In this document: positions 1-64,000 of the stretch, in pieces
Position numbering within the stretch: the first letter of the stretch is position 1
Layout of the letters: each line of letters opens with the position of its first letter
Assembly: GCA_944320495.1 (NCBI GenBank)
Contig: CALUHR010000013.1
Span: 62,001 to 126,000, forward strand
DNA: 64,000 nt
Direction of reading: 5' to 3'
Source of the DNA: Candidatus Methanomethylophilaceae archaeon
GTDB taxonomy: Archaea; Thermoplasmatota; Thermoplasmata; Methanomassiliicoccales; Methanomethylophilaceae
Made by a program: the position numbers and the translations under genes
Notes under the pieces: generated by a model
What the model was told of the DNA's origin: nothing
Databases searched by the model: none
Seen by the model: only the letters and a program-made list of their open reading frames with translations

Positions 1-1305
1 GATTGCTGACCCATCCATCACGTCGACGCTCGACGCCATCCCTCCCGGGGACGCCGCCTTGAAGAGCAGCGCGAAGACCGCCACGCCCAGGGCGGTGGCT
101 ATGTAGTTCGTGAAGAGCACCACGGCGGCCGAGGACGGTCTCAGATCCTCCTCGACGTGTATCTGCATCCTTGTCGGCAGCGCGGTGCCGGCGATGCCGA
201 AGGACGCGCCCATCAGGACCAGCTGCATCAGCAGGAACGCCAGCCCCATTGACGGCTCTATGACCACGAGCATCGCGCAGAAGGCCACCCTCATCACGAG
301 CGAGACGTTCGACGGAAGGACGCACCCGTACCTGCGGCACCAGCTCCCGGCAGGTATGGAGAACACCGCTGATACCGTCGTGGCGACCGACAGGAGCAGG
401 CCTGCGGCTAGCGTGTCGTAACCGGCCGATCCCGTGAGATAGTACGGCAGCAGATACATCACCCCGCATCCGATGATGCTGTTGACCAGGAACAGGGAGG
501 TGATCGCGTAGTACCTCCCGTTCCCGCGGAGCGGGATGTCCATCAGCCTCTCGCCCTCCGTCCCCCTGCGGCCGAGCGCCAGGAAGACGGCCATCGACAG
601 GATGCAGATCACGGCCAGCACGGCGGTGTACCATACGAACAGCCCGCCGGTCCACAGCTCCAGGACGACCATGCCGGTCGCCACTGCGACGAACATCGCG
701 GCCGCCCGCATCGGCTCCGGCATCCGGGACATGCTGCTTGGGGATACCTCCCGCATCCGCAGTGCCAGCGCCACTACGATGACCCCGACCGGGACGTTGA
801 TGAGAAAGATCCAGTGCCACTCCGACAGGCCGGTGATCAGCCCGCCGAGCGCGGGACCGAGGATGATCGCCACGCAGCAGGCCGCGTTCATGTAGGCCAT
901 GCCCATGTGGCGCCGCTCCGACGGCAGCATCGAGGTACACATCGCGGGCGTGGCTGACACCATCATCGCCGCACCCAGGCCCTGCACGAACCTGAACGCT
1001 ATCAGTACGCCCCTGTCGCCCGACATGGCGCAGCCCACGGACGCAGCCGTGAACACGACCGTGCCGAGGACGAGCATCGCACGGACCCTCCCGTCGGACG
1101 CCAGCCTGGAGAGCGGGATGCACAGGCCAGCCAAGGGGAAGAGATACGCGACGACGACGAACGCCCCGTCCGTCACGCTCATCCCCAGATCCACGGACAT
1201 CTCGGGCAGCGCTACCTGGACGATGGACGCGTCCAGACTGTCGATCAGGAGCACCAACGTCATCGTCGCGATGACCAGACCCGTGCCTCCGCGCCCCCCT
1301 CCCAT
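1..1305 (-). CDS. MFS multidrug efflux transporter, DHA2 type (3' end outside window)
   Basis: Read on the minus strand from the ATG at 1303-1305, the frame is open to the window edge (435 codons, no stop). The N-terminus carries the DHA2-type motif LDASIVQVALP in the first helix, followed by GLGAAMM and the motif C-like GPALGGLITG with WHWIFLINVPVG, as in 14-helix EmrB/QacA-type drug:proton antiporters. The product should export drugs or other small amphipathic compounds across the cell membrane. It is divergent from the acetyltransferase at 1391. The C-terminal helices are missing, so the subfamily is inferred from the N-terminal half only. No in-frame CGA occurs in the visible part. Confidence 0.85.
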   Translation of the reverse strand, partial: MGGGRGGTGLVIATMTLVLLIDSLDASIVQVALPEMSVDLGMSVTDGAFVVVAYLFPLAGLCIPLSRLASDGRVRAMLVLGTVVFTAASVGCAMSGDRGVLIAFRFVQGLGAAMMVSATPAMCTSMLPSERRHMGMAYMNAACCVAIILGPALGGLITGLSEWHWIFLINVPVGVIVVALALRMREVSPSSMSRMPEPMRAAAMFVAVATGMVVLELWTGGLFVWYTAVLAVICILSMAVFLALGRRGTEGERLMDIPLRGNGRYYAITSLFLVNSIIGCGVMYLLPYYLTGSAGYDTLAAGLLLSVATTVSAVFSIPAGSWCRRYGCVLPSNVSLVMRVAFCAMLVVIEPSMGLAFLLMQLVLMGASFGIAGTALPTRMQIHVEEDLRPSSAAVVLFTNYIATALGVAVFALLFKAASPGGMASSVDVMDGSAI

Positions 1306-1358
1306 GACATCCGGATGGCATTCGCATAGGAATAGGATTCCGATTGACCATTCGCAGA

Positions 1359-1387
1359 CTATTTATCCGAAGCCGTCCAGAGGATGA
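1359..1387 (+). promoter_or_regulatory. TATA-like box and ribosome binding site of the Eis-like gene
   Basis: CTATTTAT at 1359-1366 resembles an archaeal TATA box, about 28 bases before the start. AGAGGATGA at 1379-1387 is a plausible Shine-Dalgarno sequence four bases before the ATG at 1391. Confidence 0.45.
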
Positions 1388-1390
1388 CCC

Positions 1391-2608
1391 ATGCCCAGGA
1401 ACGAGGAGCTTTCGGTTCGCAGCCTTACGACGGACGACATAGACCAGTACAACTCGCTTCTGCGCTATGCGTTCCAGGTCACGGAGGAGGAGCTCCAGAG
1501 GGCGGGATGGAGGGACGACGACATCCTGCAGTCCAAGTTCCCGGTGCTGGAGAGGGCCGAGGTCCTCGGATGCTGGGACGGTGATCAGCTCGTGTCCCAG
1601 GTGGCCGTCTACCACCTGAGGATGAACATACACGGCGAGGTGTACGACATCGGCCATGTCACCAGCGTCTCCACGTACCCGGAGTACTCCGGCCGCGGGC
1701 TCATGAAGAGGCTGCTGAGGCTCAGCCTCGAGTACATACGCTCAAGCGGGAGGTCCCTGGCCCTGCTCTACCCGTTCTCGATCCCACTTTATCGCCACTT
1801 CGGCTGGGAGATCGTCTCCAACAAGATGTCCTACAAGGTGAAGGACTACCAGATCGCCCCCTCTAGGAAGAAGCCGAAGGCCCCCGGATACGTCAGGAGG
1901 GTGGCCTGGGACGACAGGGAGTTCATGGACCTCCACGCGAGATTCGCCCTCCAGACCCACGGGTGCATCCTGAGGGACAGGGTGGCCTGGGAGGAGTACT
2001 GGAGATGGGACGAGGAGGACACCATCGTCGCCATCTACTACGGCGAGGACGACGTGGCCGAGGGGTACATGGTGTACCAGATCAAGGCGGACGTCATGCA
2101 CGTGAAGGAGATGGTCTACCTGAACATGGAGGCCCAGAGGGGGCTATGGGACTACATCAGCGCCCACTACTCCATGATCGAAGAGGTCAGGGGATACACC
2201 TATAGGAGCGAGCTGATGGCGTTCATCCTCGAGGACGGGAACGTGACGGAGACCATCCGCCCGTACATGATGGCCCGCATCGTGGACGTGGAGCAGTTCT
2301 TCGTCGACTACAGGACCGACGGGGCGGAGGCCGATGTTGTGTTCGCCTTCGAGGTGGAGGACTCCTTCCTCGAGTGGAACAACAGGACCTTCTGCGTGCT
2401 GTTCCACGGCGGAAGGGCCGAGGTGACGGACATGGAACCGGACTACACGGTGAGCCTGTCCATCGGATCGCTGACCACCATGCTGATGGGGTACATGACC
2501 GCCTCACAGCTCGCCAGGCTGGAGAGGCTGAAGGCCGAGCCGGAGGCCGTGGAGGCCCTGGACGAGATACTGATCCACGAGATCCCGTACATCTCGGACT
2601 ATCTGTGA
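1391..2608 (+). CDS. Eis-like GNAT N-acetyltransferase
   Basis: A 405-residue protein with the layout of Eis-type acetyltransferases: an N-terminal GNAT domain containing the acetyl-CoA pyrophosphate loop YSGRGLMKRLL (about residues 98-108), a second GNAT-like half, and a C-terminal sterol-carrier-like domain (about 300-400). Eis enzymes transfer acetyl from acetyl-CoA to amines, including aminoglycosides and peptide lysines; the substrate here is unknown. The ATG at 1391 has a good ribosome binding site. It stops at TGA. All 405 codons were scanned and none is CGA, although about 30 encode arginine. Confidence 0.85.
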   Translation: MPRNEELSVRSLTTDDIDQYNSLLRYAFQVTEEELQRAGWRDDDILQSKFPVLERAEVLGCWDGDQLVSQVAVYHLRMNIHGEVYDIGHVTSVSTYPEYSGRGLMKRLLRLSLEYIRSSGRSLALLYPFSIPLYRHFGWEIVSNKMSYKVKDYQIAPSRKKPKAPGYVRRVAWDDREFMDLHARFALQTHGCILRDRVAWEEYWRWDEEDTIVAIYYGEDDVAEGYMVYQIKADVMHVKEMVYLNMEAQRGLWDYISAHYSMIEEVRGYTYRSELMAFILEDGNVTETIRPYMMARIVDVEQFFVDYRTDGAEADVVFAFEVEDSFLEWNNRTFCVLFHGGRAEVTDMEPDYTVSLSIGSLTTMLMGYMTASQLARLERLKAEPEAVEALDEILIHEIPYISDYL

Positions 2609-2660
2609 CGGTCATCGCCGGGATGGGGCGGACGCCCCGCCCCGGCTATTCTCATCAGAC

Positions 2661-3032
2661 TCGGTCGTCCCACTCGGCGAAGAGTCTGGCTATGCCCTTC
2701 TTGGCCACGGACCAGCAGGGGACTCCGCCGATGAGGACGGCCACCTTGATGGCCTCCAGGATCTCCTCCTTGGTGGCCCCGTAGTTCTTGGCCACCCTCG
2801 CCTGGGCGTAGACGCAGTCCTCGCACATCCTTACCGCGACGCACGAGAGCGCCATCAGCCTCTTGGTCTTCCTGTCGATGGCCCCGTCCTCGACCATGAC
2901 CCTGTCCATCGTGTGCAGGGTGTCGATGAAGGACGGATCCAGCTCCCTGATCGCCTTCAGCGTGTCTGGCGCGAACCCGCCCATGCCGCTGCACATCTGC
3001 CCGAACTTGTCTCCTCCGCATTCCTGGGACAT
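2661..3032 (-). CDS. Carboxymuconolactone decarboxylase/AhpD-like protein
   Basis: About 123 residues of the CMD/AhpD fold, with the redox motif CEDCVYAQ around residue 65. AhpD relatives use this CxxC as an alkylhydroperoxidase or thiol-disulfide centre; the usual histidine after it is replaced by glutamine, so the function is unsure. I chose ATG 3032 because a TATA-like GTTATC lies about 25 bases upstream, which suggests a leaderless mRNA; an ATG at 3089 would add 19 unlikely residues. The frame meets CGA at 2661-2663, two codons before TGA at 2655-2657; CGA is taken as the stop. Confidence 0.8.
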
Positions 3033-3184
3033 GCGTACGGAATCAGTGGGCGGGCAGATAACGGTTGCCCGTCGTGGGACTGGATTCAACCCCCGTTCAC
3101 ATCCGGCCCCTCGAAGTGATGGGCAGACCCTGTGAACATCGTGGGATCCCCGATCTACAATTGCATATTAACATTCGTAACTAT

Positions 3185-3199
3185 CAAATTATTTAAATA
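3185..3199 (+). promoter_or_regulatory. TATA box of the aIF1A-RIO1-KsgA operon
   Basis: An AT-rich block, AAATTATTTAAATAG, in an otherwise GC-rich sequence lies about 35-45 bases before the aIF1A start. It is the only strong TATA-like element before the gene string that runs from 3230 to 8132. The rest of the gap back to 3033 shows no gene. Confidence 0.6.
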
Positions 3200-3229
3200 G
3201 AGAATCCCTTCATGGGTCCCTTATAAGTG

Positions 3230-3565
3230 ATGACCATGGTAGACAACCAACCGCTGGAGAGCCCCGATGCGGATGTCACCCGCGTTCGTCTTCCGAACAT
3301 CAAGGAGAACGAGATGTTCGGCATAGCCGACCAGCTGCTGGGCGCATCCAAGATCAAGGTCATGTGCGAGGACGGAGTGTCCCGCGTCGGCCGCATCCCC
3401 GGGAAGATCAAGAAGAGGATGTGGATAAGGGAGGGAGACCTCCTCATCGTGTCCGTCTGGGACTTCCAGCCGGACAAGTGCGACGTCCGCTTCAGGTACA
3501 CCCGCACGCAGGCCGTCAACCTCAGCAAGAGGGGCAAGGTCCCGAAGAACCTCGACATATTCTGA
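3230..3565 (+). CDS. eif1A: Translation initiation factor 1A (aIF1A)
   Basis: A 111-residue protein matching archaeal aIF1A: a short acidic N-terminus, then an OB-fold (S1-like) domain from RLPNIKENEMFG to the conserved GRIPGKIKKRMWIREGD and VWDFQPDKCDVRFRY. It binds the small ribosomal subunit A site and helps start-codon selection. Starts are possible at GTG 3227, ATG 3230 and ATG 3236; 3230 is preferred. It ends in TGA eight bases before RIO1, and no in-frame CGA is present. It is the first gene of the translation and ribosome operon. Confidence 0.96.
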   Translation: MTMVDNQPLESPDADVTRVRLPNIKENEMFGIADQLLGASKIKVMCEDGVSRVGRIPGKIKKRMWIREGDLLIVSVWDFQPDKCDVRFRYTRTQAVNLSKRGKVPKNLDIF

Positions 3566-3573
3566 GAGGTTCC

Positions 3574-4371
3574 ATGACCTCCTACGAGGAGGCGTACGCG
3601 TACCTCGAGAGGCATGTGGACGCCCTAAAGACGGACCGCACCGGCGACGAGCGTCAGACCGACGCGGAGGTGTTCGACAGGAGGACCCTCCTGACGATCT
3701 ACGACATGATGACCGCCGGGTACATCGACATGGTGCACTACCCCGTGTCGACCGGCAAGGAGGGCAACGTCTTCTACGCCACCGACGAGGACGGCGACGG
3801 CATGGCCCTGAAGATCTTCAGGACCTCCACATCGACGTTCAAGCGCGTGGCTAAGTACATCGAGGGGGACCCCAGGTTCAGGGGCGCCACCGGCAACAGG
3901 TGGCGCATGATCTACACCTGGGTCAACAAGGAGTTCAAGAACCTCGCCAGGTACGCCGAGGCCGGGATACCCGTGCCGGAGCCCATAACGTTCAACCAGA
4001 ACTGCCTCCTGATGGAGTACATCGGCGACGAGACCGGACCCGCCCCCCAGCTCAGGGAGTGCGTCCTGGAGGACCCCACCGAGACCTACGACGATGTGAT
4101 ATCATTCATCATCGACGGATGGCAGGAGGCCCACCTCGTGCACGGGGACCTGAGCGAGTACAACATCCTCATGTGGGACGGCCAGCCCGTTATGATCGAC
4201 GTCGGGCAGGCCATGACCACTGACAACTACAACGCGAAGGAGCTCCTGGAGAGGGACATTCGCAACGTCAACGCCTTCTTCCGGAAGAGGGGCGCGGACG
4301 TCATAGAGGACGCCGTCGTCCTCGACGAGACACTGAACGGCGGCAGCGACGACGAGGAGGAAGAGGAATGA
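3574..4371 (+). CDS. rio1: RIO1-type serine/threonine protein kinase
   Basis: A 265-residue RIO kinase. Visible are the nucleotide loop STGKEGNVFYA (from about residue 58), the lysine motif ALKIFRTSTSTFK, the catalytic loop HGDLSEYN (about 190-197) and the metal-binding ID of MIDVGQA (about 208). The C-terminus is an acidic run of D and E. Archaeal Rio1 takes part in late maturation of the 30S subunit. The ATG at 3574 follows GAGAGGT. The gene overlaps the next by ATGA, which implies translational coupling. No internal CGA was found in 265 codons. Confidence 0.95.
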   Translation: MTSYEEAYAYLERHVDALKTDRTGDERQTDAEVFDRRTLLTIYDMMTAGYIDMVHYPVSTGKEGNVFYATDEDGDGMALKIFRTSTSTFKRVAKYIEGDPRFRGATGNRWRMIYTWVNKEFKNLARYAEAGIPVPEPITFNQNCLLMEYIGDETGPAPQLRECVLEDPTETYDDVISFIIDGWQEAHLVHGDLSEYNILMWDGQPVMIDVGQAMTTDNYNAKELLERDIRNVNAFFRKRGADVIEDAVVLDETLNGGSDDEEEEE

Positions 4372-4916
4372 GGTCCATAAGGATACCCGCCGACAGGGTC
4401 GGCACCCTCATAGGGAAGAACGGAGAGGTCAAGAAGACCCTCCAGAACATCTCCGGGATCAAGATCGATGTGGACACCGAGGAGGGGGAGGTCATCCTCC
4501 ACGACGACGTGGAGCTCGAGGACCCCCTCAAGGCGCTCCAGCTCATGGACGTCGTCAAGGCCGTCGGCAGGGGGTTCAACCCCGAGAAGGCCATGAGGCT
4601 GTTCGAGGACGACGAGTACCTCGAGGTCGTTGATCTCAAGGAGTTCGTCGGCGAGCGCTCCAACCAGCTCGCCAGGATCCGCGGGAGGCTCATCGGCAAG
4701 GACGGCAAGACCCGCAGGATCATCGAGGACCTGACCGGCTGCGATATGGTGATCTACGGCAACACCGTCGGGCTGATCGGGAACTCCGTCACACTCCCCG
4801 TGGCCAAGCACGCCGTGGAGCTCATCCTCCAGGGCAGCGAGCACGCCACCGTGTACCACTATCTGGAGAGCCAGCGCCCCCGCCTCCGCATCGCGGAGAT
4901 GGGATTCGACCTGTGA
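4368..4916 (+). CDS. KH-domain rRNA processing factor (archaeal Dim2/Pno1/Krr1 family)
   Basis: A 182-residue protein with two KH folds: the first has IGKNGEVKKTLQ (about residues 17-28), the second IRGRLIGKDGKTRRIIE (about 104-120) with the RNA-binding GKDG loop. This is the archaeal homologue of Dim2/Pno1, which binds the 3' end of 16S rRNA precursor and works with Nob1, Rio1 and KsgA in small-subunit maturation. All four factors are encoded in this window. It overlaps RIO1 by four bases and ends in TGA nine bases before pus10. Confidence 0.92.
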   Translation: MRSIRIPADRVGTLIGKNGEVKKTLQNISGIKIDVDTEEGEVILHDDVELEDPLKALQLMDVVKAVGRGFNPEKAMRLFEDDEYLEVVDLKEFVGERSNQLARIRGRLIGKDGKTRRIIEDLTGCDMVIYGNTVGLIGNSVTLPVAKHAVELILQGSEHATVYHYLESQRPRLRIAEMGFDL

Positions 4917-4925
4917 GGCGACCCC

Positions 4926-6152
4926 ATGGAGGACTGGATCTACGAGAACCTGGAGACCGCCCGCGCCCTCGCTTCCGAGGGACTGTGCGACAGGTGCCTG
5001 GGCCGCATGTTCGGCAAGGTCGGCACCGGCATGACCAACGACGAGCGCGGACGCATGGTCCGCGAGGCTCTCGCGGAGGAGGGAGACTGCCCTCCCGCAG
5101 TGTCGCCCTGTCCCCTGTGCGAGGACATCTTCGACCTGCTCCCCCGCTTCGCCGAGAACGTGGCGGAGGCGGTGAACCCCATAGAGTCCGACAACTTCCT
5201 CGTCGGCACCAAGGTCGAACCCGAGATCGCCGAGCGCGAGAGGGCCCTGTGGGAGAAGCACCAGCTCCAGAGCCCGGAGGCCATCAAGTCCGAGCTCAAC
5301 CGCGAGATCGGCAAGCTGGCACTCCCCATGATCCACCGCCCGGTGGAGTTCAAGAACCCCCAGGTGGTCGCCCTGGTGGACACCCGCTTCGGCGAGGTCA
5401 AGCTGGACATCGCCCCCCTCTTCATCGCCGGCCGCTACAACAAGTACAGCCGCGAGATCCCCCAGACCATATGGCCCTGCAGGGAGTGCCACGGCAAGGG
5501 ATGTCCCCACTGCCACGGCAAGGGCAAGATGTACGAGACCTCGGTGCAGGAGATCATCGGGGACATCGCCCTGGAGATGGCCGACGGGAAGGAGCACTTC
5601 TTCCACGGCATGGGCCGCGAGGACATCGACGCGCGCATGCTCGGTGACGGGAGGCCCTTCGTCCTGGAGATCTCCCAGCCCAGGAGGAGGTTCATAGACC
5701 TGGACGAGCTCGAGAGGAGGTCCAGCGCAGGCGACATGGCAGCGTTCAACTCCCTGCACTTCGTCCAGCGCGAGGCCGTCGAGAGATACAAGGGTGCCGC
5801 GTCCGACAAGGTCTATCGCGTGCGCGTTAAAGCAGACGGCAAAGTTAATAAAGAGGCAGTAGTTGACGTCGCCTTATCGTTCAAGGACGCCGATATAGAA
5901 CAGAGGACTCCACGCCGTGTCGAGCACAGAAGGGCCGACCTGGTCAGGAAGAGGAGGATCCACTGGGTGACGGCGGACTCCTTCGACGGGGACCGGTTCG
6001 ACCTCGAACTCGAGACCGACTCCGGCACGTACGTGAAGGAGTTCGTGTCCGGGGACGACGGCCGCACTCACCCCAACTTCTCTGAGAGGCTTGGGATCCA
6101 GTGCGTCGTCGAGGCCCTCGACGTATTGGCGATTGACTATCACGAACCACGA
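4926..6152 (+). CDS. pus10: tRNA pseudouridine(54/55) synthase Pus10
   Basis: A 408-residue Pus10, which makes pseudouridine 54 and 55 in the T-loop of tRNA. The N-terminal region has CDRCLGRMFG and CPLC, the insert has paired cysteines CRECHGKGCPHC, the catalytic region is GREDIDARML (aspartate near residue 235), and the conserved end is GTYVKEFVSGDDGRT then LDVLAIDY. The frame meets CGA at 6150-6152, in the sequence CGAGGGATT eleven bases before the L21e start, where a stop plus ribosome binding site is expected. With the standard code it runs to 6794 through L21e and RpoF in another frame. All 408 codons were scanned and this is the first CGA. Confidence 0.93.
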
Positions 6153-6162
6153 GGGATTCACA

Positions 6163-6456
6163 ATGCAGGCATCCAGAGGAACAAGGACCAAAACCCGCAA
6201 CCTCCTGAAGAAGAAGCCGAGGGCACGCGGCCTGTCCCCCATCACCAAGGGACTCCAGACCTTCGAGCCCGGCGACAAGGTCAACATCATCATCGACCCC
6301 AGCGTCCACAAGGGCATGCCCTTCTCCAGGTTCCACGGTCTCACCGGCGTCGTCATCGACTCCAGGGGAGAGGCCTACGAGGTCAGCGTCAAGGACGGCA
6401 ACAAGACGAAGATCGTCGTCGCCCGCCCCGAGCACCTCGTCAGGACCATGGAGTGA
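6163..6456 (+). CDS. rpl21e: 50S ribosomal protein L21e
   Basis: A 97-residue ribosomal protein L21e with the basic N-terminus RGTRTKTRNLLKKKPR, the SH3-like core FEPGDKVNIIIDPSVHKGMP and FHGLTGVV, and the C-terminus VARPEHLV. The ATG at 6163 follows a GAGGGAT ribosome binding site; longer reading from 6091 lies inside pus10. It is followed six bases after its TGA by rpoF, the arrangement common in archaea (L21e, rpoF, DUF655, ksgA). Confidence 0.96.
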   Translation: MQASRGTRTKTRNLLKKKPRARGLSPITKGLQTFEPGDKVNIIIDPSVHKGMPFSRFHGLTGVVIDSRGEAYEVSVKDGNKTKIVVARPEHLVRTME

Positions 6457-6462
6457 GGTCCC

Positions 6463-6789
6463 ATGGAGCAGAGGTACCTCACGGTCGCCGAGGTGGGGGC
6501 GCTCCTCCAGGCCGAATCAGAGGCCAGGGGATACGACTTCATGCTCGCCTCCCAGAAGGCGGCGCTCGACCACGCGCAGAAGACCTGCGCGATTACGAAG
6601 GAGCAGGCGGACGCCATCGTGGCCGCCGCCCTCCAGCTCGACTTCGTGACCGAGCCCGTGGCCGTGAAGATCGCCGACCTGCTCCCCTCCACCCCCGAGG
6701 ACGTGCGCGCCATCTTCGCCAAGGAGAGGGTCGTCCTCGAGAAGGAGCAGATAGACGCCGTCATCGACATCGTCAGCGACAACTCGTGA
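6463..6789 (+). CDS. rpoF: DNA-directed RNA polymerase subunit F (Rpo4/Rpb4-like)
   Basis: A 108-residue archaeal Rpo4, identified by length, alpha-helical composition and position between L21e and DUF655. The family hallmark region LTVAEVGALL and the C-terminal helices ending in IDIVSDN are visible. With RpoE (Rpo7) it forms the polymerase stalk that binds nascent RNA and helps initiation and processivity. It ends in TGA and is the fifth gene after aIF1A in a tightly packed operon. Confidence 0.92.
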   Translation: MEQRYLTVAEVGALLQAESEARGYDFMLASQKAALDHAQKTCAITKEQADAIVAAALQLDFVTEPVAVKIADLLPSTPEDVRAIFAKERVVLEKEQIDAVIDIVSDNS

Positions 6790-6798
6790 CGTGATCAA

Positions 6799-7350
6799 GT
6801 GGAAGACTACGCCTACATCCTCGACTGGCTGCCGACCGGTGCCACCGGCGGCGGATTCTCCAAACGCGAACCCCTCGTCTACGCCATCGGCGCGGAGGAG
6901 TTCAAGCTCTTCGAGCTCGTCCCGAAGGCTACCGCGCAGGTGACCATAGGCACCAGGACCTACATCGGGAAGGACACCCCCCAGATCAAGAGGGACGTTA
7001 TCGACCACGTCAAGAGGCGCATCGGTTTCAACGAGCTCACCAGCAACGCCCAGAGCGAGCTGGAGTACGCTGTGACCGACATAGTCATGGCCGACCAGGC
7101 CAGGTTCGTGAAGTTCTTCAACGAGGCCGAGGGGATCAGCCTCCGCAAGCACATGCTTGAGGAGCTGCCCGGCCTCGGGAAGAAGTCCATGGCCACCATC
7201 CTCGAGGAGAGGAAGAAGGGTCCGTTCAAGGACTTCGCAGACCTCACCGAGCGCACCGGCATCAAGGCGCCCGAGAAGTTCATCGTTTCGCGCATCGTGC
7301 TCGAGATCTCCGATCCCGACAGGAAGCGCTACATCTTCGTCTCCAGATGA
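6799..7350 (+). CDS. DUF655 helix-hairpin-helix protein
   Basis: A 183-residue DUF655 protein. The N-terminal half (EDYAYILDWLPTG) is the family signature, with an OB-like segment, and the C-terminal half carries a helix-hairpin-helix region LPGLGKKSMATIL (about residues 122-134). DUF655 proteins are nearly universal in archaea next to rpoF and ksgA and are thought to bind nucleic acid, but no function is established. The start is GTG at 6799, nine bases after the rpoF stop. It overlaps ksgA by ATGA. Confidence 0.9.
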   Translation: MEDYAYILDWLPTGATGGGFSKREPLVYAIGAEEFKLFELVPKATAQVTIGTRTYIGKDTPQIKRDVIDHVKRRIGFNELTSNAQSELEYAVTDIVMADQARFVKFFNEAEGISLRKHMLEELPGLGKKSMATILEERKKGPFKDFADLTERTGIKAPEKFIVSRIVLEISDPDRKRYIFVSR

Positions 7351-8132
7351 GCACCGCCAGAGAGCTCATGGCCTCCGCGGGAGTCGTCCCGAAGAAGAGC
7401 AAGGGGCAGAATTTTCTGATTGACGACCGCGTGGCGGACCGCATCGTCGGCTACGCCGGCATCACGCCCTCCGACAGGGTGCTGGAGATCGGCCCCGGGT
7501 TCGGCGTCCTCACAGATAGGCTCGCCGGCATGGGATCGAGCCTCACGTGCATCGAACTTGATACCAAGCTCGCATCCTACATCAGATCGACCTACGGCGA
7601 CCGCCTCACGCTCATCGAGGGCGACGCGGTCAAGGTCCCCTTCCCGGAGTTCGACGTCCTCGTCAGCAACCTGCCGTACAGCGTCTCGACCCCCATCATC
7701 TTCAAGCTCCTGGACCGCCCGTTCAGACGCGCCGTCGTCATGGTCCAGAAGGAGTTCGCCGACCGCATGGTCGCGGACGTCGGCAGCCCCGAGTACTCGA
7801 GGCTCACCGTCAACCTGTTCTACCGCGCCGAGTGCGAGATACTCGAACCCGTCCCCGCGTCCAGGTTCGACCCCAGGCCCAAGGTTGACTCCGCCGTAGT
7901 CGGCATAACGCCGAGACCCGCGCCGTTCGAGGTCCTCGACGAGCGCACGTTCTTCAAGGTGACCGAGGCCTGCTTCAACCAGCGCAGGAAGAAGATCGGC
8001 ACCGCCCTCAGGAACTACCGTCTGGTGGAGTCGTCCGAGAACATACCCTACAGGGACGACCGCATAGAGGACCTCCGTCCGGTGGAGATCGCCGAGATCG
8101 CTGACGCGGTGTTCCTGACCAGCAGACAGCGA
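7347..8132 (+). CDS. ksgA: rRNA adenine dimethyltransferase KsgA/Dim1
   Basis: A 261-residue enzyme that dimethylates two adjacent adenines near the 3' end of 16S rRNA. Motifs: GQNFL (about 20-24), the SAM-binding EIGPGFG (47-53), and catalytic NLPY (about 107-110); the C-terminal helical domain ends near EIADAVFLTSRQ. The frame then meets CGA at 8130-8132, followed by a run of arginines and glycines unlike KsgA tails, to TGA at 8169-8171. I take CGA as the stop. Codons before it were scanned and none is CGA. It overlaps DUF655 by four bases. Confidence 0.94.
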
Positions 8133-8168
8133 TCGCTTCAACCAGACCGCCGGCGAAGAGGGGCAGGT

Positions 8169-8183
8169 TGATATACAACATAT
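8169..8183 (+). promoter_or_regulatory. TATA-like promoter of the YczE-like gene
   Basis: TGATATACAACATAT, starting just after the CGA-terminated ksgA, lies about 25 bases before the ATG at 8203, a spacing that fits a leaderless archaeal transcript. Confidence 0.4.
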
Positions 8184-8202
8184 TGTCTGATTGCGGGACA
8201 TC

Positions 8203-8919
8203 ATGAGGCACGACCATATCGCCAGACGCATCCTCGTCTTCGCGATGGGTCTTCTGGTGATCTCGCTGAGCATCGGATTCATCACGAAGGCGTCCCTCGG
8301 GACCCCTCCGATCTCCTCCATCCCCTACAGCCTGTCACTGATCTTCCCATCGCTGACGCTCGGCAACTTCACCATCCTCTACAGCCTGCTGCTCGTGTTC
8401 CTGCAGCTCGTCATCCTCGGGAAGGAGGCGGACAAGCTCAGCCTCGGTCTCCAGGTCATCATATCATTCGTGTTCGGGTACTTCATCGACTTCGGGCTCA
8501 TGGTGCTGGGCGACTTCGCGCCAGACGCCTACTGGGAGCAGGTCGTCTGCGTCCTGATCGGATGCTTCGGACTCGCCCTTGGGGTCTATCTGCAGATCAT
8601 CGCCGACTTCACCATGGTCCCAGGGGACGGCTTCGCCTACGCGCTCTCGGTGAAGATCAAGAGGAAGCCCTACAGGGTCGTCCGCGTCTGCTCGGACGTG
8701 ACGATGATCGTCATCGCCGCCCTGCTCGGCTTCATCGCCATGGGCGGGACCGGAGGGGTGCGCGAGGGCACCGTCATCTGCGCGCTCCTGATCGGCACCA
8801 TAGCGGGAGTCTACTTCAGCAAGCTGAGGTGGCTCACCGTCAGGCTCTTCCCGGAGGATGCCCAGGAGACCGTAGTCACCGCCGAACCCGCGGGGGGATC
8901 CGGTGCCAGCGGACAGTGA
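8203..8919 (+). CDS. YczE/YyaS/YitT-family membrane protein
   Basis: A 238-residue integral membrane protein with about five to six helices. The N-terminal GLLVISLSIGFITKASLGTPPISSIPYSLS is typical of the YczE/YyaS family, and a later loop MVPGDGFAYALS repeats the pattern. The transport role of this family is not established. ATG 8203 is preferred over the in-frame TTG at 8191. The 3' end overlaps the MarR gene by 17 bases, so the two are probably one operon, the regulator possibly controlling the membrane protein. Confidence 0.8.
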   Translation: MRHDHIARRILVFAMGLLVISLSIGFITKASLGTPPISSIPYSLSLIFPSLTLGNFTILYSLLLVFLQLVILGKEADKLSLGLQVIISFVFGYFIDFGLMVLGDFAPDAYWEQVVCVLIGCFGLALGVYLQIIADFTMVPGDGFAYALSVKIKRKPYRVVRVCSDVTMIVIAALLGFIAMGGTGGVREGTVICALLIGTIAGVYFSKLRWLTVRLFPEDAQETVVTAEPAGGSGASGQ

Positions 8920-9346
8920 CATCCTGGCCGTGGCCCGCATGCTCCGCATCGCGGGGCGCGAGGTCACGAGACGCCGCGACGCCCATGCCGCCAGCCTCGG
9001 GCTGACATCGTCCCAGGCGGATGCGCTCACGTTCATCCGCGAGCATCCGGGATGCATGATCGCCGACCTCGGGGCCTATTCAGGCTCCTCGCACCAGGCG
9101 GCCAGGACCCTCGTCGAGAGGCTGCGGGAGAGGGGACTGGTCGAGGTCTCCGTATCGGACAGGGACGCCCGCGCAAGGGTCCTCGAGATAACCCCCCGCG
9201 GAATACTCCTGCACGACAGGTTCCTCGCCATGGGCGCGGAGTCCTTCGGCAACATCAGGGAATCCTTCGACGAGGGCGAGGTCAGGGACCTCAGGGACAC
9301 CTTGGAGAGGTTGATGGCGCTCCTCGGTCTGGAGAGGACGGTCCGA
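8903..9346 (+). CDS. MarR-family transcriptional regulator
   Basis: A 147-residue winged-helix protein. The recognition region reads SSQADALTFIREHPGCMIADLGAYSG then SSHQAARTLVERLRERGLVEVSVSDRDARARV, with the typical wing ending in L-x-I-T-P-R-G. MarR proteins are dimeric repressors that sense small ligands. The start is GTG 8903 after GGGGGAT. The frame meets CGA at 9344-9346, six codons before TGA at 9362-9364; the domain is already complete, so CGA is taken as the end. No earlier CGA occurs in the gene. Confidence 0.87.
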
Positions 9347-9368
9347 TCCGTATTTCTATGGTGACACG

Positions 9369-9950
9369 ATGTCATCGAACATGGATCTCGAGAGGTTCAG
9401 AGAGCTGATGGCGAGGGACGGAAGGATCGTCTTCCCCTCCGAGGACGTAGGCGCGTTCTTGAACGAGGCGGCCGACAGGTCCCGCCGCATCACCATGGAC
9501 CTCAACACCGAATACCACACGATGGAGGAGATCCGCTCCATCATGTCGGAGCTCATATGCGAGCCCGTGGGCGAGGGGTTCAGATTGTTTCCTCCGTTCC
9601 ATGCGGACTTCGGCATGAACATCCACATCGGAAGGGACGTGTTCATCAACGAGGGGTGCTGCTTCCAGGACCAGGGAGGAATCTGGATAGGCGACGGATC
9701 GATGATAGGTCAGCAGGTCGTCATGGCCACCCTCGACCACGACCTGGACCCGGAGCACAGATATGACATGTTCCCGGGGCCGATTCACATCGGCAGGAAC
9801 GTCTGGGTCGGTGCCCATGCGACGATACTCAGGAACGTGACCATAGGCGACGGGGCCGTCGTGGCGGCCGGTGCGGTGGTCACGAGGGATGTCCCGCCGA
9901 ACACGGTCGTCGCCGGGGTGCCAGCGAAAGTCGTGAAGACCGTGGATCGA
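9369..9950 (+). CDS. Left-handed beta-helix sugar O-acetyltransferase (maltose/galactoside type)
   Basis: A 193-residue hexapeptide-repeat acyltransferase with the N-terminal Mac-type helices, the acceptor site FHADFGMNIHIG, the catalytic histidine in ATLDHDLDP, and C-terminal hexapeptide turns ending in AAGAVVTRDVPPNTVVAGVPAKVV. These enzymes acetylate sugars with acetyl-CoA. The frame meets CGA at 9948-9950 right after PAKVVKTVD, where the family normally ends. With the standard code it stays open to 11246, across the whole GTPase gene in another frame. Codons before it contain no CGA. Confidence 0.9.
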
Positions 9951-10026
9951 TTCTGGCACTTCGGATGCGGATGGGAAATCGCCCGACACAATTTAACGCG
10001 AGTACCCCCATCGGCCCCGGGATCAC

Positions 10027-11214
10027 ATGCAGATAGGAATCGTAGGGAAGCCGAACGTCGGCAAGTCGACCTTCTTCGGAGCAGCCACCATGGCGCCGGT
10101 GGAGATCGCCAACTATCCCTTCACCACCATCGAGCCCAACAAGGGCGTCGCTTACGTGCGCACACCGTGCCCCTGCAGGGAGCTCGGCGTCAAGTGCACA
10201 CCGCACAACTCGATCTGCGTCGACGGGACCAGGATGGTCCCAGTGGAACTCCTGGACGTCGCCGGGCTGGTCCCCGACGCGTGGCAGGGCAAGGGCCTGG
10301 GAAACAAGTTCCTGGACGACCTGAGGCAGGCGGACGCCCTGATCAACGTCGTGGACGCCAGCGGCTCCACCGACATCGAGGGGAACCCCGTGGACACCGG
10401 CACCCACGACCCGACCGAGGACATCCTGTTCCTCAGGACCGAGATCGAGTGCTGGATGCGCGAGATCATCAAGAACGGCTTCGCCAAGATAGCCAGACAG
10501 GCCAAGATGCAGGGATCCAAGCCCGAGGCGATACTCGCGGAGAGGCTCCAGGGGCTGAAGGTCACCGAGACCCAGATCAAGGAGGCCCTGAGAGAGGTCC
10601 CTCTCCCGGACGACCCCACCAAGTGGGACGACGACCTTCTGCTGAAGCTGTGCGGAGCCATCCGCGAGCGCTCCAAGCCGATGATCGCCGCCATGAACAA
10701 GGCCGATCTCGCCTCGAAGGAGAACCTCGCGAAGATCGAGGCGGTCAACCCGATCTGCGTCCCCACCATGGCCGAGACCGAGCTCGCCCTCAAGAAGGCC
10801 GCCGCCGGCGGACTGGTGGACTACACCCCGGGCGACGCCACCTTCAGGATCAAGGACGGGGCGAAGGTCTCCGAGGGACAGAGGAAGGCCCTCGAGTACA
10901 TGGCGGAGAACATGGAGCGCAACGGCGGCACCGGCGTCCAGAGATGCATCGAGGAGGCCGCGTTCAAGATGCTGGACCTCATCTGCGTCTATCCCGTCGA
11001 GGACGAGACCAAGTTCACCGACCACTTCGGCAGGGTCCTGCCGGACGCGTTCCTGGTGCCCCGCGGCAGCACCGCCCGGGACCTGGCGTACCGCGTGCAC
11101 ACCGACCTCGGGGACAAGTTCATACGCGCCGTCAACGCGAAGACCAAGCGCACCGTCGGTGCGGACTACGTCCTCCAGGACGGCGACGTCATCAGGATAG
11201 TCGCCAACAAGTGA
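10027..11214 (+). CDS. YchF/Obg-type GTPase with C-terminal TGS domain
   Basis: A 395-residue translation-associated GTPase of the archaeal YchF-like group: P-loop GKPNVGKST (about 7-15), G2/G3 region ending in LLDVAGLVPDAWQGKGLGN, the specificity motif NKAD (about 223), and a C-terminal TGS domain finishing in LQDGDVIRIVANK. It probably acts on ribosome-related RNA or proteins. ATG 10027 lies about 32 bases after an AATTTAA TATA-like element. It ends in TGA and is seven bases before polB. No CGA among its 395 codons. Confidence 0.92.
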   Translation: MQIGIVGKPNVGKSTFFGAATMAPVEIANYPFTTIEPNKGVAYVRTPCPCRELGVKCTPHNSICVDGTRMVPVELLDVAGLVPDAWQGKGLGNKFLDDLRQADALINVVDASGSTDIEGNPVDTGTHDPTEDILFLRTEIECWMREIIKNGFAKIARQAKMQGSKPEAILAERLQGLKVTETQIKEALREVPLPDDPTKWDDDLLLKLCGAIRERSKPMIAAMNKADLASKENLAKIEAVNPICVPTMAETELALKKAAAGGLVDYTPGDATFRIKDGAKVSEGQRKALEYMAENMERNGGTGVQRCIEEAAFKMLDLICVYPVEDETKFTDHFGRVLPDAFLVPRGSTARDLAYRVHTDLGDKFIRAVNAKTKRTVGADYVLQDGDVIRIVANK

Positions 11215-11221
11215 GGTTCCC

Positions 11222-13633
11222 ATGGAAACCGCGGAGATCAGGATAATCAGCACGTCGTCCGCCACCCTGGATGAGGAGCCCGTAGTAGAGATCTACGGCA
11301 AGGCCAGGGACGGCAGGTCCGTGACCGTCCTGGTCCGCGGGTTCCATCCGTACCTCTACGGGGTGGAGGTCCCGGAGAAGCTGGAGCGCCAGCTCTCCGA
11401 GGACCCCGAGGTCGTCTCGGTCGAGCACCATCCCCTCCTCTTCAGGGGGAGGAACGTCGATGCGCTGAGGATCACGATCAAGAGTCCCTGGAAGGTCTCA
11501 GACATGCGCAGCAGGCTCCGCGCCAACGGCGTCGAGTCCCTCGCATCCGACATCCCGTTCAACCACCGCTACATCTACGACCAGGACATGGGCGCCTGCA
11601 TCCGCGTGACGGGCGAGCCCGTGGACCGCGGGTACTTCACCGACCTGACGATCGAGCTGTCCTCGTTCGAGAACGTGGACCCCTTCGACCCCGGCCTGAA
11701 GACGCTGTCCTTCGACATCGAGAACAGCGTCGAGCACGATTTCCTGTACTGCATCTGCTCCGTGGTCCATGAGAACGGGACCATGCGGGCCTGCGACCCC
11801 ATCTACGGCACCGAGCCGCAGATCATCCAGGCCTTCTCCGACCTCATCAGGAGGGAGGACCCGGACGTCATCACCGGGTACAACATCGAGAACTACGACA
11901 TCCGCAAGATCGAGGAGCGCGCCAAGGCCAATCGCATGAAGGATGCGATGCCCTGGGGCCGCGACGGCAGCCAGCCGAGGCTGCGCAACGACCGCTTCTG
12001 GCGGGTGAGAGGGCGCATCGTGTGCGACGCCTGGTGGGCCGCCCGCAGAGAGCTCCATCCCAAGCAGGAGACCCTCAACGCGGTCTCCAAGGAGCTCCTC
12101 GGAGAGACCAAGCTGGACGTCGACCCCCGCCACATGGACCAGGAGTGGAGGGACAACCGCGCGAAGGTCCTCGAGTACTGCACCAAGGACGCGGAGCTGG
12201 CACTGCGCATCCTGAACGAGGTGGAGACGGTCCGCAAGGGTATGGACCTGGCGGCGGTGTCGAAGCTGTCGGTGGAAGACGTCCTCTCGTCCGGATCCTC
12301 GCAGCTCGCCGACTCGCTGCTCATCCGCGCGGCGGACCGCGCGAACGTCGCCGTCCCCCAGATGGGCAAGCGCACCAGGGACGACGAGCAGATCGAGGGG
12401 GGATACGTGCACGACATCAAACCGGGACTGTACCACTGGGTCTGCGTCCTGGACTTCAAGTCCATGTACCCGTCCACCATCATCGCCAAGAACATCTGCT
12501 TCACCACGCTCTCCCCCGACGGGGAGATCGTCGCCCCGTCAGGCACAAGGTTCCTCTCCAAGGAGAAGCGCCTCGGGCTCCTGCCGATGATCCTCCAGGG
12601 CCTCATGGACCAAAGGGATTCTATCAAGAGGCAGATGAAGCAGACGACGGACGAGCACGAGCGCAGATACCTGGACGGACTGCAGGCGGCCGTCAAGGTG
12701 CTGATGAACACATTCTACGGGGTGTTCGCCTCATCCTTCTACAGGTTCACGGACAAGAGCATCGGTGCCGCGATAACATCGTTCGCGCGTGCCAACGTCA
12801 AGGGCATCATCGGCGAGCTGCAGTCGGAGGGTCACCATGTGGTGTACTCGGACACCGACTCCGTCTTCGTCCAGTCGCCGAAGGACGACATGGACGGCGC
12901 CATAGGGTTCGGGACGGCGATGGCCGATCGCTACTCCCGGGACGGCGGCACGCTGGAGTTCGAGAAGATCCTCGAGCCCCTGTTCACCCACGGCAAGAAG
13001 AAGAGGTACGTCGGCCGCGTGGTATGGCCCGTGAGGCAGGAGGACCTGCTGGTGCGCGGATACGAGAGCAGGAGGACCGACTCCTTCGACCTCCAGGACC
13101 GCCTCCAGACAGAGATGTTCGCATGCATACTGGACGAGCGCAACGAAGACGCCCTGGCGCTTGCCAGGAAGGCGATCCAGGACACACTGGCCGGACGGGT
13201 GGACCCTTCGGACCTGGTGATATCCAAGACATGCAAGGGGCTAGATGCCTACGAGAACCCCGACCGCATGGCGAACGTCCAGGCGGCCAAGAAGATGATC
13301 GAGCTAGGGTACGACTTCATCCCGGGCATGAAGGTCTCGTGGATCGTCACCGACGCCAAGTCCGCCCCCATGAGGGTGGAGCCATACATCAGCGGTCCCC
13401 AGTTCACGGCGAAGCCCGACTACCGCTACTACGCGGAGCGTCTGGCGAAGATGGCCGGCATGGTCACAGATGTGCTTGGATGGGGCGAGAAGGACCTCAT
13501 GATGGGCAGCCAGCAGGCCACCCTCCTGGACGGCGGGATGTTCTCGTCCAAGGAGTCCGACGCCCCGCAGAGGGAGCCTCCGAAGGCCCCCAAGCCCAAG
13601 TCCAAGGTCCGGAGCCTTGACGAGTTCTTCCGA
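11222..13633 (+). CDS. polB: Family B replicative DNA polymerase
   Basis: An 803-residue PolB. Exonuclease motifs: FDIE (about 164), YNIENYD (II) and YCTKD (III). Polymerase motifs: A, DFKSMYPS (about 411); B, KVLMNTFYG (about 492); C, YSDTDS (about 541); then KKRYVG. The last residues, VRSLDEFF, form a PCNA-interacting (PIP) box, which in archaeal PolB is normally the extreme C-terminus. The next codon is CGA at 13631-13633. With the standard code the frame would run to 14251 across the opposing TetR gene. The part of the gene that I scanned had no in-frame CGA. Confidence 0.95.
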
Positions 13634-13636
13634 TCG
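13631..13636. other. CGATCG palindrome: shared terminal CGA codons of polB and the tetR-like gene
   Basis: The six-base palindrome holds an in-frame CGA for polB on the plus strand (13631-13633) and an in-frame CGA for the TetR gene on the minus strand (13634-13636). Both protein families end just before it. A TGATCA at this spot would give two ordinary stops, the arrangement expected for abutting convergent genes. Confidence 0.75.
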
Positions 13637-14167
13637 CGACGCGAGCCTCGGACGGAGCGTCTCCCCCATCATCCTCAGCGTGATATCCGCCATCTCCTCC
13701 GGAGGGTCGGACATGCCCCTGTCGAACCACAGAACGAACCATGCCATCATCCCGCCGAGATGGTACTCCATCCGGTACATGGACGGGACGTCGCCTCCGT
13801 CTGTCGGGAAGTGCTCCCTCAGAACGGGGAGGAGCATGGGCGTGAGACCGCGGGAATGCAGGACGATCATCTCGTCGCGCTTCGCGTAGAACGAGGAGAA
13901 TATCGTCCCGACGTACGCCTTGACGGTCTCCCATCCGTCCATTTCGCTCGCCGCCCTGCTGATAGGCCGCATCGCACCTTCGTAGATGTACGACACGACC
14001 TCGTCAACCGACCCGAACCTGCGGTAGAACGACGTGCGGTTCATGCCCGCCTCCCGGGTCAGCATGCTCACGGTGACCTCGTCGTAAGTATGGTCCCTCA
14101 GCAGCCTTACCAGGGACGAGGCGAGAGCATCCGAGGTCCCATCACGAATATGAGACATATTAGGCAT
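13634..14167 (-). CDS. TetR/AcrR-family transcriptional regulator
   Basis: About 177 residues. The helix-turn-helix is VTVSMLTREAGMNRTSFYRRFG (roughly residues 32-53), followed by a helical ligand domain ending near MMGETLRPRLAS. Starts are possible at 14212, 14167 and 14158; the TATA position favours 14167 or 14158. The frame meets CGA at 13634-13636; with the standard code it continues to 13304 antisense to polB. It probably represses itself and the divergent flavin-protein gene through the inverted repeat at its start. Confidence 0.85.
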
Positions 14168-14178
14168 ATGTGTCTCAT
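14150..14178. promoter_or_regulatory. Inverted-repeat operator at the TetR start
   Basis: ATGAGACA at 14150-14157 and its exact reverse complement TGTCTCAT at 14171-14178 are separated by 13 bases. The repeat covers the tetR start codons and lies downstream of a TATA box, so a bound TetR dimer could block its own transcription and that of the divergent gene. Confidence 0.65.
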
Positions 14179-14201
14179 CACGGAATTCGTTATCGGAAAC
14201 C

Positions 14202-14209
14202 GTATAAAT
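14202..14209. promoter_or_regulatory. Divergent TATA element (tetR / flavin protein)
   Basis: GTATAAAT reads as a TATA box for the gene starting at 14233 (about 27 bases) and, on the other strand, as ATTTATAC upstream of tetR. Both promoters seem to share it. Confidence 0.5.
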
Positions 14210-14232
14210 CATTATGATGGGGTCGAAGGATC

Positions 14233-14700
14233 ATGCGGTTCAGGACGATGAGACGCGTGGACAGGGACCTGGGCGCGGATGCTGCCCTCGGAATCATCAG
14301 GGACGGACATAGCGGCGTTCTCTGCGTGGATGGGGCGGAGGGCTACCCTTACGGCGTGCCCATGAACTACTGCTTCGATGGCGAACGCCTACTGTTCCAC
14401 TGTTCCAAACATCCGGGACTGCTCCTGGAGTCGATCGGGGACGGGTGCCGGGCTTTCTTCACCGTCGTCGATCACCTGGAGGGGACCAGGTCAAGGAGCG
14501 CCATAGCCTTCGGCACTGTCAGGGAGGACCCCAGCTCGATGCGGAGATGTCTGGAGGGAGTGATAGACAAGTACGTCCCGGAACCCGGTCGTGCGGGCGC
14601 GAAGGACGGAATCCCCAGTGCCGTGAATAGAGCCACAGCACTGGTGTTCACCATCGAACACGTCTCTGCGAAGGTCATCGACCGGCCCGAGGGGCGCTGA
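14233..14700 (+). CDS. Pyridoxamine 5'-phosphate oxidase-like flavin protein (NimA-type)
   Basis: A 155-residue split-barrel protein of the pyridoxamine 5'-phosphate oxidase-like superfamily: GVLCVDGAEGYPYGVPMNYCFDG followed by LLFHCSKHPG and AFGTVREDP, the pattern of NimA-type proteins that bind FMN or related cofactors and reduce nitro or quinone compounds. The substrate is unknown. It is divergent from a TetR regulator with a shared promoter, so it is probably induced by a ligand of that regulator. It ends in TGA three bases before the terminal CGA of the convergent gene. Confidence 0.8.
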   Translation: MRFRTMRRVDRDLGADAALGIIRDGHSGVLCVDGAEGYPYGVPMNYCFDGERLLFHCSKHPGLLLESIGDGCRAFFTVVDHLEGTRSRSAIAFGTVREDPSSMRRCLEGVIDKYVPEPGRAGAKDGIPSAVNRATALVFTIEHVSAKVIDRPEGR

Positions 14701-14702
14701 CC

Positions 14703-15065
14703 TCGGGCCTCTCCCAGACGTTCCATCATCTCGTTCACCCTATGACGCATGCGTGTGGCTGTGTTTATGGAGACCTCGCACTCCTCAGCGGTCTCCCTCA
14801 GAGTCGCACCCCGTGCGTGACACTCGACGAATATCGCCCACTTGTGCGCAGGAAGCTTGGTGCCTGCCATGACACCATTCCCGACGAACGTGCGTCCGCA
14901 CCCAGAGCATCTGAACCTCTGCGTTCCGCGAGACGTCCTGCCGAAGCGTACGTATTCTGTGCTCCCGCAGACCGGACATGATCCGTCAACCAGTGAAATC
15001 ATCATCTTCAGTCTGTCTCCACCGACGCTCCTCCTGGTGATTGCAGGCTCTTTACTGCCGCCCAT
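14703..15065 (-). CDS. Zinc-ribbon plus helix-turn-helix protein, transposase N-terminus-like
   Basis: About 120 residues. It has a zinc ribbon CPVCGSTEYVRFGR then FRCSGCGRTFVG (C-x2-C ... C-x2-C), and a helix-turn-helix-like helix LRETAEECEVSINTATRMRHR, as found at the start of IS1- and ISXO2-type transposases; no catalytic domain follows. ATG 15065 lies about 24 bases from TGATATAATA; 15005 is an alternative start. The frame meets CGA at 14703-14705, directly beside the TGA of the convergent gene; with the standard code it runs to 14472 antisense. It may be a domesticated DNA-binding protein or a transposase remnant. Confidence 0.65.
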
Positions 15066-15250
15066 GGATGGGAGATGTACTCGTATTATATCAACTGCTG
15101 TCTGTTATCTTTGTAATGTTTGTCATTGATTCGATCCAGGCTCGCCAACCACTTTCGGATGTTTCTGAGCGAGCGACAAGGCGGTGCGGGGACGCCGAGG
15201 CCGTCTGCAGGCGAACGGTTATCCAGAGGGCCTCAGATACGGATGACGAC

Positions 15251-15709
15251 ATGCTCGTACTGGACAGCTCCTACTTCTTCTCCTCCGACTCGCTCCCTGA
15301 CGAGGAGCACGTGTGCCCACCCGGCGTCATCCGCGAACTGGAGAACCACGGGGACCCCCGTCTGTCACTCTGGGGCGACATGGTCCGCGTGTCCGACTGC
15401 TCGAAGGGGTCCCTCAAGCGCGTCACAGAGGCCGCCCGCGGCAGCGGGGACCTGGGAAGGCTCTCCCCCGTCGACATGACCGTGCTGGCTCTCGCCCTGG
15501 ATGTGAACGGCACCATCCTCTCCGACGACTACTCCATCCAGAACGTGGCCAGGATACTCGGCATCCCGTTCAGGGCTGTCGGCACCGCCGGCATCAGGAA
15601 GGTCGCCAAGTGGAACTACCAGTGCATCGGCTGCCACAGGTGGTACAAGGAGAAGCTGCCGGAGTGCCCGGTGTGCGGATCGCCGATGCGGGCATGCAGG
15701 AAGAGGCGA
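15251..15709 (+). CDS. nob1: Nob1-type PIN endonuclease for 16S rRNA maturation
   Basis: A 152-residue protein with an N-terminal PIN domain (acidic residues in VLDSSYF, SPVDMTVLALALD and ILSDDYSIQN) and a C-terminal zinc ribbon CIGCHRWYKEKLPECPVCG. Nob1 cleaves the 3' end of pre-16S rRNA together with Dim2 and Rio1. A GGTTATCC element lies about 30 bases before the ATG at 15251. The frame meets CGA at 15707-15709, immediately abutting the TGA of the convergent reductase (CGATCA). With the standard code it continues to 16792 antisense to that gene. Confidence 0.88.
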
Positions 15710-15712
15710 TCA
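15707..15712. other. CGATCA junction: CGA of nob1 abuts TGA of the convergent reductase
   Basis: On the plus strand CGA (15707-15709) is in the nob1 frame just after its zinc ribbon; on the minus strand TGA (15710-15712) ends the reductase. One partner uses TGA and the other CGA at the same kind of shared palindrome. Confidence 0.7.
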
Positions 15713-16798
15713 CGGGAAGAGGCGCCTGCACCTGATCAGGTTGCCCATGCGCCTCTGCCCCAGGATCCTCATGCAGAGCTCGGTGCTCCTCTCGGACCTG
15801 AACGCGAAGGTGTCGGCGAGCCTCTTGTTGAACGCCGCCGTCCTCAGGGGCTTGTCCATGACCCTGCGCCACTGCGTCTCGTAATCGGAGAGCGGCGAGC
15901 CCGATTTTATGTTGGATGCGGCCACGGTCCCGCAGATCCTTCCGGCGATCATCGCCAGCGGGATGCCTCCTCCGTTGACGGATATGACCTGTCCGGCTGC
16001 GTCTCCGACGACCATGCCGTTGCCCTCCACAGTCTTGGGGATGGGGCCCTCGCTGGGGACGTACTTGCCCTGGAGCCTGGAGTGCTCGGCGAACCCGCGC
16101 TTCTCGGCGAAACGGTCGAAGTACTCGGACAGGGAGGTCCCGTCGGAGAACTTGGGCGAGAATCCCACGCCGACGTTGGCGCGGCCGTCCTTCGGTATGA
16201 TCCAGCTGTAGGCGCCGGGCGCGATGTCGCCGAAGTACATGTAGGTGTAGGGCTCGAAGTCGCCCTTGACCTGGGCGGTCACCGCGGGATAGAGGTTCTG
16301 GTTCCTCTGCAGGCCGAGGCTCTGGGCCACGCGGGACCCGGGGCCGTCGGCGCCGACCAGAACCTTGTAGCGTATGTCGCCCTGGGACGTCTTCGCGACC
16401 CCGCCCTCGATCCTGTCGAAGGCGCAGTTCATCTGCAGCTCGGCGCCGGCCTCGACGGCCTCGTGCGCCAGATACTGGTCGAAGCGGTCCCTGTCGGTGG
16501 TGTACCCGTCGAAGTCCAGGAGCGTGACCTTGTCCTTGGGGTCGACCAGCTTTATTCCCTTGATGTCCAGGCAGCGGAGGCCGTCCGGGACCGCGAAGAG
16601 CGACTCGTAGTCCTCCAGCTCCGGGAACATGAACTTGATCTCGGATGCGCCGGGCATGAACTCCCCGCATCTGACCGGCACGCCGACCTGGGAGCGCCTC
16701 TCGATCATGAGGACGGATGCGCCGGCCTCTGCGGCGAATCTCGCTGCGGTGCTTCCGGCGGGGCCGGAACCCACGACAAGGACGTCGACTGAATCCAT
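15710..16798 (-). CDS. Digeranylgeranylglycerophospholipid (geranylgeranyl) reductase
   Basis: A 362-residue flavoprotein of the geranylgeranyl reductase family: FAD-binding GSGPAGSTAARFAAEAG (from about residue 10), then DGPGSRVAQSLG, and the second FAD motif VVGDAAGQVISVNGGGIPLAM. It saturates the isoprenoid chains of archaeal membrane lipids. The ATG at 16798 begins MDSVDVLVVG; longer reading to 16885 is unlikely. It ends in TGA, six bases after the upstream GGPP synthase, so both lipid genes form one transcription unit. No CGA in its codons. Confidence 0.92.
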   Translation of the reverse strand: MDSVDVLVVGSGPAGSTAARFAAEAGASVLMIERRSQVGVPVRCGEFMPGASEIKFMFPELEDYESLFAVPDGLRCLDIKGIKLVDPKDKVTLLDFDGYTTDRDRFDQYLAHEAVEAGAELQMNCAFDRIEGGVAKTSQGDIRYKVLVGADGPGSRVAQSLGLQRNQNLYPAVTAQVKGDFEPYTYMYFGDIAPGAYSWIIPKDGRANVGVGFSPKFSDGTSLSEYFDRFAEKRGFAEHSRLQGKYVPSEGPIPKTVEGNGMVVGDAAGQVISVNGGGIPLAMIAGRICGTVAASNIKSGSPLSDYETQWRRVMDKPLRTAAFNKRLADTFAFRSERSTELCMRILGQRRMGNLIRCRRLFP

Positions 16799-16803
16799 TG
16801 GAA

Positions 16804-17769
16804 TCACCTGGTGCGCCTTATGACGTAGTCGGCGACATCGACGAAGGCGCTCTTGTAGACCGAGTCCGGGAGGATGTCGAGACATGCGACGGCGTCATGT
16901 GCCATGCCGTCGGCGAGGGACAGGCACCTCTGAATCGCATCGGTCCTCTGGATGAGTCCCAGGGCCTTCACGACATCGTCCTCCGTCGGTTGCTCCGTCT
17001 CGAATATGGCGCGGATCTCGTCCCCCAGCTTGGGGTCCTGCATCGCGTAGATGACCGGCAAGGTGGGCTTCCCCTCGATGAGGTCCGTCCCTATGGCCTT
17101 CCCGGTCTGATGCGGATCGCCGGTCACGTCGAGGGCGTCGTCCACGATCTGGAACGCGGAACCTATGGCCTGACCGAACTGACCGAGGCTCTCCAGGACC
17201 TCCACATCGGCACCCGCCACAGCGGCGCCCGATTTGATGGACGCCTCGAACAGCTTGGCCGTCTTGTGGTCGATGATGCGCAGGTAGTCCCCCTCGGTGA
17301 CGGAGGACCTGTGCTCGAAGTCCTTCTGGACGAACTCCCCGGCACCCATGGCGGCGGACGCGTCCACGATGTAGTTGACGATGTGGGGGGCGGCGTCGGC
17401 GAGGAGCTTGAAGCCCATGGCGAACATGAAGTCGCCGGCGATGATCGCCTTGCTGGTGGCGTACTGCCTGTGGAGGGCCTTCCTGCCGCGCCTGACCTCG
17501 CCCTGGTCGTTGATGTCGTCGTGGACGAGGGTGGCGCTGTGGATGATCTCGAATCCCGCGCCGATGCTTATCGGGATGCTGGCGTCCTTACCCCCGCACG
17601 CAAAGTAGGCGAGGAGGCACATAGACGGTCTGAGGCGCTTGCCTCCGGCACCGATCACATAGCGGCACATCTCGGAGAGCTCGGGATTCTCCGAATCCAA
17701 CGAGCGGTCCATCAGTGCCTCGAGCTGTTCCAGCTCCTGTGTGATGCATGAATGCCAGGGCTCTGCCAT
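16804..17769 (-). CDS. idsA: Geranylgeranyl diphosphate synthase (short-chain isoprenyl diphosphate synthase)
   Basis: A 321-residue all-helical prenyl synthase. The first aspartate-rich motif lies in LVHDDINDQGEVRRGRKALH (about 84-103) and the second is FQIVDDALDVTGD (about 207-219). It condenses isopentenyl diphosphate with allylic diphosphates to GGPP, the precursor of archaeal ether lipids. Its neighbour downstream reduces these chains. A CATAAATAG TATA-like box lies about 25 bases before the ATG at 17769. It ends in TGA; no in-frame CGA found. Confidence 0.93.
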   Translation of the reverse strand: MAEPWHSCITQELEQLEALMDRSLDSENPELSEMCRYVIGAGGKRLRPSMCLLAYFACGGKDASIPISIGAGFEIIHSATLVHDDINDQGEVRRGRKALHRQYATSKAIIAGDFMFAMGFKLLADAAPHIVNYIVDASAAMGAGEFVQKDFEHRSSVTEGDYLRIIDHKTAKLFEASIKSGAAVAGADVEVLESLGQFGQAIGSAFQIVDDALDVTGDPHQTGKAIGTDLIEGKPTLPVIYAMQDPKLGDEIRAIFETEQPTEDDVVKALGLIQRTDAIQRCLSLADGMAHDAVACLDILPDSVYKSAFVDVADYVIRRTR

Positions 17770-17895
17770 CGCGCGTACATGCGCGTTCCCTATTTATGGT
17801 TGTACCTCGGAAGCACCAAGTGCCAGCAGCACAGGAACCGAAGGTCAAGCGTTGTCAGAAGGTAAGGGGTTTGGTAAGGGGTTTTGAGACTGCGT

Positions 17896-19377
17896 TCAGA
17901 GCAGCAGGGCTGCGGCGGCGGTCTCGCAGTAGTCGAAGATGAGCTGGGGGTAGACTCCCAGCACGATCACGAAGACCACGCAGATCACGATCGCGACGGT
18001 GAAGACCGCAGGGATCTTGATCTTCTCGGTGGACTCGCCCTTCTCGATGTACATCGCCTTGACGACCCTCGCGTAGTAGTACAGCGAGATCGCGGAGTTC
18101 AGGATGGCGATGAACGCCAGCCAGACCCACTGGGATGTCAGTCCGTCCACACCGCCCAGCGCGGAGCTGAACAGGAAGAACTTGGACGTGAATCCCGCGA
18201 GAGGCGGTATACCGGCCAGGGAGAACAGGAACAGCAGCATGGCGGCCGCCAGGAACGGAGACCTCTTTGCCAGTCCCTTGTAGTCCGAGATCTTCTCGCC
18301 GAGTCCGGCGCAGATCAGGGCTCCGACGATCAGGAACGCTCCGCCCTTCATGAACACGTGGGTGAACATGTGGAACATACCGGAGGCCAGGGCGTAGTCG
18401 GTCATGACCGCCATGACGATCAGGATGTAACCGGCCTGGGCGATAGAGGAGTACGCGAGCATCCTCTTGATGTTGTTCTGGGCGATCGCGACCACGTTTC
18501 CGACGGTCATGGTGAACGCCGCGATGATGGCGAAGAGGTACTGGACCTCCTCTCCGCAGATGGCGCTCAGGCTGGAGCCGGCGACGAACAGGACCAGGAA
18601 GATCTGGAAGAACACGCTCAGACCCATCTTCTTGGATCCCGTTGCCAGGAACAGGGAGACGGGCGAGGATGCTCCCTCGTACACGTCGGGCGCCCACATG
18701 TGGAAGGGCACGGCGGCGATCTTGAATCCATATCCGGCGACCATGCATACCAGGCCGATGGCCAGGATCCAGTTCATGCCGTCGATTGCCGTGGATGCGG
18801 CGATGGCGGCGATGTCCGTGGTCCCGGTGAGACCGTAGATCATGGAGATACCGTAGATGGTCAGGGCGGTGGACAGTCCTCCGACGATGACGTACTTGAC
18901 TCCGGCCTCGGCGGCCCTAGAGTCGTTCCTCTTCATCGTGACGAGGGCGTAGGACGAGATGCTGGTCAGCTCGACGCCGACGAAGATGGTCAGCAGGTCC
19001 GAGGACCCGGCGACGAACATCATACCGGTGGTGGCACCGGTCAGCAGGGCGTAGTACGCTCCGACGTGGAGCCTGGTGGTCTCGGTGCTCGCGTTGGAGA
19101 CCAGGATCGCCAGGAACAGCACGATCTGGAAGAGCAGCAGCATCACTCCGGTGTACGCGTCGTACTCGTACACGCCGAGGGTGGTTCCGGTGAACCCGTC
19201 CACGAGCATGTACGCGTTGACCGCCATCGAGACGACGGCGAAGACGAGCGCGACGGCCCAGGTGACGGTGTGCCTCTTTCCAGCGAAGTGCACTGCGGGC
19301 AGGATCAGCGCGGAGATCAGCATGATGATGATCGGCGCGAATGCGGCGTAATCGCCGAAGATTTCCTCAACGAACAT
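17896..19377 (-). CDS. fpoN: FpoN, proton-pumping antiporter-like subunit (NuoN family)
   Basis: A 493-residue membrane protein with about 13-14 helices, homologous to NuoN: conserved regions include MKRNDSRAAEAGVKYVIVG, KIAAVPFHMWAPDVYEGA and AIAQNNIKRMLAYSSIAQAGY. It is the last gene of the fpo operon. The ATG at 19377 overlaps the fpoM stop as TGATG. The frame stays open upstream but out of phase with fpoM, so longer readings are shadows. The 17770-17895 gap downstream holds no gene that I can recognise. Confidence 0.95.
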   Translation of the reverse strand: MFVEEIFGDYAAFAPIIIMLISALILPAVHFAGKRHTVTWAVALVFAVVSMAVNAYMLVDGFTGTTLGVYEYDAYTGVMLLLFQIVLFLAILVSNASTETTRLHVGAYYALLTGATTGMMFVAGSSDLLTIFVGVELTSISSYALVTMKRNDSRAAEAGVKYVIVGGLSTALTIYGISMIYGLTGTTDIAAIAASTAIDGMNWILAIGLVCMVAGYGFKIAAVPFHMWAPDVYEGASSPVSLFLATGSKKMGLSVFFQIFLVLFVAGSSLSAICGEEVQYLFAIIAAFTMTVGNVVAIAQNNIKRMLAYSSIAQAGYILIVMAVMTDYALASGMFHMFTHVFMKGGAFLIVGALICAGLGEKISDYKGLAKRSPFLAAAMLLFLFSLAGIPPLAGFTSKFFLFSSALGGVDGLTSQWVWLAFIAILNSAISLYYYARVVKAMYIEKGESTEKIKIPAVFTVAIVICVVFVIVLGVYPQLIFDYCETAAAALLL

Positions 19378-20879
19378 CACAGCACCCCCACAAGGAAGTC
19401 GACGTAGGGATCGATGAAGCTCAGGGCTGCATCGGGCCATACTCCGAACAGGGCGACGAGGACGGCCAGGACGGCGAGCGCGACGAACTCGGGCTTGCTG
19501 ATGTCGTGGACGTGCTCCAGGTCGATCTTCTTGGTCTCGGGGCCGAACAGGGTCTTCTGCATGGCCCAGATGTAGTAGCCGGCGGTGAGCATGAGCGTCA
19601 GCAGGCAGAACACCAGCAGCCACATCACGCCCTCGGCCTTGATGAACTCGTAGAACCCGTAGACGAGCGGGAACTCTCCCCAGAACCCGACCAGACCGGG
19701 CAGTCCGAGGGAGGCCATGAAGGCGATCATCATGAAGGTCGCGTAGATGGGCATCCTGCCGGCGAGTCCGCCGAGCAGGGGCATCTCTCTGGTTCCGACG
19801 GCGTGTCCGGTGAATCCGCACACCATGAACAGCATGGCGCTGATCAGTCCGTGGGCGAACATCTGGAAGATCGCGAAGGTTATTCCGATGTCGGACAGGC
19901 ATCCGATTCCGACCATGACCATTCCCATGTGGCTGATGGACGAGAACGCCACCATCTTCTTGAGATCGGTCTGGGCGATGCAGGCGTAGGCTCCGTAGAC
20001 CATCGAGATGAGACCGATGGCGATGATCACCCACTGCCAGTACGCCGCCCCCTCGGGGAAGCACTCGAGGCAGATCCTGATGATACCGTAGGATCCCATC
20101 TTCAGCATGACACCGGCCAGGATGACGGATCCGGCGGTGGGCGCCTCGACGTGCGCGTCGGGCAGCCAGGTATGGAAGGGCACGGACGGCATCTTCACCA
20201 TGAATCCGAAGAAGAGCAGGGCGAAGACGGCGACCTGGAACGCCTGAGAGGTGGCGGGCATGATCTCGGCCATCGTGTCGAAGCCGAAGTCCATGGTTCC
20301 GGTGACGGCCATGCACTCCCAGCCCATCGCGAAGATTCCGATGAGCATGACCAGCGAGGCCACGTGGGTGTAGATGAAGAACTTGATGGCGGCGTAGTGC
20401 CTCCTCGGTCCTCCGTACCAGCTGATCAGGAAGTACATCGGGATGAGGGTGACCTCCCACATGACGTAGAACAGGAAGTAGTCCGCCGCCATGAAGACGC
20501 CCATCAGGCCGACCTCCATCGCCATCAGCAGGGTGTGGAAGTAGTTCGCCCTGTCGCTCTCCGCGGAGGAGAAGACGACGACGAGCAGGGTCAGCAGGGC
20601 CGTCAGGAAGATCATCAGGACGCTGAGTCCGTCGACCATGAGGTCGAATCCGATGTGGACGGAGCTGGTGTCGATCCAGTCGTACCCGACGGTGAAGACC
20701 GTCCAGTCCTCGAAGCCCGCGTACATCATGTACAGGGTGACGATCAGAGTGATCCCGGAGAAGACTCCGGCGACCCACTTGGCGTATTTCTGCTTCTCGC
20801 CGCCCATGAACAGGGTTGCGACCGCTCCGATGAGCGGGATGACGATCAGCAGAGGCAGTATGAGAGACTCGATGCTCAC
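19377..20879 (-). CDS. fpoM: FpoM, proton-pumping antiporter-like subunit (NuoM family)
   Basis: A 500-residue NuoM homologue with the MWEVTLIPMYFLI helix, the KMPSVPFHTWLPDAHVEAP region bearing functional lysine and histidine residues, and KKMVAFSSISHMGMVM. It translocates protons as part of the membrane arm. The start is GTG at 20879, overlapping the fpoL stop. It ends in TGA, overlapping the fpoN start. Confidence 0.95.
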   Translation of the reverse strand: MSIESLILPLLIVIPLIGAVATLFMGGEKQKYAKWVAGVFSGITLIVTLYMMYAGFEDWTVFTVGYDWIDTSSVHIGFDLMVDGLSVLMIFLTALLTLLVVVFSSAESDRANYFHTLLMAMEVGLMGVFMAADYFLFYVMWEVTLIPMYFLISWYGGPRRHYAAIKFFIYTHVASLVMLIGIFAMGWECMAVTGTMDFGFDTMAEIMPATSQAFQVAVFALLFFGFMVKMPSVPFHTWLPDAHVEAPTAGSVILAGVMLKMGSYGIIRICLECFPEGAAYWQWVIIAIGLISMVYGAYACIAQTDLKKMVAFSSISHMGMVMVGIGCLSDIGITFAIFQMFAHGLISAMLFMVCGFTGHAVGTREMPLLGGLAGRMPIYATFMMIAFMASLGLPGLVGFWGEFPLVYGFYEFIKAEGVMWLLVFCLLTLMLTAGYYIWAMQKTLFGPETKKIDLEHVHDISKPEFVALAVLAVLVALFGVWPDAALSFIDPYVDFLVGVL

Positions 20880-22916
20880 TCACATCCCCCCCAGGATCAT
20901 GGCGATGACGACGAACAGCGCGGCGAGCACGGAGACTCCGAGCAGGATGACCGCGGTGTAGTCGTGGACGTTACCGGTCTGCATCTTGCTGATGGTGTCT
21001 CCTCCGCCGACGACGGCCGCGGACAGCCCGTTGACGGTGCCGTCGATGACCTGCCTGTCGACATAGTTGACTCCCTTGGCAACTCCGTATCCGAACTTCC
21101 AGGAGACCCAGTTGTAGAACTCGGGGAAGTACCACCTGTTGGCGAGGACCTTGTAGAGTCCGGACTCGCCGTGCTTGTTGAACCTGCCGGGGTCCACGGT
21201 CTTCTTCGCGTACATGAGGTAGGCGATGCCGATACCCAGGAGGGCCAGCACGATGGTGAGGTAGGTGTACGGGTTGGTGAACAGGTGCTCGAAGTAGTGG
21301 ACCATTCCACCGGCATGACCGCCACCGACGATGAACGCGGTGTCGGTGACCTCGAACGAGACCATGCCGTCGAGGCCGAACATGATGAGGAATCCGCTCA
21401 GGACGGCGAAGACCGAGAGGATGACCAGCGGAGCGGTCATAGTCTTGGGGGACTCGCCGTGGCAGTGCTGGGTGTTGGCACCCTCCTCGCCCATGAAGGT
21501 CATGAACCACATGCGGAACATGTAGAACGCGGTCATGAACGCGGTGATGACTGCGAGCAGCCACAGGACGGTGAACCAGATGGTCTGGTCCCCGGCCTCG
21601 AGGGCGATGTCGAGGACGAGATCCTTGGACCAGAATCCGCTGAAGAGCGGGAATCCGGCGATGGACAGCGAACCGAGCAGCATGGTGATCGAGGTGATCT
21701 TCATGTGCTTGCCCAGGCCGCCCATCAGGCGCATGTCCTCGGTGCCCACGGAGTGGATCACGGATCCGGAGCACATGAACAGCAGGGCCTTGAAGAAGGC
21801 GTGGTTCATCATGTGGAAGCATCCGGCGGTGAATCCGGCGGTACCGGCGGCGATGAGGGCGGTTCCCTCGGCTCCTCCCATGTCCATTCCGAGAGCCACG
21901 AGGTAACCTCCGGCTCCCAGGGCCAGGATCATGTATCCGAGCTGGGACACGGTGGAGAAGGCCAGGACCTTCTTGATGTTGTAGTTATTGAGCGCCATGG
22001 TGGCCGCGAAGAACGCGGTGACTCCTCCGATGATACCGACGAACAGCATGACCTCGGGGTCCTGGATGAACAGGGGGTATCCCCTCGCGACGAGGTAGAC
22101 ACCGGCCTTGACCATTGTCGCGGCGTGGATCAGAGAGGAGACGGTGGTCGGACCGGCCATCGCATCCGGCAGCCAGTCGTGGAGCGGGAACTGGGCGCTC
22201 TTTCCGATGACTCCGCCGAACACGAGGAGCATTCCGAGCGTGATCATGGTGGAGTCGGCGTTGGCGATGTTGGCGGGGTCGAACAGCTCGGTGTAGTCCA
22301 GGCTGTGGAACTCGCCAAGCAGGATGAACAGGCCGGCCATGAGGCAGACGTCTCCCATCCTGGTGACGAGGAAGGCTTTCTTGGCGGCGGAGGCCGCGTT
22401 TGCGGAGGCCGCGTCGCCGTCGTTGTGCCTGAAGGACCAGAACCCGATGAGCAGGTACGAGCACAGTCCCATGACCTCCCAGAAGATGAACATCTCGAGG
22501 AAGTTGCTGGAGACGATGAGCCCGAGCATTCCGGTCAGGAACAGGGAGACCTCGGCGTAGTACCTGGTCTTCCTGGCGCCCTCGGCGTGCATGTATCCGA
22601 TGGAGTAGATGAAGATCAGGGTCGAGATGAACGACGAGAACAGCATCATCATGCAGGTGAGGCCGTCCACGTAGTATCCGAGGTTGATCTCGAAGTCTCC
22701 GATGGCGAACCATGCGATCTGAGAGGTCACAGGCTCCGGATAGGCGTCGCCGGTGAGGTACTCGTACGCGATGAGCGCGGAAATGATGAACGAGAGCAGG
22801 GCTCCCGCGATAGCGATGTAGCCGCCTTTCTCGGGCGTCTTCCTGCCGAGGAGACCCACGATCAGGAAGCACAGCATCGGGATGAGGGGCACGAGCCATG
22901 TGTATTCTATGAACAT
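20880..22916 (-). CDS. fpoL: FpoL, proton-pumping antiporter-like subunit (NuoL family)
   Basis: A 678-residue NuoL homologue, the largest membrane subunit: FLVTRMGDVCLMAGL, SAQFPLHDWLPDAMAGPT and the long lateral C-terminal helix are recognisable. The ATG at 22916 follows the fpoK stop with a short gap. It ends in TGA at 20880-20882, directly next to the GTG start of fpoM. It couples electron transfer to proton export at the cell membrane. Confidence 0.95.
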   Translation of the reverse strand: MFIEYTWLVPLIPMLCFLIVGLLGRKTPEKGGYIAIAGALLSFIISALIAYEYLTGDAYPEPVTSQIAWFAIGDFEINLGYYVDGLTCMMMLFSSFISTLIFIYSIGYMHAEGARKTRYYAEVSLFLTGMLGLIVSSNFLEMFIFWEVMGLCSYLLIGFWSFRHNDGDAASANAASAAKKAFLVTRMGDVCLMAGLFILLGEFHSLDYTELFDPANIANADSTMITLGMLLVFGGVIGKSAQFPLHDWLPDAMAGPTTVSSLIHAATMVKAGVYLVARGYPLFIQDPEVMLFVGIIGGVTAFFAATMALNNYNIKKVLAFSTVSQLGYMILALGAGGYLVALGMDMGGAEGTALIAAGTAGFTAGCFHMMNHAFFKALLFMCSGSVIHSVGTEDMRLMGGLGKHMKITSITMLLGSLSIAGFPLFSGFWSKDLVLDIALEAGDQTIWFTVLWLLAVITAFMTAFYMFRMWFMTFMGEEGANTQHCHGESPKTMTAPLVILSVFAVLSGFLIMFGLDGMVSFEVTDTAFIVGGGHAGGMVHYFEHLFTNPYTYLTIVLALLGIGIAYLMYAKKTVDPGRFNKHGESGLYKVLANRWYFPEFYNWVSWKFGYGVAKGVNYVDRQVIDGTVNGLSAAVVGGGDTISKMQTGNVHDYTAVILLGVSVLAALFVVIAMILGGM

Positions 22917-22918
22917 GC

Positions 22919-23227
22919 TTACCACCTCATGGATGTGAGACCGTCCTCGTCGAGTTCGGTCGTCTTCCTCATCTTGTAGGCGTTCAGCAGGATGGCGATA
23001 CCGACTGCGACCTCGGCTGCGGCGACGGTGATCGTCATGATGACGAAGACCTGCCCCATGATGTCGGGGTGGTACGCTCCGAACGCGACGAAGTTGATGT
23101 TGGCGGCGTTGAGCATCAGCTCGATGCACATCAGGACGATGATGGCGTTGCTCTTGGTGGCGACGCCGTACGCTCCGATGGCGAACAGGATGGCTCCGAG
23201 GATGAGGAAGTACTCAAGCGGAATCAT
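22919..23227 (-). CDS. fpoK: FpoK, NuoK-type membrane subunit
   Basis: A 102-residue, three-helix NuoK homologue with conserved membrane glutamates in MCIELMLNAANINFVAFG and VAAAEVAVGIAI. It is one of only two complete genes in the window that end in TAA. Its start overlaps the 3' end of the upstream gene by 14 bases. Confidence 0.94.
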   Translation of the reverse strand: MIPLEYFLILGAILFAIGAYGVATKSNAIIVLMCIELMLNAANINFVAFGAYHPDIMGQVFVIMTITVAAAEVAVGIAILLNAYKMRKTTELDEDGLTSMRW

Positions 23228-23540
23228 CGTTCTCTGCCTCCTCTCTCGAAATGACCACTCCGCCGACCATCGCGCCGAACATGAGCAGCGCGAGCGGGAT
23301 CAGGACCAGGCCGTACTTCTCGAAGATGTTGTACGGGAGACTGGTCTCCTTGAGGTCGCCGTTCTCGTCATAGATGCCGTCCTCGTCCCCGGTGTTGAAC
23401 GTGGGGCCGCCCGGCAGGGGGGTGTCGGTGGTCGTGTAGTCGTCCCAGTCGACCGAGGCGATGCCGATCACGAGGACTGCCAGCAGCAGGACCGCGGCGG
23501 TCGCTCCGATCGCGACCTTCTTGTTGACTCCCTTACTCAT
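23214..23540 (-). CDS. fpoJ: FpoJ C-terminal part (split NuoJ)
   Basis: A 108-residue protein with two helices (near residues 10-28 and 80-100) and a hydrophilic loop between. It matches the C-terminal half of NuoJ, which is split into two genes in some methanogen fpo operons. The ATG at 23540 overlaps the end of the first fpoJ part by eight bases. It ends in TGA, overlapping fpoK. Confidence 0.82.
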   Translation of the reverse strand: MSKGVNKKVAIGATAAVLLLAVLVIGIASVDWDDYTTTDTPLPGGPTFNTGDEDGIYDENGDLKETSLPYNIFEKYGLVLIPLALLMFGAMVGGVVISREEAENDDSA

Positions 23541-23874
23541 TGGAGTCTCCCTCCTTCTTCATGATGTACCTCCTCGTCAGCATGATGCTGAAGGCGAAGA
23601 GGATGGTGATCGCACCGACGTACACCAGGATCTGGATGACGCCGATGAACTCCGCCTCGAGGAAGAAGTAGACGAACCCGACGCACAGGAACACCAGTGC
23701 CAGGTAGAACGCGCTGTGGACGACCTCCTTGTCAGTCACAACGTACAGCGCTGCGAGGACCGCGATGGCGGCCAGGATGAAGAACGCAACCAGGTCCAGA
23801 TTGCTCAGGAGGAAGTTGCTGAAGTCACCCGTTCCCTCGCAGAACGCGTTCCAAATGTCTCTTGCTATTGCCAT
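23533..23874 (-). CDS. fpoJ: FpoJ N-terminal part (split NuoJ)
   Basis: A 113-residue protein with three helices: LVAFFILAAIAVLAALYVV, SAFYLALVFLCVGFVYFFLEAEF and GVIQILVYVGAITILFAF, the last being the conserved NuoJ helix. Its ATG at 23874 overlaps the fpoI stop as TGATG. It ends in TAA, overlapping the start of the C-terminal part. Confidence 0.9.
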   Translation of the reverse strand: MAIARDIWNAFCEGTGDFSNFLLSNLDLVAFFILAAIAVLAALYVVTDKEVVHSAFYLALVFLCVGFVYFFLEAEFIGVIQILVYVGAITILFAFSIMLTRRYIMKKEGDSNE

Positions 23875-24617
23875 CACAGCACCTCCTTCATGACGAGCGC
23901 GTCCTTCGGACAGTCGTCGATGCAGTTGCTGCAGCTGATGCACTTGACCTCGTCGATGACGGGGCGGAGGATCGGTTTGCCGGTCTTCTCGTTGGTTCCC
24001 TTCTCCACCATCTGGATGGCGTCGACGGGGCAGACCTTGGCGCACTTCTTGCAGCCGATGCACTTGGCGTCGGTCAGCTCCGGCCTGTCGAGACTGAACA
24101 CGGACACGCGCCTCTCGGCGTTGCCGTTGTCGATGTCCGACTGCAGAGTGACCTCCAGCTTGACCTTCATGCCCTCGGTGGTCTTGTCGTACGCGAGCCT
24201 GCGGGGTCCGTACAGCAGGTCGAACCTGGTGAACTCGGCGAGCTCGTACTCGGGGGTGACGGTCATGGCGTCGACGGGGCAGTACTCGGCGCAGTATCCG
24301 CACATGGCGCACCTGCCGAGGTTGACCTGAGGCCTCTTGACGGTCTTGCCGTCGGCGGCCTCTGAGTCGACGATCTTGATGCACGCGGTGGGGCACATGC
24401 GGGCGCACATGCCGCATCCGACGCATTTGTCGAAATCGAGTCCCGGGCGTCCGCGATAGTTGTCCGGCACCCACTCCTTCTCGTAGGGGTACAGGACGGT
24501 GACCGGCCTGTGGAAGACGGTCTTCGCGAAGAGCTTCAGGACGTGCCACTGGGGTTTGATGACCCAGAGTCCCCTCGCTGTGCTGCGGGGGTACTTTTCG
24601 AGATACTTCATAGCCAT
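23874..24617 (-). CDS. fpoI: FpoI-like protein with four [4Fe-4S] cluster motifs
   Basis: A 247-residue ferredoxin-type subunit. Four cysteine motifs are visible: CVGCGMCARMCP, CAMCGYCAEYCP, CIGCKKCAKVCP and CISCSNCIDDCP, each able to hold one [4Fe-4S] cluster. Usual NuoI/FpoI has two. The first pair matches FpoI; the second pair follows a linker (about residues 115-170) and looks like an added two-cluster ferredoxin. The start ATG 24617 overlaps the end of fpoH. It may bring the electron entry point that the missing FpoF supplies in other methanogens (inference). Confidence 0.88.
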   Translation of the reverse strand: MAMKYLEKYPRSTARGLWVIKPQWHVLKLFAKTVFHRPVTVLYPYEKEWVPDNYRGRPGLDFDKCVGCGMCARMCPTACIKIVDSEAADGKTVKRPQVNLGRCAMCGYCAEYCPVDAMTVTPEYELAEFTRFDLLYGPRRLAYDKTTEGMKVKLEVTLQSDIDNGNAERRVSVFSLDRPELTDAKCIGCKKCAKVCPVDAIQMVEKGTNEKTGKPILRPVIDEVKCISCSNCIDDCPKDALVMKEVL

Positions 24618-25804
24618 CGGAAGAACCCTCCTACCTTGAGCAGCAGAACGACTGCCAGGTTGATCACGGACAGGGGCATGAAGACCTTCCATCCGATGTT
24701 GACGATCTGGTCGGGCCTGACACGTCCGAGGGCGGCCCTCACGAGGATCATGAGGAAGAACACGAACCAGGTCTTCAGCAGGAACACGATCTCGGGTATG
24801 GGGCCGTTTCCGATGATGGGGAGCGCCCATCCGCCGAGGTACATGATTGTGACCATGGCGCACGCGACGTAGCCTCTGAAGTAGTCGGCCAGCATGATGA
24901 GACCCCACTTCATTCCGGCGTACTCGGTCTGCCATCCCTCGACCAGCTCGGCCTCTGCCTCGGCGATATCGAAGGGCACACGCTCGGACTCCGCTGTGGC
25001 GCAGAAGAAGAACGTGATGAAACCGATGATCTGCGGGATGAAGTACCAGACGGTCTCGTACTGGGCGTCCACAATGTCGCCGATGTTGAAGCTGCCGGCG
25101 AGCAGGGCGGTGGTCGCGATCATGATGAGCATCGGGACCTCATAGGAGATCATCAGCTCGGCCGCACGCATACCTCCGATCATGGCGTACTTGTTGTTCT
25201 GGGACCATCCGGACACAAGGATGAAGAACGGGGCCAGGGCGAAGAACGCCATGATGATCAGGAGACCGGAATCGTAGTTGACGACGAACCATCTCTGGGA
25301 CAGAGGGATCATACAGGCGAGCAGGACGGAGACACCGATGACCAGGGACACAGTCCACATGTAGGTCATGTTGTCGACCTTCTTCGGGATGGTGTTCTCC
25401 TTCATGAAGGTCTTGAGACCGTCGGCAACGCACTGGAGGAATCCCTTCATTCCCACCATGGTTCCCCTTCTGTCCATCATCCTACCGAGGCACTTACGCT
25501 CCATCCATAGGGAGATGAGCGTACATACGAACACCACGATGAAGACGATGAGCATGAAGATTATCAGCGACAGGAGGACGCACACGGGCTCGCTCATGAG
25601 CCAGTCCGACACGGGGTTCTCCGGGAAGATCAGGTTGATGAGCCAGGCGAGGGCTCCTCCGATGATCTTCCAGAGGCCGTACGAGATGGCGAACGGCAGG
25701 TTGTAGACGTCCTCGAACGGGTAGTACGCGTTGTCCATCACGTACTGGCCGTTGAAGTCGATGAAATCCAGGATGCTTGTGTATTCCACTACCACGCTGA
25801 TCAC
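24617..25804 (-). CDS. fpoH: FpoH, NuoH-type membrane subunit
   Basis: A 395-residue NuoH homologue with about eight helices: WMERKCLGRMMDRRG, the quinone-site-like loop FDIAEAEAELVEGWQTEY, and ADYFRGYVACAMV. It forms the junction with the peripheral arm and the electron-acceptor (methanophenazine or similar) channel. The start is GTG 25804, overlapping fpoD by four bases. The frame meets CGA at 24617-24619, which overlaps the fpoI ATG as CGATG; TGA follows three codons later at 24608-24610. Confidence 0.93.
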
Positions 25805-26964
25805 CTGTCGGTTTCTCCGAGGCACATGTCGATCTGGGCGAGGACGGCCGGAACATCGGCGATCCTGACGCCCTGGCACTGCAGCTTGGCGGAGGATACG
25901 TTCGTGAAGATCGGACTGCGGACCTTGAGCCTGTAGGGCTTGTCGGTTCCGTCGGACACGAGGTACATGAGGGACTCGCCGCGCGGGTCCTCCATCCTCA
26001 TGAAGTGGGTTCCGGCGGGGACCCTGGACGGGGCCTTGACCCTGTAGGGGGCGTTCTTCCCGAGAGCCTGGATCTTCTTCACGGCCTGCCTGATGATCTC
26101 GCAGGACTGGAACATCTCCTCGGTACGGATCATGTACCTGGCGTAGGAATCGCCCTCGGTCAGCACGGGGACCTCGAAGTCGACCTTGTCGTAGTTGTCG
26201 TAGGGGTCGTCCCTGCGGATATCGAAGTCGACGCCGCATCCCCTCATGGCGGGGCCGGTGAGTCCGACGTTGGCGGCCTGCTCCCTGGTGATGTAGCTGA
26301 TGCCTTTCATCCTCGATACGATGATCGAGCTGTCGTCCATCAGCGCGATGATCTCCCAGAGGGCCTTCTCGAACCTGTCGACGGTGCGGAGGATGTCCCT
26401 GTCGAAGAGCTCGGTGGTGTCGTTGCGGACACCTCCGATCCTCGGGTAGTTGGTGGTCATCCTGGCTCCGCAGAGCTTGACGTTCAGGTCGAGGAAGTAC
26501 TCCCTCTCCCTCATGGCCCACAGGAAGACGGTCAGGTTACCGAGGTCGGTACCTACCGCGGCGAGCCACATGAGGTGCGAGTTGATGCGGCAGACCTCGT
26601 CCGCCACGATCCTGATGTACTTGGCCTTCTCCGGGATGTCCATCCCGAGGGCCTTCTCGACCGTCATGCAGTACAGGTGGGTGTAGGTCATCGAGGCGGC
26701 GTAGCAGAGACGGTCCGCCATGGGGATGATCTTGGGATAGGTCCTGTTCTCGGTCTCCTTCTCCCACCCCCTGTGCAGGTAGCCGACGATGGGCTCCGCA
26801 TCAACGCAGATCTCTCCGTCGACCTTGATCTTCAGGGTCCACAGTCCGTGCGAGAACGGGTGCTGGGGTCCCATGATGATCCACATCTTGTCGGTTTCCA
26901 TCTTGTCGGCCTGCTGCTGGAGCTTCTCCTCGGCCGCAACGATGGGCGCTATTGAGTCAGCCAT
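25801..26964 (-). CDS. fpoD: FpoD, catalytic 49-kDa-like subunit (NuoD family)
   Basis: A 387-residue NuoD homologue: MGPQHPFSHGLW, the region EPIGYLHRG-like IVGYLHRGWEKETENR, TNYPRIGGV and the C-terminal ADVPAVLAQIDMCLGETDR. It contributes to the electron-acceptor site with FpoH and FpoB. The ATG at 26964 overlaps the fpoC stop (TGATG). Its own stop sits in an intact TGATCA, which shows that this hexamer is not lost everywhere. Confidence 0.95.
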   Translation of the reverse strand: MADSIAPIVAAEEKLQQQADKMETDKMWIIMGPQHPFSHGLWTLKIKVDGEICVDAEPIVGYLHRGWEKETENRTYPKIIPMADRLCYAASMTYTHLYCMTVEKALGMDIPEKAKYIRIVADEVCRINSHLMWLAAVGTDLGNLTVFLWAMREREYFLDLNVKLCGARMTTNYPRIGGVRNDTTELFDRDILRTVDRFEKALWEIIALMDDSSIIVSRMKGISYITREQAANVGLTGPAMRGCGVDFDIRRDDPYDNYDKVDFEVPVLTEGDSYARYMIRTEEMFQSCEIIRQAVKKIQALGKNAPYRVKAPSRVPAGTHFMRMEDPRGESLMYLVSDGTDKPYRLKVRSPIFTNVSSAKLQCQGVRIADVPAVLAQIDMCLGETDR

Positions 26965-27434
26965 CACTCCTGCCCCCTGAGCTTGTATGATTTCCTGAAC
27001 GGGAAGAACTCGTAGGTCTGAGGCGTGAGGAGCCTCTCGAGCTTCGGGTGACCGTCGAAGACGATTCCGAACAGCTCCCAGGTCTCCCTCTCGTGCCAGT
27101 TGACCCCCTCCCAGATGCAGGTGACGGAGTCCACGTGGGGATCGTCGTTGGGGATGTCGGCGGAGAGCTCGATCATGAGTCCGTTCCAGTAGTTGGACAG
27201 GTGGTAGACCACGGTGAGGTGGTCGACGTAGTCGACGCCGATGACGGTGGAGCAGTGCTCGAACGAGAGGTTGTCGTGGATGTACTGGCACACCTCGCGG
27301 ACCTTCTCCCTGGGGAGCTTCGCGAAGACCCTGCGGGCCTCGGTGCCGGTGACCTCCACCTCGGGGAACCTCTCGGTCAGGAGGGTTTTGACCTCCTCCT
27401 CGGTGGGTTTCTGGTAGACTGCGGACGTGTCCAT
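26964..27434 (-). CDS. fpoC: FpoC, 30-kDa-like subunit (NuoC family)
   Basis: A 156-residue NuoC homologue, with VIGVDYVDHLTVVYHLSNYWNG, the signature WHERETWELFGIVFDGHP and a C-terminus FFPFRKSYKLRGQE. It belongs to the peripheral arm and bridges FpoB and FpoD. The ATG 27434 lies two bases after the fpoB stop. Confidence 0.94.
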   Translation of the reverse strand: MDTSAVYQKPTEEEVKTLLTERFPEVEVTGTEARRVFAKLPREKVREVCQYIHDNLSFEHCSTVIGVDYVDHLTVVYHLSNYWNGLMIELSADIPNDDPHVDSVTCIWEGVNWHERETWELFGIVFDGHPKLERLLTPQTYEFFPFRKSYKLRGQE

Positions 27435-27436
27435 TC

Positions 27437-28000
27437 TCAGTCCTCCAGGAACGCGCCTCTCCTGAAGTAGTCCTCGATCTTCTTCTGGAGCAGCATGAAT
27501 CCGTCGATCATGGCGTCGGGACGTGCGGGGCATCCGGGGATGTAGACATCCACGGGCACGATCTGGTCGAGGCCCTGCACGGTGTTGTAGGAGTCGTACC
27601 AGGGTCCGCCGGAGATGGCGCACTCGCCCATGGCCACGACCCACTTGGGGTTGGGGATCTGCTCGTACAGACGCCTGAGGTCCGGACGGATCTTCTTGGA
27701 GATCCAGCCGTTGACGAGCAGGATATCGGTCTGCCTGGGGGACGAACGGTAGATCATACCGTAACGCTCGGCATCATACCTGGGGGCCGACGCGGCCGCC
27801 ATCTCCAGGGCGCAGCAAGCGAGACCCCAGTGCAGAGGGTGCATGGAGTTCTTCATCGCCCAGGACCAGATGGGTCCGGTCAGCTCGTCGATGGTCTTCT
27901 TGGTACCGGAGCTCAGAAGGTCGTTGATCATCGCATCGGACCACGACATGAACTCGTCGGCACTCATTGCCACCGCATGGGGGTAGAGGCTCATATCCAT
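27437..28000 (-). CDS. fpoB: FpoB, [4Fe-4S] N2-cluster subunit (NuoB family)
   Basis: A 187-residue NuoB homologue. The N2 cluster ligands are visible in LACCALEM (adjacent cysteines), VAMGECAISGGPW and VYIPGCPARPDAMI. It passes electrons to the lipid-soluble acceptor. The ATG 28000 is preceded by an AAAGGAGGAG ribosome binding site, the strongest in the operon, and overlaps fpoA by ten bases. Confidence 0.95.
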   Translation of the reverse strand: MDMSLYPHAVAMSADEFMSWSDAMINDLLSSGTKKTIDELTGPIWSWAMKNSMHPLHWGLACCALEMAAASAPRYDAERYGMIYRSSPRQTDILLVNGWISKKIRPDLRRLYEQIPNPKWVVAMGECAISGGPWYDSYNTVQGLDQIVPVDVYIPGCPARPDAMIDGFMLLQKKIEDYFRRGAFLED

Positions 28001-28353
28001 ACGTTCTCCTCCTTTTTGAGTGAGTAGCATACCCCAAGAATCAGAATCGCGAAGAAGGCGATCATCATGACCTGAGCCGTTATCGACAGTCCGGAGAATG
28101 CGACTGCCCAGATCATGAGGAAGGTCGCGACCAGGTCGAATACCACGAAGATCAGTGCGAACGTGTAGTACTGGAACCTGAACTGGACCTGAGCCTCTCC
28201 GATCGGTTCGGAACCGCACTCGTAGGTGGATTCCATCCACTGAGTGGGTTTCTTGGGCCGGATGAACCTGGATGCCCACCATGCCAGCGGTGCGAAGCCC
28301 AGCGCGATGACTGCGACTATCGCCAATGGCATGTAAAATGCTACTAGAGACAT
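27991..28353 (-). CDS. fpoA: FpoA, NuoA-type membrane subunit
   Basis: A 120-residue, three-helix NuoA homologue with the conserved loop YECGSEPIGEAQVQFRFQYYTFALIFVVFDLVATF. It is the first gene of the fpo operon; the start ATG 28353 lies about 25 bases from a TATA-like TTATTTTATA on the minus strand. Confidence 0.94.
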   Translation of the reverse strand: MSLVAFYMPLAIVAVIALGFAPLAWWASRFIRPKKPTQWMESTYECGSEPIGEAQVQFRFQYYTFALIFVVFDLVATFLMIWAVAFSGLSITAQVMMIAFFAILILGVCYSLKKEENVWI

Positions 28354-28494
28354 TGGACGCGCGCACGGAGTTGCAGTATAAAATAACTAAGGAAGGCCAG
28401 CTTAAATTATATTTAAAAGAAAGAGGGGAGCGAGATAAGCCAGGACCCGGCGAATCGCCACACCTATTTAGTGGCACTGGGATGCCCATCCATC
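28354..28494. promoter_or_regulatory. AT-rich divergent promoter region between fpoA and proC
   Basis: For fpo, the minus strand has TTATTTTATA (about 28377-28386) at leaderless distance from the ATG, and a second AT-rich block (AAATATAATTTAAG, about 28404-28417) further up. For proC, CCTATTTAGTGG (about 28463-28474) lies 22-30 bases before ATG 28495. No operator repeat is obvious. Confidence 0.5.
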
Positions 28495-29304
28495 ATGACC
28501 GCACGCATCGGATTCATCGGCGCCGGGAAGATGGCCGAGGCCCTGATGGCCGGACTCCTGGCGAAGGGCGTATGCTCGAAGGACGACATCATCGCCTGCG
28601 CCCCCAGCGAGGGGACCAGGAGGCACATCTCGGAGACCTACGGGATCGCGATGTTCCAGACCGCCACCGAGGTGGTCTCCATGGTGGACGAGGTCGTCCT
28701 CGCCGTCAAGCCCGCGCAGGTCCGCACCGTGATGGTCGACGAGGGCGCCGCATCGGCCTTCAGGCCCGGGACCCTCCTCCTCAGCGTCGTCGCGGGGCTC
28801 ACCGTGAACGGCCTGAAATCATATGTGCCAGACGCAAAGATCGTGCGTGTCATGCCGAACCACTGCGTGGCCGTTCTGGAGGGCGCCATGGGCTACACCA
28901 CGGACGGCACGCTGACCCCCGAGGAGCTGAATGGAGTATCATCCATCCTGGGTTCCGTGGGCCTCGCCGTGCAGGTGCCCGAGGAGAAGATGGACGCCAT
29001 CACCGGCCTCGCCGGGAGCTCCCCCGCGTTCATATATCAGGTGATAGACGCGATGGCCGACGCTGGCGTGCTCAACGGCATCCCGAGGAGGGACGCCATA
29101 ACACTGGCCGCGCAGTCGGTGCTGGGGGCCGCCAAGATGGTTCTCGAGACCGGGAAGCACCCGGACCAGCTGAAGGACGAGGTCTGCTCCCCCGGCGGCA
29201 CCACCATCGAGGGCGTCCGCGCCGCGGAGGACATGGGACTCCGCTCCGCGATGATCGCCGCGGTGGATGCGGCGGTATCCAAGTCGAGGGAGATGAGCAG
29301 GCGA
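28495..29304 (+). CDS. proC: Pyrroline-5-carboxylate reductase
   Basis: A 269-residue ProC, the last step of proline synthesis. The NAD(P) loop is GFIGAGKMAEALMAG (about 5-19); AVKPAQVR, RVMPNHCVAVLEGAMG and the C-terminal signature DEVCSPGGTTIEGVRAAED are visible. ATG 28495 is chosen over GTG 28471. The frame meets CGA at 29302-29304, where the family ends; with the standard code it continues to 29838 antisense to the next gene. Confidence 0.93.
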
Positions 29305-29307
29305 TCG
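29302..29307. other. CGATCG palindrome: shared terminal CGA codons of proC and the radical SAM gene
   Basis: CGA 29302-29304 is in the proC frame; CGA on the minus strand (29305-29307) is in the frame of the convergent radical SAM gene. Both frames otherwise run on for more than 360 bases into the opposite gene. This has the same geometry as at 13631 and 60036. Confidence 0.75.
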
Positions 29308-31029
29308 GCGCCTCAGGAACGACTTCGCGAGGCCCATGACCACCCTGGGACCGTTGGACCATATCGATCCGGCGTCCCAGTCCAGGTCCTTCTTGTTGGC
29401 GATGGTGGAGTTCATCATCCTGATGCCCTCCTCCTTCGTCTCCCACAGCTTCGCATCCCTCTCCCCCTGATCGGGGATGAGCATGATCTCGTCGATGCGG
29501 TGCATCAGCGAGCGGGCCTTCTCCGTGCGGTCGACCCTGTCGTCATAGACCTCCTTCGATGTGCGTCCCGCCTCGTGCTCGCATCTCGCGAGCTCGTTGG
29601 CCGCGTCGTAGGAGATCTCGGCGACGTCGTCCCTGGTCATCCACTTCGTCTCGTAGGACAGGACGTGCTTCCACGATGGGTTGTCCAGGAGCCTCCTGTG
29701 GTCCTCCAGCGTGTGGGCGCGGAGGGTGTATCCCCACTCGTCGGGATGCTCGAATATCCTGCTCCCGGGGTCGACGAAGGGCGCGAACGGGGCGTTGTAG
29801 ATGAACAGGTTGTCCTCCGGCCTGACCGAATCCCATAGCTTCTTGGAGGCTCTGGCACTGTTCATGGCGGACTCGCGGTCCTGGAACGGGAGACCGTTCA
29901 TGTAGAACAGGTCGAACCTGCTGCAACCGCATTCGAAGGCCGTCGGCACGGTGCGCTCGATGGCCTCGTTCGTATAGCCCTTCCCGAGCGCCGAGCGCAC
30001 GGCCTCGTCGTGGGAGTCGGGCGAGAACTCGATGGACCATCCGGCCTCCAGGGAGCGGTCGATCTCCGTGAAGTAGTCCGGTCCGGCGCCGTTGAAGAGC
30101 TCGATGACCACATGGTTCCTTATGCCGATCTCGCGGCACTCCCTGAGGAACCTGGTGGCGTAGTCGCGGCCGGCCTGCCTCAAGTCGCCCACGATGAACA
30201 CGGGAGTGTCAAGATAGGACTGAATGGACTCTATGTCCTGTGCGAGCCTCTCCGGGCTGCGGAACGCCGGCTTCCTCCTGCAGACGACGGTTCCGTTCGC
30301 GTAGTGGGAACCGCCGCACTCGGCGCAGTTGATGGAGCATCCGCGCACTGTGAACACGGAGGTCAGCGGGAGCCTGTCCCACCCGTACCACGGGAGGGCC
30401 CCTTTGATGTCCATGTTCCTGAGGACACCGCGGATCATCGTCCCGTAGTCGAACCTTATGGAATCCAGCGATTCCAGAGAATGGGACACGCCGTTGTCGT
30501 GCACCTTCCCCTCGGAGTCCTTCCAGACGAGGTTCGGCACCTCCGACAGGTCACCTCCCCTCTGCAGGACCTCCATCATCTTCACGGTCGGGACCTCGGT
30601 GGTGTCCCCGCACATGACCAGGTCCACCTCGGGACGGCGGATCAGCTCGTCCTTGAAGTAGGACGACGTGAGCCCCCCGAACTCGACCTTCGATTCGGGA
30701 TGGAGCCTCTTGACGATCTTCGCCAGCTCCAGCGCGCCGTGCGCGTGGGGCATCCAGTGGAGGTCTATGGCGAAGACGTCAGCATGGAGCTTGCGGATGC
30801 ATTCCTCGGCGTCGAAGCTGTCGCTCTGCAGCATCCGGACCGCGATGTTGACGATGCGGGTGCGGAAGCCTGCGGCCTCCAGCTCCGAGGAGATGGTCAT
30901 GAAGCCCACGGGGTACATCTCGAACACCGGGGACGACGGGATGACGTCGGACACCGGCCCGTAGAATATGGGCTTCTTGCGGAAATCGTAGACGCTGGGC
31001 GCATGCAGGAACACTATCTCCGTCTTCAA
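29305..31029 (-). CDS. B12-binding-domain radical SAM protein
   Basis: A 574-residue protein with an N-terminal cobalamin-binding-like Rossmann domain (about 1-170), then a radical SAM domain with the cluster motif GCSINCAECGG (C-x3-C-x2-C, about residues 235-245). The pattern resembles the Thermoplasmata Ta0216-type B12/radical SAM group; the reaction is unknown. The start is TTG 31029, right after the uppS stop. The frame meets CGA at 29305-29307; the standard-code end is 28939, antisense to proC. All 574 codons were scanned and no internal CGA was found. Confidence 0.85.
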
Positions 31030-31033
31030 CCGA

Positions 31034-31819
31034 TCATCTCCCGAAGCGCCTGACGCGCTGCTGATAGGTGCGTATGGCCCTCAGCAGGTCTATGTGCCTG
31101 AATCCCGGCCAGTACACGTCCGTGAAGTATAGTTCGGAATAGGCGAGCTGCCAGAGCAGGAAGTTGGACACCCTGACCTCCCCGGACGTGCGGAGCACCA
31201 GGTCCGGGTCGGGCATCCCCGTGGTGGAGATGTACCCAGACACCGTGTCCTCGTCTATCTCGTCGACGGATATCTTCCCATCGACGGCGTCCTGGGCTAT
31301 CGCGCGGACGGCGTTGGCGATGTCCTGCCTCCCGCCGTAGGCGATGGCCATGTTGAGGAACCTCTCGTTGTATCCAGAGGTGCGCTCGTAGGCGTAGTCC
31401 ATCGCCTTGCGGACCTTCTCCGGAAGGAGATCCGTCTGGCCTATGACGCGGATGCCCACCATGTTGGCGTGCACGTCCTCGTCGTCGGCGAACTCGTACA
31501 GCGACTGCTCCAGCAGGTCCATGAGGTACTCGACCTCGTCCGAGTCCCGCTTGAAGTTCTCCATGGAGAACGCGTAGACGGTGAGGACCTTGATGTCCAG
31601 GTCCATGCACCAGTGGAGGACCTCCTCCAGCTTCTTACGGCCCAGCCTGTGGCCCTCGAGCGGCGGGCTGCCCAGCACCTCCTCGGCGTAGCGCCGGTTG
31701 CCGTCCATTATGATGGCTATGTGCTGGGGCATCTCCCCCGCACGCACCTCCTTCTCGAGCTGCGCGTCGTAGGTGGCATACGCCCTGTCTGTTAATATCC
31801 CCTTGAGGTCCATGCTCAT
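31034..31819 (-). CDS. uppS: Isoprenyl (undecaprenyl-type) diphosphate synthase
   Basis: A 261-residue cis-prenyltransferase: IAIIMDGNRRYAEE (Asp near residue 39), FSMENFKRD, and the C-terminal PDLVLRTSGEVRVSNFLLWQLAYSE with YWPGFRHIDLLRAI. It makes the long polyprenyl carrier lipid for glycan assembly and protein glycosylation. ATG 31819 overlaps the upstream stop by four bases. It ends in TGA four bases before the radical SAM start. Confidence 0.93.
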   Translation of the reverse strand: MSMDLKGILTDRAYATYDAQLEKEVRAGEMPQHIAIIMDGNRRYAEEVLGSPPLEGHRLGRKKLEEVLHWCMDLDIKVLTVYAFSMENFKRDSDEVEYLMDLLEQSLYEFADDEDVHANMVGIRVIGQTDLLPEKVRKAMDYAYERTSGYNERFLNMAIAYGGRQDIANAVRAIAQDAVDGKISVDEIDEDTVSGYISTTGMPDPDLVLRTSGEVRVSNFLLWQLAYSELYFTDVYWPGFRHIDLLRAIRTYQQRVRRFGR

Positions 31820-32763
31820 TCGAAGTCCTCGGGGATCCCCGCGGCCCTCTCGCCGATGTCGAAGCATCCTATGGCAGCGACGGCGCCGATGACGCCCTTG
31901 GTCCCGGTGACGCTGATGATCTGGACCCCGCACTCCTCGGCGACGCGGACGGCATCGTCCGTCGTGTACAGGACGGATTTGCAGGACCAGCCGTACTCCC
32001 TGAGGCGCTCCGGGATCTCCAGACCCTGGAACACTGTCAGGACCGCGTCCTCGGAGTAGCTCTCCTTGCGGACGAAGTCCACGGCGTACTCGATGAGCGC
32101 CGGGATCTCCTCCTCGCGCACGGCGAAGGAGACGGCGGTGGAGCAGCAGTTGGTGGTCTTGTTGGGGACCTTCGGGTTGAGCTGGATGATCTTGTGCTCC
32201 AGGAACCTCCCCACGGGGCAGGTGGTCCCGAGCTTGAGGGACACCACCCACGAGGCGCCGGCCTCCTTGGTGTCGGTGTCGTCGATGCCGATGATCACCC
32301 TGACCATCTTGGGCGTGATGATGTCCACGTGGGCGCGGTGCGCCCCTCCGATGGTGAAGTCGTCCGGATACTCGGTGCGGATCACATCGGGGCACTGCGG
32401 TATGCACGCGCCGATGCCGACGGAGGCGCCGGCTATGCCGTACCAGGTGGTGCGGACCTCGTCCCCCTCCACCTTCAGGGCGCTGAGCCCCTGGCCGCCC
32501 ACGTCGGAGGACACTGGGCCGAAGCTCAGCTCGCTCTCCCCGATGCGGGCGTTCATCACGAGCATGTCCGACTCCTGGCGGATATCCTCTATGACGCCCT
32601 TGGTGCGGCGCCTATTGACCAGGTCCCACTCGCCGGGGCCCTTGGAGGCGCATTTCTCGACGATCATGGCCTTGCCGGCCTTCTCGTCCACCAGGGTGTA
32701 GAACCCCCTGCAGAACAGAGGCCCGTACTTCGCGCGGACCTCGTCCGGTCTCAGCACGTACAT
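31816..32763 (-). CDS. mmp11: Methanogenesis marker protein 11
   Basis: A 315-residue protein matching the methanogen-specific marker 11 family: an N-terminal domain starting RPDEVRAKYGPLFCRGFYTLVD, and a TiaS-like segment VIIGIDDTDTKEAGASWVVSLKLG with C-terminal SVTGTKGVIGAVAAIGCFD. The function is unknown, but the gene is confined to methanogens, which supports the assignment of the organism. The ATG 32763 overlaps the terminal CGA of the upstream kptA gene (CGATG). It ends in TGA. Confidence 0.83.
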   Translation of the reverse strand: MYVLRPDEVRAKYGPLFCRGFYTLVDEKAGKAMIVEKCASKGPGEWDLVNRRRTKGVIEDIRQESDMLVMNARIGESELSFGPVSSDVGGQGLSALKVEGDEVRTTWYGIAGASVGIGACIPQCPDVIRTEYPDDFTIGGAHRAHVDIITPKMVRVIIGIDDTDTKEAGASWVVSLKLGTTCPVGRFLEHKIIQLNPKVPNKTTNCCSTAVSFAVREEEIPALIEYAVDFVRKESYSEDAVLTVFQGLEIPERLREYGWSCKSVLYTTDDAVRVAEECGVQIISVTGTKGVIGAVAAIGCFDIGERAAGIPEDFE

Positions 32764-33440
32764 CGCTCGACCTCCTCGTCGTCATCGTCGACCGGACCGG
32801 TGTCCCAGTCCTCCGGGTCGGCGATGTCGATGGCGTCCGACGGGACGTGCTTGCAGAGGAACACAGTCCTGGCGGCCCTGCCGATGTCGGCGCCCATCTC
32901 GATGCAGACGCCGGTGTCTATGACCAGGATCTCGGGTTCGTCCATCCTGACGGACCCTGCGCGGACGGCGTCGCGGAACGACAGGGACAGATGGACCATG
33001 TTGCGGTCCGTCGGCGATATGCCGTCGCGGAGGATGTCCTCGGTCTCCTCGGGGGAGACGGGGTAGAACAGCTCCGGGGGTATGTCCTCGTTGTCCAGCT
33101 TGAGGTCCAGCGGGATGGTGTGGCCGTACGTGGCGCGGACCTTGCCGCCGGCGATGGAGTAGCGGCCCTTCGGGTCGGTCTCCACCAGGGCCTCGATGTG
33201 CCTCGGCCTCAGCCAGTTCATGTAGGTGTGGCGCCCCCTGATCAGGGCGACCACCTGCTGCATGGGCACCCAGCCCTGATCGTCCATGTCCGGCTCGAAC
33301 TTGCCGTGCCTAAGGATGGCGGCAAGCGTGCGTCCGATCCTCTCGACCTCCTTGTCAGAAAGGATGAACTTGCCCTCCTCCCCGCAGTGGGGACATCTCT
33401 CGTCACGGAAGTAGCCGTGTTCCTCGCATTCCCTTATCAT
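32763..33440 (-). CDS. kptA: RNA 2'-phosphotransferase KptA/Tpt1 with N-terminal zinc ribbon
   Basis: A 225-residue protein. The start has a zinc ribbon (CEEHGYFRDERCPHCG); then the Tpt1 winged-helix half (AAILRHGKFEPDMDDQGWV) and the NAD-binding half (RATYGHTIPLDL, NMVHLSLS). Tpt1 removes a 2'-phosphate from spliced tRNA by transfer to NAD. Compared with classical Tpt1 the LYHGT-like segment reads LFYPVS, so catalysis is not certain. The frame meets CGA at 32763-32765 overlapping the mmp11 ATG; TGA follows at 32751-32753. Its ATG overlaps the folD stop. Confidence 0.85.
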
Positions 33441-34327
33441 CTTGATACCCCCGCTGCCTTCTCGGCCGCGCGGACGGCGTTGGCCATCAGCATGCAGATC
33501 GTCATCGGTCCGACCCCTCCCGGGACCGGCGTGATAGCCGATGCGACCTCCTTCACGGCATCGAAGTCCACGTCCCCGACGAGCCTGCTGCCCTTGGGGT
33601 GCGTCGGATCATCGACCCTGTTGGTGCCGACGTCGATCACGACCGCTCCCGGTCTGACCATGTCGGCCGTTATGAAGCGCGGCTTCCCGATCGCCACGAC
33701 CAGGATGTCCGCGGTGCGCGTGATCTCGGCGAGGTTGGCCGTCCTGGAGTGGACGACGGTGACCGTGGAATCCGCCCCAGGGCCCTTCTGGACCATCAGC
33801 GCGGCCATGGGCTTGCCCACGATGTTGCTCCTCCCGACGACCACCACGTGTTTGCCGGCGATCTCGACCCCGGAACGGACCAGCATCTGCTGGACGCCGG
33901 CGGGGGTGGCCGGCATGAAGTCCGGGTCCCCGATGAGGAGCTTCCCCACGTTGGACGGATGGAAGCAGTCCACGTCCTTCTCGGGGGATATCGAGGCGAT
34001 CACGACCTCCTCGTCGATGTGCGGAGGCAGCGGCAGCTGGACCAGGAACCCGTGGATGTCCTCGTCAGCGTTCAGCTCGGCGATCTTCCCGAGAAGCTCC
34101 TCCTGGGTGGTCTCGGCCGGCATGCGGATTATCCTCGAGCGCATCCCCAGCTCCTCGCACATCTCGCCCTTCTTCCTCACGTAGACCTGCGATGCGGGAT
34201 CGTCGCCCACGAGGATCACCGCGAGCCCGGGGACCGTCCCATGCTCCTTCAGGGATGCGATCCTCTGCCTGAGCTCCGCGTAGATCTCCTCCGAGACCTC
34301 CTTTCCCAGTATGAGCTTGGCTGTCAT
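33437..34327 (-). CDS. folD: Bifunctional methylene-THF dehydrogenase/cyclohydrolase
   Basis: A 296-residue FolD: the catalytic lysine region YVRKKGEMCEELGM (about 49-62), VQLPLPPHIDEEVV, the NADP loop VVVGRSNIVGKPMAALM (about 159-175) and the end ITPVPGGVGPMTICMLMANAV. It interconverts methylene-, methenyl- and formyl-tetrahydrofolate. FolD occurs in a minority of archaea, including Methanomassiliicoccales. It is the first gene of a five-gene overlapping operon on the minus strand. Confidence 0.94.
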   Translation of the reverse strand: MTAKLILGKEVSEEIYAELRQRIASLKEHGTVPGLAVILVGDDPASQVYVRKKGEMCEELGMRSRIIRMPAETTQEELLGKIAELNADEDIHGFLVQLPLPPHIDEEVVIASISPEKDVDCFHPSNVGKLLIGDPDFMPATPAGVQQMLVRSGVEIAGKHVVVVGRSNIVGKPMAALMVQKGPGADSTVTVVHSRTANLAEITRTADILVVAIGKPRFITADMVRPGAVVIDVGTNRVDDPTHPKGSRLVGDVDFDAVKEVASAITPVPGGVGPMTICMLMANAVRAAEKAAGVSR

Positions 34328-34527
34328 CTGCCTCCTCCTTCTGGCCGCCCATCGCCAATCCCATATAAAGAGAAACGCGCGCGTGGAAGGGTGGGTCTGA
34401 CGGCCGACATAGCCTACGGATGGGCCCGTAGGACTCCCTATGATACCTCGACAACGAACTTAACGGTCCCGAGACTGGACAGCCACTGCTGTGATCCCAT
34501 GACCGATTCACGCATGGAGGCGCCGCG

Positions 34528-35799
34528 ATGAGCGGCTTCGGACTGACCAGGACCGAGAGGTCCTGGGTCATGTACGACGTGGGGAACTCCGCGTTCACCC
34601 TGATGCTCTCGACCATCATCCCGATCTACTTCAACTCGGTCGCGGGCGAGGAGCTCTCGTCCGTAGACTATCTGGCATACTGGGGATACGCCGCCTCTAT
34701 CGCCACCCTCCTGTGCGCCGTCCTCGGGCCCGTGCTCGGAGCCTACTCAGACCGCAGCGGCCTGAGGATGAGGATGTTCGTGGCCGCCCTCGGGGTCGGC
34801 GTGATCGGATGCGCCCTTCTGGGATTCATCAGCGCATGGCTGGCCTTCCTGGTGGTGCTAGTGGTGACGAGGCTCGGATACTCCCTGAGCCTGGTGTTCT
34901 ACGACTCGATGCTCGTGGACGTCACCACACCGTCCCATTCCGACAGGGTCTCCGCGGCCGGATACGCGTGGGGGTACATCGGCAGCTGCGTGCCGTTCGT
35001 CGCCTGCCTGGTCCTCATCCTCGGATGTGATTCGTTCGGCATGACCATGGGCCAGGCGATGACCGTGTCCCTCATCGTAATCGCCGCGTGGTGGGTCGCC
35101 GCCAGCATCCCGCTCGTGAAGAACTACAAGCAGATCCACAGCGTCGACGCGAGGTCCGAGGGGGCGCTCCGCACCCTCGCGAGGACGATCCGCAACGCCA
35201 GGGGAGAGAGGAAGGCGTTCGTCTTCCTCGTCGCGTTCTTCTTCTACATCGACGGGGTCTACACGATCATCGAGATGGCCACCGCCTACGGGCAGTCCAT
35301 GGGCCTCGACACAACGATGCTGCTCGTCGCACTTCTGGTGACACAGGTGGTGGCGTTCCCGTTCACCATCGCCTTCGGCAGGATGTCGACCAGGTTCGAC
35401 ACGTCCAGACTCATCATGGTCTGCATCGTGGCGTACATGCTCATCACGGTCGTCGCGTTCTTCATGACGTCCATCACCCAGTTCTTCGCGCTGGCCGTCA
35501 TGGTCGGGATGTTCCAGGGAGGGATCCAGGCGCTCTCCAGGTCCCACTTCTCCAGGATCATCCCGCCGGAGAGGGCGGGCGAGTTCTTCGGGCTCATGGA
35601 CATCTTCGGCAAGGGGGCGTCCTTCACTGGGACACTGGTGGTCTCCGCGGTCAGCCAGCTGACCGGACAGACCTCCTTCGGGATCCTGTCCCTCGTGGCG
35701 CTCTTCGCGATAGGTCTGGCACTGTTGGTCGTGTCATCCCGTACGCCTTCGAACAGGGATCATTCGGACACGGCGTGCACGGAGGCGCAATCGGCTTGA
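34528..35799 (+). CDS. MFS transporter, UMF1/Atg22-like
   Basis: A 423-residue, 12-helix transporter. The N-terminal RTERSWVMYDVGNSAF and the loop GPVLGAYSDRSGLRMRMF fit the UMF1/Atg22-like major facilitator group (amino-acid efflux in yeast vacuoles). The substrate here is unknown. It ends in TGA and is followed after 25 bases by the phospholipase-like gene on the same strand. Confidence 0.85.
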   Translation: MSGFGLTRTERSWVMYDVGNSAFTLMLSTIIPIYFNSVAGEELSSVDYLAYWGYAASIATLLCAVLGPVLGAYSDRSGLRMRMFVAALGVGVIGCALLGFISAWLAFLVVLVVTRLGYSLSLVFYDSMLVDVTTPSHSDRVSAAGYAWGYIGSCVPFVACLVLILGCDSFGMTMGQAMTVSLIVIAAWWVAASIPLVKNYKQIHSVDARSEGALRTLARTIRNARGERKAFVFLVAFFFYIDGVYTIIEMATAYGQSMGLDTTMLLVALLVTQVVAFPFTIAFGRMSTRFDTSRLIMVCIVAYMLITVVAFFMTSITQFFALAVMVGMFQGGIQALSRSHFSRIIPPERAGEFFGLMDIFGKGASFTGTLVVSAVSQLTGQTSFGILSLVALFAIGLALLVVSSRTPSNRDHSDTACTEAQSA

Positions 35800-35824
35800 A
35801 CCAGCCGGCGATGGAAGTGACGAT

Positions 35825-36616
35825 ATGCCGTCGACTTACGCCCACCTGAGACTCGGACGCGAAGTGCTCGAGAGGCTCGATGGAGAGCCCCGCAGGGTCT
35901 GCGAGGAGCATGGGGGCCTGTACCTGATAGGCCTGCACGGCCCGGACATCCTGTTCTACTACGATGCGCTTCACAGGAACCCCGTCAGCTCGGTGGGCTT
36001 CGGGATGCACGACAGACCGGGGAGGGAGCTGTTCGAGCGCGCGAAGGCCTCGCTCCCGGAAACAGGGGACGCGGGCAGGGCGTACGCTTACGGGTTCGCC
36101 TGCCACTTCGCGCTGGACAGTGAGGCACACCCGTACATCGAGGAGTACATCCATGCCCACGGGGTGGCCCACACGGCCATCGAGGGGGAGTTCGACAGGA
36201 TGCTGCTCGAGAGGGACGGCATCGAACCCAAGAGGGCGTACCTCGCCGGCCACATATCCGCCGATGAGAGTGACTGCAAGGTGATCTCCAGGTTCTTCCC
36301 CGGCGTGACCCCGGAGCAGGTCTCCAGGGCCCTGGAGGACATGAGGAGGTACAACAGGCTCCTGGTCGCCCCGGGGAGATTCAAAAGATGGGTCATCGAG
36401 CGCACCCTGAGGAGGAGCGGGAACTACGATGACATGATTGGCCTGGTCCTGAGGAACGAGCCGGACCCCCGGTGCGGGGAGAGCGACAGGGAGCTGGACC
36501 GCATCTACGACGGGGCGGTCGCCCTGTCGGTGGGGCTCATCGGCGACCTCGAGAGGTACTTCGACGGCTCCGCCGAGCTTCCCCCGAGGTTCGACAGGAC
36601 CTTCTCCTACATGTGA
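35825..36616 (+). CDS. Zinc-dependent phospholipase C-like protein
   Basis: A 263-residue helical protein of the zinc-dependent phospholipase C-like family: TYAHLRLGREV, GLHGPDILFYYDAL, GRAYAYGFACHFALDSEAHPYIE and the histidine/aspartate metal ligands in HTAIEGEFDRML. It has no signal peptide, so it is probably cytoplasmic. The ATG follows GGAAGTGA. It ends in TGA, four bases before the terminal CGA of the convergent gene. Confidence 0.82.
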   Translation: MPSTYAHLRLGREVLERLDGEPRRVCEEHGGLYLIGLHGPDILFYYDALHRNPVSSVGFGMHDRPGRELFERAKASLPETGDAGRAYAYGFACHFALDSEAHPYIEEYIHAHGVAHTAIEGEFDRMLLERDGIEPKRAYLAGHISADESDCKVISRFFPGVTPEQVSRALEDMRRYNRLLVAPGRFKRWVIERTLRRSGNYDDMIGLVLRNEPDPRCGESDRELDRIYDGAVALSVGLIGDLERYFDGSAELPPRFDRTFSYM

Positions 36617-36620
36617 CGGA

Positions 36621-38522
36621 TCGGACCCGCCCGACCCTCATGGTGGCCACCGGGCGGTCCCTCATGAAGCCGCTCACAACGATGTCGTACATCAGGTCGC
36701 GGTTGTCCCTGTAGGCGTCCATGACCGCCTCCGCCCTGCGGACGCACTCCGCCTCGTACGGGTCCAGGCCGGACACGTCCATCTCGGCCATCTCCACCTC
36801 GGAGTCCAGGTCCTCAGACATGGCCTCCCTGACCTTCGCCCTGCAGGCCTCCGACATCCCCGGGACGGACCTGTAGAGGGAGGAGCACTGCATGGACAGG
36901 GAGTCCTGCCTCATCATGAACCTCCTCAGCATCGGATCCGAGTCGCGGTCGGCGTTGATGAGCATCTTCTGGGAGACGCTGGCGGAGATTATCGCCAGCC
37001 CGGCCTCCTCCTCGGAGTCGTCCCTCCCGTCCAGCATGTCGCGGATGTTGCGGATCCTCTCGAGGCCTATGGCCAGCGAGCGGGCGGCCAGCTCCCTGTT
37101 CTCGTCGGATATCCTGTACGGGAGGACCACGCGGTTCGCGACCACGGCCACGAACACGCCGGCCAGCGTGAACAGGACGCGGTCGGCCGCCAGCGTCTCC
37201 GACGGCGAGACCATGGAGGATGCCACCAGCACCAGGATCGTGTAGAACAGCAGCCTGGTCTCGTAGCGGTCCGTCCCGACGACGACGTACGCGTAGCCGG
37301 CGAACAGTCCGACGGCCAGCATGAGTAGCGCATCGTAGCCGGCGACCGCCCACAGCACCAGGAATGCGGCGGCTCCTGCGAGCGTATGTGCCAGACGCAG
37401 CATGGATCCCCTCCACGAGTCCTCCAGGTACGGTACCACGGCGGCAACGACGGTGAACAGCATCCACTGGGCATTCTCCCATCCCCAGTACGACCATGCG
37501 AAGGCCACCAGGGCGAACATCAGGCCCATGCGGACACCGAAGGTGAACCTCGCCGAGTCCCTGCGGGCCTCCTCGCGGAGGGTCCGGATGACGGCGCGGA
37601 CGGTCGGGAGCCTGCCCTCACCGTACTCGCCCTCGGCCCCGGACTCCAGGGACTCCAGGCATCTGGCCATCTCCCTCAGCGCGATGACCGTGGATCTGCC
37701 GGCATCCGGATTGGAGGCCAGGAGCGCGTCGACCGCGGAGCGCACCGCGGAGGCCCCCACCTCGCCCGTCTCATGGGACGACACGATGGACATCAGCGGC
37801 CTCATGCCCCTCAGGACCCCTTCCGACCTCTCCGTCCTGCAGACAGAGCGGCCCACGTCCATGAGGGCCACGACCAGGTCGAGAACCCTCCTATCGCGCG
37901 GCGTGGTAAAGAAGTTGCCCTTCAGACGGTCGTACATCATACGATTCATGTCCGTGCACAGACGACCGAGGTCGGCCACGCTTGGCTCCCCTCCGTCCAG
38001 CACCTCGTCCGCGCACCTGGAGACCTCGTCGCATATGGCGATGACCCCGCGGTGACTGGAGCTGACCCTGCTGCCGCGATTCACCATCACGTTGAGCGCG
38101 ACGATGAAGACGGCGCTGACTGCCAGCACGAGCAGGCGGTCGGGCATCTCCTCCAGGGTCACGGGGAGCGTGACCATCGAGGCGTAGAACAGCAGCATGG
38201 GGAAGTGCATCGGGGAGCGGAGGTCCTGCATGGAGACGAAGACCACCACGAACACTACCACGAAGTTGACCGCGAGACCGAGGAACGGGTCCAGGGACGC
38301 CACGAAGGCCCCCAGACCCATGAAGACCATGAAGACCATCAGGCTCGCGAGATTCGAGAACGGGCGCGACGACAGGTCCTTCGAGAGCATCAGCATCGCG
38401 GCCGAGGAGACGGTGATCCCCAGCAGGGCGTAACGGGTCCCGAAGAGGAACAGGAACACCGCCATGAAGGCGCATATGACGGCGAACGTGAGCGTCTTGC
38501 CTCCCAAGGTCCTGCCGTCCAT
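36621..38522 (-). CDS. FUSC-family membrane protein
   Basis: A 633-residue protein with two blocks of hydrophobic helices (about 10-160 and 335-470) separated by a soluble helical domain, the layout of FUSC/YccS-type proteins linked to aromatic-acid efflux. CTAAATAGG about 25 bases before ATG 38522 suggests a leaderless mRNA. The frame meets CGA at 36621-36623, just beyond the end of the convergent gene; the standard-code end would be 36537, inside that gene. Confidence 0.8.
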
Positions 38523-38601
38523 GGCATCGTCAGCGCGTGTACCTATTTAGAGACCCCGCGGACGGCAACAGATATGAACGGCGCAGGGGCATCATCGGCG
38601 C

Positions 38602-39504
38602 ATGAGGTCCGCGCTCCTGATACTGCCCATCCTTTCGGGTGTGATGTGGGGCGCAGCGGGGATATTCGTCCGCACACTCTCGGAGTACGGCTTCGACGGT
38701 CAGACCATCGCGTTCTCGCGCGTGCTCATCGCCATGGCCATGATGCTCCTGCTGATCCTGGCAACCGACAGGAGGATGCTCTCGTTCAGGAGGCGCGACA
38801 TCTGGCTGTTCGTCCTGTGCGCGGTGTCGATGACGGGGCTGAACGTGTTCTACACCATAGCCGCCGACGAGCTCTCGCTCTCCCTGGCGGCTGTCCTGCT
38901 CAGCCTGTCCCCGGTGTTCATGGTCCTCATCGCCCGCGTCATATTCGGCGAGGCCATCACCAGGCGCAAGGTGTTCTGCATAGCCGTATCCATCGTGGGA
39001 TGCGTCCTGGTGAGCGGATACCTCGAGAACGAATCTACGCTCTCGATGTTCGGCATCGCGTCAGGAATAGTCGCGGCGGTGTTCTACGCCGTCTACGGAA
39101 TAGCGTCGAAGAAGGCCTCCGCCAGCGGCTACAGCGTCTACACCACGCTGTTCTACTGCATGCTGATCTCCATGGTCATCCTGATCCCGTTCTCAGACCT
39201 CGGCATCGTGGCCGACTACGCGGGCGAGGGGGCCTGGGAGATCGGATTCCTGGTACTGCAGGCGGCGGTGGCATCGTTCCTGCCGTACATCCTGTACTCG
39301 GTGGCGATGGCGCGCATCGAGGCGGGCACGGGGTCGCTCCTGGCGGCCTGCGGGGAGCCGGTGGCGGCCGCCGTGTTCGGACTCCTGGTGTTCGCGGAGG
39401 TGCCGAGCCCGATCATGGTTGTCGGCATGGCCCTCGCCATCGGGGCGATGGCCACGATATGCATGAACCCCAAGAGGGAGGGGAACCTCGCGGAGGATCA
39501 TCGA
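38602..39504 (+). CDS. EamA/DMT-family permease
   Basis: A 300-residue protein with ten helices in two EamA repeats: GVMWGAAGIFVRTLSEYGF (first) and AVFYAVYGIASKKASASG with LAACGEPVAAAVFGLLVFAE (second), typical of drug/metabolite transporters. The last helix ends at ATICMNPKR, followed by a short tail to CGA at 39502-39504. With the standard code the frame continues to 39711 inside the convergent acetyltransferase. Confidence 0.85.
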
Positions 39505-39953
39505 AGAAGCGGGCGTTCCATCACGATGCGCATGAGGCCGGCCCTTCCGGACTCCCGGAACCCCTTCCTGGAGTACAGCGAGATCGCCCCGGCGTTCCTC
39601 TCGTTGACCTCCAGGACGATCGAACGCGCCCCGGAGGAGCGGGCGATCCCCTCAACGCGGTCGATGGCCCTCGAACCGAGGCCGAGGCCACGGAACCCCT
39701 CGAAGAGGTAGAGCTTGCCCAGGTGCATCGCGTCCCCCTCCATGCCATAGGCGAGATATCCGGCGCGGACCCCGCACACTGTGATCCACTCGTAGACCAT
39801 GCCCTCGGCCATCTGCCTCCTTATGCCCTCGGACGACTGCTCCTGCTCCAGGAACTCGTCGAGGAGATCGTCCGGCACGTATGAGTAGACCTCTCTGAGT
39901 AGGGAGTATGCCAGACCGGAGAGCTCGTCGGCGTCCTCGGGACCCAGGCGCAT
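39501..39953 (-). CDS. GNAT-family N-acetyltransferase
   Basis: A 150-residue GNAT enzyme: LYLFEGFRGLGLGSRAID carries the acetyl-CoA pyrophosphate loop (R-G-L-G-L-G), and ARSIVLEVNERNAGAISLYSRKGF is the usual C-terminal half. The substrate is unknown. ATG 39953 lies ten bases after the terminal CGA of the upstream gene; 39986 is an alternative. It ends at CGA 39501-39503, immediately followed by TGA. The CGA of the convergent permease overlaps it in TCGA. Confidence 0.85.
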
Positions 39954-39963
39954 GAAACCCGCT

Positions 39964-40515
39964 TCGCTCAAGCAGCCTGCCCCCATCGTTCCAGTTGCCG
40001 CGGATCAGACCGCGGCGGGTGTCCGAGATGAACGAGTCCAGCCTGCTCCTGTAGGCCTCGGGCCTGTCGCGGTACAGCTGCACGTTCCCGAGCCTCACGC
40101 GGACGTACAGGTCCGGCAGGACCTGGAAGTTCTCCCAGACGACCGGGTCCGCCCTCAGCTCGTCGAGGACCGCCTCGTCCACGGAGAACGACATGTCCGG
40201 TAGGACCGCCCTGCCGGCGTCCGTCATGAGGCCCAGGCGCTCCAGCCTGCGGCAGCGCGCCTTGTTGAGCTCCGTCCATCTCGACCCCTTGCGGGGAGAG
40301 AACCTCTGGACAGTGCCCAGCTCCGGGTCCTTCCTGACCGTGGAATCGATCCAGCCGAAGCACAGGGCCTCCTCGACCGCATCGACGTACGGCAGGATGC
40401 CCGTCTGGGCCTTCGTCCTGTCCACCGCGACCCAACAGCCCCGGGAGGACCGATGGTTGTCCTCCAGCCAGGACCTGAAACCGGCACGGTCCAGGACGAG
40501 GACGTCCTGCTCCAT
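39964..40515 (-). CDS. YdeI/OmpD-associated-type protein
   Basis: A 183-residue protein with the features of the YdeI/OmdA family: SWLEDNHRSSRGCWVAVDR, the signature EALCFGWIDSTVRK, RFSPRKGSRWTELNKARC and a C-terminal helical part. The function is poorly known (bacterial members affect peptide resistance). The ATG overlaps the CGA of the upstream deacetylase. The frame meets CGA at 39964-39966; with the standard code it runs through the next gene to 39652. Confidence 0.82.
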
Positions 40516-41273
40516 CGGATGACCCCCGGTCTGTAGCCGATGTCGAGGATCCCCTCAATGACCCTGCGGACGTCGTCCGACGCCCTGTCGGCATCTTCGC
40601 GGGACATGACCCCTCCGTCCCTAGTCTCGACCATGTGCCAGGAGTGGTCTGCGATGACGATGTCTCCCTCCGCGGAGGCGGCCATGGCGATGTAGTCCCC
40701 GGGCCCCCTCCTGCCCTCGTGCATCGGCCAGAGGTAGGCGGCGATGACCTTGCCCCCTGGATCCCTGGCCTTGTTCACGGGAAACTCGACCATGTCCTCC
40801 AGAAGGAACGGCTCCGACGGGGAGCCCACATCCGTGTAGGACGATGAGTCGTGCCTGATACCCAGGCGGCGCACGGCGCTCAGGACCCTCGCGTCGGCGG
40901 TCATGTACGGCGCACGCGAGCAGACGGGCCTGCCCACCCTGTCGGAGACAGCCGAGAAGGAACGTGCCAGCGTGCCGCGGAGATGGTCATCCCCCAGGGA
41001 AGTCAGGTCCTCGTGGTCGTAGCCGTGGACGCCTATCGAATGCCCGGCGGCGCGTGCGCAGTCTATGACCTCGGAGGTGCGGCCCTCGAAGAACAGCGTG
41101 CCGCGGATGCCGATGCCGTCGAGCAGATCCAGTATCGCGCCCAGACCCCTCTCCGAGGACGAGAAGCGGGGGGCGTCGCCGAAGCCCCTGTCCAGGGACC
41201 CGGCGGCGACCCTCCCCGGGACGCGCACGTTGACGTCCCGGTCTATGTCGGCGGTGTAGTACAGCCGTCTCAT
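40515..41273 (-). CDS. Polysaccharide deacetylase-like (NodB-type) protein
   Basis: A 252-residue protein resembling carbohydrate esterase 4: YYTADIDRDVN with the metal-binding aspartates, GTLFFEGR, HSIGVHGYDHEDL with the two histidines, and SRAPYM. It probably removes acyl groups from a sugar or nucleoside. ATG 41273 overlaps the AMP phosphorylase stop by four bases, which ties it to the AMP pathway operon. The frame ends at CGA 40515-40517, which overlaps the next ATG (CGATG); with the standard code it runs to 40224. Confidence 0.82.
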
Positions 41274-42784
41274 TTCCTGACGTTCATGTTGGAGACCCTC
41301 TTGATGAGCATCCCCTCGATGTCTATCGGCGGATACTTGATCGCGGTCTCCCTGGCGCGCCTCAGCTTGGCCTCGTTGTCGGCGTAGATCGTCATGAGGA
41401 CGTCCCCGGCCTCGACCCTCTGACCCTTCTTCTTGTAGATCATCAGGCCGGCACCCTTGTCGTTCGGCGCGCCGGCGGCCTTCGCGATCGCGACGACGTC
41501 CTTGTTGTGGATCGCATGGATGTATCCGGACTTGGACGCCACGATGTCCTCGCTGAACTGCCCGGGCTTCAGGTCCTCGGACTTCAGCTCGGGGCTTCCG
41601 CCCTGGGCGACGACGATCTCCATGAACTTCCTGTGGGCGGCGCCGGACTCCAGGATCTCCCTGGCCTTGGCGGCCCCTCCCGGGATCCCGGCCATGTCCA
41701 GGATGATGCCGGCGCAGTCGCAGGCCTTCTCGATGACGCTTGCCGGGTGCTTCGCTCCCTCCAGGATCGAGATGCACTCCCTCGCCTCGAGGTTGGGTCC
41801 GACGGCGTTGCCGACGGGCTGGTCGGCGTAGGTGATGGCGCACTCGGTGTGGATGCCCAACTTCTCGCCCAGGTCCATCATGTCCCTGGCATAGACACGG
41901 GCGTCCTCGATCGTCGGCACCTTCGTGCCCGTCCCGGTGGGTATGTCCACCAGAAGGTAGTTGGCGCCGATGGCGAGCTTCTTGCTCATGATGGACGCGA
42001 GCATCTGCGCCCTGGGGTTGATGCCGAGCGGGTGCTCTATCTTGATGACGATGTCGTCCACGGGGGCGATGTTCATCCCGCCTCCCCAGGCGAACACGCC
42101 TCCGACCTCCTCGGAGATCCTCTTGAGGCTGGGTCCGTCGAGCTCGACGTCGCAGAACGTCTCCACGAAGTCGGACGTCCCGCAGGCGCTGCTGATGGCC
42201 CTGGACGAGGTCTTCGGGATCATGACGCCGGCGGCCGCCACGATGGAGACCACGATGGGCGTGATCTTGTTCCCGGGGACGCCTCCGAAGCTGTGGAAGT
42301 CGAAGACAGGCTGCCTGTCGAAGGCGATGATGTCACCGGTGTGGGCCATCGATTTGGTGAAGTCGGCGATCTCGTCGATGTCCATGCCGTTGATGTACAG
42401 CGACGTCAGCCAGGCGGACACCTCGATCTTGGAGAGCTTGTTGTCCAGGATGTCGTTGACGATGGACTCGATCTCCTCGCGGGACAGCTTCTCGCCGTCC
42501 ATCTTCCTGCGGATGGAGCGGACGGAGTCCGGCTTGCTGGAGTAGATGACCTCCACCTCGTCCCCCTCGCGGACGGCGCAGCGCTCCATCACCGGGCCGG
42601 GCATCATGACGACGCCCCTCTCGACGAGGGTGTCCGAGCACGTGACCAGGGCGACGGCGCTCCTCGGACCGGAGATGGAGACGCGGTCGTTCTCCTTCAC
42701 ACCGATGGCGGCCGCGTCGTCCTCGTGGATCAGCACAAGGGGCTCTGCGGCATCGAGGTCGTAGTAGCGTGCGATGAGCTTCAT
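41270..42784 (-). CDS. deoA: AMP phosphorylase
   Basis: A 504-residue archaeal AMP phosphorylase: an N-terminal domain (about 1-80), then the nucleoside phosphorylase core with YINGMDIDEIADFTKSM, HSFGGVPGNKITP, TSSRAISSACGTSDFVETFCDVELD, and the C-terminal domain LMIYKKKGQRVEAGD. It converts AMP and phosphate to adenine and ribose-1,5-bisphosphate. The ATG overlaps the RuBisCO stop. It ends in TGA. All codons were scanned; no CGA. Confidence 0.95.
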   Translation of the reverse strand: MKLIARYYDLDAAEPLVLIHEDDAAAIGVKENDRVSISGPRSAVALVTCSDTLVERGVVMMPGPVMERCAVREGDEVEVIYSSKPDSVRSIRRKMDGEKLSREEIESIVNDILDNKLSKIEVSAWLTSLYINGMDIDEIADFTKSMAHTGDIIAFDRQPVFDFHSFGGVPGNKITPIVVSIVAAAGVMIPKTSSRAISSACGTSDFVETFCDVELDGPSLKRISEEVGGVFAWGGGMNIAPVDDIVIKIEHPLGINPRAQMLASIMSKKLAIGANYLLVDIPTGTGTKVPTIEDARVYARDMMDLGEKLGIHTECAITYADQPVGNAVGPNLEARECISILEGAKHPASVIEKACDCAGIILDMAGIPGGAAKAREILESGAAHRKFMEIVVAQGGSPELKSEDLKPGQFSEDIVASKSGYIHAIHNKDVVAIAKAAGAPNDKGAGLMIYKKKGQRVEAGDVLMTIYADNEAKLRRARETAIKYPPIDIEGMLIKRVSNMNVRK

Positions 42785-44016
42785 GCGGATCCCCACTTGT
42801 CGAGAGCGGCCCTGAGCTCGGGGTGCGTCTCCGCGTACTCCGCCGCGGGGATGCCCTCGAACGCGGCATCCACCGCCTGGCTCATCCCCATCGCACCGGC
42901 GCGGACGCCGCCGGGATGGCCGGCCACGCCGCCTCCCGCCTGGATCTGCACGTTCATGCCGGAGCGCCTGATGATCTCCCCGACCAGTCCGGGATGGACA
43001 CCACCGGAGCACACGGGCATGACCGCCTTGTAGGGCACGTCGTCCCCTAGGCACGCGCGGAGGTTGCTGTCATCGTGGGCCCCCGCGGACATCTTGCCGA
43101 CGCCGAGCGTGCCGATGTGGAGGGCGTCCCCGCCCACCATGCGGACCAGCTTGGTCAGGGCGAGCATGTTCACGCCGTGGAGCGGGTCCTTGGTGAACGC
43201 CCCGTGCATCGTCCTGTGGACGTGTATGGGCACCTTTATGGACGGGTCCTCGGCCAGGGCCTGGAGGCATCCGTATCCGCAGGTGATCACGTCGATCATG
43301 ATCTCCCTGGCGCCCCACCCCTGCACCTTCTCGGCGAGCTCCAGGATGCGGTCGCTCCTGGTGCTGACGTTTACGGCGTGCATCATGTAGTGGCCCTCCT
43401 CCTCCAGGCGGTCGAGGGCCTCGGCCACCTTGACAGTCCTGTCCTCGATGGGGCAGAACGCCTGGTCCACCAGGGTCTCGTCGTCCTTGGAGTTGGTGAG
43501 CCCTCCGGACCCGGCCTCGTAGACGTACTCGGCCGTCTTCTCCGGAGAGAGCCCGATCTTCGGCTTCACGATGGTCCCGACCAGGGGCTTCTCGGGCCTG
43601 TGCAGGGCCTGCCTGATCCCCTCGGCCCCGAACTTGGGACCCTTGAACTGCTCCAGGATGCTCTTCGGGAAGGTCACGTCCTCCAGCCTGACGGCCTTGA
43701 GCGCGCCGAGGCCGAACAGGTTCCCGGCTATGACGCTGAGGATCTGGGGGACGGCGCCGTTCTCGATGCTGAAGTCCTCGGCGGGGAACTCGCAGGTGAC
43801 GATGTCCCCGTCGATCGAGGTTATCCTCGCGCCGAGGGTGTCGAAGATGCCGTGGTCCAGGGTGGAGATCCCGGTCCACGTGCCGGTGGACTGCTCCGCC
43901 GCGATGGCCTCCGCCGCCTTCTCCATCGGAAGGTCGGTGGTGACCCTGTATCTGCAAACGACGTTCCTGTCCGGGTCCTCGGGCTCCCCGAGGTGAAGGT
44001 AAGAATAGCTCTCCAT
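42781..44016 (-). CDS. rbcL: Ribulose-1,5-bisphosphate carboxylase, form III
   Basis: A 411-residue large subunit. Catalytic positions: K151 in GTIVKPKIG, the carbamylated lysine K177 in NSKDDE, HVHR (265-268), loop 6 LGVGKM (K308) and CSGGVHP. It fixes CO2 onto ribulose-1,5-bisphosphate to give two 3-phosphoglycerates in AMP salvage, not a Calvin cycle. The ATG 44016 overlaps a CGA in the frame of the upstream isomerase. It ends in TGA overlapping AMP phosphorylase. All codons were scanned; no CGA. Confidence 0.96.
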   Translation of the reverse strand: MESYSYLHLGEPEDPDRNVVCRYRVTTDLPMEKAAEAIAAEQSTGTWTGISTLDHGIFDTLGARITSIDGDIVTCEFPAEDFSIENGAVPQILSVIAGNLFGLGALKAVRLEDVTFPKSILEQFKGPKFGAEGIRQALHRPEKPLVGTIVKPKIGLSPEKTAEYVYEAGSGGLTNSKDDETLVDQAFCPIEDRTVKVAEALDRLEEEGHYMMHAVNVSTRSDRILELAEKVQGWGAREIMIDVITCGYGCLQALAEDPSIKVPIHVHRTMHGAFTKDPLHGVNMLALTKLVRMVGGDALHIGTLGVGKMSAGAHDDSNLRACLGDDVPYKAVMPVCSGGVHPGLVGEIIRRSGMNVQIQAGGGVAGHPGGVRAGAMGMSQAVDAAFEGIPAAEYAETHPELRAALDKWGSA

Positions 44017-44021
44017 CGAAA

Positions 44022-44948
44022 TCGCTCCCTTGAGAATATCCCGTCGCCCAGCTGCCTCACCATGACGTCATACACCGAGCCGGGACTCATCATGCCCAGC
44101 TCCGTGACGATCGCGTCTATGTACGCGGCGGGGGTGCTGTCGAACACTGGATTGAATATCTTTACCGAGTCGCGGACCTCCCCGGGCCTCACGACCTCGG
44201 AGATTTCGCGCTCCTCTATGGTCACCGAATCGCCGAACATTGTCATCGGCGAGAACTTGTAGGTCTCGGCGCAGGCGTAGAGGTGCACCCTGGCCTCGTG
44301 GGCGGCCAGCGCAAGCTGGGACGTCCCGACCTTGTTGATGAGGGCCCCCTGGGACGTGACGGTGTCGGCACCCACGAACACCTTGTCGACCTTGCGCATC
44401 ACCGAGCGCACCGCGCTGTCGATGATCAGCGTGACGTCCACGCCGGCGTCGGCCAGGTCGTTGACCGTCAGGATGCCCTGCCTCCAGGGACGGGACTCGG
44501 TTGCGTACACCCTGATGTCCTTCCCCTGCCTGTGGGCCTCCTTGATGACGCCTAGGGCGGCGCTGCTGTTGCAGTGCGTCATGATGACATCGCCGTCCTG
44601 GATCCTGCGTGCTCCGATGCGGGCGATCTCCTCCACCGCCCTCTCGGACCTTTCGCAGAATGCCTTCGCGTTGGCCAAGACCAGCGACCTTGCCTCCTCG
44701 AGGGAGGATGCCTCGGACGCGCCCCTGACCGTGGCGTGCAGCCCGTTCCACAGCGAGACCGCGGTGGGCCTCGATGCGAGGATCGTGTCGCTCGCCCCCT
44801 TCAGATCGGCGAGGAACCCCTCCAGGGTCCCCCCGGTGTACGTGTCGGCGAAGTCGCCCAGCGCGGACGCTCCCGCCCTGGCGATCCTCCCGGCCCCGCG
44901 AATCCTCATGCTGCGGATCAGCTCCGCAGTCTCCTCCGCCGTGGTCAC
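44022..44948 (-). CDS. Ribose-1,5-bisphosphate isomerase (eIF2B-alpha/delta-like)
   Basis: A 308-residue eIF2B-related isomerase: MRIRGAGRIARAGASALGD, THCNSSAALGVIKEAH, VYATESRPWRQG, DSAVRSVMRKVDKVFVGAD and the C-terminal FNPVFDSTPAAYIDAIVTELG. It turns ribose-1,5-bisphosphate into ribulose-1,5-bisphosphate for RuBisCO. The GTG 44948 fits a TATA-like CTTATAGG about 20 bases upstream. The frame meets CGA at 44022-44024 and again at 44016-44018 (CGATG with rbcL); with the standard code it continues to 43821. Confidence 0.92.
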
Positions 44949-45201
44949 GATGGGGGTATCTCCGACTACCCCTATAAGGACGCGCAATGAGGCCTCGTGA
45001 ATGGACTGGAAATAAAATGCATACGATTGTCTGTGACCAATATGCTTATCCCATCGGCTGTCCATCAGAGATTGCATATATCGGAATCCACGGCCCTTCC
45101 GTTTGCGGATGTCGGGACCCGTGGATGATACACAACTAACACCGTGCATGAAACGTTGCAGTGACGTACGCCGTTGAAATACGATATCGGAGGTGGCTCG
45201 G

Positions 45202-45666
45202 ATGACGGAGGATGAGACGATGTCTGAAGACGTGAACAGGCTGATTTCCGCGGTCTCCAAGGCGGCGGGACGCAGATTGGACCCCGACGTGTGGGAGGAC
45301 AGGCAAATCATGAATCATGGATGCCAGATCCTCAACAGGATGGGCCACTTCCCGAGGTTCGATTATGACAAGAATGTCTATGGTCCGTTCTCCTACGAAC
45401 TCAATGACCAGTTTAAAAGGGCGGGGATCGTAGATGACAGCCTCTGTGACATCCCTGTAGAGGACCTCGAGGTTCTCACCATGCTGCTTTCCAAGGGATT
45501 GGACTTCCTGATGGCTTACAACACATTGATTGCAGCATTCGGTTACAATCCGAACAAGAGCCATGAATCCATCAAGGAATGGATCGTGGGAAATGAGCCC
45601 GAATACAAGCGCTATTACGATGAGGCCTTCGAATGGCTGTCAGCTACATCGACACCTGCTATCTGA
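45202..45666 (+). CDS. Hypothetical protein, possible antitoxin or DUF4065/YwgA-like
   Basis: A 154-residue acidic, mostly helical protein. The segment VYGPFSYELNDQF (about 61-73) resembles the YGPxS-E-L pattern of YwgA- and DUF4065-like proteins, some of which are antitoxins; this is only a motif-level resemblance. ATG 45202 has a clear GGAGGTGG ribosome binding site. The following PIN gene begins 34 bases before its stop, so the two are translated together. Base composition is more AT-rich than in neighbouring genes, a possible sign of transfer. Confidence 0.6.
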   Translation: MTEDETMSEDVNRLISAVSKAAGRRLDPDVWEDRQIMNHGCQILNRMGHFPRFDYDKNVYGPFSYELNDQFKRAGIVDDSLCDIPVEDLEVLTMLLSKGLDFLMAYNTLIAAFGYNPNKSHESIKEWIVGNEPEYKRYYDEAFEWLSATSTPAI

Positions 45667-46157
45667 TTGCGTTGATAGACCCGACGGACAAGATGCGTTC
45701 GGAGGCCAAGATAGGCCGTGGAAGGGCTGAGAGCATCGTAGGGAACCTCAGATCGTTGAAAGTCCCTCTGCCTGCTTACAGCGAAGCAATCTGCAAAACC
45801 GGGGACTACTATCAGAAAGACAGAGATGCACGCCTGAGACTCTACGAGGAACTGGATCGCCTGAGGAGCAGGGGATTCGTCGAAGTGGAGTACATCAAAG
45901 ACCCAGAGACGCTGAGGCTCGCTTCGGAGATGGCAAGATCACGTACGGATGAACGTGACAAGATGTCGATCATGGATTCCCTGATCATCGCGACGGCGAC
46001 GTCCGATCCGGAATGCAGGACGTTCTACACCACCGATGACAAGTGCCTCCATAACAGCGAAGTCTGGGAGTTGAGCAGAGAGTTCAGGGAGAGACACGAG
46101 TTCGACAACGCGTCGATCTCCGTCCAGATGCTGTGGAAGACCAGAGCCTCTGCGTGA
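45633..46157 (+). CDS. PIN-domain protein, possible VapC-like toxin
   Basis: A 174-residue protein with PIN-like acidic residues: SYIDTCYLIALID at the start, an internal SEAICKTGDYY, SIMDSLIIATATS (about 108-120) and FYTTDDKCLHN. PIN proteins are RNA nucleases and are common VapC toxins. The overlap with the upstream gene suggests a toxin-antitoxin or regulator-nuclease pair. It is longer than typical VapC (about 130). It ends in TGA; no in-frame CGA was found. Confidence 0.68.
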   Translation: MAVSYIDTCYLIALIDPTDKMRSEAKIGRGRAESIVGNLRSLKVPLPAYSEAICKTGDYYQKDRDARLRLYEELDRLRSRGFVEVEYIKDPETLRLASEMARSRTDERDKMSIMDSLIIATATSDPECRTFYTTDDKCLHNSEVWELSREFRERHEFDNASISVQMLWKTRASA

Positions 46158-46658
46158 TTCAAACATAGTACCCAACATCGAGATCTTCCACGGCTCGATG
46201 TGACAGTACCCCCCTGGGTTCCTGTCCAGGTACCTCTGGTGGTACTCCTCGGCCCTCGCCCACTGGGTGAGCGGTCCGCACTCGACATGGAACTCCGGAT
46301 ACCTCGGGGCCTCCCTCGAGAGGACATCTATCACCGTCCCCTCGGACTGGAGATCGGACCAGTAGACCCCGGTCTGGTACTGTATGCCGACGTCGTTCCC
46401 CTGGCGCCTCTCCTGAGTCGGGTCTATCAGGAACAGGAACACCTCCAGGAGGTCCTCCAGGCTCAGGGCCGAGGGATCGTACTCGACGCGCACCGCCTCC
46501 CGGTACCCGAACCTCCCCGAGCACACGAGCATGTAGTCCGGGATGTAGTGGGGGTCGCCATTGGCGTAGCCGCATTCGGTGGAGAGGATCCCGGGGATGT
46601 CCTCCAGCGCCCTCTCCAGGCCCCAGAAGCATCCGCCCGCGAGATGTATGACGCTCAA
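46113..46658 (-). CDS. msrA: Peptide methionine sulfoxide reductase MsrA
   Basis: About 181 residues. The active-site motif is GGCFWGLERAL near the N-terminus, followed by GYANGDPHYIPDYMLVCSGRFGYREAVRVEYDP, the QTGVYW segment and the C-terminal GGYCHIEPWK. It repairs oxidised methionine. The likely start is TTG 46658, overlapping the thyX stop. The first in-frame CGA is 46113-46115, some 30 residues after GYCHI, giving a 45-base convergent overlap with the PIN gene; the standard-code end is 45939. This is the least clear of the CGA ends. Confidence 0.87.
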
Positions 46659-47311
46659 GGGCGCCTCGGATGTCCGCAGGACTTCTTGCCCTCGGGGCAG
46701 GGACCCCTGACGCACGCCGGACCGGCGTTCGCGAATATCACGGGGGACACCTCCTTGCAGAGCTCCAGCATCCTGTCCGCCATCTCGCGGATCTCCCACT
46801 GGGCCCTGTTGCAGCACCTCAGCGAGAAGAAGTGCAGCAGCTCGCGGGCGTTCATCGTGATCGTGATGTTCGTGGTGCATCCGTTCGGAAGGAGGTACCT
46901 GGCATCCTCCGCCGGGATCCCCATCTCCTCCAGCTTCGAGTAGGCATCCCAGATGGCGTCCATGGTCTGGTCGAAGACCCTCAGCGCCTCGGGGTCCGCC
47001 TCCACCGTGTGGGGCGTCACGAAGGACGGCTCCTTCAGGGACACGTACCTCTGGCTCTGCTGGGAGAACGAGGCTATCCTATGCCTCACCAGCTGGTGGG
47101 TGAGCGCGCGGGAGACGCCGCTGACCGAGAACGTGAACGTGGCGTGCTCCACCACGGACAGGTGGCCCATCCCGACGATGCGGGAGAGCGTCCTCTCCGG
47201 GTCGATGTCCTCCATGATCTCGTACGACGGATGCTCCGAATAGCACGAGTTGCCCGCCGATGCGCATATCCTGTCTGCGTCCCTTGTGTATGCCAGAAGC
47301 TCGACCCTCAT
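46655..47311 (-). CDS. thyX: Flavin-dependent thymidylate synthase ThyX
   Basis: A 218-residue ThyX with the signature RHRIASFSQQSQRY (about 76-89), H-x-S-VVEHATFTF before it, and PNGCTTNITITMNARELLHFFSLR. It makes dTMP from dUMP with methylene-tetrahydrofolate and FAD, using the folate product that FolD also handles. ATG 47311 overlaps the TraB-like gene; it ends in TGA overlapping msrA. All codons were scanned; no CGA. Confidence 0.95.
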   Translation of the reverse strand: MRVELLAYTRDADRICASAGNSCYSEHPSYEIMEDIDPERTLSRIVGMGHLSVVEHATFTFSVSGVSRALTHQLVRHRIASFSQQSQRYVSLKEPSFVTPHTVEADPEALRVFDQTMDAIWDAYSKLEEMGIPAEDARYLLPNGCTTNITITMNARELLHFFSLRCCNRAQWEIREMADRMLELCKEVSPVIFANAGPACVRGPCPEGKKSCGHPRRP

Positions 47312-48021
47312 TCCTGTCCCCCCTTCCAGATCATGTCGCGGACCCTGTCCATCCTCTCGCGGTCCATGAGGTCCGCCAGGCGCACCTTGCGCACCTGGGC
47401 GTCGCCCAACAGCCTGCAGATGCCCTCCACGTGCGCGTCCCCGACGATCACGACCATGTTGGAGTGCGTCTTGGCGGCCTCCAGGATCTGCTCGGCCATG
47501 TGCTGGTTGCGCTCGTCGATGAGCTTCCTCACCAGCGTTGGGTACTTCCGGCGCATGCCCTCGATGTAGGCCTCCTCGTTGTCGGCGAAGCTCCTCTGCA
47601 CGCTGGCGACCTTGCGCTTGCCACCGATGTTGTCCGAGATGCCGGAGAGGCGGTAACGTATGCGCTCCTTTGTGGACATCTCCCTCCACATCTCGTCCAT
47701 CACGCGCATGGCGTCCGTGTCAATCGGGATAATCTCGGCGCCCGCGAGCCTGCCGGCGTTCACCGCGGCGAGGAACTCCCCTCCGAGCTGCGCACCGTGC
47801 TCCTCGGACATGCGCTGCTGGTACCTCGCGGTCTGCATGTAGATGGGTGACGGCTCCGGGCCGTCGCCCGACGGTTCCTTCCCCTCGGCCTCGCGGGTCA
47901 TGGCGTTGAGCCTGCCCACATCCAGCTCCAGGAGGACCGCGTCCGGCCAAGTGTTCTTGACGATGAAGGCCACGGGCTCCGCCAGGTTGAACACGTGCCC
48001 GGTGCCCACGATCGTGATCAT
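47308..48021 (-). CDS. TraB/PrgY-family protein
   Basis: About 237 residues with the TraB-type motifs IVGTGHVFN at the start, LLELDVGRL, and VIVGDAHVEGI (about 185-195), each with conserved histidine or acidic residues suggesting a metal-dependent hydrolase. ATG 48021 lies about 25 bases from a TTTAATAT element, which suits a leaderless transcript; ATG 48042 adds seven residues. It is divergent from the HAD gene and overlaps thyX by four bases. Confidence 0.82.
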   Translation of the reverse strand: MITIVGTGHVFNLAEPVAFIVKNTWPDAVLLELDVGRLNAMTREAEGKEPSGDGPEPSPIYMQTARYQQRMSEEHGAQLGGEFLAAVNAGRLAGAEIIPIDTDAMRVMDEMWREMSTKERIRYRLSGISDNIGGKRKVASVQRSFADNEEAYIEGMRRKYPTLVRKLIDERNQHMAEQILEAAKTHSNMVVIVGDAHVEGICRLLGDAQVRKVRLADLMDRERMDRVRDMIWKGGQE

Positions 48022-48070
48022 GGTCCGGGGATGCTCAGACATATTAAAGAAAGAATGGATAGGGCGCAGC

Positions 48071-48730
48071 ATGCGCAAGTACGACCTCGTCTGCTTCGAC
48101 ATGGACGGAACCCTCACCACCGTACGCAGCTCCTGGAGATGGATCCACGACTACCTGGGCGTGGACAACGAGCCGTCCTATCAGGCGTTCATCAACGGGG
48201 AGATAGACGAGAACGAGTTCATGCGCAGGGACATCCACCTCTGGATGGAGAACAGGCCCGGGATCACCATCGGCGACATCGCCCACATCTTCCAGACCCT
48301 GCCACTGATCGGCGGAATACAGGAGACCGTCGCCTGCCTCAAGGACAACGGAATCGCCTGCGTCATCGTCAGCGGTGGGATCGACATCGCCGCGAAGATG
48401 CTCGCGGACGAGTTCGGCTTCGACGAGTACATCGCGGACAGCCTCGAGACCGATTCCGAGGGCAGGCTCACCGGCGAGGGTATCAGGAACCTGAACCTCC
48501 GCGACAAGGGGATCAACGTCAGAGGGTACATCGAGAAGTACTTCACGACCCCCGAGCGCACCGTGTCCATCGGCAACTCGTACACGGACATACCGATGTT
48601 CCAGAACTCCGGACTCTCCATCGCGTTCAACCCGACGGACGAGTACACATCGGAAGCGGCCACGCACACCGTGAACTCGGACAACATCGCGGACGTCCTC
48701 GACTTCATCATCGGGGACGGCGAGGAGCGA
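48071..48730 (+). CDS. HAD-family phosphatase, phosphoserine phosphatase-like
   Basis: A 219-residue HAD hydrolase: motif I FDMDGTLT (about 9-16), motif II VIVSGG (about 98-103), motif III lysine in LRDKGINVRG and motif IV GNSYTDIPMF. It resembles SerB-type enzymes, but the substrate is not fixed. The shared AT-rich block at 48040-48050 could serve as TATA for both divergent genes. It ends at CGA 48728-48730; TGA follows after one codon (CGATCGTGA). Confidence 0.87.
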
Positions 48731-48759
48731 TCGTGAACTGATAGCACATCAGGATTGTG

Positions 48760-48792
48760 TAATGGCATTCGATTAATTTCGTATTGCCATTA
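48760..48792. repeat. Inverted repeat with 8-base perfect arms
   Basis: TAATGGCA at 48760-48767 and TGCCATTA at 48785-48792 flank a 17-base AT-rich spacer, between convergent genes. It could be a protein-binding site, a transcription end structure or a small-element remnant. I see no gene in 48737-48850. Confidence 0.4.
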
Positions 48793-48850
48793 TGCAAGGA
48801 CGATGCAATCGGATACAGAACAATAATCTCAGAAGGTAATCGGTTTTGAG

Positions 48851-48868
48851 GAGGGGGAGGTCCCCCTC
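48851..48868 (-). terminator. GC-rich hairpin after the zinc-finger gene
   Basis: GAGGGGG and CCCCCTC form a 7-base stem with loop AGGT, five bases past the stop of the minus-strand gene. It is terminator-like, but archaeal termination depends mainly on T-tracts, which are weak here. Confidence 0.4.
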
Positions 48869-48872
48869 TCGT

Positions 48873-49553
48873 TCACTCGTCGTAGTCCTCGTCGTCATCG
48901 TCGAGGATGTAGTCCGACTCGTCGAACTCCTCATCCAGGTCGAGGACGTCGTAGGTCTTCTTGCGGATCTTTCCGTAGATCCTGGTGATGTCCCTTGCCT
49001 CGGCGGAACCGTGCCTGACCAGGCTGTGCTTGGTCTTGATGGCGTGGATCATGCAGTCGAAGTCCTCGAACTTCAGCATGGATCCGACGACGAACTCGTC
49101 GTCAGGCTCGGCCTGGACCCTGAGCGGGTAGGTCTTCCGGTTGTCGTTGACGGAGACCTTGACACTCAGGACGTCGAACCTCTTGACCCACAGCTTCTTG
49201 ATGTCCGTGGCCACGCACTTCTTCACCCTGCGGCCGTCCGCGACCTCGATGTAGGTGACGCAGACTCTCCTGCCGTCGTCCATCTCGAACTCGTCGTCGA
49301 TCTGGACCAGGTCGTTGCTCTCGAGGGTCGTGGATGTGGGCTCCGATACGTCCCCGTCGCTGTAGATAACGGGGACGGTGATGATCTCTGGGATCCGGAT
49401 GGTCTCCGAGGTCACCTTGCCGCACTCGTTGCATCTGAACGTGCCCTCCAGGGTGGCCTTACCCATCCTTCCCTTCAGTATCTGGTGCTCCGTCTCCTCC
49501 CCGCAATCGGAGCAGACGTAGACGATGGTGTCCGGCATCTCTCTCTGGATCAT
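48873..49553 (-). CDS. HVO_0476-family zinc-finger protein
   Basis: A 226-residue protein. The N-terminal zinc ribbon is VYVCSDCGEETEHQILKG then FRCNECGKVTSE (C-x2-C ... C-x2-C), followed by a beta-rich domain and a very acidic C-terminal tail of D and E. This fits the archaeal HVO_0476 family of unknown function. The start is ATG 49553 or 49538. It ends in TGA. Confidence 0.78.
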   Translation of the reverse strand: MIQREMPDTIVYVCSDCGEETEHQILKGRMGKATLEGTFRCNECGKVTSETIRIPEIITVPVIYSDGDVSEPTSTTLESNDLVQIDDEFEMDDGRRVCVTYIEVADGRRVKKCVATDIKKLWVKRFDVLSVKVSVNDNRKTYPLRVQAEPDDEFVVGSMLKFEDFDCMIHAIKTKHSLVRHGSAEARDITRIYGKIRKKTYDVLDLDEEFDESDYILDDDDEDYDE

Positions 49554-49614
49554 GTTTGGACCGTCCTCTGGTTCTTCGTGCGTAGTTGCCTACCGCCTTT
49601 AACCTTTCTATCGG

Positions 49615-50190
49615 TCACCCGACAATGAACGGCGCCCCGTGGCCCGGGACCACGACGTCGGCGAACCTCTCGACCCTACGCATGCTCTCCATCGCGAGGT
49701 CGCGGTCGGTGTTGATCGCCGGGGGTTTGCCCTCCTTGAGGTTGTCCTGCAGGGGGACGGTGTCGCCGGCGATGGCGTAATGTCTGTCGGCCTCGACGAA
49801 CACGCTGCACTCCTCCGGGCAGTGGCCCGGCGTGTGCACCATCCTTACGCCGGGGCATATCTCGTACTCATCGGCGTCGATGACCTCGGCACCCTCAATC
49901 TCGACGTCCGAGCCGGAGTGGATCAGCACCCTCGCCTTCTTGTAGCGTTTGAGGTTGCCTGCGTGGTCCCCGTGGGCGTGCGTGAGGACGATGGTGTCGA
50001 CGTCCTCCGGGAAGATGCCTATCTGCCTGAACGAGGTCTTCACGGCGGGCCACATGTAGGGCGTGCTGGTGTCCACGACTATGTTGCGGCCGTCCGCGCG
50101 GATGAGTGTGGAGGTCGAATGGGCCTCCAGGATGGAGCCGTCCTCACCGCGCTCGAGGGACCCGATGCACAGGACGTCGAGTTGGATCAT
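49615..50190 (-). CDS. Metallo-beta-lactamase-fold hydrolase
   Basis: A 191-residue MBL protein with the metal site THAHGDHAGN (about 68-77), the downstream histidine in HTPGHCPEECSV, GDTVP and VPGHG. It is a metal-dependent hydrolase, perhaps glyoxalase II- or lactonase-like, of unknown substrate. It is short for the family but carries all metal motifs. It ends in TGA. Confidence 0.86.
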   Translation of the reverse strand: MIQLDVLCIGSLERGEDGSILEAHSTSTLIRADGRNIVVDTSTPYMWPAVKTSFRQIGIFPEDVDTIVLTHAHGDHAGNLKRYKKARVLIHSGSDVEIEGAEVIDADEYEICPGVRMVHTPGHCPEECSVFVEADRHYAIAGDTVPLQDNLKEGKPPAINTDRDLAMESMRRVERFADVVVPGHGAPFIVG

Positions 50191-50228
50191 GCCCCGCTAT
50201 CATGATTCGTGGTTTAACAATTTTCGAG

Positions 50229-51668
50229 TCACAGCAGGGCGGCCATGTAGAGGGGCAACAGGACGATACCGTCCTTGACCCTGATGTCCTTGGTGCAGAG
50301 GATGTACGGCTGACCGAGACGACCTTTGAATTTGCCGATGAAGCGCTCCAGGGATTCATAGCGGATCCGATCCGACGACTTGACCTCCAGCGGACAGATC
50401 TTGTGGCCTCTGCGTATCAGGAAATCGATCTCCACGGCCGTATCCCATACAACTGGAGCCTGATCAGAGACTCCAGCATCGTTCCCGGAATCGGCCTCCG
50501 CCCCGTTGTGTGGTTCCTCCCTGCCCTCCTTCCCATCCTTCGGCCTGGGATACCTGGAATAGAAGTACAGCTGATTGCCGTTGGCACGGAGACATTGTGC
50601 CACCACGTTCTCTGCGAACATGCCCTCGTTTATGCCGATCTTCCCGAGCAGCAGAGACTTGTAGATGTCCTCATCGGTGCCGTTCCTGTCTGCCAGACTC
50701 TCGGTGACCAGAAGCCCGGTGTCGCCCATGTACAGCTTCTGACTGGTATGGTCCGCGCTCATCATCAGTCCGACCGTCGGGTCAGTCGCATTGACGCACG
50801 GGTTGACGATCATACCATCTGCCAGCCACATGAACGCATCGTCGAAATCACGATACCGGGCATTCTTGTCGAGGCTCGACAGGAGATACTTCTTCTCGCC
50901 TTTGGCGAGCTGTGACGGTATCGTATCGAATATGAAATTGACCCTCTGACTGTATCCGCCAGCGTATTTCGCGATATCTTTGCGATAAACAGACAGGATC
51001 CTCTTTTTGACGGCCTCCGTCTTCTCGAAACTCCCCGCGGTCACGTAATTGATGACGGCCTGGGGCATGCCCCCGACGAGCATGTACTTCCTGAAGAGGT
51101 CCATGATCTTCTTATGGGCGGCATTGCCCAACGGCTTCAAGTCCCTGAAGCACTCCTCCATGTACGGGATTGCAGTCTCGTTCCCCATAGCCCAGAGGAA
51201 CTCCTCGAAATCCAACGGGAACATCTCGAGGTCATCCTCCTCGGAAGGAACCACTATGTCCTGCACATTCGTCCTTATGGATATCAGTGAACCGGTCTCG
51301 ATATAATCATATCTGCCGTCCTCCACCAGATACTTTATCATCTGTCTGGCAGGAGGATACAGCTGGACCTCGTCGAACACCACCACTGATTCACGGGGGT
51401 ACAGTTTGCGTCCCTTGGCAACCATCAGCTTCTGGAAGAAATCATCCAGGTCGCTGCTGTGGTTCTTGAAAACCTCCAGGGTCGTCTCATCTATCTTGGC
51501 GAAATCAATTATGATGTGGCTGCGATACTCATTCTCTGCGAATTTACGCACCAGATGACTTTTCCCCACCCTGCGAGCCCCGTTCACAAGCAACGCTGTA
51601 GAACCAGCACTCTCCTCTTTCCACCTCAACAACTTGGAATAGGCCTTTCTGCGGAGCTCGATATTCAT
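50229..51668 (-). CDS. AAA ATPase with DUF4143 domain
   Basis: A 479-residue protein: Walker A GARRVGKSHLV (about 30-40), Walker B VVVFDEVQLYP (about 94-104), an ETGSL motif (sensor region) and a C-terminal DUF4143 domain with a nuclease-like core EIDFLIRRGHKICPLEVKSS. Such ATPases are frequent in archaeal accessory regions and of unknown function. It is more AT-rich than the surrounding genes. The AT-rich repeat array lies directly upstream. It ends in TGA. Confidence 0.85.
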   Translation of the reverse strand: MNIELRRKAYSKLLRWKEESAGSTALLVNGARRVGKSHLVRKFAENEYRSHIIIDFAKIDETTLEVFKNHSSDLDDFFQKLMVAKGRKLYPRESVVVFDEVQLYPPARQMIKYLVEDGRYDYIETGSLISIRTNVQDIVVPSEEDDLEMFPLDFEEFLWAMGNETAIPYMEECFRDLKPLGNAAHKKIMDLFRKYMLVGGMPQAVINYVTAGSFEKTEAVKKRILSVYRKDIAKYAGGYSQRVNFIFDTIPSQLAKGEKKYLLSSLDKNARYRDFDDAFMWLADGMIVNPCVNATDPTVGLMMSADHTSQKLYMGDTGLLVTESLADRNGTDEDIYKSLLLGKIGINEGMFAENVVAQCLRANGNQLYFYSRYPRPKDGKEGREEPHNGAEADSGNDAGVSDQAPVVWDTAVEIDFLIRRGHKICPLEVKSSDRIRYESLERFIGKFKGRLGQPYILCTKDIRVKDGIVLLPLYMAALL

Positions 51669-51707
51669 ATTGCATTAATGTATTTGATACTATATAATTA
51701 CACACAT

Positions 51708-51821
51708 ATTTAGACTTAAGAAAAGTTGATTTTCACACGGATTTAGACTTAAGAAACAGCCAATTTTCACATATTTAGACTTAAGAAACAGGGGTTTTCT
51801 CACATATTCAGACTTAAGGAA
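51708..51821. repeat. Four direct repeats of ATTTAGACTTAAGAAA, 32-33-base period
   Basis: Copies start at 51708, 51741, 51773 and 51806, spaced 33, 32 and 33 bases; the fourth copy has two changes (ATTCAGACTTAAGGAA). Each contains the palindrome CTTAAG and is preceded by TTTTCACA-like sequence in copies 2 to 4. The array fills the gap between the DUF4143 ATPase and the small gene at 51876. Iteron-like protein-binding sites are a possibility. Confidence 0.8.
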
Positions 51822-51875
51822 CCGCCTCTTCCGCCCAGGCATCCCCCTTTATACGACCGGACCCGTCCGGAGAAC

Positions 51876-51980
51876 ATGGACAACAATATCGTCATGAAGA
51901 TCGCCGTGAGCGTCTCCGCGGTGACCCTCGTGATATCATCATCCTCGCTGGCGGTCCGCAGGCTGCCGATCCCGGAGTGA
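51876..51980 (+). CDS. Small 34-residue membrane-type protein
   Basis: A short frame, start ATG 51876 and stop TGA 51978-51980, encoding a single hydrophobic segment IAVSVSAVTLVISSSSLAV with a basic C-terminus. A TTTATAC TATA-like box about 27 bases upstream suits a leaderless transcript. Its stop leads directly into the next start (TGAGACCATG). Coupling to the methyltransferase supports it as real, but no homologue is recognised; it could be a leader. Confidence 0.5.
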   Translation: MDNNIVMKIAVSVSAVTLVISSSSLAVRRLPIPE

Positions 51981-51984
51981 GACC

Positions 51985-52554
51985 ATGGAGTACGACCCCG
52001 ATGTCAGGATCTACGAGGATCCGGAGGTGTATCCGCCCTCGGACGACAGCATCCTGCTTATCGAATCGCTGGACGTTCATCCTGGGGAGAGGGTCCTGGA
52101 GATCGGGTGCGGATCGGGGGTGGTGTCCATCCACTGCGCCCTGAACGGATGCGACGTCACCTCTGGGGACATCAACCCCCGCGCCGTCGAGCTTACCCGC
52201 AGGAACGCGGAGGCGAACGGCGCCTACATAGACGTGGTGGAGACCGACGTCTACTCCGCCGTGGAGGGGAGGTTCGACACGATAGTGTTCAACCTGCCGT
52301 ACCTCCCGGTCGAGGAGGAGGGACTGCTGGAGAAGGCCTGGTCCGGAGGCCCTGATGGCCTCGGACCTCTGCCGAGGCTCCTGGAGGGAGCGGACGACCG
52401 CCTTCTCCCCGGAGGGAGAGTGGTGGTCGTCGTCTCGTCCCTGATGGACCGCGATGCTCTGGACGGGACCCTCGTGGGCTGGAGCCGGAGGGTCCTGGGG
52501 GAGCTCCCCCTGTTCTTCGAGAGGCTCTATGTCCTGGAGCTCAGGCGTCCGCGA
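51985..52554 (+). CDS. HemK2/Mtq2-type methyltransferase, probable aRF1 glutamine methyltransferase
   Basis: A 189-residue class I methyltransferase: the family start VYPPSDDSILL, SAM loop VLEIGCGSGVVSI (about 37-49), and the catalytic NPPY-type motif, here NLPYLPVEEEG (about 103). This short HemK form in archaea and eukaryotes methylates the GGQ glutamine of release factor 1. The frame meets CGA at 52552-52554 after VLELRRP; with the standard code it ends at 52635. The last 14 bases overlap the convergent transporter. Confidence 0.85.
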
Positions 52555-53752
52555 TCAGCTCCTCCGACTGGACCTCGGGGTACGGCTTCGCCGAGAGCAC
52601 GAGCATCGCCGCGTACATCACGGCTATCAGGATGACGTACCAGGACAGGATGTCCAGCACCGCGTGGGTCCCGGGCAGGAGTCCCACGACGAAGTTCGGG
52701 ATGGCCGCCCCGCCGTACGAGGTCAGGTAGATCGTCGAGAACGTCCCCGCCCTCAGCCCCTTGCCAGCACGGGACAGCAGGGCGGTGACCCCTGCGGTGA
52801 AGCCGATGCCCTGGCCTATGCCCGCCACCACGCTGAACACGCAGAACAGCAGGAGGCTGTCGAGGTACGCCAGGGACACATACATCATCACCATCATGAC
52901 GAGGAATATCCCCATGCCCCATCTCTGGGCCTGCCTGGTCTCGAACCTGTTGGAGAAGAAGCTCCCCACCACGTTCGGGAGCAGGAGCGATGTGAACACG
53001 GCGGCTGCGATGAACTGGTTGTGGACGCCGAACTGCTCCGTGACGATGGACGCACTGAACGATTGGGAGAATCCGCCGACCGCCCACGTCCCGATGAAGA
53101 GCATGGCGCAGGCGGCGTAGAGGCGTCCGCATCCCTTCGGGAGCGTGATGCGCGGGACCATGGACCTCAGCAGACCTGGCCTCCTCGGCATGGTCTCCCT
53201 GGCGAACACCACGATCACCGCTATGATGACGATCAGCACCGCTACGGCCTCAAAGTACGAGGTGGGCGAGACGGAGGTGTACGTCATGAGCCCTCCGGAG
53301 ACGAACGCCCCCGTCGACAGCCCCAGCGTCGGGGCGCTGCTGGTGATGGTGGGGCCCACCCATCTGGGCAGGTCCGAGGACAGGTCGACGACGTAGGCCG
53401 CAACGGTGCTCGAGCCGAGACCGCTGGCTATGCCCTGGATGAGCCTCCCGGCCATGATCATCTCCGGGTTGGAAATCATCGCGAAGGTCACCGCGCCGCA
53501 CACCGCGACCATGAGGATGATGATCGTGGCCGGCCTCCTCCCCAGATGGTCGGAGATCCTCGGGAGGAACAACAGCGGGATGACCGTGCCCAGCAGGTAC
53601 CACATGGACACCATGGACAGCTGCGCATGAGTCATGCCCAGCTCCTCCTGCCACATCGAGTACAGCGATATCGGCGATCCCGATGCGAAGTATAGGATGA
53701 CCAGCGCGCCGACAGCACCGACGAAGCTCAACCGGGCCCTCGCGTCCATCAT
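52541..53752 (-). CDS. MFS transporter (drug efflux-like)
   Basis: A 403-residue, 12-helix transporter: PRISDHLGRRPATIIIL is the loop 2-3 motif A, with GRLIQGIASGLGSS and a second-half GIGQGIGFTAGVTALLSRAGKG. The substrate is unknown. ATG 53752 overlaps the stop of the flavoprotein gene. It ends in TGA at 52541-52543. Confidence 0.86.
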   Translation of the reverse strand: MMDARARLSFVGAVGALVILYFASGSPISLYSMWQEELGMTHAQLSMVSMWYLLGTVIPLLFLPRISDHLGRRPATIIILMVAVCGAVTFAMISNPEMIMAGRLIQGIASGLGSSTVAAYVVDLSSDLPRWVGPTITSSAPTLGLSTGAFVSGGLMTYTSVSPTSYFEAVAVLIVIIAVIVVFARETMPRRPGLLRSMVPRITLPKGCGRLYAACAMLFIGTWAVGGFSQSFSASIVTEQFGVHNQFIAAAVFTSLLLPNVVGSFFSNRFETRQAQRWGMGIFLVMMVMMYVSLAYLDSLLLFCVFSVVAGIGQGIGFTAGVTALLSRAGKGLRAGTFSTIYLTSYGGAAIPNFVVGLLPGTHAVLDILSWYVILIAVMYAAMLVLSAKPYPEVQSEELIADA

Positions 53753-54375
53753 GACCGCCTGATGAAGTCCGTGCGCATCGGGGCCTCGTACTCCGGACGG
53801 GGGACGCCCGCCTGGTCGGCGGCCTCGATGCATCTCATGAGCCAGGCTATGTTCGCCGCCAGCGTCCTCATGGTCTGAAGCCCCTCCTCGTCCTGAGCCA
53901 CGTCCTCGGCCCTCGAACCGTGGACCTGGTTCCAGTACTGGGAGGATGCCACGGGCATGTTGCAGATCGTGAAGTACTTGTTCAGACGGTCGAAGGCCGC
54001 TGAAGCCCCTCCCCTCCTACACGAAACGATCGCCGCGCCGACCTTCCCGCGCATCTTGCCCGAATAGGTGTAGAACAGACGGTCGGCGAATGAGCAGATC
54101 TGCCCAGAGGCGCTGGCGTAGTAGACGGGAGAGCCGAGGACTATGGCGCCGAACTCGTCGAGACGGGAGCCGATCTCGTTGACAATGTCGTCTGTCACGC
54201 ACCTGCCGTTCCTCTTGCAGGCGCCGCACGCCCTGCATCCAGGGGTGTCGTACGGGACCTGCACGATCTCCGATTCGATGCCGCCCTTCGCGAGCTCGTC
54301 GGCGATTTCTTTCAGTGCGGTGTATGTGCATCCGGCGGCGTGGGGGCTGCCGTTGACCAGGAGGACCTTCTTCAT
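53749..54375 (-). CDS. Iron-sulfur flavoprotein (Isf-type NADPH-dependent FMN reductase fold)
   Basis: A 208-residue flavodoxin-like protein: KVLLVNGSPHAAGCTYTALKE (FMN loop), the compact cysteine motif CRACGACKRNGRC (C-x2-C-x2-C-x5-C), and VLGSPVYYASASGQICSF. Isf proteins bind FMN and a [4Fe-4S] cluster and transfer electrons in methanogens, often against oxidative stress. TTTTATAATC about 25 bases before ATG 54375 suggests a leaderless mRNA. It ends in TGA overlapping the transporter. Confidence 0.9.
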   Translation of the reverse strand: MKKVLLVNGSPHAAGCTYTALKEIADELAKGGIESEIVQVPYDTPGCRACGACKRNGRCVTDDIVNEIGSRLDEFGAIVLGSPVYYASASGQICSFADRLFYTYSGKMRGKVGAAIVSCRRGGASAAFDRLNKYFTICNMPVASSQYWNQVHGSRAEDVAQDEEGLQTMRTLAANIAWLMRCIEAADQAGVPRPEYEAPMRTDFIRRS

Positions 54376-54483
54376 AGCCGCTCGATTTTTGGTCGCGATT
54401 ATAAAATCTTCTTTGTTACGCGATGTCAGCAAGGATCGGGGACCCGTATGTGCCAGACATGTCGGGATGACGGATTTCGAGGT

Positions 54484-54505
54484 GCCCCGGCACGACGGCC
54501 GGGGC
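54484..54505 (-). terminator. GC-rich hairpin after gatE
   Basis: GCCCCGGC (54484-54491) and GCCGGGGC (54498-54505) form a perfect 8-base stem with a six-base loop, ten bases past the gatE stop. It is a possible transcription end structure. Confidence 0.4.
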
Positions 54506-54514
54506 GATGGTTTC

Positions 54515-56383
54515 TCACTGCTCCAGCAGCTTCTTGATGGACTTGGTGAGCAGGTCGCTCGCCTGCTTCCCATCGACCTTTCCGCGCAGGGCGCCCATGA
54601 CCGGACCCATCAGCGGACCTACGGATGCCATGCCCCTCTCGCGGACGAAGGCCTCGCGCTCCCTCACAATGGAGTCGATGATGCCCTCTGCCTCCGAGGA
54701 GTCCATGGCGCCGAGGCCGAGCTTGGAGATGGCGGCCTCCGGCTTGGTGCCGGAGCACATCTCCCTCAGGAGGACCGGCAGGGCCTCCTTGGCGAAGCGC
54801 CCGTCCTTCAGGAGGGAGAACGCCTCGATCATGTCCCCCTCGGGGATGGACAGCGGGTCGAGCCCGTCGTGCTCCAGCTCGCCGAAGGTATTCAGCACCG
54901 TCGTGGCGGCGATGGCGGACATCCCGTCGGCGGCGAGCATCTCGAAGAGCTCGTCCAGACCCTTCCTGACGATCTGCCTGGACTGCTGCTCGTTGACGCC
55001 GTAGTCCTTCACGAGACGGGCCTCGATCTGCTCCGGGAACTCGGGCATGGACGCGCGGACGGCGGCCATGCGCTCCTCCGTGATGAGGGTGGGCGGCACG
55101 TCCGTCTCGGGATACATCCTGGCGGCCCCGGGCAGAGGCCTGGAGTACTTGGTGGTCCCGTCCGGGAGCGGGTCGCGGGTCTCCTCCGGCACTCCGACCA
55201 AGGCCTCGTTCGCCCTGGCGACGGCGACCTCGAGGGCCTCGGTGGCCTTCTTCTCCTTGGCGGCGCAGATGACGAACGCGTCGAACTCGGCGGTCATGCC
55301 GAGACGCTCCCTCAGGGCGTCGACGTAGGACTGCTCGATCCCGTAGTTGGGCAGCTCGTCCGAATGGAAGATGCCCTTGACGCCGCGGGTGCGGGCGCGC
55401 TGGGCCATCTCGGACCCGAGCCTGAGGGTCTTGTTGTCCCCGTTCATGACGCCGGCGAATCCTGGCAGGCGCACTGCAATCACCTTGCCCTTGTCCGAGA
55501 GCGCGCCCTTGATGACCTTGGACTCGCAGTCGGCGAATATGTCCGTCACATCCTCGGTGACGAAGTCGACGGGCCTGGTGCCCCTCCCGTTGAGTATGTC
55601 CTTGACACGGATCAGCATCCTCTGCCTGGCGACCTCGTTCCTCACGTAGTCTGGGATGAGCTTCAGGTCCCCGACCCCTTTGAGCTCTATGCGGGCCCCT
55701 CCGGGGATGGAGATGTTCAGGTCCTGGCGGATGGTGCCGATGCCGCGCTTCACACGCCTGGTGGCCCTCAGGAGGGTGCCGATGCGGTACGCGACCTCCT
55801 GGACCTCCTCCGGGGTGCGCATGTCCGGGCCGGTGGCGACCTCGATCAGGGGGATCCCCAGACGGTCCAGCCTGTAGAGGATCTCGTCGCCCTTGGTCTC
55901 GACCTTCCTGGCGGCGTCCTCCTCCAGGCAGACCGACAGGATCGAGATGTCCCTGTCCCCCGCCTTCACGTGTCCGTCGGTGGATATGAGGGCAGTCCTC
56001 TGGAACCCAGAGGTGTTGGACCCGTCGACGACGATCTTCCTCATGAAGTGGATCTCGTCGATGACGTTCGCGCCGAGCATCTCCGAGAAGGTGAGCGCAA
56101 TCTGCATCGCGTCGGGGTTCACGCCGTGGGGCGGCTCCTCGTCCAGCTCCACGAGGCACGAGGTGCCCTCGCAGCACTGGTAGCGGTATCCCATGTGCCT
56201 CTGGAACTGTGCCAGCGCGGCGCGGTCGATCTCGCCCATCTCGCTGGTGGTGGGCCTGAGCTTCCTGAAGTAGGCGCCCTGGCCGTCGTCGCAGAGATGG
56301 CTGTCGCAGTCGCAGAACAGCTTCTTGGTATCGAGCTGCTGGTGGATCTCGATGCCGCACATCATCTCGTAGTCTTCACTCAT
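54515..56383 (-). CDS. gatE: Glu-tRNA(Gln) amidotransferase subunit E
   Basis: A 622-residue GatE: CGIEIHQQLDTKKLFCDC, RPTTSEMGEID, the GatB-like kinase core and the C-terminal YqeY-like helical domain from about residue 480. With GatD it converts Glu-tRNA(Gln) to Gln-tRNA(Gln), the archaea-specific route. ATG 56383 overlaps gatD by eight bases. It ends in TGA. Confidence 0.96.
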   Translation of the reverse strand: MSEDYEMMCGIEIHQQLDTKKLFCDCDSHLCDDGQGAYFRKLRPTTSEMGEIDRAALAQFQRHMGYRYQCCEGTSCLVELDEEPPHGVNPDAMQIALTFSEMLGANVIDEIHFMRKIVVDGSNTSGFQRTALISTDGHVKAGDRDISILSVCLEEDAARKVETKGDEILYRLDRLGIPLIEVATGPDMRTPEEVQEVAYRIGTLLRATRRVKRGIGTIRQDLNISIPGGARIELKGVGDLKLIPDYVRNEVARQRMLIRVKDILNGRGTRPVDFVTEDVTDIFADCESKVIKGALSDKGKVIAVRLPGFAGVMNGDNKTLRLGSEMAQRARTRGVKGIFHSDELPNYGIEQSYVDALRERLGMTAEFDAFVICAAKEKKATEALEVAVARANEALVGVPEETRDPLPDGTTKYSRPLPGAARMYPETDVPPTLITEERMAAVRASMPEFPEQIEARLVKDYGVNEQQSRQIVRKGLDELFEMLAADGMSAIAATTVLNTFGELEHDGLDPLSIPEGDMIEAFSLLKDGRFAKEALPVLLREMCSGTKPEAAISKLGLGAMDSSEAEGIIDSIVREREAFVRERGMASVGPLMGPVMGALRGKVDGKQASDLLTKSIKKLLEQ

Positions 56384-57674
56384 CGATGGTCCTCCTGTCT
56401 GACATCTCGTCGGCGAGCGGGGTCGCCATCATCTCCCTGGCCTCCTCCGGCGAGGAAGTGTTGGCGAGGACCCACATCAGCTTGACGTAGGCGGTCTCGG
56501 GGAGCATGTCCAGGACGGTGACGACGCCCGCCTTGAGCATGTCCCTGCCAGTGTTGTACACGTTGAGGTTCGTCCTGCCGTTGAGGCACTGGCTCGTCAC
56601 CACGACGACAGTGCCGTTCTCGGTGGCCCTCCTGATGAGGGGGATCATGCCCTCGTTCACGTGACCCAGGCCGGAGCCGGCGATGACGACACCCTTGGAT
56701 TTCATGAAGATGGGCTCGAAGAGCTCCGGGTCCATGCCGGGGTAGTACTGCAGGAGGACGCACGACCTCTCCATGGCGGTCCTGGCGACGGCCTTGCCGT
56801 CCCTGACGGCTGGCCCGTCGGTGCGGACCTCCATCCTTCCGGATGCGTCCAGATGGGCGACGGGGAGCGCGTTGATCGAATGGAACGCGTCCCTGCGGGA
56901 GGTGTGCATCTTCCTCACGCGGGTGCCGAGGTGCACCGCGAAGGAGTCGTCACCGGGGGTGTCGTGCATGACGACGTAGACGCCGGCACGGTCCGCCTTC
57001 GTGGCGAAGCGGGCGCAGGCCATCAGGTTGCTGGACGCGTCCGAGGAGGGGCGGTCCGACGAGCGCTGCGCGCCCACCAGGATGACAGGCTTGGGGACGT
57101 CTCCGAGCATGAAGGAGAGCGCGGCGGCGGTGTAGCCCATGGTGTCCGTCCCGTGGGGGATGATCACCGCGTCGGCGCCGCCGTTGATCTCGTCGGCGAC
57201 GGCCTGGGCGAGCTCCTGCCAGTGGGCGGGGTCCATGTTCTCGGAGAATATCGAGAAAAGGACACGGGCGTCGATGTTGGCGATCTCCCTGATCTCCGGG
57301 ACGGCGTTGACCATGTCGGAGGTGGAGAGCGCGGGGTGGACGGCCCCGGTCCTGTAGTCGACGTAGGACGCGATGGTCCCTCCGGTACCGATGAGGACGA
57401 TCTTGGGCAGACCCTCACGGAACTCCACGGGCTGCTCGGACCTGGTCCTCTGGACGGGCTGCTCGATAACCTCGATGACGGTGGAGTCGGTGATCGCGAT
57501 GCCGACGTTGTATCCGCTCTTGACCTTGAGGATCAGCACGTCCGGCGAGCTGAACTCGTGGTGGGGCATCAGCGTCCCCTCGAAGACCCTCCCCTCCTTG
57601 GAGACCCTCAGCCTGGTGCCCTCGGTGGCACCTATGGCGCTCAGGGTGCCGGAGAGCGATTCGGAATAGCTCAT
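56376..57674 (-). CDS. gatD: Glu-tRNA(Gln) amidotransferase subunit D
   Basis: A 432-residue GatD: an N-terminal beta domain (about 1-80), then the L-asparaginase-like part with GTGGTIASYVDY and IPHGTDTMGYTAAALSF (catalytic threonines and aspartate), DTPGDDSFAVHLG and LGHVNEGM. It releases ammonia from glutamine or asparagine and passes it to GatE. ATG 57674 begins MSYSESLSG; longer readings upstream are unlikely. It ends in TGA. Confidence 0.95.
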   Translation of the reverse strand: MSYSESLSGTLSAIGATEGTRLRVSKEGRVFEGTLMPHHEFSSPDVLILKVKSGYNVGIAITDSTVIEVIEQPVQRTRSEQPVEFREGLPKIVLIGTGGTIASYVDYRTGAVHPALSTSDMVNAVPEIREIANIDARVLFSIFSENMDPAHWQELAQAVADEINGGADAVIIPHGTDTMGYTAAALSFMLGDVPKPVILVGAQRSSDRPSSDASSNLMACARFATKADRAGVYVVMHDTPGDDSFAVHLGTRVRKMHTSRRDAFHSINALPVAHLDASGRMEVRTDGPAVRDGKAVARTAMERSCVLLQYYPGMDPELFEPIFMKSKGVVIAGSGLGHVNEGMIPLIRRATENGTVVVVTSQCLNGRTNLNVYNTGRDMLKAGVVTVLDMLPETAYVKLMWVLANTSSPEEAREMMATPLADEMSDRRTIDE

Positions 57675-57792
57675 GGTTGAGAGTATCTGCACATCTGATA
57701 AGAGGTTTGGGCAGTGCGGTCGGGTTGGACGTCGTGGGATCCGCCTGCGGAGGTCGGGTGCATTTATCATCCCGTAATCGATACATATATTC

Positions 57793-59439
57793 ATGAAGAA
57801 GGTGAACACCAGCGGGCTGTCGTTCCGGGACATCCGCGAGGGAGGGAAGTACTACGTCGACAAATCTCTCCTCATCAAGGACATGCTTGATACGGACGAC
57901 CGTGGGGTCTTCCTCTACACCCGCCCCCGCAGGTTCGGCAAGACCACCAACCTCACCATGCTCGACGCCTTCTTCAACATCGAATACAAAGGGAACACAT
58001 GGTTCGACGGGCTCGCCATCTCCGAACACCCGGACTGCATGTGCCAGATGAGCAGATATCCTGTGATACTCCTCGACCTGAAAGACCTCGCGGCCGAGGG
58101 CAACAACGATTACGGAATCTTCGTATCGAGGGTGAAGAAGGTCCTGAGCGACCTGTACAACCGCTTCACCTACCTTCTCGACTCACCGAGGATCGGTGAC
58201 AGGGACAGGAGGCTCTTCGAATCCGTCCTGTACATGGATGCCGACGAGAACGTGCTCGCGGATGCCGTCAGGGACCTATCCAGGATGCTGCACCTCTTCC
58301 ATGGGGAGCGGACGGTCATCCTGGTGGACGAGTACGACCAGTCGATAACCCAGACGTTCGGCGATGCTTTGCAGGAGCGTGTCATCGGATTCCTGAGACT
58401 CCTGCTGTCCAGCGCACTGAAGTCCAACGGCGACCTCCAGATGGCCTACGTCACGGGCGTGATGCAGGTCGCTAAGGCAGGGTTCTTCTCCGGGATGAAC
58501 AACATCAGCATCAACAACACGTTCTCCGTAGAGTCGGACGAGCGCTTCGGTTTCACCGAACCGGAGGTCAGGGACATCCTGTCGTACTACGGCCATCCGG
58601 AGAAGTTCGACGAGGCGAGGGATTGGTACGACGGGTACCGCTTCGGGGACGCCGAGGTGTACAACCCGTTCAGCATAATGACCTACGTCCAGAGGGGATT
58701 CCAACCGGACAGCTACTGGCGCGACTCGAGCAGGAACACCCCAATGTTGTGGATGCTGGAGAGGGCCGGCGCCATAGGGTTGCAGGCCGTTGCGGACCTG
58801 GTCAACGGCGGGACCATGGTGTCCGAGCTCCATCGGACGGTGAGCTACGACGAGATGAGACTCAACGACCCCGTCGACCTGCTCTCTCTGATGGTCATGA
58901 CCGGATACCTGAACGCCATCCCTAAGGGGGACGGACTCTACGAGCTGTCCGTCCCCAACAGGGAGGCCATGGGCATCGTGGATTCGCTCCTGAGCAGGAA
59001 CAGGCGCATCGGGAACGATGCGTTCGAGAGGTTCAACGCCGCGGTGCTGGACGGGGATGCGGCGGCCATGACGGAAGTCCTCCAGAGCGTCCTCGCCGAT
59101 GGCAGCTACTTCTCGCTGAGGGACGAGTCGTCGTATGAGAACATAGTCCTCACGATGATGCACGGGATGCTTCGCGGGTACAGGATAACCTCCCAAAAGG
59201 AGTCCGGGAACGGGAGAGCGGACCTCGTGCTGGAACTGAGGGACGAGGGGTCCGTTCCCATAATCCTCGAGCTGAAGGTGTCGGACTCGGAGGGCTCCCT
59301 CGATTCCGACGCTGAGAGCGCGATAGCACAGATCCACGACAAGAACTACTATCTCGGCATGAGGGGCGACGTCATACTGATCGGCCTCGCGTTCCGCGGC
59401 AAGCTCGTCCGCGGGAAGGTCGAGAGGCTCCGCCTGCGA
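57793..59439 (+). CDS. AAA-ATPase-like protein with PD-(D/E)XK nuclease domain (DUF1703 type)
   Basis: A 548-residue protein. The start NTSGLSFRDIREGGKYYVDKSLLIKDML and Walker A region RPRRFGKTTNLTML, Walker B VILVDEYDQSI (about 176-186) define the AAA-ATPase-like family; the C-terminal end has the nuclease core RADLVLEL ... PIILELKVS. These proteins are mobile, often multicopy, and of unknown role. A CATTTATCA element precedes ATG 57793. The frame meets CGA at 59437-59439 after the nuclease core; the standard-code end is 59496, across the next start. Confidence 0.85.
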
Positions 59440-59492
59440 GGACGGACGCGCAGACCGCCGGCCATTCGGGAAGGGGATGACATGGAGGACCC

Positions 59493-60038
59493 ATGACCGC
59501 GCGCGACGATCCCGACGTCAGGGACAGCAGGCTGATGAGCAGGATACTGCGCCACTGCCCCGAGAGATACGGGGTCGCCCTGGACCGCGACGGGTGGGCA
59601 TCGGTGGAGGGGCTCAGCAGGGGCTCCGGACTCCAGGCGGAGCGCATAATCCGCATAGCGGAGACCAACACCAGGTACGAGCTGTCCCCCGACGGAGGGA
59701 GGATAAGGGCGCTCCACGGCCACAGCGTCGACGTCGGATACGGGGCGCCCGTGTCCCCTCCGGACGTGCTCTACCACGGCACCAGCAGGGAGAACCTGAA
59801 GGGGATCATGGCCTCGGGTGCGATACTCCCGATGAGGCGCACCATGGTCCACCTGTCGGTCTCCGTGGAGAGGGCGGAGGAGGTCGGCAGGAGGCACGGT
59901 GAGCCCGTCGTCATATCCGTGGATGCCAGGAGGATGGCCGGGAGCGGGTTCGAGTTCTTTCTCTCGGGGGACGGGGTGTACCTCACGGAGAGGGTGCCGA
60001 CGGGATACTTCCTGGTCGTGACCGATATGGGGGATCGA
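59493..60038 (+). CDS. kptA: RNA 2'-phosphotransferase KptA/Tpt1 (second copy)
   Basis: A 181-residue Tpt1 of classical form: LMSRILRHCPERYGVALDRDGWASVEGL, then VLYHGTSRENLKGIMASGA and MVHLSVS, with VISVDARRMAGSGFEFFLSGDGVYLTERVPTGYF. These segments hold the expected arginine and histidine NAD/phosphate contacts, so this copy is the more likely active enzyme. The frame meets CGA at 60036-60038; with the standard code it ends at TAG 60083, inside the convergent gene. Confidence 0.9.
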
Positions 60039-60041
60039 TCG
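60036..60041. other. CGATCG palindrome: shared terminal CGA codons of kptA and the winged-helix gene
   Basis: CGA 60036-60038 is in the kptA frame; CGA on the minus strand (60039-60041) is in the frame of the convergent winged-helix gene, which otherwise runs to 59349 antisense to kptA. This is the third copy of this arrangement in the window. Confidence 0.75.
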
Positions 60042-60380
60042 CAGGGTCCTGTCGATCCTGTGTATCTCCTCGTACTGCTCTAGGACCTCGCCGTCCTCGC
60101 GCATCTCGCCGCAGATGATGAAATCGGCGGCCTGCAGATGGTTGGCCACCCTCGTCCCGCCGGGGGTGATCGTGTAGAACCTCGTGACGTGCTTCCCCGT
60201 CTCGAGGTATGTGTCGGCCATTCCCAGCTCGACGAGCCTGCGGCCGATCCTGGAGGCCGTGGTGTAGTTCGAACCGAACCTGTAGAGGTCGCCCTCCTTG
60301 ATGCGGCCCTTGTAGCTCAGAAACATGATGGCATCCGCTATGTACCTTTCCGACAACGGGGATACATCGTTGCGTGCCAC
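60039..60380 (-). CDS. Small winged-helix DNA-binding protein
   Basis: A 113-residue protein with a winged-helix pattern: YIADAIMFLSYKGRIKEGDLYRF, NYTTASRIGRRLVELGMADTYLE and a wing FYTITPGGTRVANHL, as in archaeal PadR/MarR-like regulators. Targets are unknown. The frame ends at CGA 60039-60041. It is divergent from the surface protein gene at 60500, which it might control. Confidence 0.72.
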
Positions 60381-60499
60381 ACGATGTTAGTGCAAGACGG
60401 GTTTTATCCAGATTTTCATTTATAAACTAAGTCTATATTCAATTCTAAAGAAGATATTCAATTCTTATAGTATGTAATCAGATGTGGATTTTGATTCGA

Positions 60500-61927
60500 A
60501 TGAATGCGCGCCTCAAAGCCATCATGACCATAACGGCGATTCTGATAATGTGCGGAGCATTCGTAATGATGAGCGAGAAGGCGTGCGCCGAAGAGGGCGC
60601 ATCCCCGACCTTGGATTCCGATGCGACCGCTTATGCCTCTGGACCACAGGTCAACGGAAAGGTCACCAACGGAACATATACGGAAACATACGATGAAAGC
60701 AGTGGCACACTCACCTTCGTCATAAAACCCAACAGCGGCTACTATCTGCCAGACACGGTTTCCGAGACCCATGGTGGGACCACCAATTGGTCGGTAAACA
60801 ACAGCAGAAACGAAGGCACACTAACCTTCACAAACGTAGGCTCCAGCGTCAGTTTCACAGTAATATGTGACAGACCCGAATTCACGGTGAACGTCGACCG
60901 CGGTTCTTACTCCACATCGTACTCGCCTAGCACCGACACGTACACGATCACGATCCGCGCCAACTCCGGATACGTGGTCCCCGAGGACGTCTCCGTGTCC
61001 TCCTACAATTACAGCTGGAACCCCAACAGCTCCAGGAGCTCAGGAACCCTGTACATCTACGACGTCGGATACAACGACAGCGGCAGGGTCAGCGTCGACT
61101 GCATCAAGGTCGTGCCGGTGACCGTGAGCATCACCACGGGAAAGACGATGTCCTCCGTCAGCCTCGGTAACGCCATCCCCGGCGAGACCTTCTACGGGAA
61201 CCTCCCCTCCAGGACCGGGTACGACTACCCGTCGAGCATCTCGATCAAAGCAGGGAACTCCACGGTCAGCTCCAGCAGGTACAGCTACAACAGCAACAGC
61301 GGATCTTTCAGCATCCAGTCGTCGGCGTTCTCCAGCAGCACGTCGTCGATAACGGTCACGGCCAACTACCAGGCCGAGCGGTACAGCGTCTCTGCCGATA
61401 TCGAGCGCGGCGACGTAACGTACTCCGGTTCGCCCGCGTACGAGCAGACGTTCTCCATCCAGATCGTCCCCGACGACGGGTATGCCTACCCGGACAGCGT
61501 CAGGGTCACCAACGGGACCGCATCCACCGGTTGGACATACGATCCCGACACCGGGGTCGTGACCATCTCCAGCGTCAGGGGGGCCATCAAGGTCACCGGG
61601 ACCTGCGACGCAGGCACCTACTCGATCATCTACCACGACGGGAACGAGACGCTCAACCTGAGCCCGAGCCAGTACACGTACAACATCAGGTGCATCCTCC
61701 CCGAGGATGTGGAGAAGCCCAGCTTCATCTTCGTGAAATGGGTGGATTCCGAGGGGAACGAGGTGACGGAGGTGCCCCTCGGCACATTCGGAGAATTCCA
61801 CGTCTACGCCGAGTTCGTCGACGACCTCAGCGACGTGAACGTCGGACTGTACAAGACGCTGTGCTACATCGGAGCGGCCCTCTCGGCCGTGTTCATCGTG
61901 GTACTCGCCTACGTCTCCAGGAAGTGA
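60500..61927 (+). CDS. Secreted surface protein with repeats and C-terminal membrane anchor
   Basis: About 475 residues from ATG 60500 (60482 is also in frame). A signal peptide (LKAIMTITAILIMCGAFVMM) is followed by three related beta-rich repeats of roughly 75-80 residues, each with a SGY(Y/V)-P or DGYAYP centre, a G-T-L/V-x-I strand and a final V-x-C, then a different repeat and a C-terminal helix AALSAVFIVVLAYVSRK. It is probably anchored in the cell envelope with the repeats outside. Serine- and asparagine-rich composition suggests glycosylation. It ends in TGA five bases before the next gene. Confidence 0.75.
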   Translation: MNARLKAIMTITAILIMCGAFVMMSEKACAEEGASPTLDSDATAYASGPQVNGKVTNGTYTETYDESSGTLTFVIKPNSGYYLPDTVSETHGGTTNWSVNNSRNEGTLTFTNVGSSVSFTVICDRPEFTVNVDRGSYSTSYSPSTDTYTITIRANSGYVVPEDVSVSSYNYSWNPNSSRSSGTLYIYDVGYNDSGRVSVDCIKVVPVTVSITTGKTMSSVSLGNAIPGETFYGNLPSRTGYDYPSSISIKAGNSTVSSSRYSYNSNSGSFSIQSSAFSSSTSSITVTANYQAERYSVSADIERGDVTYSGSPAYEQTFSIQIVPDDGYAYPDSVRVTNGTASTGWTYDPDTGVVTISSVRGAIKVTGTCDAGTYSIIYHDGNETLNLSPSQYTYNIRCILPEDVEKPSFIFVKWVDSEGNEVTEVPLGTFGEFHVYAEFVDDLSDVNVGLYKTLCYIGAALSAVFIVVLAYVSRK

Positions 61928-61932
61928 TTTGT

Positions 61933-62613
61933 ATGGATCCAAAGAGATGTGATACGTTCGGATCAATCGCCTGGGTACTCGTGATCGGAGGGCTCCTGAT
62001 ACTGGCCATGGTATTCCTTGATATCATGCATACCGCCAGATTGGATACGAATGTTGCGATCTGTGCTCTGCTTGCACTAGGAGGCCCCCTTTTCGCATCC
62101 ATAATCAGCAGAATAGTCCTCCGCAATGACCAATCCAGCGAGAACGACAGATACTACAAGATCTGGCGCATCGACACCCTGGTCTACCTCTACATGATGC
62201 TGATGGCCTGCATCAGCTTCGCGATGTTCATCGAGGCGGGATATGAGACTTCGTCGAGAGAGACACTCGGGCGGACAATGGCGGTCATCTACATACTGCT
62301 GATGATCTGGCTGCCATTCCTCGTAATCAACTGCATCTGCTTCCTCTTCGCGGTCCGCGACCATAACAGAACATCCGCGGCCAGATCGAATGATTTCTAC
62401 AAGGGCCTCCAGGTCATCCTTCTGCAGATCGACGAGATGAACGGCGTCGTCGCTCCGAAGGAGAAGGGCACTAAGACAAAGTTCGGCAAGAAGGGCGGCA
62501 AGAAGGGAGCCGACGGGGTTCTGCCGATCAAAGAGACGAACGCCGTTGACACACAGCAGGACGAGAAGCCCAAGATGAAGCTCAGAAAGAGGGAAAAGAA
62601 GGGAGGTGAGTGA
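61933..62613 (+). CDS. Four-helix membrane protein with basic cytoplasmic tail
   Basis: A 226-residue protein with four predicted helices (about 12-30, 41-60, 81-101 and 116-140) and a lysine-rich soluble tail of about 80 residues. No family is recognised. It lies between the surface protein and another lysine-rich protein on the same strand, with only a few bases between the genes, so the three probably act together. Confidence 0.65.
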   Translation: MDPKRCDTFGSIAWVLVIGGLLILAMVFLDIMHTARLDTNVAICALLALGGPLFASIISRIVLRNDQSSENDRYYKIWRIDTLVYLYMMLMACISFAMFIEAGYETSSRETLGRTMAVIYILLMIWLPFLVINCICFLFAVRDHNRTSAARSNDFYKGLQVILLQIDEMNGVVAPKEKGTKTKFGKKGGKKGADGVLPIKETNAVDTQQDEKPKMKLRKREKKGGE

Positions 62614-62614
62614 G

Positions 62615-64000
62615 ATGGTCAGAATCAAGAAGGACGCTTCGGGAGAATCGGCCGAAGAGAAGCCCAAGAAGGGATTCAGTATAAAGAGGGTCGAGAAGAA
62701 CGACCATGCAGCCTCCAACAGGACGAAGAACCACGGGGAAGCGACCCGGGTAACGGACCCTGATGATGCGGCAGATAGGGAAGGATTCGTCGGATCTGCA
62801 GGATACGGCCATGACGACCGGACTGAGAGTCCGACCGATGAGACGGCTGCGAAAACCCCCAACGGCGGATTGCTCAGCGGGAAGAAGAACAGCGATGGCA
62901 CGCCCCGCGACACCAAGAACCCGCGGATGCCTGTGAAAAATCCTGGGAAGAAGGAGACGAGCCAGGAGGACCTGACCAAGCGCAAGGTGGATGACATCTG
63001 CAGCAACATCAATAAGGTCTTCAACAACGTCGAAGCGGGAATCATCTCCAACGAGGACTACATCAAGGTAGTCGACTTCCTGCTGAAGTACAACCGTTTC
63101 GACACCGTGGTCATGGCTACGGAGCATGTCGGCTCCGGCAAATACTCTCTAAGAGCCAGGCTGATCGCCCAGAAGACTGGGGAACTGCTCGCCGCCAACG
63201 ACCTGAGGACGCTGTACAACCTCTACGGTCACGAGGTCCTCTCCGATTCCATCATAGATAACAGATGCGACCTCGGAGAATACCTGGACAGTTACATACA
63301 ACGCAACGCCAAGGCCATCGAGGCCGTCCCGAAGGCCGTCGAGGACCTGAAGCGCGCGTTCCCGTCCGCATCATACTACCCGAGGATGATCGATGAGAGT
63401 TCCGTAAGGGTGTCCTCGAACTACGCGAACGAGGACATCATCAGATGCGACGACTTCAACGGCCTGGATGCCCAGTACAACAGATACAAACAGAGACTGG
63501 AGATCATTCTGGGTTCGGATGTGTTCAAGCAGGCCTACACCAACAGGTTCAAGGCGATCGTGTCGGACATCGACAGGATCGAGGAACTGAAGCCGATACT
63601 CCTGACCCTCGACACGAACATGAACCCGTTCCTGGAACCGTCTGGTCAGATCCTGGCGGACAGGATGGATGAGCTGGTCTGCCATTACATGCACTCCCCC
63701 GGACGCATGGATGAGCTCAACAACCAGTTCAACCGCGCCAACACCGATGTCAAGGACCGCGTCTCGGAATCATACTTCCAGAACGTCGTCCGCATCCTCT
63801 CCAACAGTTCTCACAGCGTGGAGGAACTGTCAGAGGACTACAGGGCGGTCAACTGGGGATATATGCACACCGACGGCAGAGATAGCATCGTCGTCGACGT
63901 CTACTGCAAGAACATCGTCGCCCATATACTGCCGCTGGTCACAAGCAGCATACCCGCCCTCAAATCCTCGGTGCCCAGGGACGATGGCCGCGTGTCCAAG
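62615..64000 (+). CDS. Hypothetical lysine-rich, helical protein (3' end outside window)
   Basis: The frame is open from ATG 62615 to the window edge (462 codons), one base after the upstream TGA and preceded by GGGAGGTGAG. The first 110 residues are polar and low in complexity (lysine, glycine, asparagine); the rest looks alpha-helical with regular hydrophobic spacing. There are no membrane segments or catalytic motifs that I can name. Its tail-like start resembles the tail of the preceding membrane protein, which may reflect a shared partner. Confidence 0.6.
   Translation, partial: MVRIKKDASGESAEEKPKKGFSIKRVEKNDHAASNRTKNHGEATRVTDPDDAADREGFVGSAGYGHDDRTESPTDETAAKTPNGGLLSGKKNSDGTPRDTKNPRMPVKNPGKKETSQEDLTKRKVDDICSNINKVFNNVEAGIISNEDYIKVVDFLLKYNRFDTVVMATEHVGSGKYSLRARLIAQKTGELLAANDLRTLYNLYGHEVLSDSIIDNRCDLGEYLDSYIQRNAKAIEAVPKAVEDLKRAFPSASYYPRMIDESSVRVSSNYANEDIIRCDDFNGLDAQYNRYKQRLEIILGSDVFKQAYTNRFKAIVSDIDRIEELKPILLTLDTNMNPFLEPSGQILADRMDELVCHYMHSPGRMDELNNQFNRANTDVKDRVSESYFQNVVRILSNSSHSVEELSEDYRAVNWGYMHTDGRDSIVVDVYCKNIVAHILPLVTSSIPALKSSVPRDDGRVSK

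What the first reader, a model, noticed from the sequence alone, without database searches (positions are those of the whole stretch)
2655..60041. CGA appears to act as a stop codon in this genome
Seen: 25 of about 69 complete genes carry an in-frame CGA exactly where the protein should end, while no TGA, TAA or TAG is nearby in many of them. Plus strand CGA positions: 6150, 8130, 9344, 9948, 13631, 15707, 29302, 39502, 48728, 52552, 59437, 60036. Minus strand (lowest base): 2661, 13634, 14703, 24617, 29305, 32763, 36621, 39501, 39964, 40515, 44022, 46113, 60039. With the standard code many frames continue for up to 1,300 bases through neighbours in a wrong, arginine/proline-rich frame. Known: no genetic code that I know of uses CGA for termination; CGA is arginine, or tryptophan in some bacteria. 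Inference: CGA is read by aRF1 (YGA termination), or lacks a tRNA, or CGA is edited to UGA in mRNA. In 18 of the 25 cases the next base is T, hinting at a context effect.
Basis: partly seen in the sequence, partly recalled or inferred. Interest (0 to 1): 0.97.

Follow-up and report, generated by a model that had tools for sequence, protein, structure and literature searches.

The report
A fourth stop codon in archaea
In this gut methane-producing archaeon, about a quarter of the predicted genes end at the triplet CGA, which normally encodes arginine, and CGA is almost never found inside genes, so CGA is likely read as a fourth stop signal; this would be the first sense codon known to have become a stop in a cell's own genome rather than in an organelle.

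Summary
CGA behaves like TGA: 315 occurrences have coding sequence upstream only, 5 on both sides; among 64 codons only CGA, TGA, TAA and TAG stand out so. CGA-ended proteins stop where homologues stop (72 of 79 within 10 residues; TGA genes 260 of 285), and those homologues end in TGA or TAA. A near relative has TGA where this genome has CGA. An outgroup uses CGA as ordinary arginine.

Best mechanism: aRF1 likely terminates at UGA and CGA. In the family the residue equivalent to human eRF1 Arg68 is Met or Leu; published simulations predict that losing Arg68 removes most discrimination against first-position C. A tRNA-Arg(UCG) gene exists, but its anticodon arm is altered in all genus copies read. 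The aRF1 gene keeps an in-frame CGA at an invariant arginine (18 of 19 genus loci), so CGA must sometimes be read as arginine: a predicted autoregulatory sensor, like bacterial RF2. Termination, aRF1's role and autoregulation are inferred, not measured.

The parts
2661..2663 (-). CGA stop of gene 2661-3032 (123 codons)
   Evidence: TGA two codons on
6150..6152 (+). CGA stop of gene 4926-6152, Pus10 pseudouridine synthase (Pfam Pus10_C)
   Evidence: run-on 214 codons
8130..8132 (+). CGA stop of gene 7347-8132, rRNA adenine dimethylase (RrnaAD)
   Evidence: run-on 13 codons
9344..9346 (+). CGA stop of gene 8903-9346
   Evidence: run-on 6 codons
9948..9950 (+). CGA stop of gene 9381-9950, hexapeptide-repeat transferase
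   Evidence: run-on 432 codons
13631..13633 (+). CGA stop of gene 11222-13633, DNA polymerase B; abuts 13634(-) as CGATCG
   Evidence: run-on 206 codons
13634..13636 (-). CGA stop of gene 13634-14071, convergent with the preceding gene
   Evidence: run-on 110 codons
15707..15709 (+). CGA stop of gene 15251-15709, PIN-domain protein
   Evidence: run-on 361 codons
24617..24619 (-). CGA stop of gene 24617-25804, NADH dehydrogenase subunit (NADHdh)
   Evidence: run-on 3 codons
29302..29304 (+). CGA stop of gene 28495-29304, pyrroline-5-carboxylate reductase; abuts 29305(-) as CGATCG
   Evidence: run-on 178 codons
29305..29307 (-). CGA stop of gene 29305-31029, B12-binding radical SAM protein
   Evidence: run-on 122 codons
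32763..32765 (-). CGA stop of gene 32763-33440, Tpt1/KptA RNA 2'-phosphotransferase; CGATG overlap with next start
   Evidence: run-on 4 codons
36621..36623 (-). CGA stop of gene 36621-38522, FUSC_2 membrane protein
   Evidence: run-on 28 codons
39502..39504 (+). CGA stop of gene 38602-39504, EamA transporter; TCGA overlap with 39501(-)
   Evidence: run-on 69 codons
39501..39503 (-). CGA stop of gene 39501-39953
   Evidence: TGA next codon
39964..39966 (-). CGA stop of gene 39964-40515, OmdA-like protein
   Evidence: run-on 104 codons
40515..40517 (-). CGA stop of gene 40515-41273, polysaccharide deacetylase; CGATG overlap with next start
   Evidence: run-on 97 codons
44022..44024 (-). CGA stop of gene 44022-44948, IF-2B family protein
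   Evidence: run-on 67 codons
46113..46115 (-). CGA stop of gene 46113-46658
   Evidence: run-on 58 codons
48728..48730 (+). CGA stop of gene 47951-48730, HAD hydrolase; TGA two codons on
52552..52554 (+). CGA stop of gene 51985-52554
   Evidence: run-on 27 codons
59437..59439 (+). CGA stop of gene 57793-59439, AAA-ATPase with PD-(D/E)XK nuclease domain
   Evidence: run-on 19 codons
60036..60038 (+). CGA stop of gene 59493-60038; abuts 60039(-) as CGATCG
   Evidence: run-on 15 codons
60039..60041 (-). CGA stop of gene 60039-60356
   Evidence: no Pfam match; run-on 230 codons

Best explanation
CGA is likely a fourth stop codon in this archaeon, predicted to be recognised by its single release factor aRF1, whose specificity would be UGA and CGA as well as UAA and UAG. 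Shown by sequence: CGA stands at the end of 413 of 1,668 called genes and is almost absent inside genes; homologues end at the same residue with TGA or TAA; a near relative has TGA where this genome has CGA. Inferred: (1) aRF1 has lost discrimination against cytosine at the first codon position, because the residue equivalent to human eRF1 Arg68, which holds the NIKS loop, is methionine (leucine in two of 50 loci) in the family loci read. (2) CGA rather than CAA or CAG became a stop because its competitor, tRNA-Arg(UCG), is altered in the anticodon arm in the genus. (3) CGA keeps a minority arginine meaning: the aRF1 gene itself carries an in-frame CGA at an invariant arginine, so a ribosome must sometimes decode it. 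When aRF1 is plentiful it would terminate on its own message at CGA; when it is scarce, tRNA-Arg(UCG) would win and full-length aRF1 would be made, a feedback loop working like the UGA in bacterial prfB but by read-through instead of frameshifting. (4) Once CGA terminates, TGA to CGA changes at gene ends would become nearly neutral and accumulate in GC-rich members, mostly in genes with weak codon bias.
For: Flank test over all 64 codons in G000 (coding upstream only / both sides): CGA 315/5, TGA 959/21, TAA 52/2, TAG 213/20; next is TTG 663/214; median ratio of sense codons 0.53. ISO4-G1 (400 kb): CGA 13/1, fourth after the standard stops; outgroup G018 (400 kb): CGA 90/111, ordinary. Called genes in G000: 1,183 TGA, 413 CGA, 53 TAA, 19 TAG. 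Protein ends within 10 residues of the homologue end: CGA genes 72 of 79 against ISO4-G1 and 43 of 50 against G018; TGA genes 260 of 285 and 164 of 192; the 79 ISO4-G1 homologues end TGA 73, TAA 6. One TGA/CGA difference between G000 and a relative 95.0-96.5% identical in DNA, protein 100% identical. Overlaps: 47 CGATG stop-starts; abutting convergent stops 13 CGA/CGA, 15 CGA with TGA, 1 TGA/TGA. CGA share falls from about 0.4 to 0.06 from low to high codon bias. 45,101 CGA stand in the other two frames of called genes. aRF1: CGA at codon 78 in 18 of 19 genus loci; preceding codon GCT/TCT in 18 of 18, although GCT is 4.7% of Ala and TCT 2.8% of Ser codons in G000. Family: 44 of 47 loci have a CGA in aRF1 from codon 12 on, 8.9 expected from local background; outgroup with Arg68: 4 of 5, 3.8 expected. 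Residue 68: Met 48, Leu 2 in 50 family loci; Arg in 5 of 5 outgroup loci. PMC5681627 section 7: wild-type eRF1 penalises first-position C by about 6 kcal/mol, the Arg68Ala mutant by 1-2. tRNA-Arg(UCG): 15 of 18 genus genes have a 31:39 mismatch and the other 3 have C33; 0 of 17 outside the genus have either. In SIG8 (L245) 12 of 20 called genes end in CGA, aRF1 among them; 7 of the 12 at homologue ends, 0 inside, 1 unclear, 4 without homologue.
Against: No protein, RNA or termination measurement exists here. Residue 68 is not the whole story: two same-order genomes have Asn68 (G020) or Gln68 (G017), and G020 shows 2 CGA of 48 Arg codons in the little sequence held, no clear depletion; Met68 relatives such as Methanoplasma have CGA inside genes and not at ends (42 inside, 0 at ends, 5 unclear or without homologue, 14 loci). 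A 4-bp anticodon stem helps another tRNA read a near-cognate stop (PMC13092985, passages), so the direction of the tRNA effect is uncertain, and 3 of the 17 outside tRNAs have a 27:43 mismatch, as do 2 of the 18 genus ones. SIG8, with the most CGA ends of any locus, has lost the aRF1 CGA (CGC), so the feedback is not obligatory. Codon 78 CGA and codon 25 CGA also occur in relatives without CGA ends, so the sensor is older than, or separate from, the gene-end use. Some in-frame CGA remain: a ribosomal-protein-like gene in ISO4-G1, and besides aRF1 four both-side cases in G000, among them the SIS-HAD junction. In ISO4-G1 CGA ends are few: 16 of 418 calls, one being the aRF1 codon, and 8 of 16 with a standard stop within 6 codons.
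Confidence: 0.86

Rival explanations
1. CGA is edited to UGA in the mRNA (C-to-U editing), so the code is standard and the stop is made after transcription.
For: A phrase search for 'CGA stop codon' returned only two plant mitochondrial genome papers (titles and abstract starts); that plant organelles make stops by editing is recalled. CGA has a context bias at +4 and +5.
Against: CGA is purged from the reading frame of nearly all genes, but 45,101 CGA stand in the other two frames of called genes; an RNA editor does not see frames, and site-specific editing would leave ordinary in-frame CGA elsewhere. The aRF1 CGA lies at an invariant arginine.
Confidence: 0.04
2. CGA is a starved, nearly unassigned codon: ribosomes stall there and are freed by rescue factors (Pelota/ABCE1, recalled), and aRF1 plays no part.
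For: tRNA-Arg(UCG) is altered in its anticodon arm in the 18 genus copies read and CGA is avoided in genes.
Against: Stalling at 413 gene ends would be costly (inference).
Confidence: 0.07
3. Assembly or base-calling artefact: true TGA written as CGA.
For: Most of the genomes are MAGs; the CGATC contexts could hint at a modified base.
Against: In-frame CGA inside genes is also missing, which miscalling cannot do. The pattern recurs in other assemblies, including, at low level, the isolate ISO4-G1 (identity from equal length 1,593,503 bp). A TCGA with CGA stops on both strands (39501-39504) cannot come from TGA on both.
Confidence: 0.01
4. CGA is plain arginine and proteins simply carry long, variable C-terminal tails.
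For: tRNA-Arg(UCG) exists; aRF1 needs CGA as arginine.
Against: Coding character is lost after CGA, and the tails are absent in homologues; CGA is otherwise nearly absent from genes.
Confidence: 0.02

Closest known systems
Sense-to-stop reassignments in organelles (AGA/AGG, UUA, UUG in mitochondria; UUA and UCA in peDinoflagellate plastids; PMC12574857, passages read)
   Same: A sense codon occurs at gene ends, matched by a changed release factor.
   Different: Those are small organelle genomes with bacterial-type release factors and, in the passages read on UUA, UUG and UCA, no cognate tRNA. Here: a 1.77 Mb cellular genome, archaeal aRF1, codon CGA, tRNA still present, and a retained arginine meaning. 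[quoted passage not shown]
prfB (RF2) autoregulation by in-frame UGA (PMC12421855, PMC13245932: search listing and abstract starts only)
   Same: An early in-frame codon that the release factor itself reads lies in its own gene and is conserved.
   Different: Here the codon is CGA, the frame continues unchanged, and the factor is of the archaeal/eukaryotic type.
Mimivirus/Megavirus class-I release factor gene with internal stops (PMC3521657, passages read)
   Same: eRF1/aRF1-type factor with an internal in-frame read-through codon in the weak context UGA-C; aRF1 codon 78 here is CGA-C.
   Different: Standard stop codons plus a frameshift, in a virus; here a sense codon in a cell's own gene.
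Context-dependent stop/sense codons in ciliates (PMC4967479, abstract start only) and pyrrolysine UAG in the same archaeal order (PMC4824259, whole text)
   Same: One codon with two meanings.
   Different: Those give standard stops an amino-acid meaning; here an amino-acid codon gains a stop meaning.

Membership tests
Sense-to-stop codon reassignment | Codon occurs at gene ends matching homologue ends | tested here: met
   72 of 79 and 43 of 50 CGA genes within 10 residues of the homologue end
Sense-to-stop codon reassignment | Codon absent inside genes | tested here: met
   5 both-side CGA in the genome against 315 upstream-only; the 5 include aRF1, so nearly rather than wholly absent
Sense-to-stop codon reassignment | Release factor altered in its codon-reading region | tested here: met
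   Arg68 equivalent is Met/Leu in 50 of 50 family loci, Arg in 5 of 5 outgroup loci; not unique, see G017 and G020
Sense-to-stop codon reassignment | Cognate tRNA lost | tested here: not met
   tRNA-Arg(UCG) present in the genus but altered; hence 'dual codon', not a clean reassignment
Sense-to-stop codon reassignment | Termination at the codon measured | not testable with these tools
   needs proteomics or in vitro release
Release-factor autoregulation (prfB type) | Conserved early in-frame codon readable by the factor in its own gene | tested here: met
   CGA at codon 78 in 18 of 19 genus loci and at codon 25 in 10 of 11 loci of a second clade; that aRF1 reads it is inferred
Release-factor autoregulation (prfB type) | Programmed +1 frameshift at that codon | tested here: not met
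   Frame continues unchanged after CGA, so only 'works like' can be claimed
Release-factor autoregulation (prfB type) | Synthesis falls when the factor is abundant | not testable with these tools
   needs a reporter or western blot
C-to-U edited stop codons | RNA differs from DNA at the site | not testable with these tools
   no RNA reads held; frame-specific purging of CGA argues against

The most novel reading that the evidence does not exclude
A whole archaeal family has a release factor that reads YGA: a sense codon is terminated in competition with its own tRNA, the family purges it from genes yet keeps it inside the release-factor gene as a self-sensor, at codon 25 in some clades and codon 78 in others, and in at least two clades it has spread to gene ends as a working fourth stop codon, the first natural one in a cellular genome and caught in transition.
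Probability: 0.6. Interest if true: 0.98.

Novelty: new variant of a known kind. Interest (0 to 1): 0.97.

Why it matters
Sense-to-stop changes are, in the papers found here, known only from small organelle genomes. This lineage would show the steps by which a cell with well over a thousand genes could take one: looser release factor, codon purged from genes, self-sensor in the factor's gene, altered tRNA, spread to gene ends. One member, ISO4-G1, has been isolated, so it is testable. It would also mean that standard annotation of these rumen and gut methanogens gives many genes wrong C-terminal tails, and that code-inference screens miss such cases: the Codetta paper says that it cannot detect new stop codons (PMC8629427, passages).

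Tried and rejected
Greedy longest-ORF reference sets from G007 and G018 were contaminated with wrong-frame ORFs in these GC-rich genomes and filled the internal-CGA tables with spurious rows; those tables were not used. Only the gene finder on was relied upon; the end counts were a first look (32 of 140 ends CGA in G000, 1 of 75 in the ISO4-G1 sample). In one search, 56 of 434 pairs (ISO4-G1) and 50 of 300 (G018) with more than 25 unaligned residues on both sides were dropped before counting. In one search the aRF1 fragment was left out. In one search, 47 of 50 family loci with a readable residue 68 were used; three low-GC loci (L224, L229, L237) were left out for lack of a fitting codon model, and all three have a CGA in aRF1. 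Counting the whole gene, L207 also has one, at codon 11, making 45 of 47. In one search one family genome (G041) gave a CCG tRNA and was dropped; genus genomes whose tRNA was not fetched were not read. G31S in the GTS motif was considered as the key change: among the sequences seen it is only in this species and its nearest relatives, while genus loci with G31 and CGA ends exist. Gln codons as further stops: CAA and CAG look like ordinary sense codons in the flank test, although CAA as a stop gains 3,128 in score. A single origin of CGA ends on the aRF1 tree is not shown: the label needs 11 changes, at least 7 forced, and 94 of 500 shuffles do as well, but 20-kb samples make 'none' unreliable.
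Full report
What was checked. The window is G000:C13:62001-126000 of a 1,768,794-base, 14-contig genome, 90.6% complete, 1.8% contaminated. With CGA neutral in scoring and allowed as a stop it,668 genes: 1,183 TGA, 413 CGA, 53 TAA, 19 TAG, and the total coding score rises from 259,396 to 276,758; in the same-order outgroup sample G018 (400 kb) the same change lowers it from 55,617 to 53,410, and in the ISO4-G1 sample (400 kb) it hardly moves, 58,882 to 59,049. With the model held fixed, CGA as a stop gains 15,187, while the other 13 codons tried gain at most 3,313. In the window 24 of 25 reader sites are recovered.

Test without gene calls. For every codon in all six frames I asked whether the 25 codons before and after look coding. 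In G000 CGA gives 315 upstream-only and 5 both-side cases, a ratio of 63; TGA 46, TAA 26, TAG 11; then TTG 3.1; the sense median is 0.53. In ISO4-G1 CGA is again among the four outliers (13 to 1); in G018 it is ordinary (90 to 111). Of the 5 both-side cases in G000 one is aRF1, one joins a SIS-domain protein to a HAD hydrolase, one is an ankyrin protein, and two are unclear.

Homologue ends. CGA-ended proteins stop where homologues stop as exactly as TGA-ended ones do: 72 of 79 against 260 of 285 in ISO4-G1, 43 of 50 against 164 of 192 in G018; 73 of the 79 ISO4-G1 homologues end TGA, 6 TAA. In the nearest named relative (L192, by matching positions the same contig as G008; 95.0-96.5% identical DNA) one gene with 100% identical protein ends TGA where G000 has CGA; two others end CGA in both.

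Signatures of a working but weaker stop. CGA forms stop-start overlaps (47 CGATG) and abutting convergent stops (13 CGA/CGA, 15 mixed with TGA, 1 TGA/TGA). T follows 54% of CGA and 29% of TGA stops. CGA's share drops from about 0.4 in genes of weak codon bias to 0.06 in the strongest, and a standard stop follows as the next codon in 6.1% of CGA and 3.2% of TGA genes. I infer that CGA terminates less well than TGA.

Relatives. G007 equals ISO4-G1 by length, 1,593,503 bp (PMC4824259, whole text). Of 61 named loci around aRF1, the 57 of 5 kb or more were classed by homologue ends. Genus, 20 loci: 25 CGA at ends, 22 inside of which 18 are the aRF1 codon, 8 unclear, 9 without homologue. Second clade (L223 COG_1, L230 and L240 Methanomethylophilus and allies), 11 loci: 13 at ends, 6 of them one gene junction shared by six genomes, 1 inside, 1 unclear, 2 without homologue. 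Methanoplasma and allies, 14 loci: 0 at ends, 42 inside, 2 unclear, 3 without homologue. Arg68 outgroup, 5 loci: 0 at ends, 57 inside, 2 unclear, 4 without homologue. Remaining 7: 1 at end, 5 inside, 1 without homologue; three low-GC loci among them could not be called well. On the aRF1 tree the two CGA-using groups are separate branches.

The release factor. G000 has one aRF1; a second, weak match to the family model looks like Pelota (name inferred). The alignment to human eRF1 chains puts Met65 of G000 at Arg68. It is Met or Leu in 50 of 50 readable family loci and Arg in 5 of 5 outgroup loci. Molecular dynamics (PMC5681627, section 7) found that Arg68 holds the NIKS loop and that Arg68Ala cuts the penalty for a first-position C from about 6 to 1-2 kcal/mol. 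That is a prediction on human eRF1, not on this protein, and Asn68 or Gln68 occurs in two other same-order genomes.

The self-sensor. In the genus the aRF1 gene has exactly one CGA, at invariant Arg78, in 18 of 19 loci, preceded by the rare GCT or TCT in 18 of 18 and followed by C in 18 of 18. Gene ends differ: T at -1 in 10%, C at +4 in 17%; +4 C is expected of a leucine codon, so the -1 signal is the stronger one. In the second clade the CGA is at codon 25 in 10 of 11 loci. Overall 44 of 47 family loci have a CGA in aRF1, 8.9 expected from local background; in the outgroup 4 of 5, 3.8 expected. The loci are related, so these are not independent events. Since only one aRF1 was found and its frame continues, CGA must sometimes be read as arginine; regulation is the inference.

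The tRNA. tRNA-Arg(UCG) is at G000:C13:413317-413390. Of 18 genus sequences 15 lack the 31:39 pair and 3 have C33 in place of U33; none of 17 outside the genus shows either. The genus has 31 genomes here, so 13 were not read in that call, three of which (G008, G036, G037) were seen with the same sequences as G000 or G023. Loop 32-38 in G000 is TTTCGGC, in most others CTTCGGA. Whether this weakens or tunes decoding is unknown.

Novelty. Searches in open PMC full text listed no report of CGA as a stop in an archaeon or other cell; preprints and most subscription papers were not searched, and long result lists were seen only in part. PMC12574857 (passages) calls its plastid case the first known sense-to-stop change outside mitochondria. 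PMC8629427 (passages) states that Codetta cannot detect new stop codons.

Noticed in passing
G000:C13:194143 (-), L040:13621-14718: One frame joins a SIS-domain protein (GmhA-like, name recalled) and a HAD hydrolase across an in-frame CGA with no start codon just after it: a candidate CGA read-through fusion.
   Followed up: partly
L223:1144, L226:1561, L228:1477, L230:1394, L231:1388, L240:1090 (+): A gene with a cmk-like tail (name recalled) is followed by CGA-NNN-ATG and a truB-like gene (name recalled) in the same frame in six genomes of the Methanomethylophilus-like clade.
   Followed up: partly
L245 (SIG8): 12 of 20 called genes end in CGA, including aRF1 itself, and its aRF1 codon 78 is CGC: perhaps the most advanced state.
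   Followed up: partly
L196, L239 and G001 aRF1: The NIKS motif reads NIRS.
   Followed up: no
G007:C1:225428 (+): An in-frame CGA inside a protein that looks like ribosomal protein L18e (name recalled) in ISO4-G1, the only both-side CGA of the flank test in the 400 kb sampled; the aRF1 CGA there fell under the threshold.
   Followed up: no
G000:C8:98213 (-): An ankyrin-repeat protein continues past an in-frame CGA into 155 further coding-like residues.
   Followed up: no
G000 genome: Back-to-back convergent stops such as CGATCG are common: 28 of the 29 abutting convergent pairs listed involve CGA; cause unknown.
   Followed up: no
G000 genome: TAG ends only 19 of 1,668 called genes, as expected where UAG is pyrrolysine (reported for the order, PMC4824259).
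   Followed up: no
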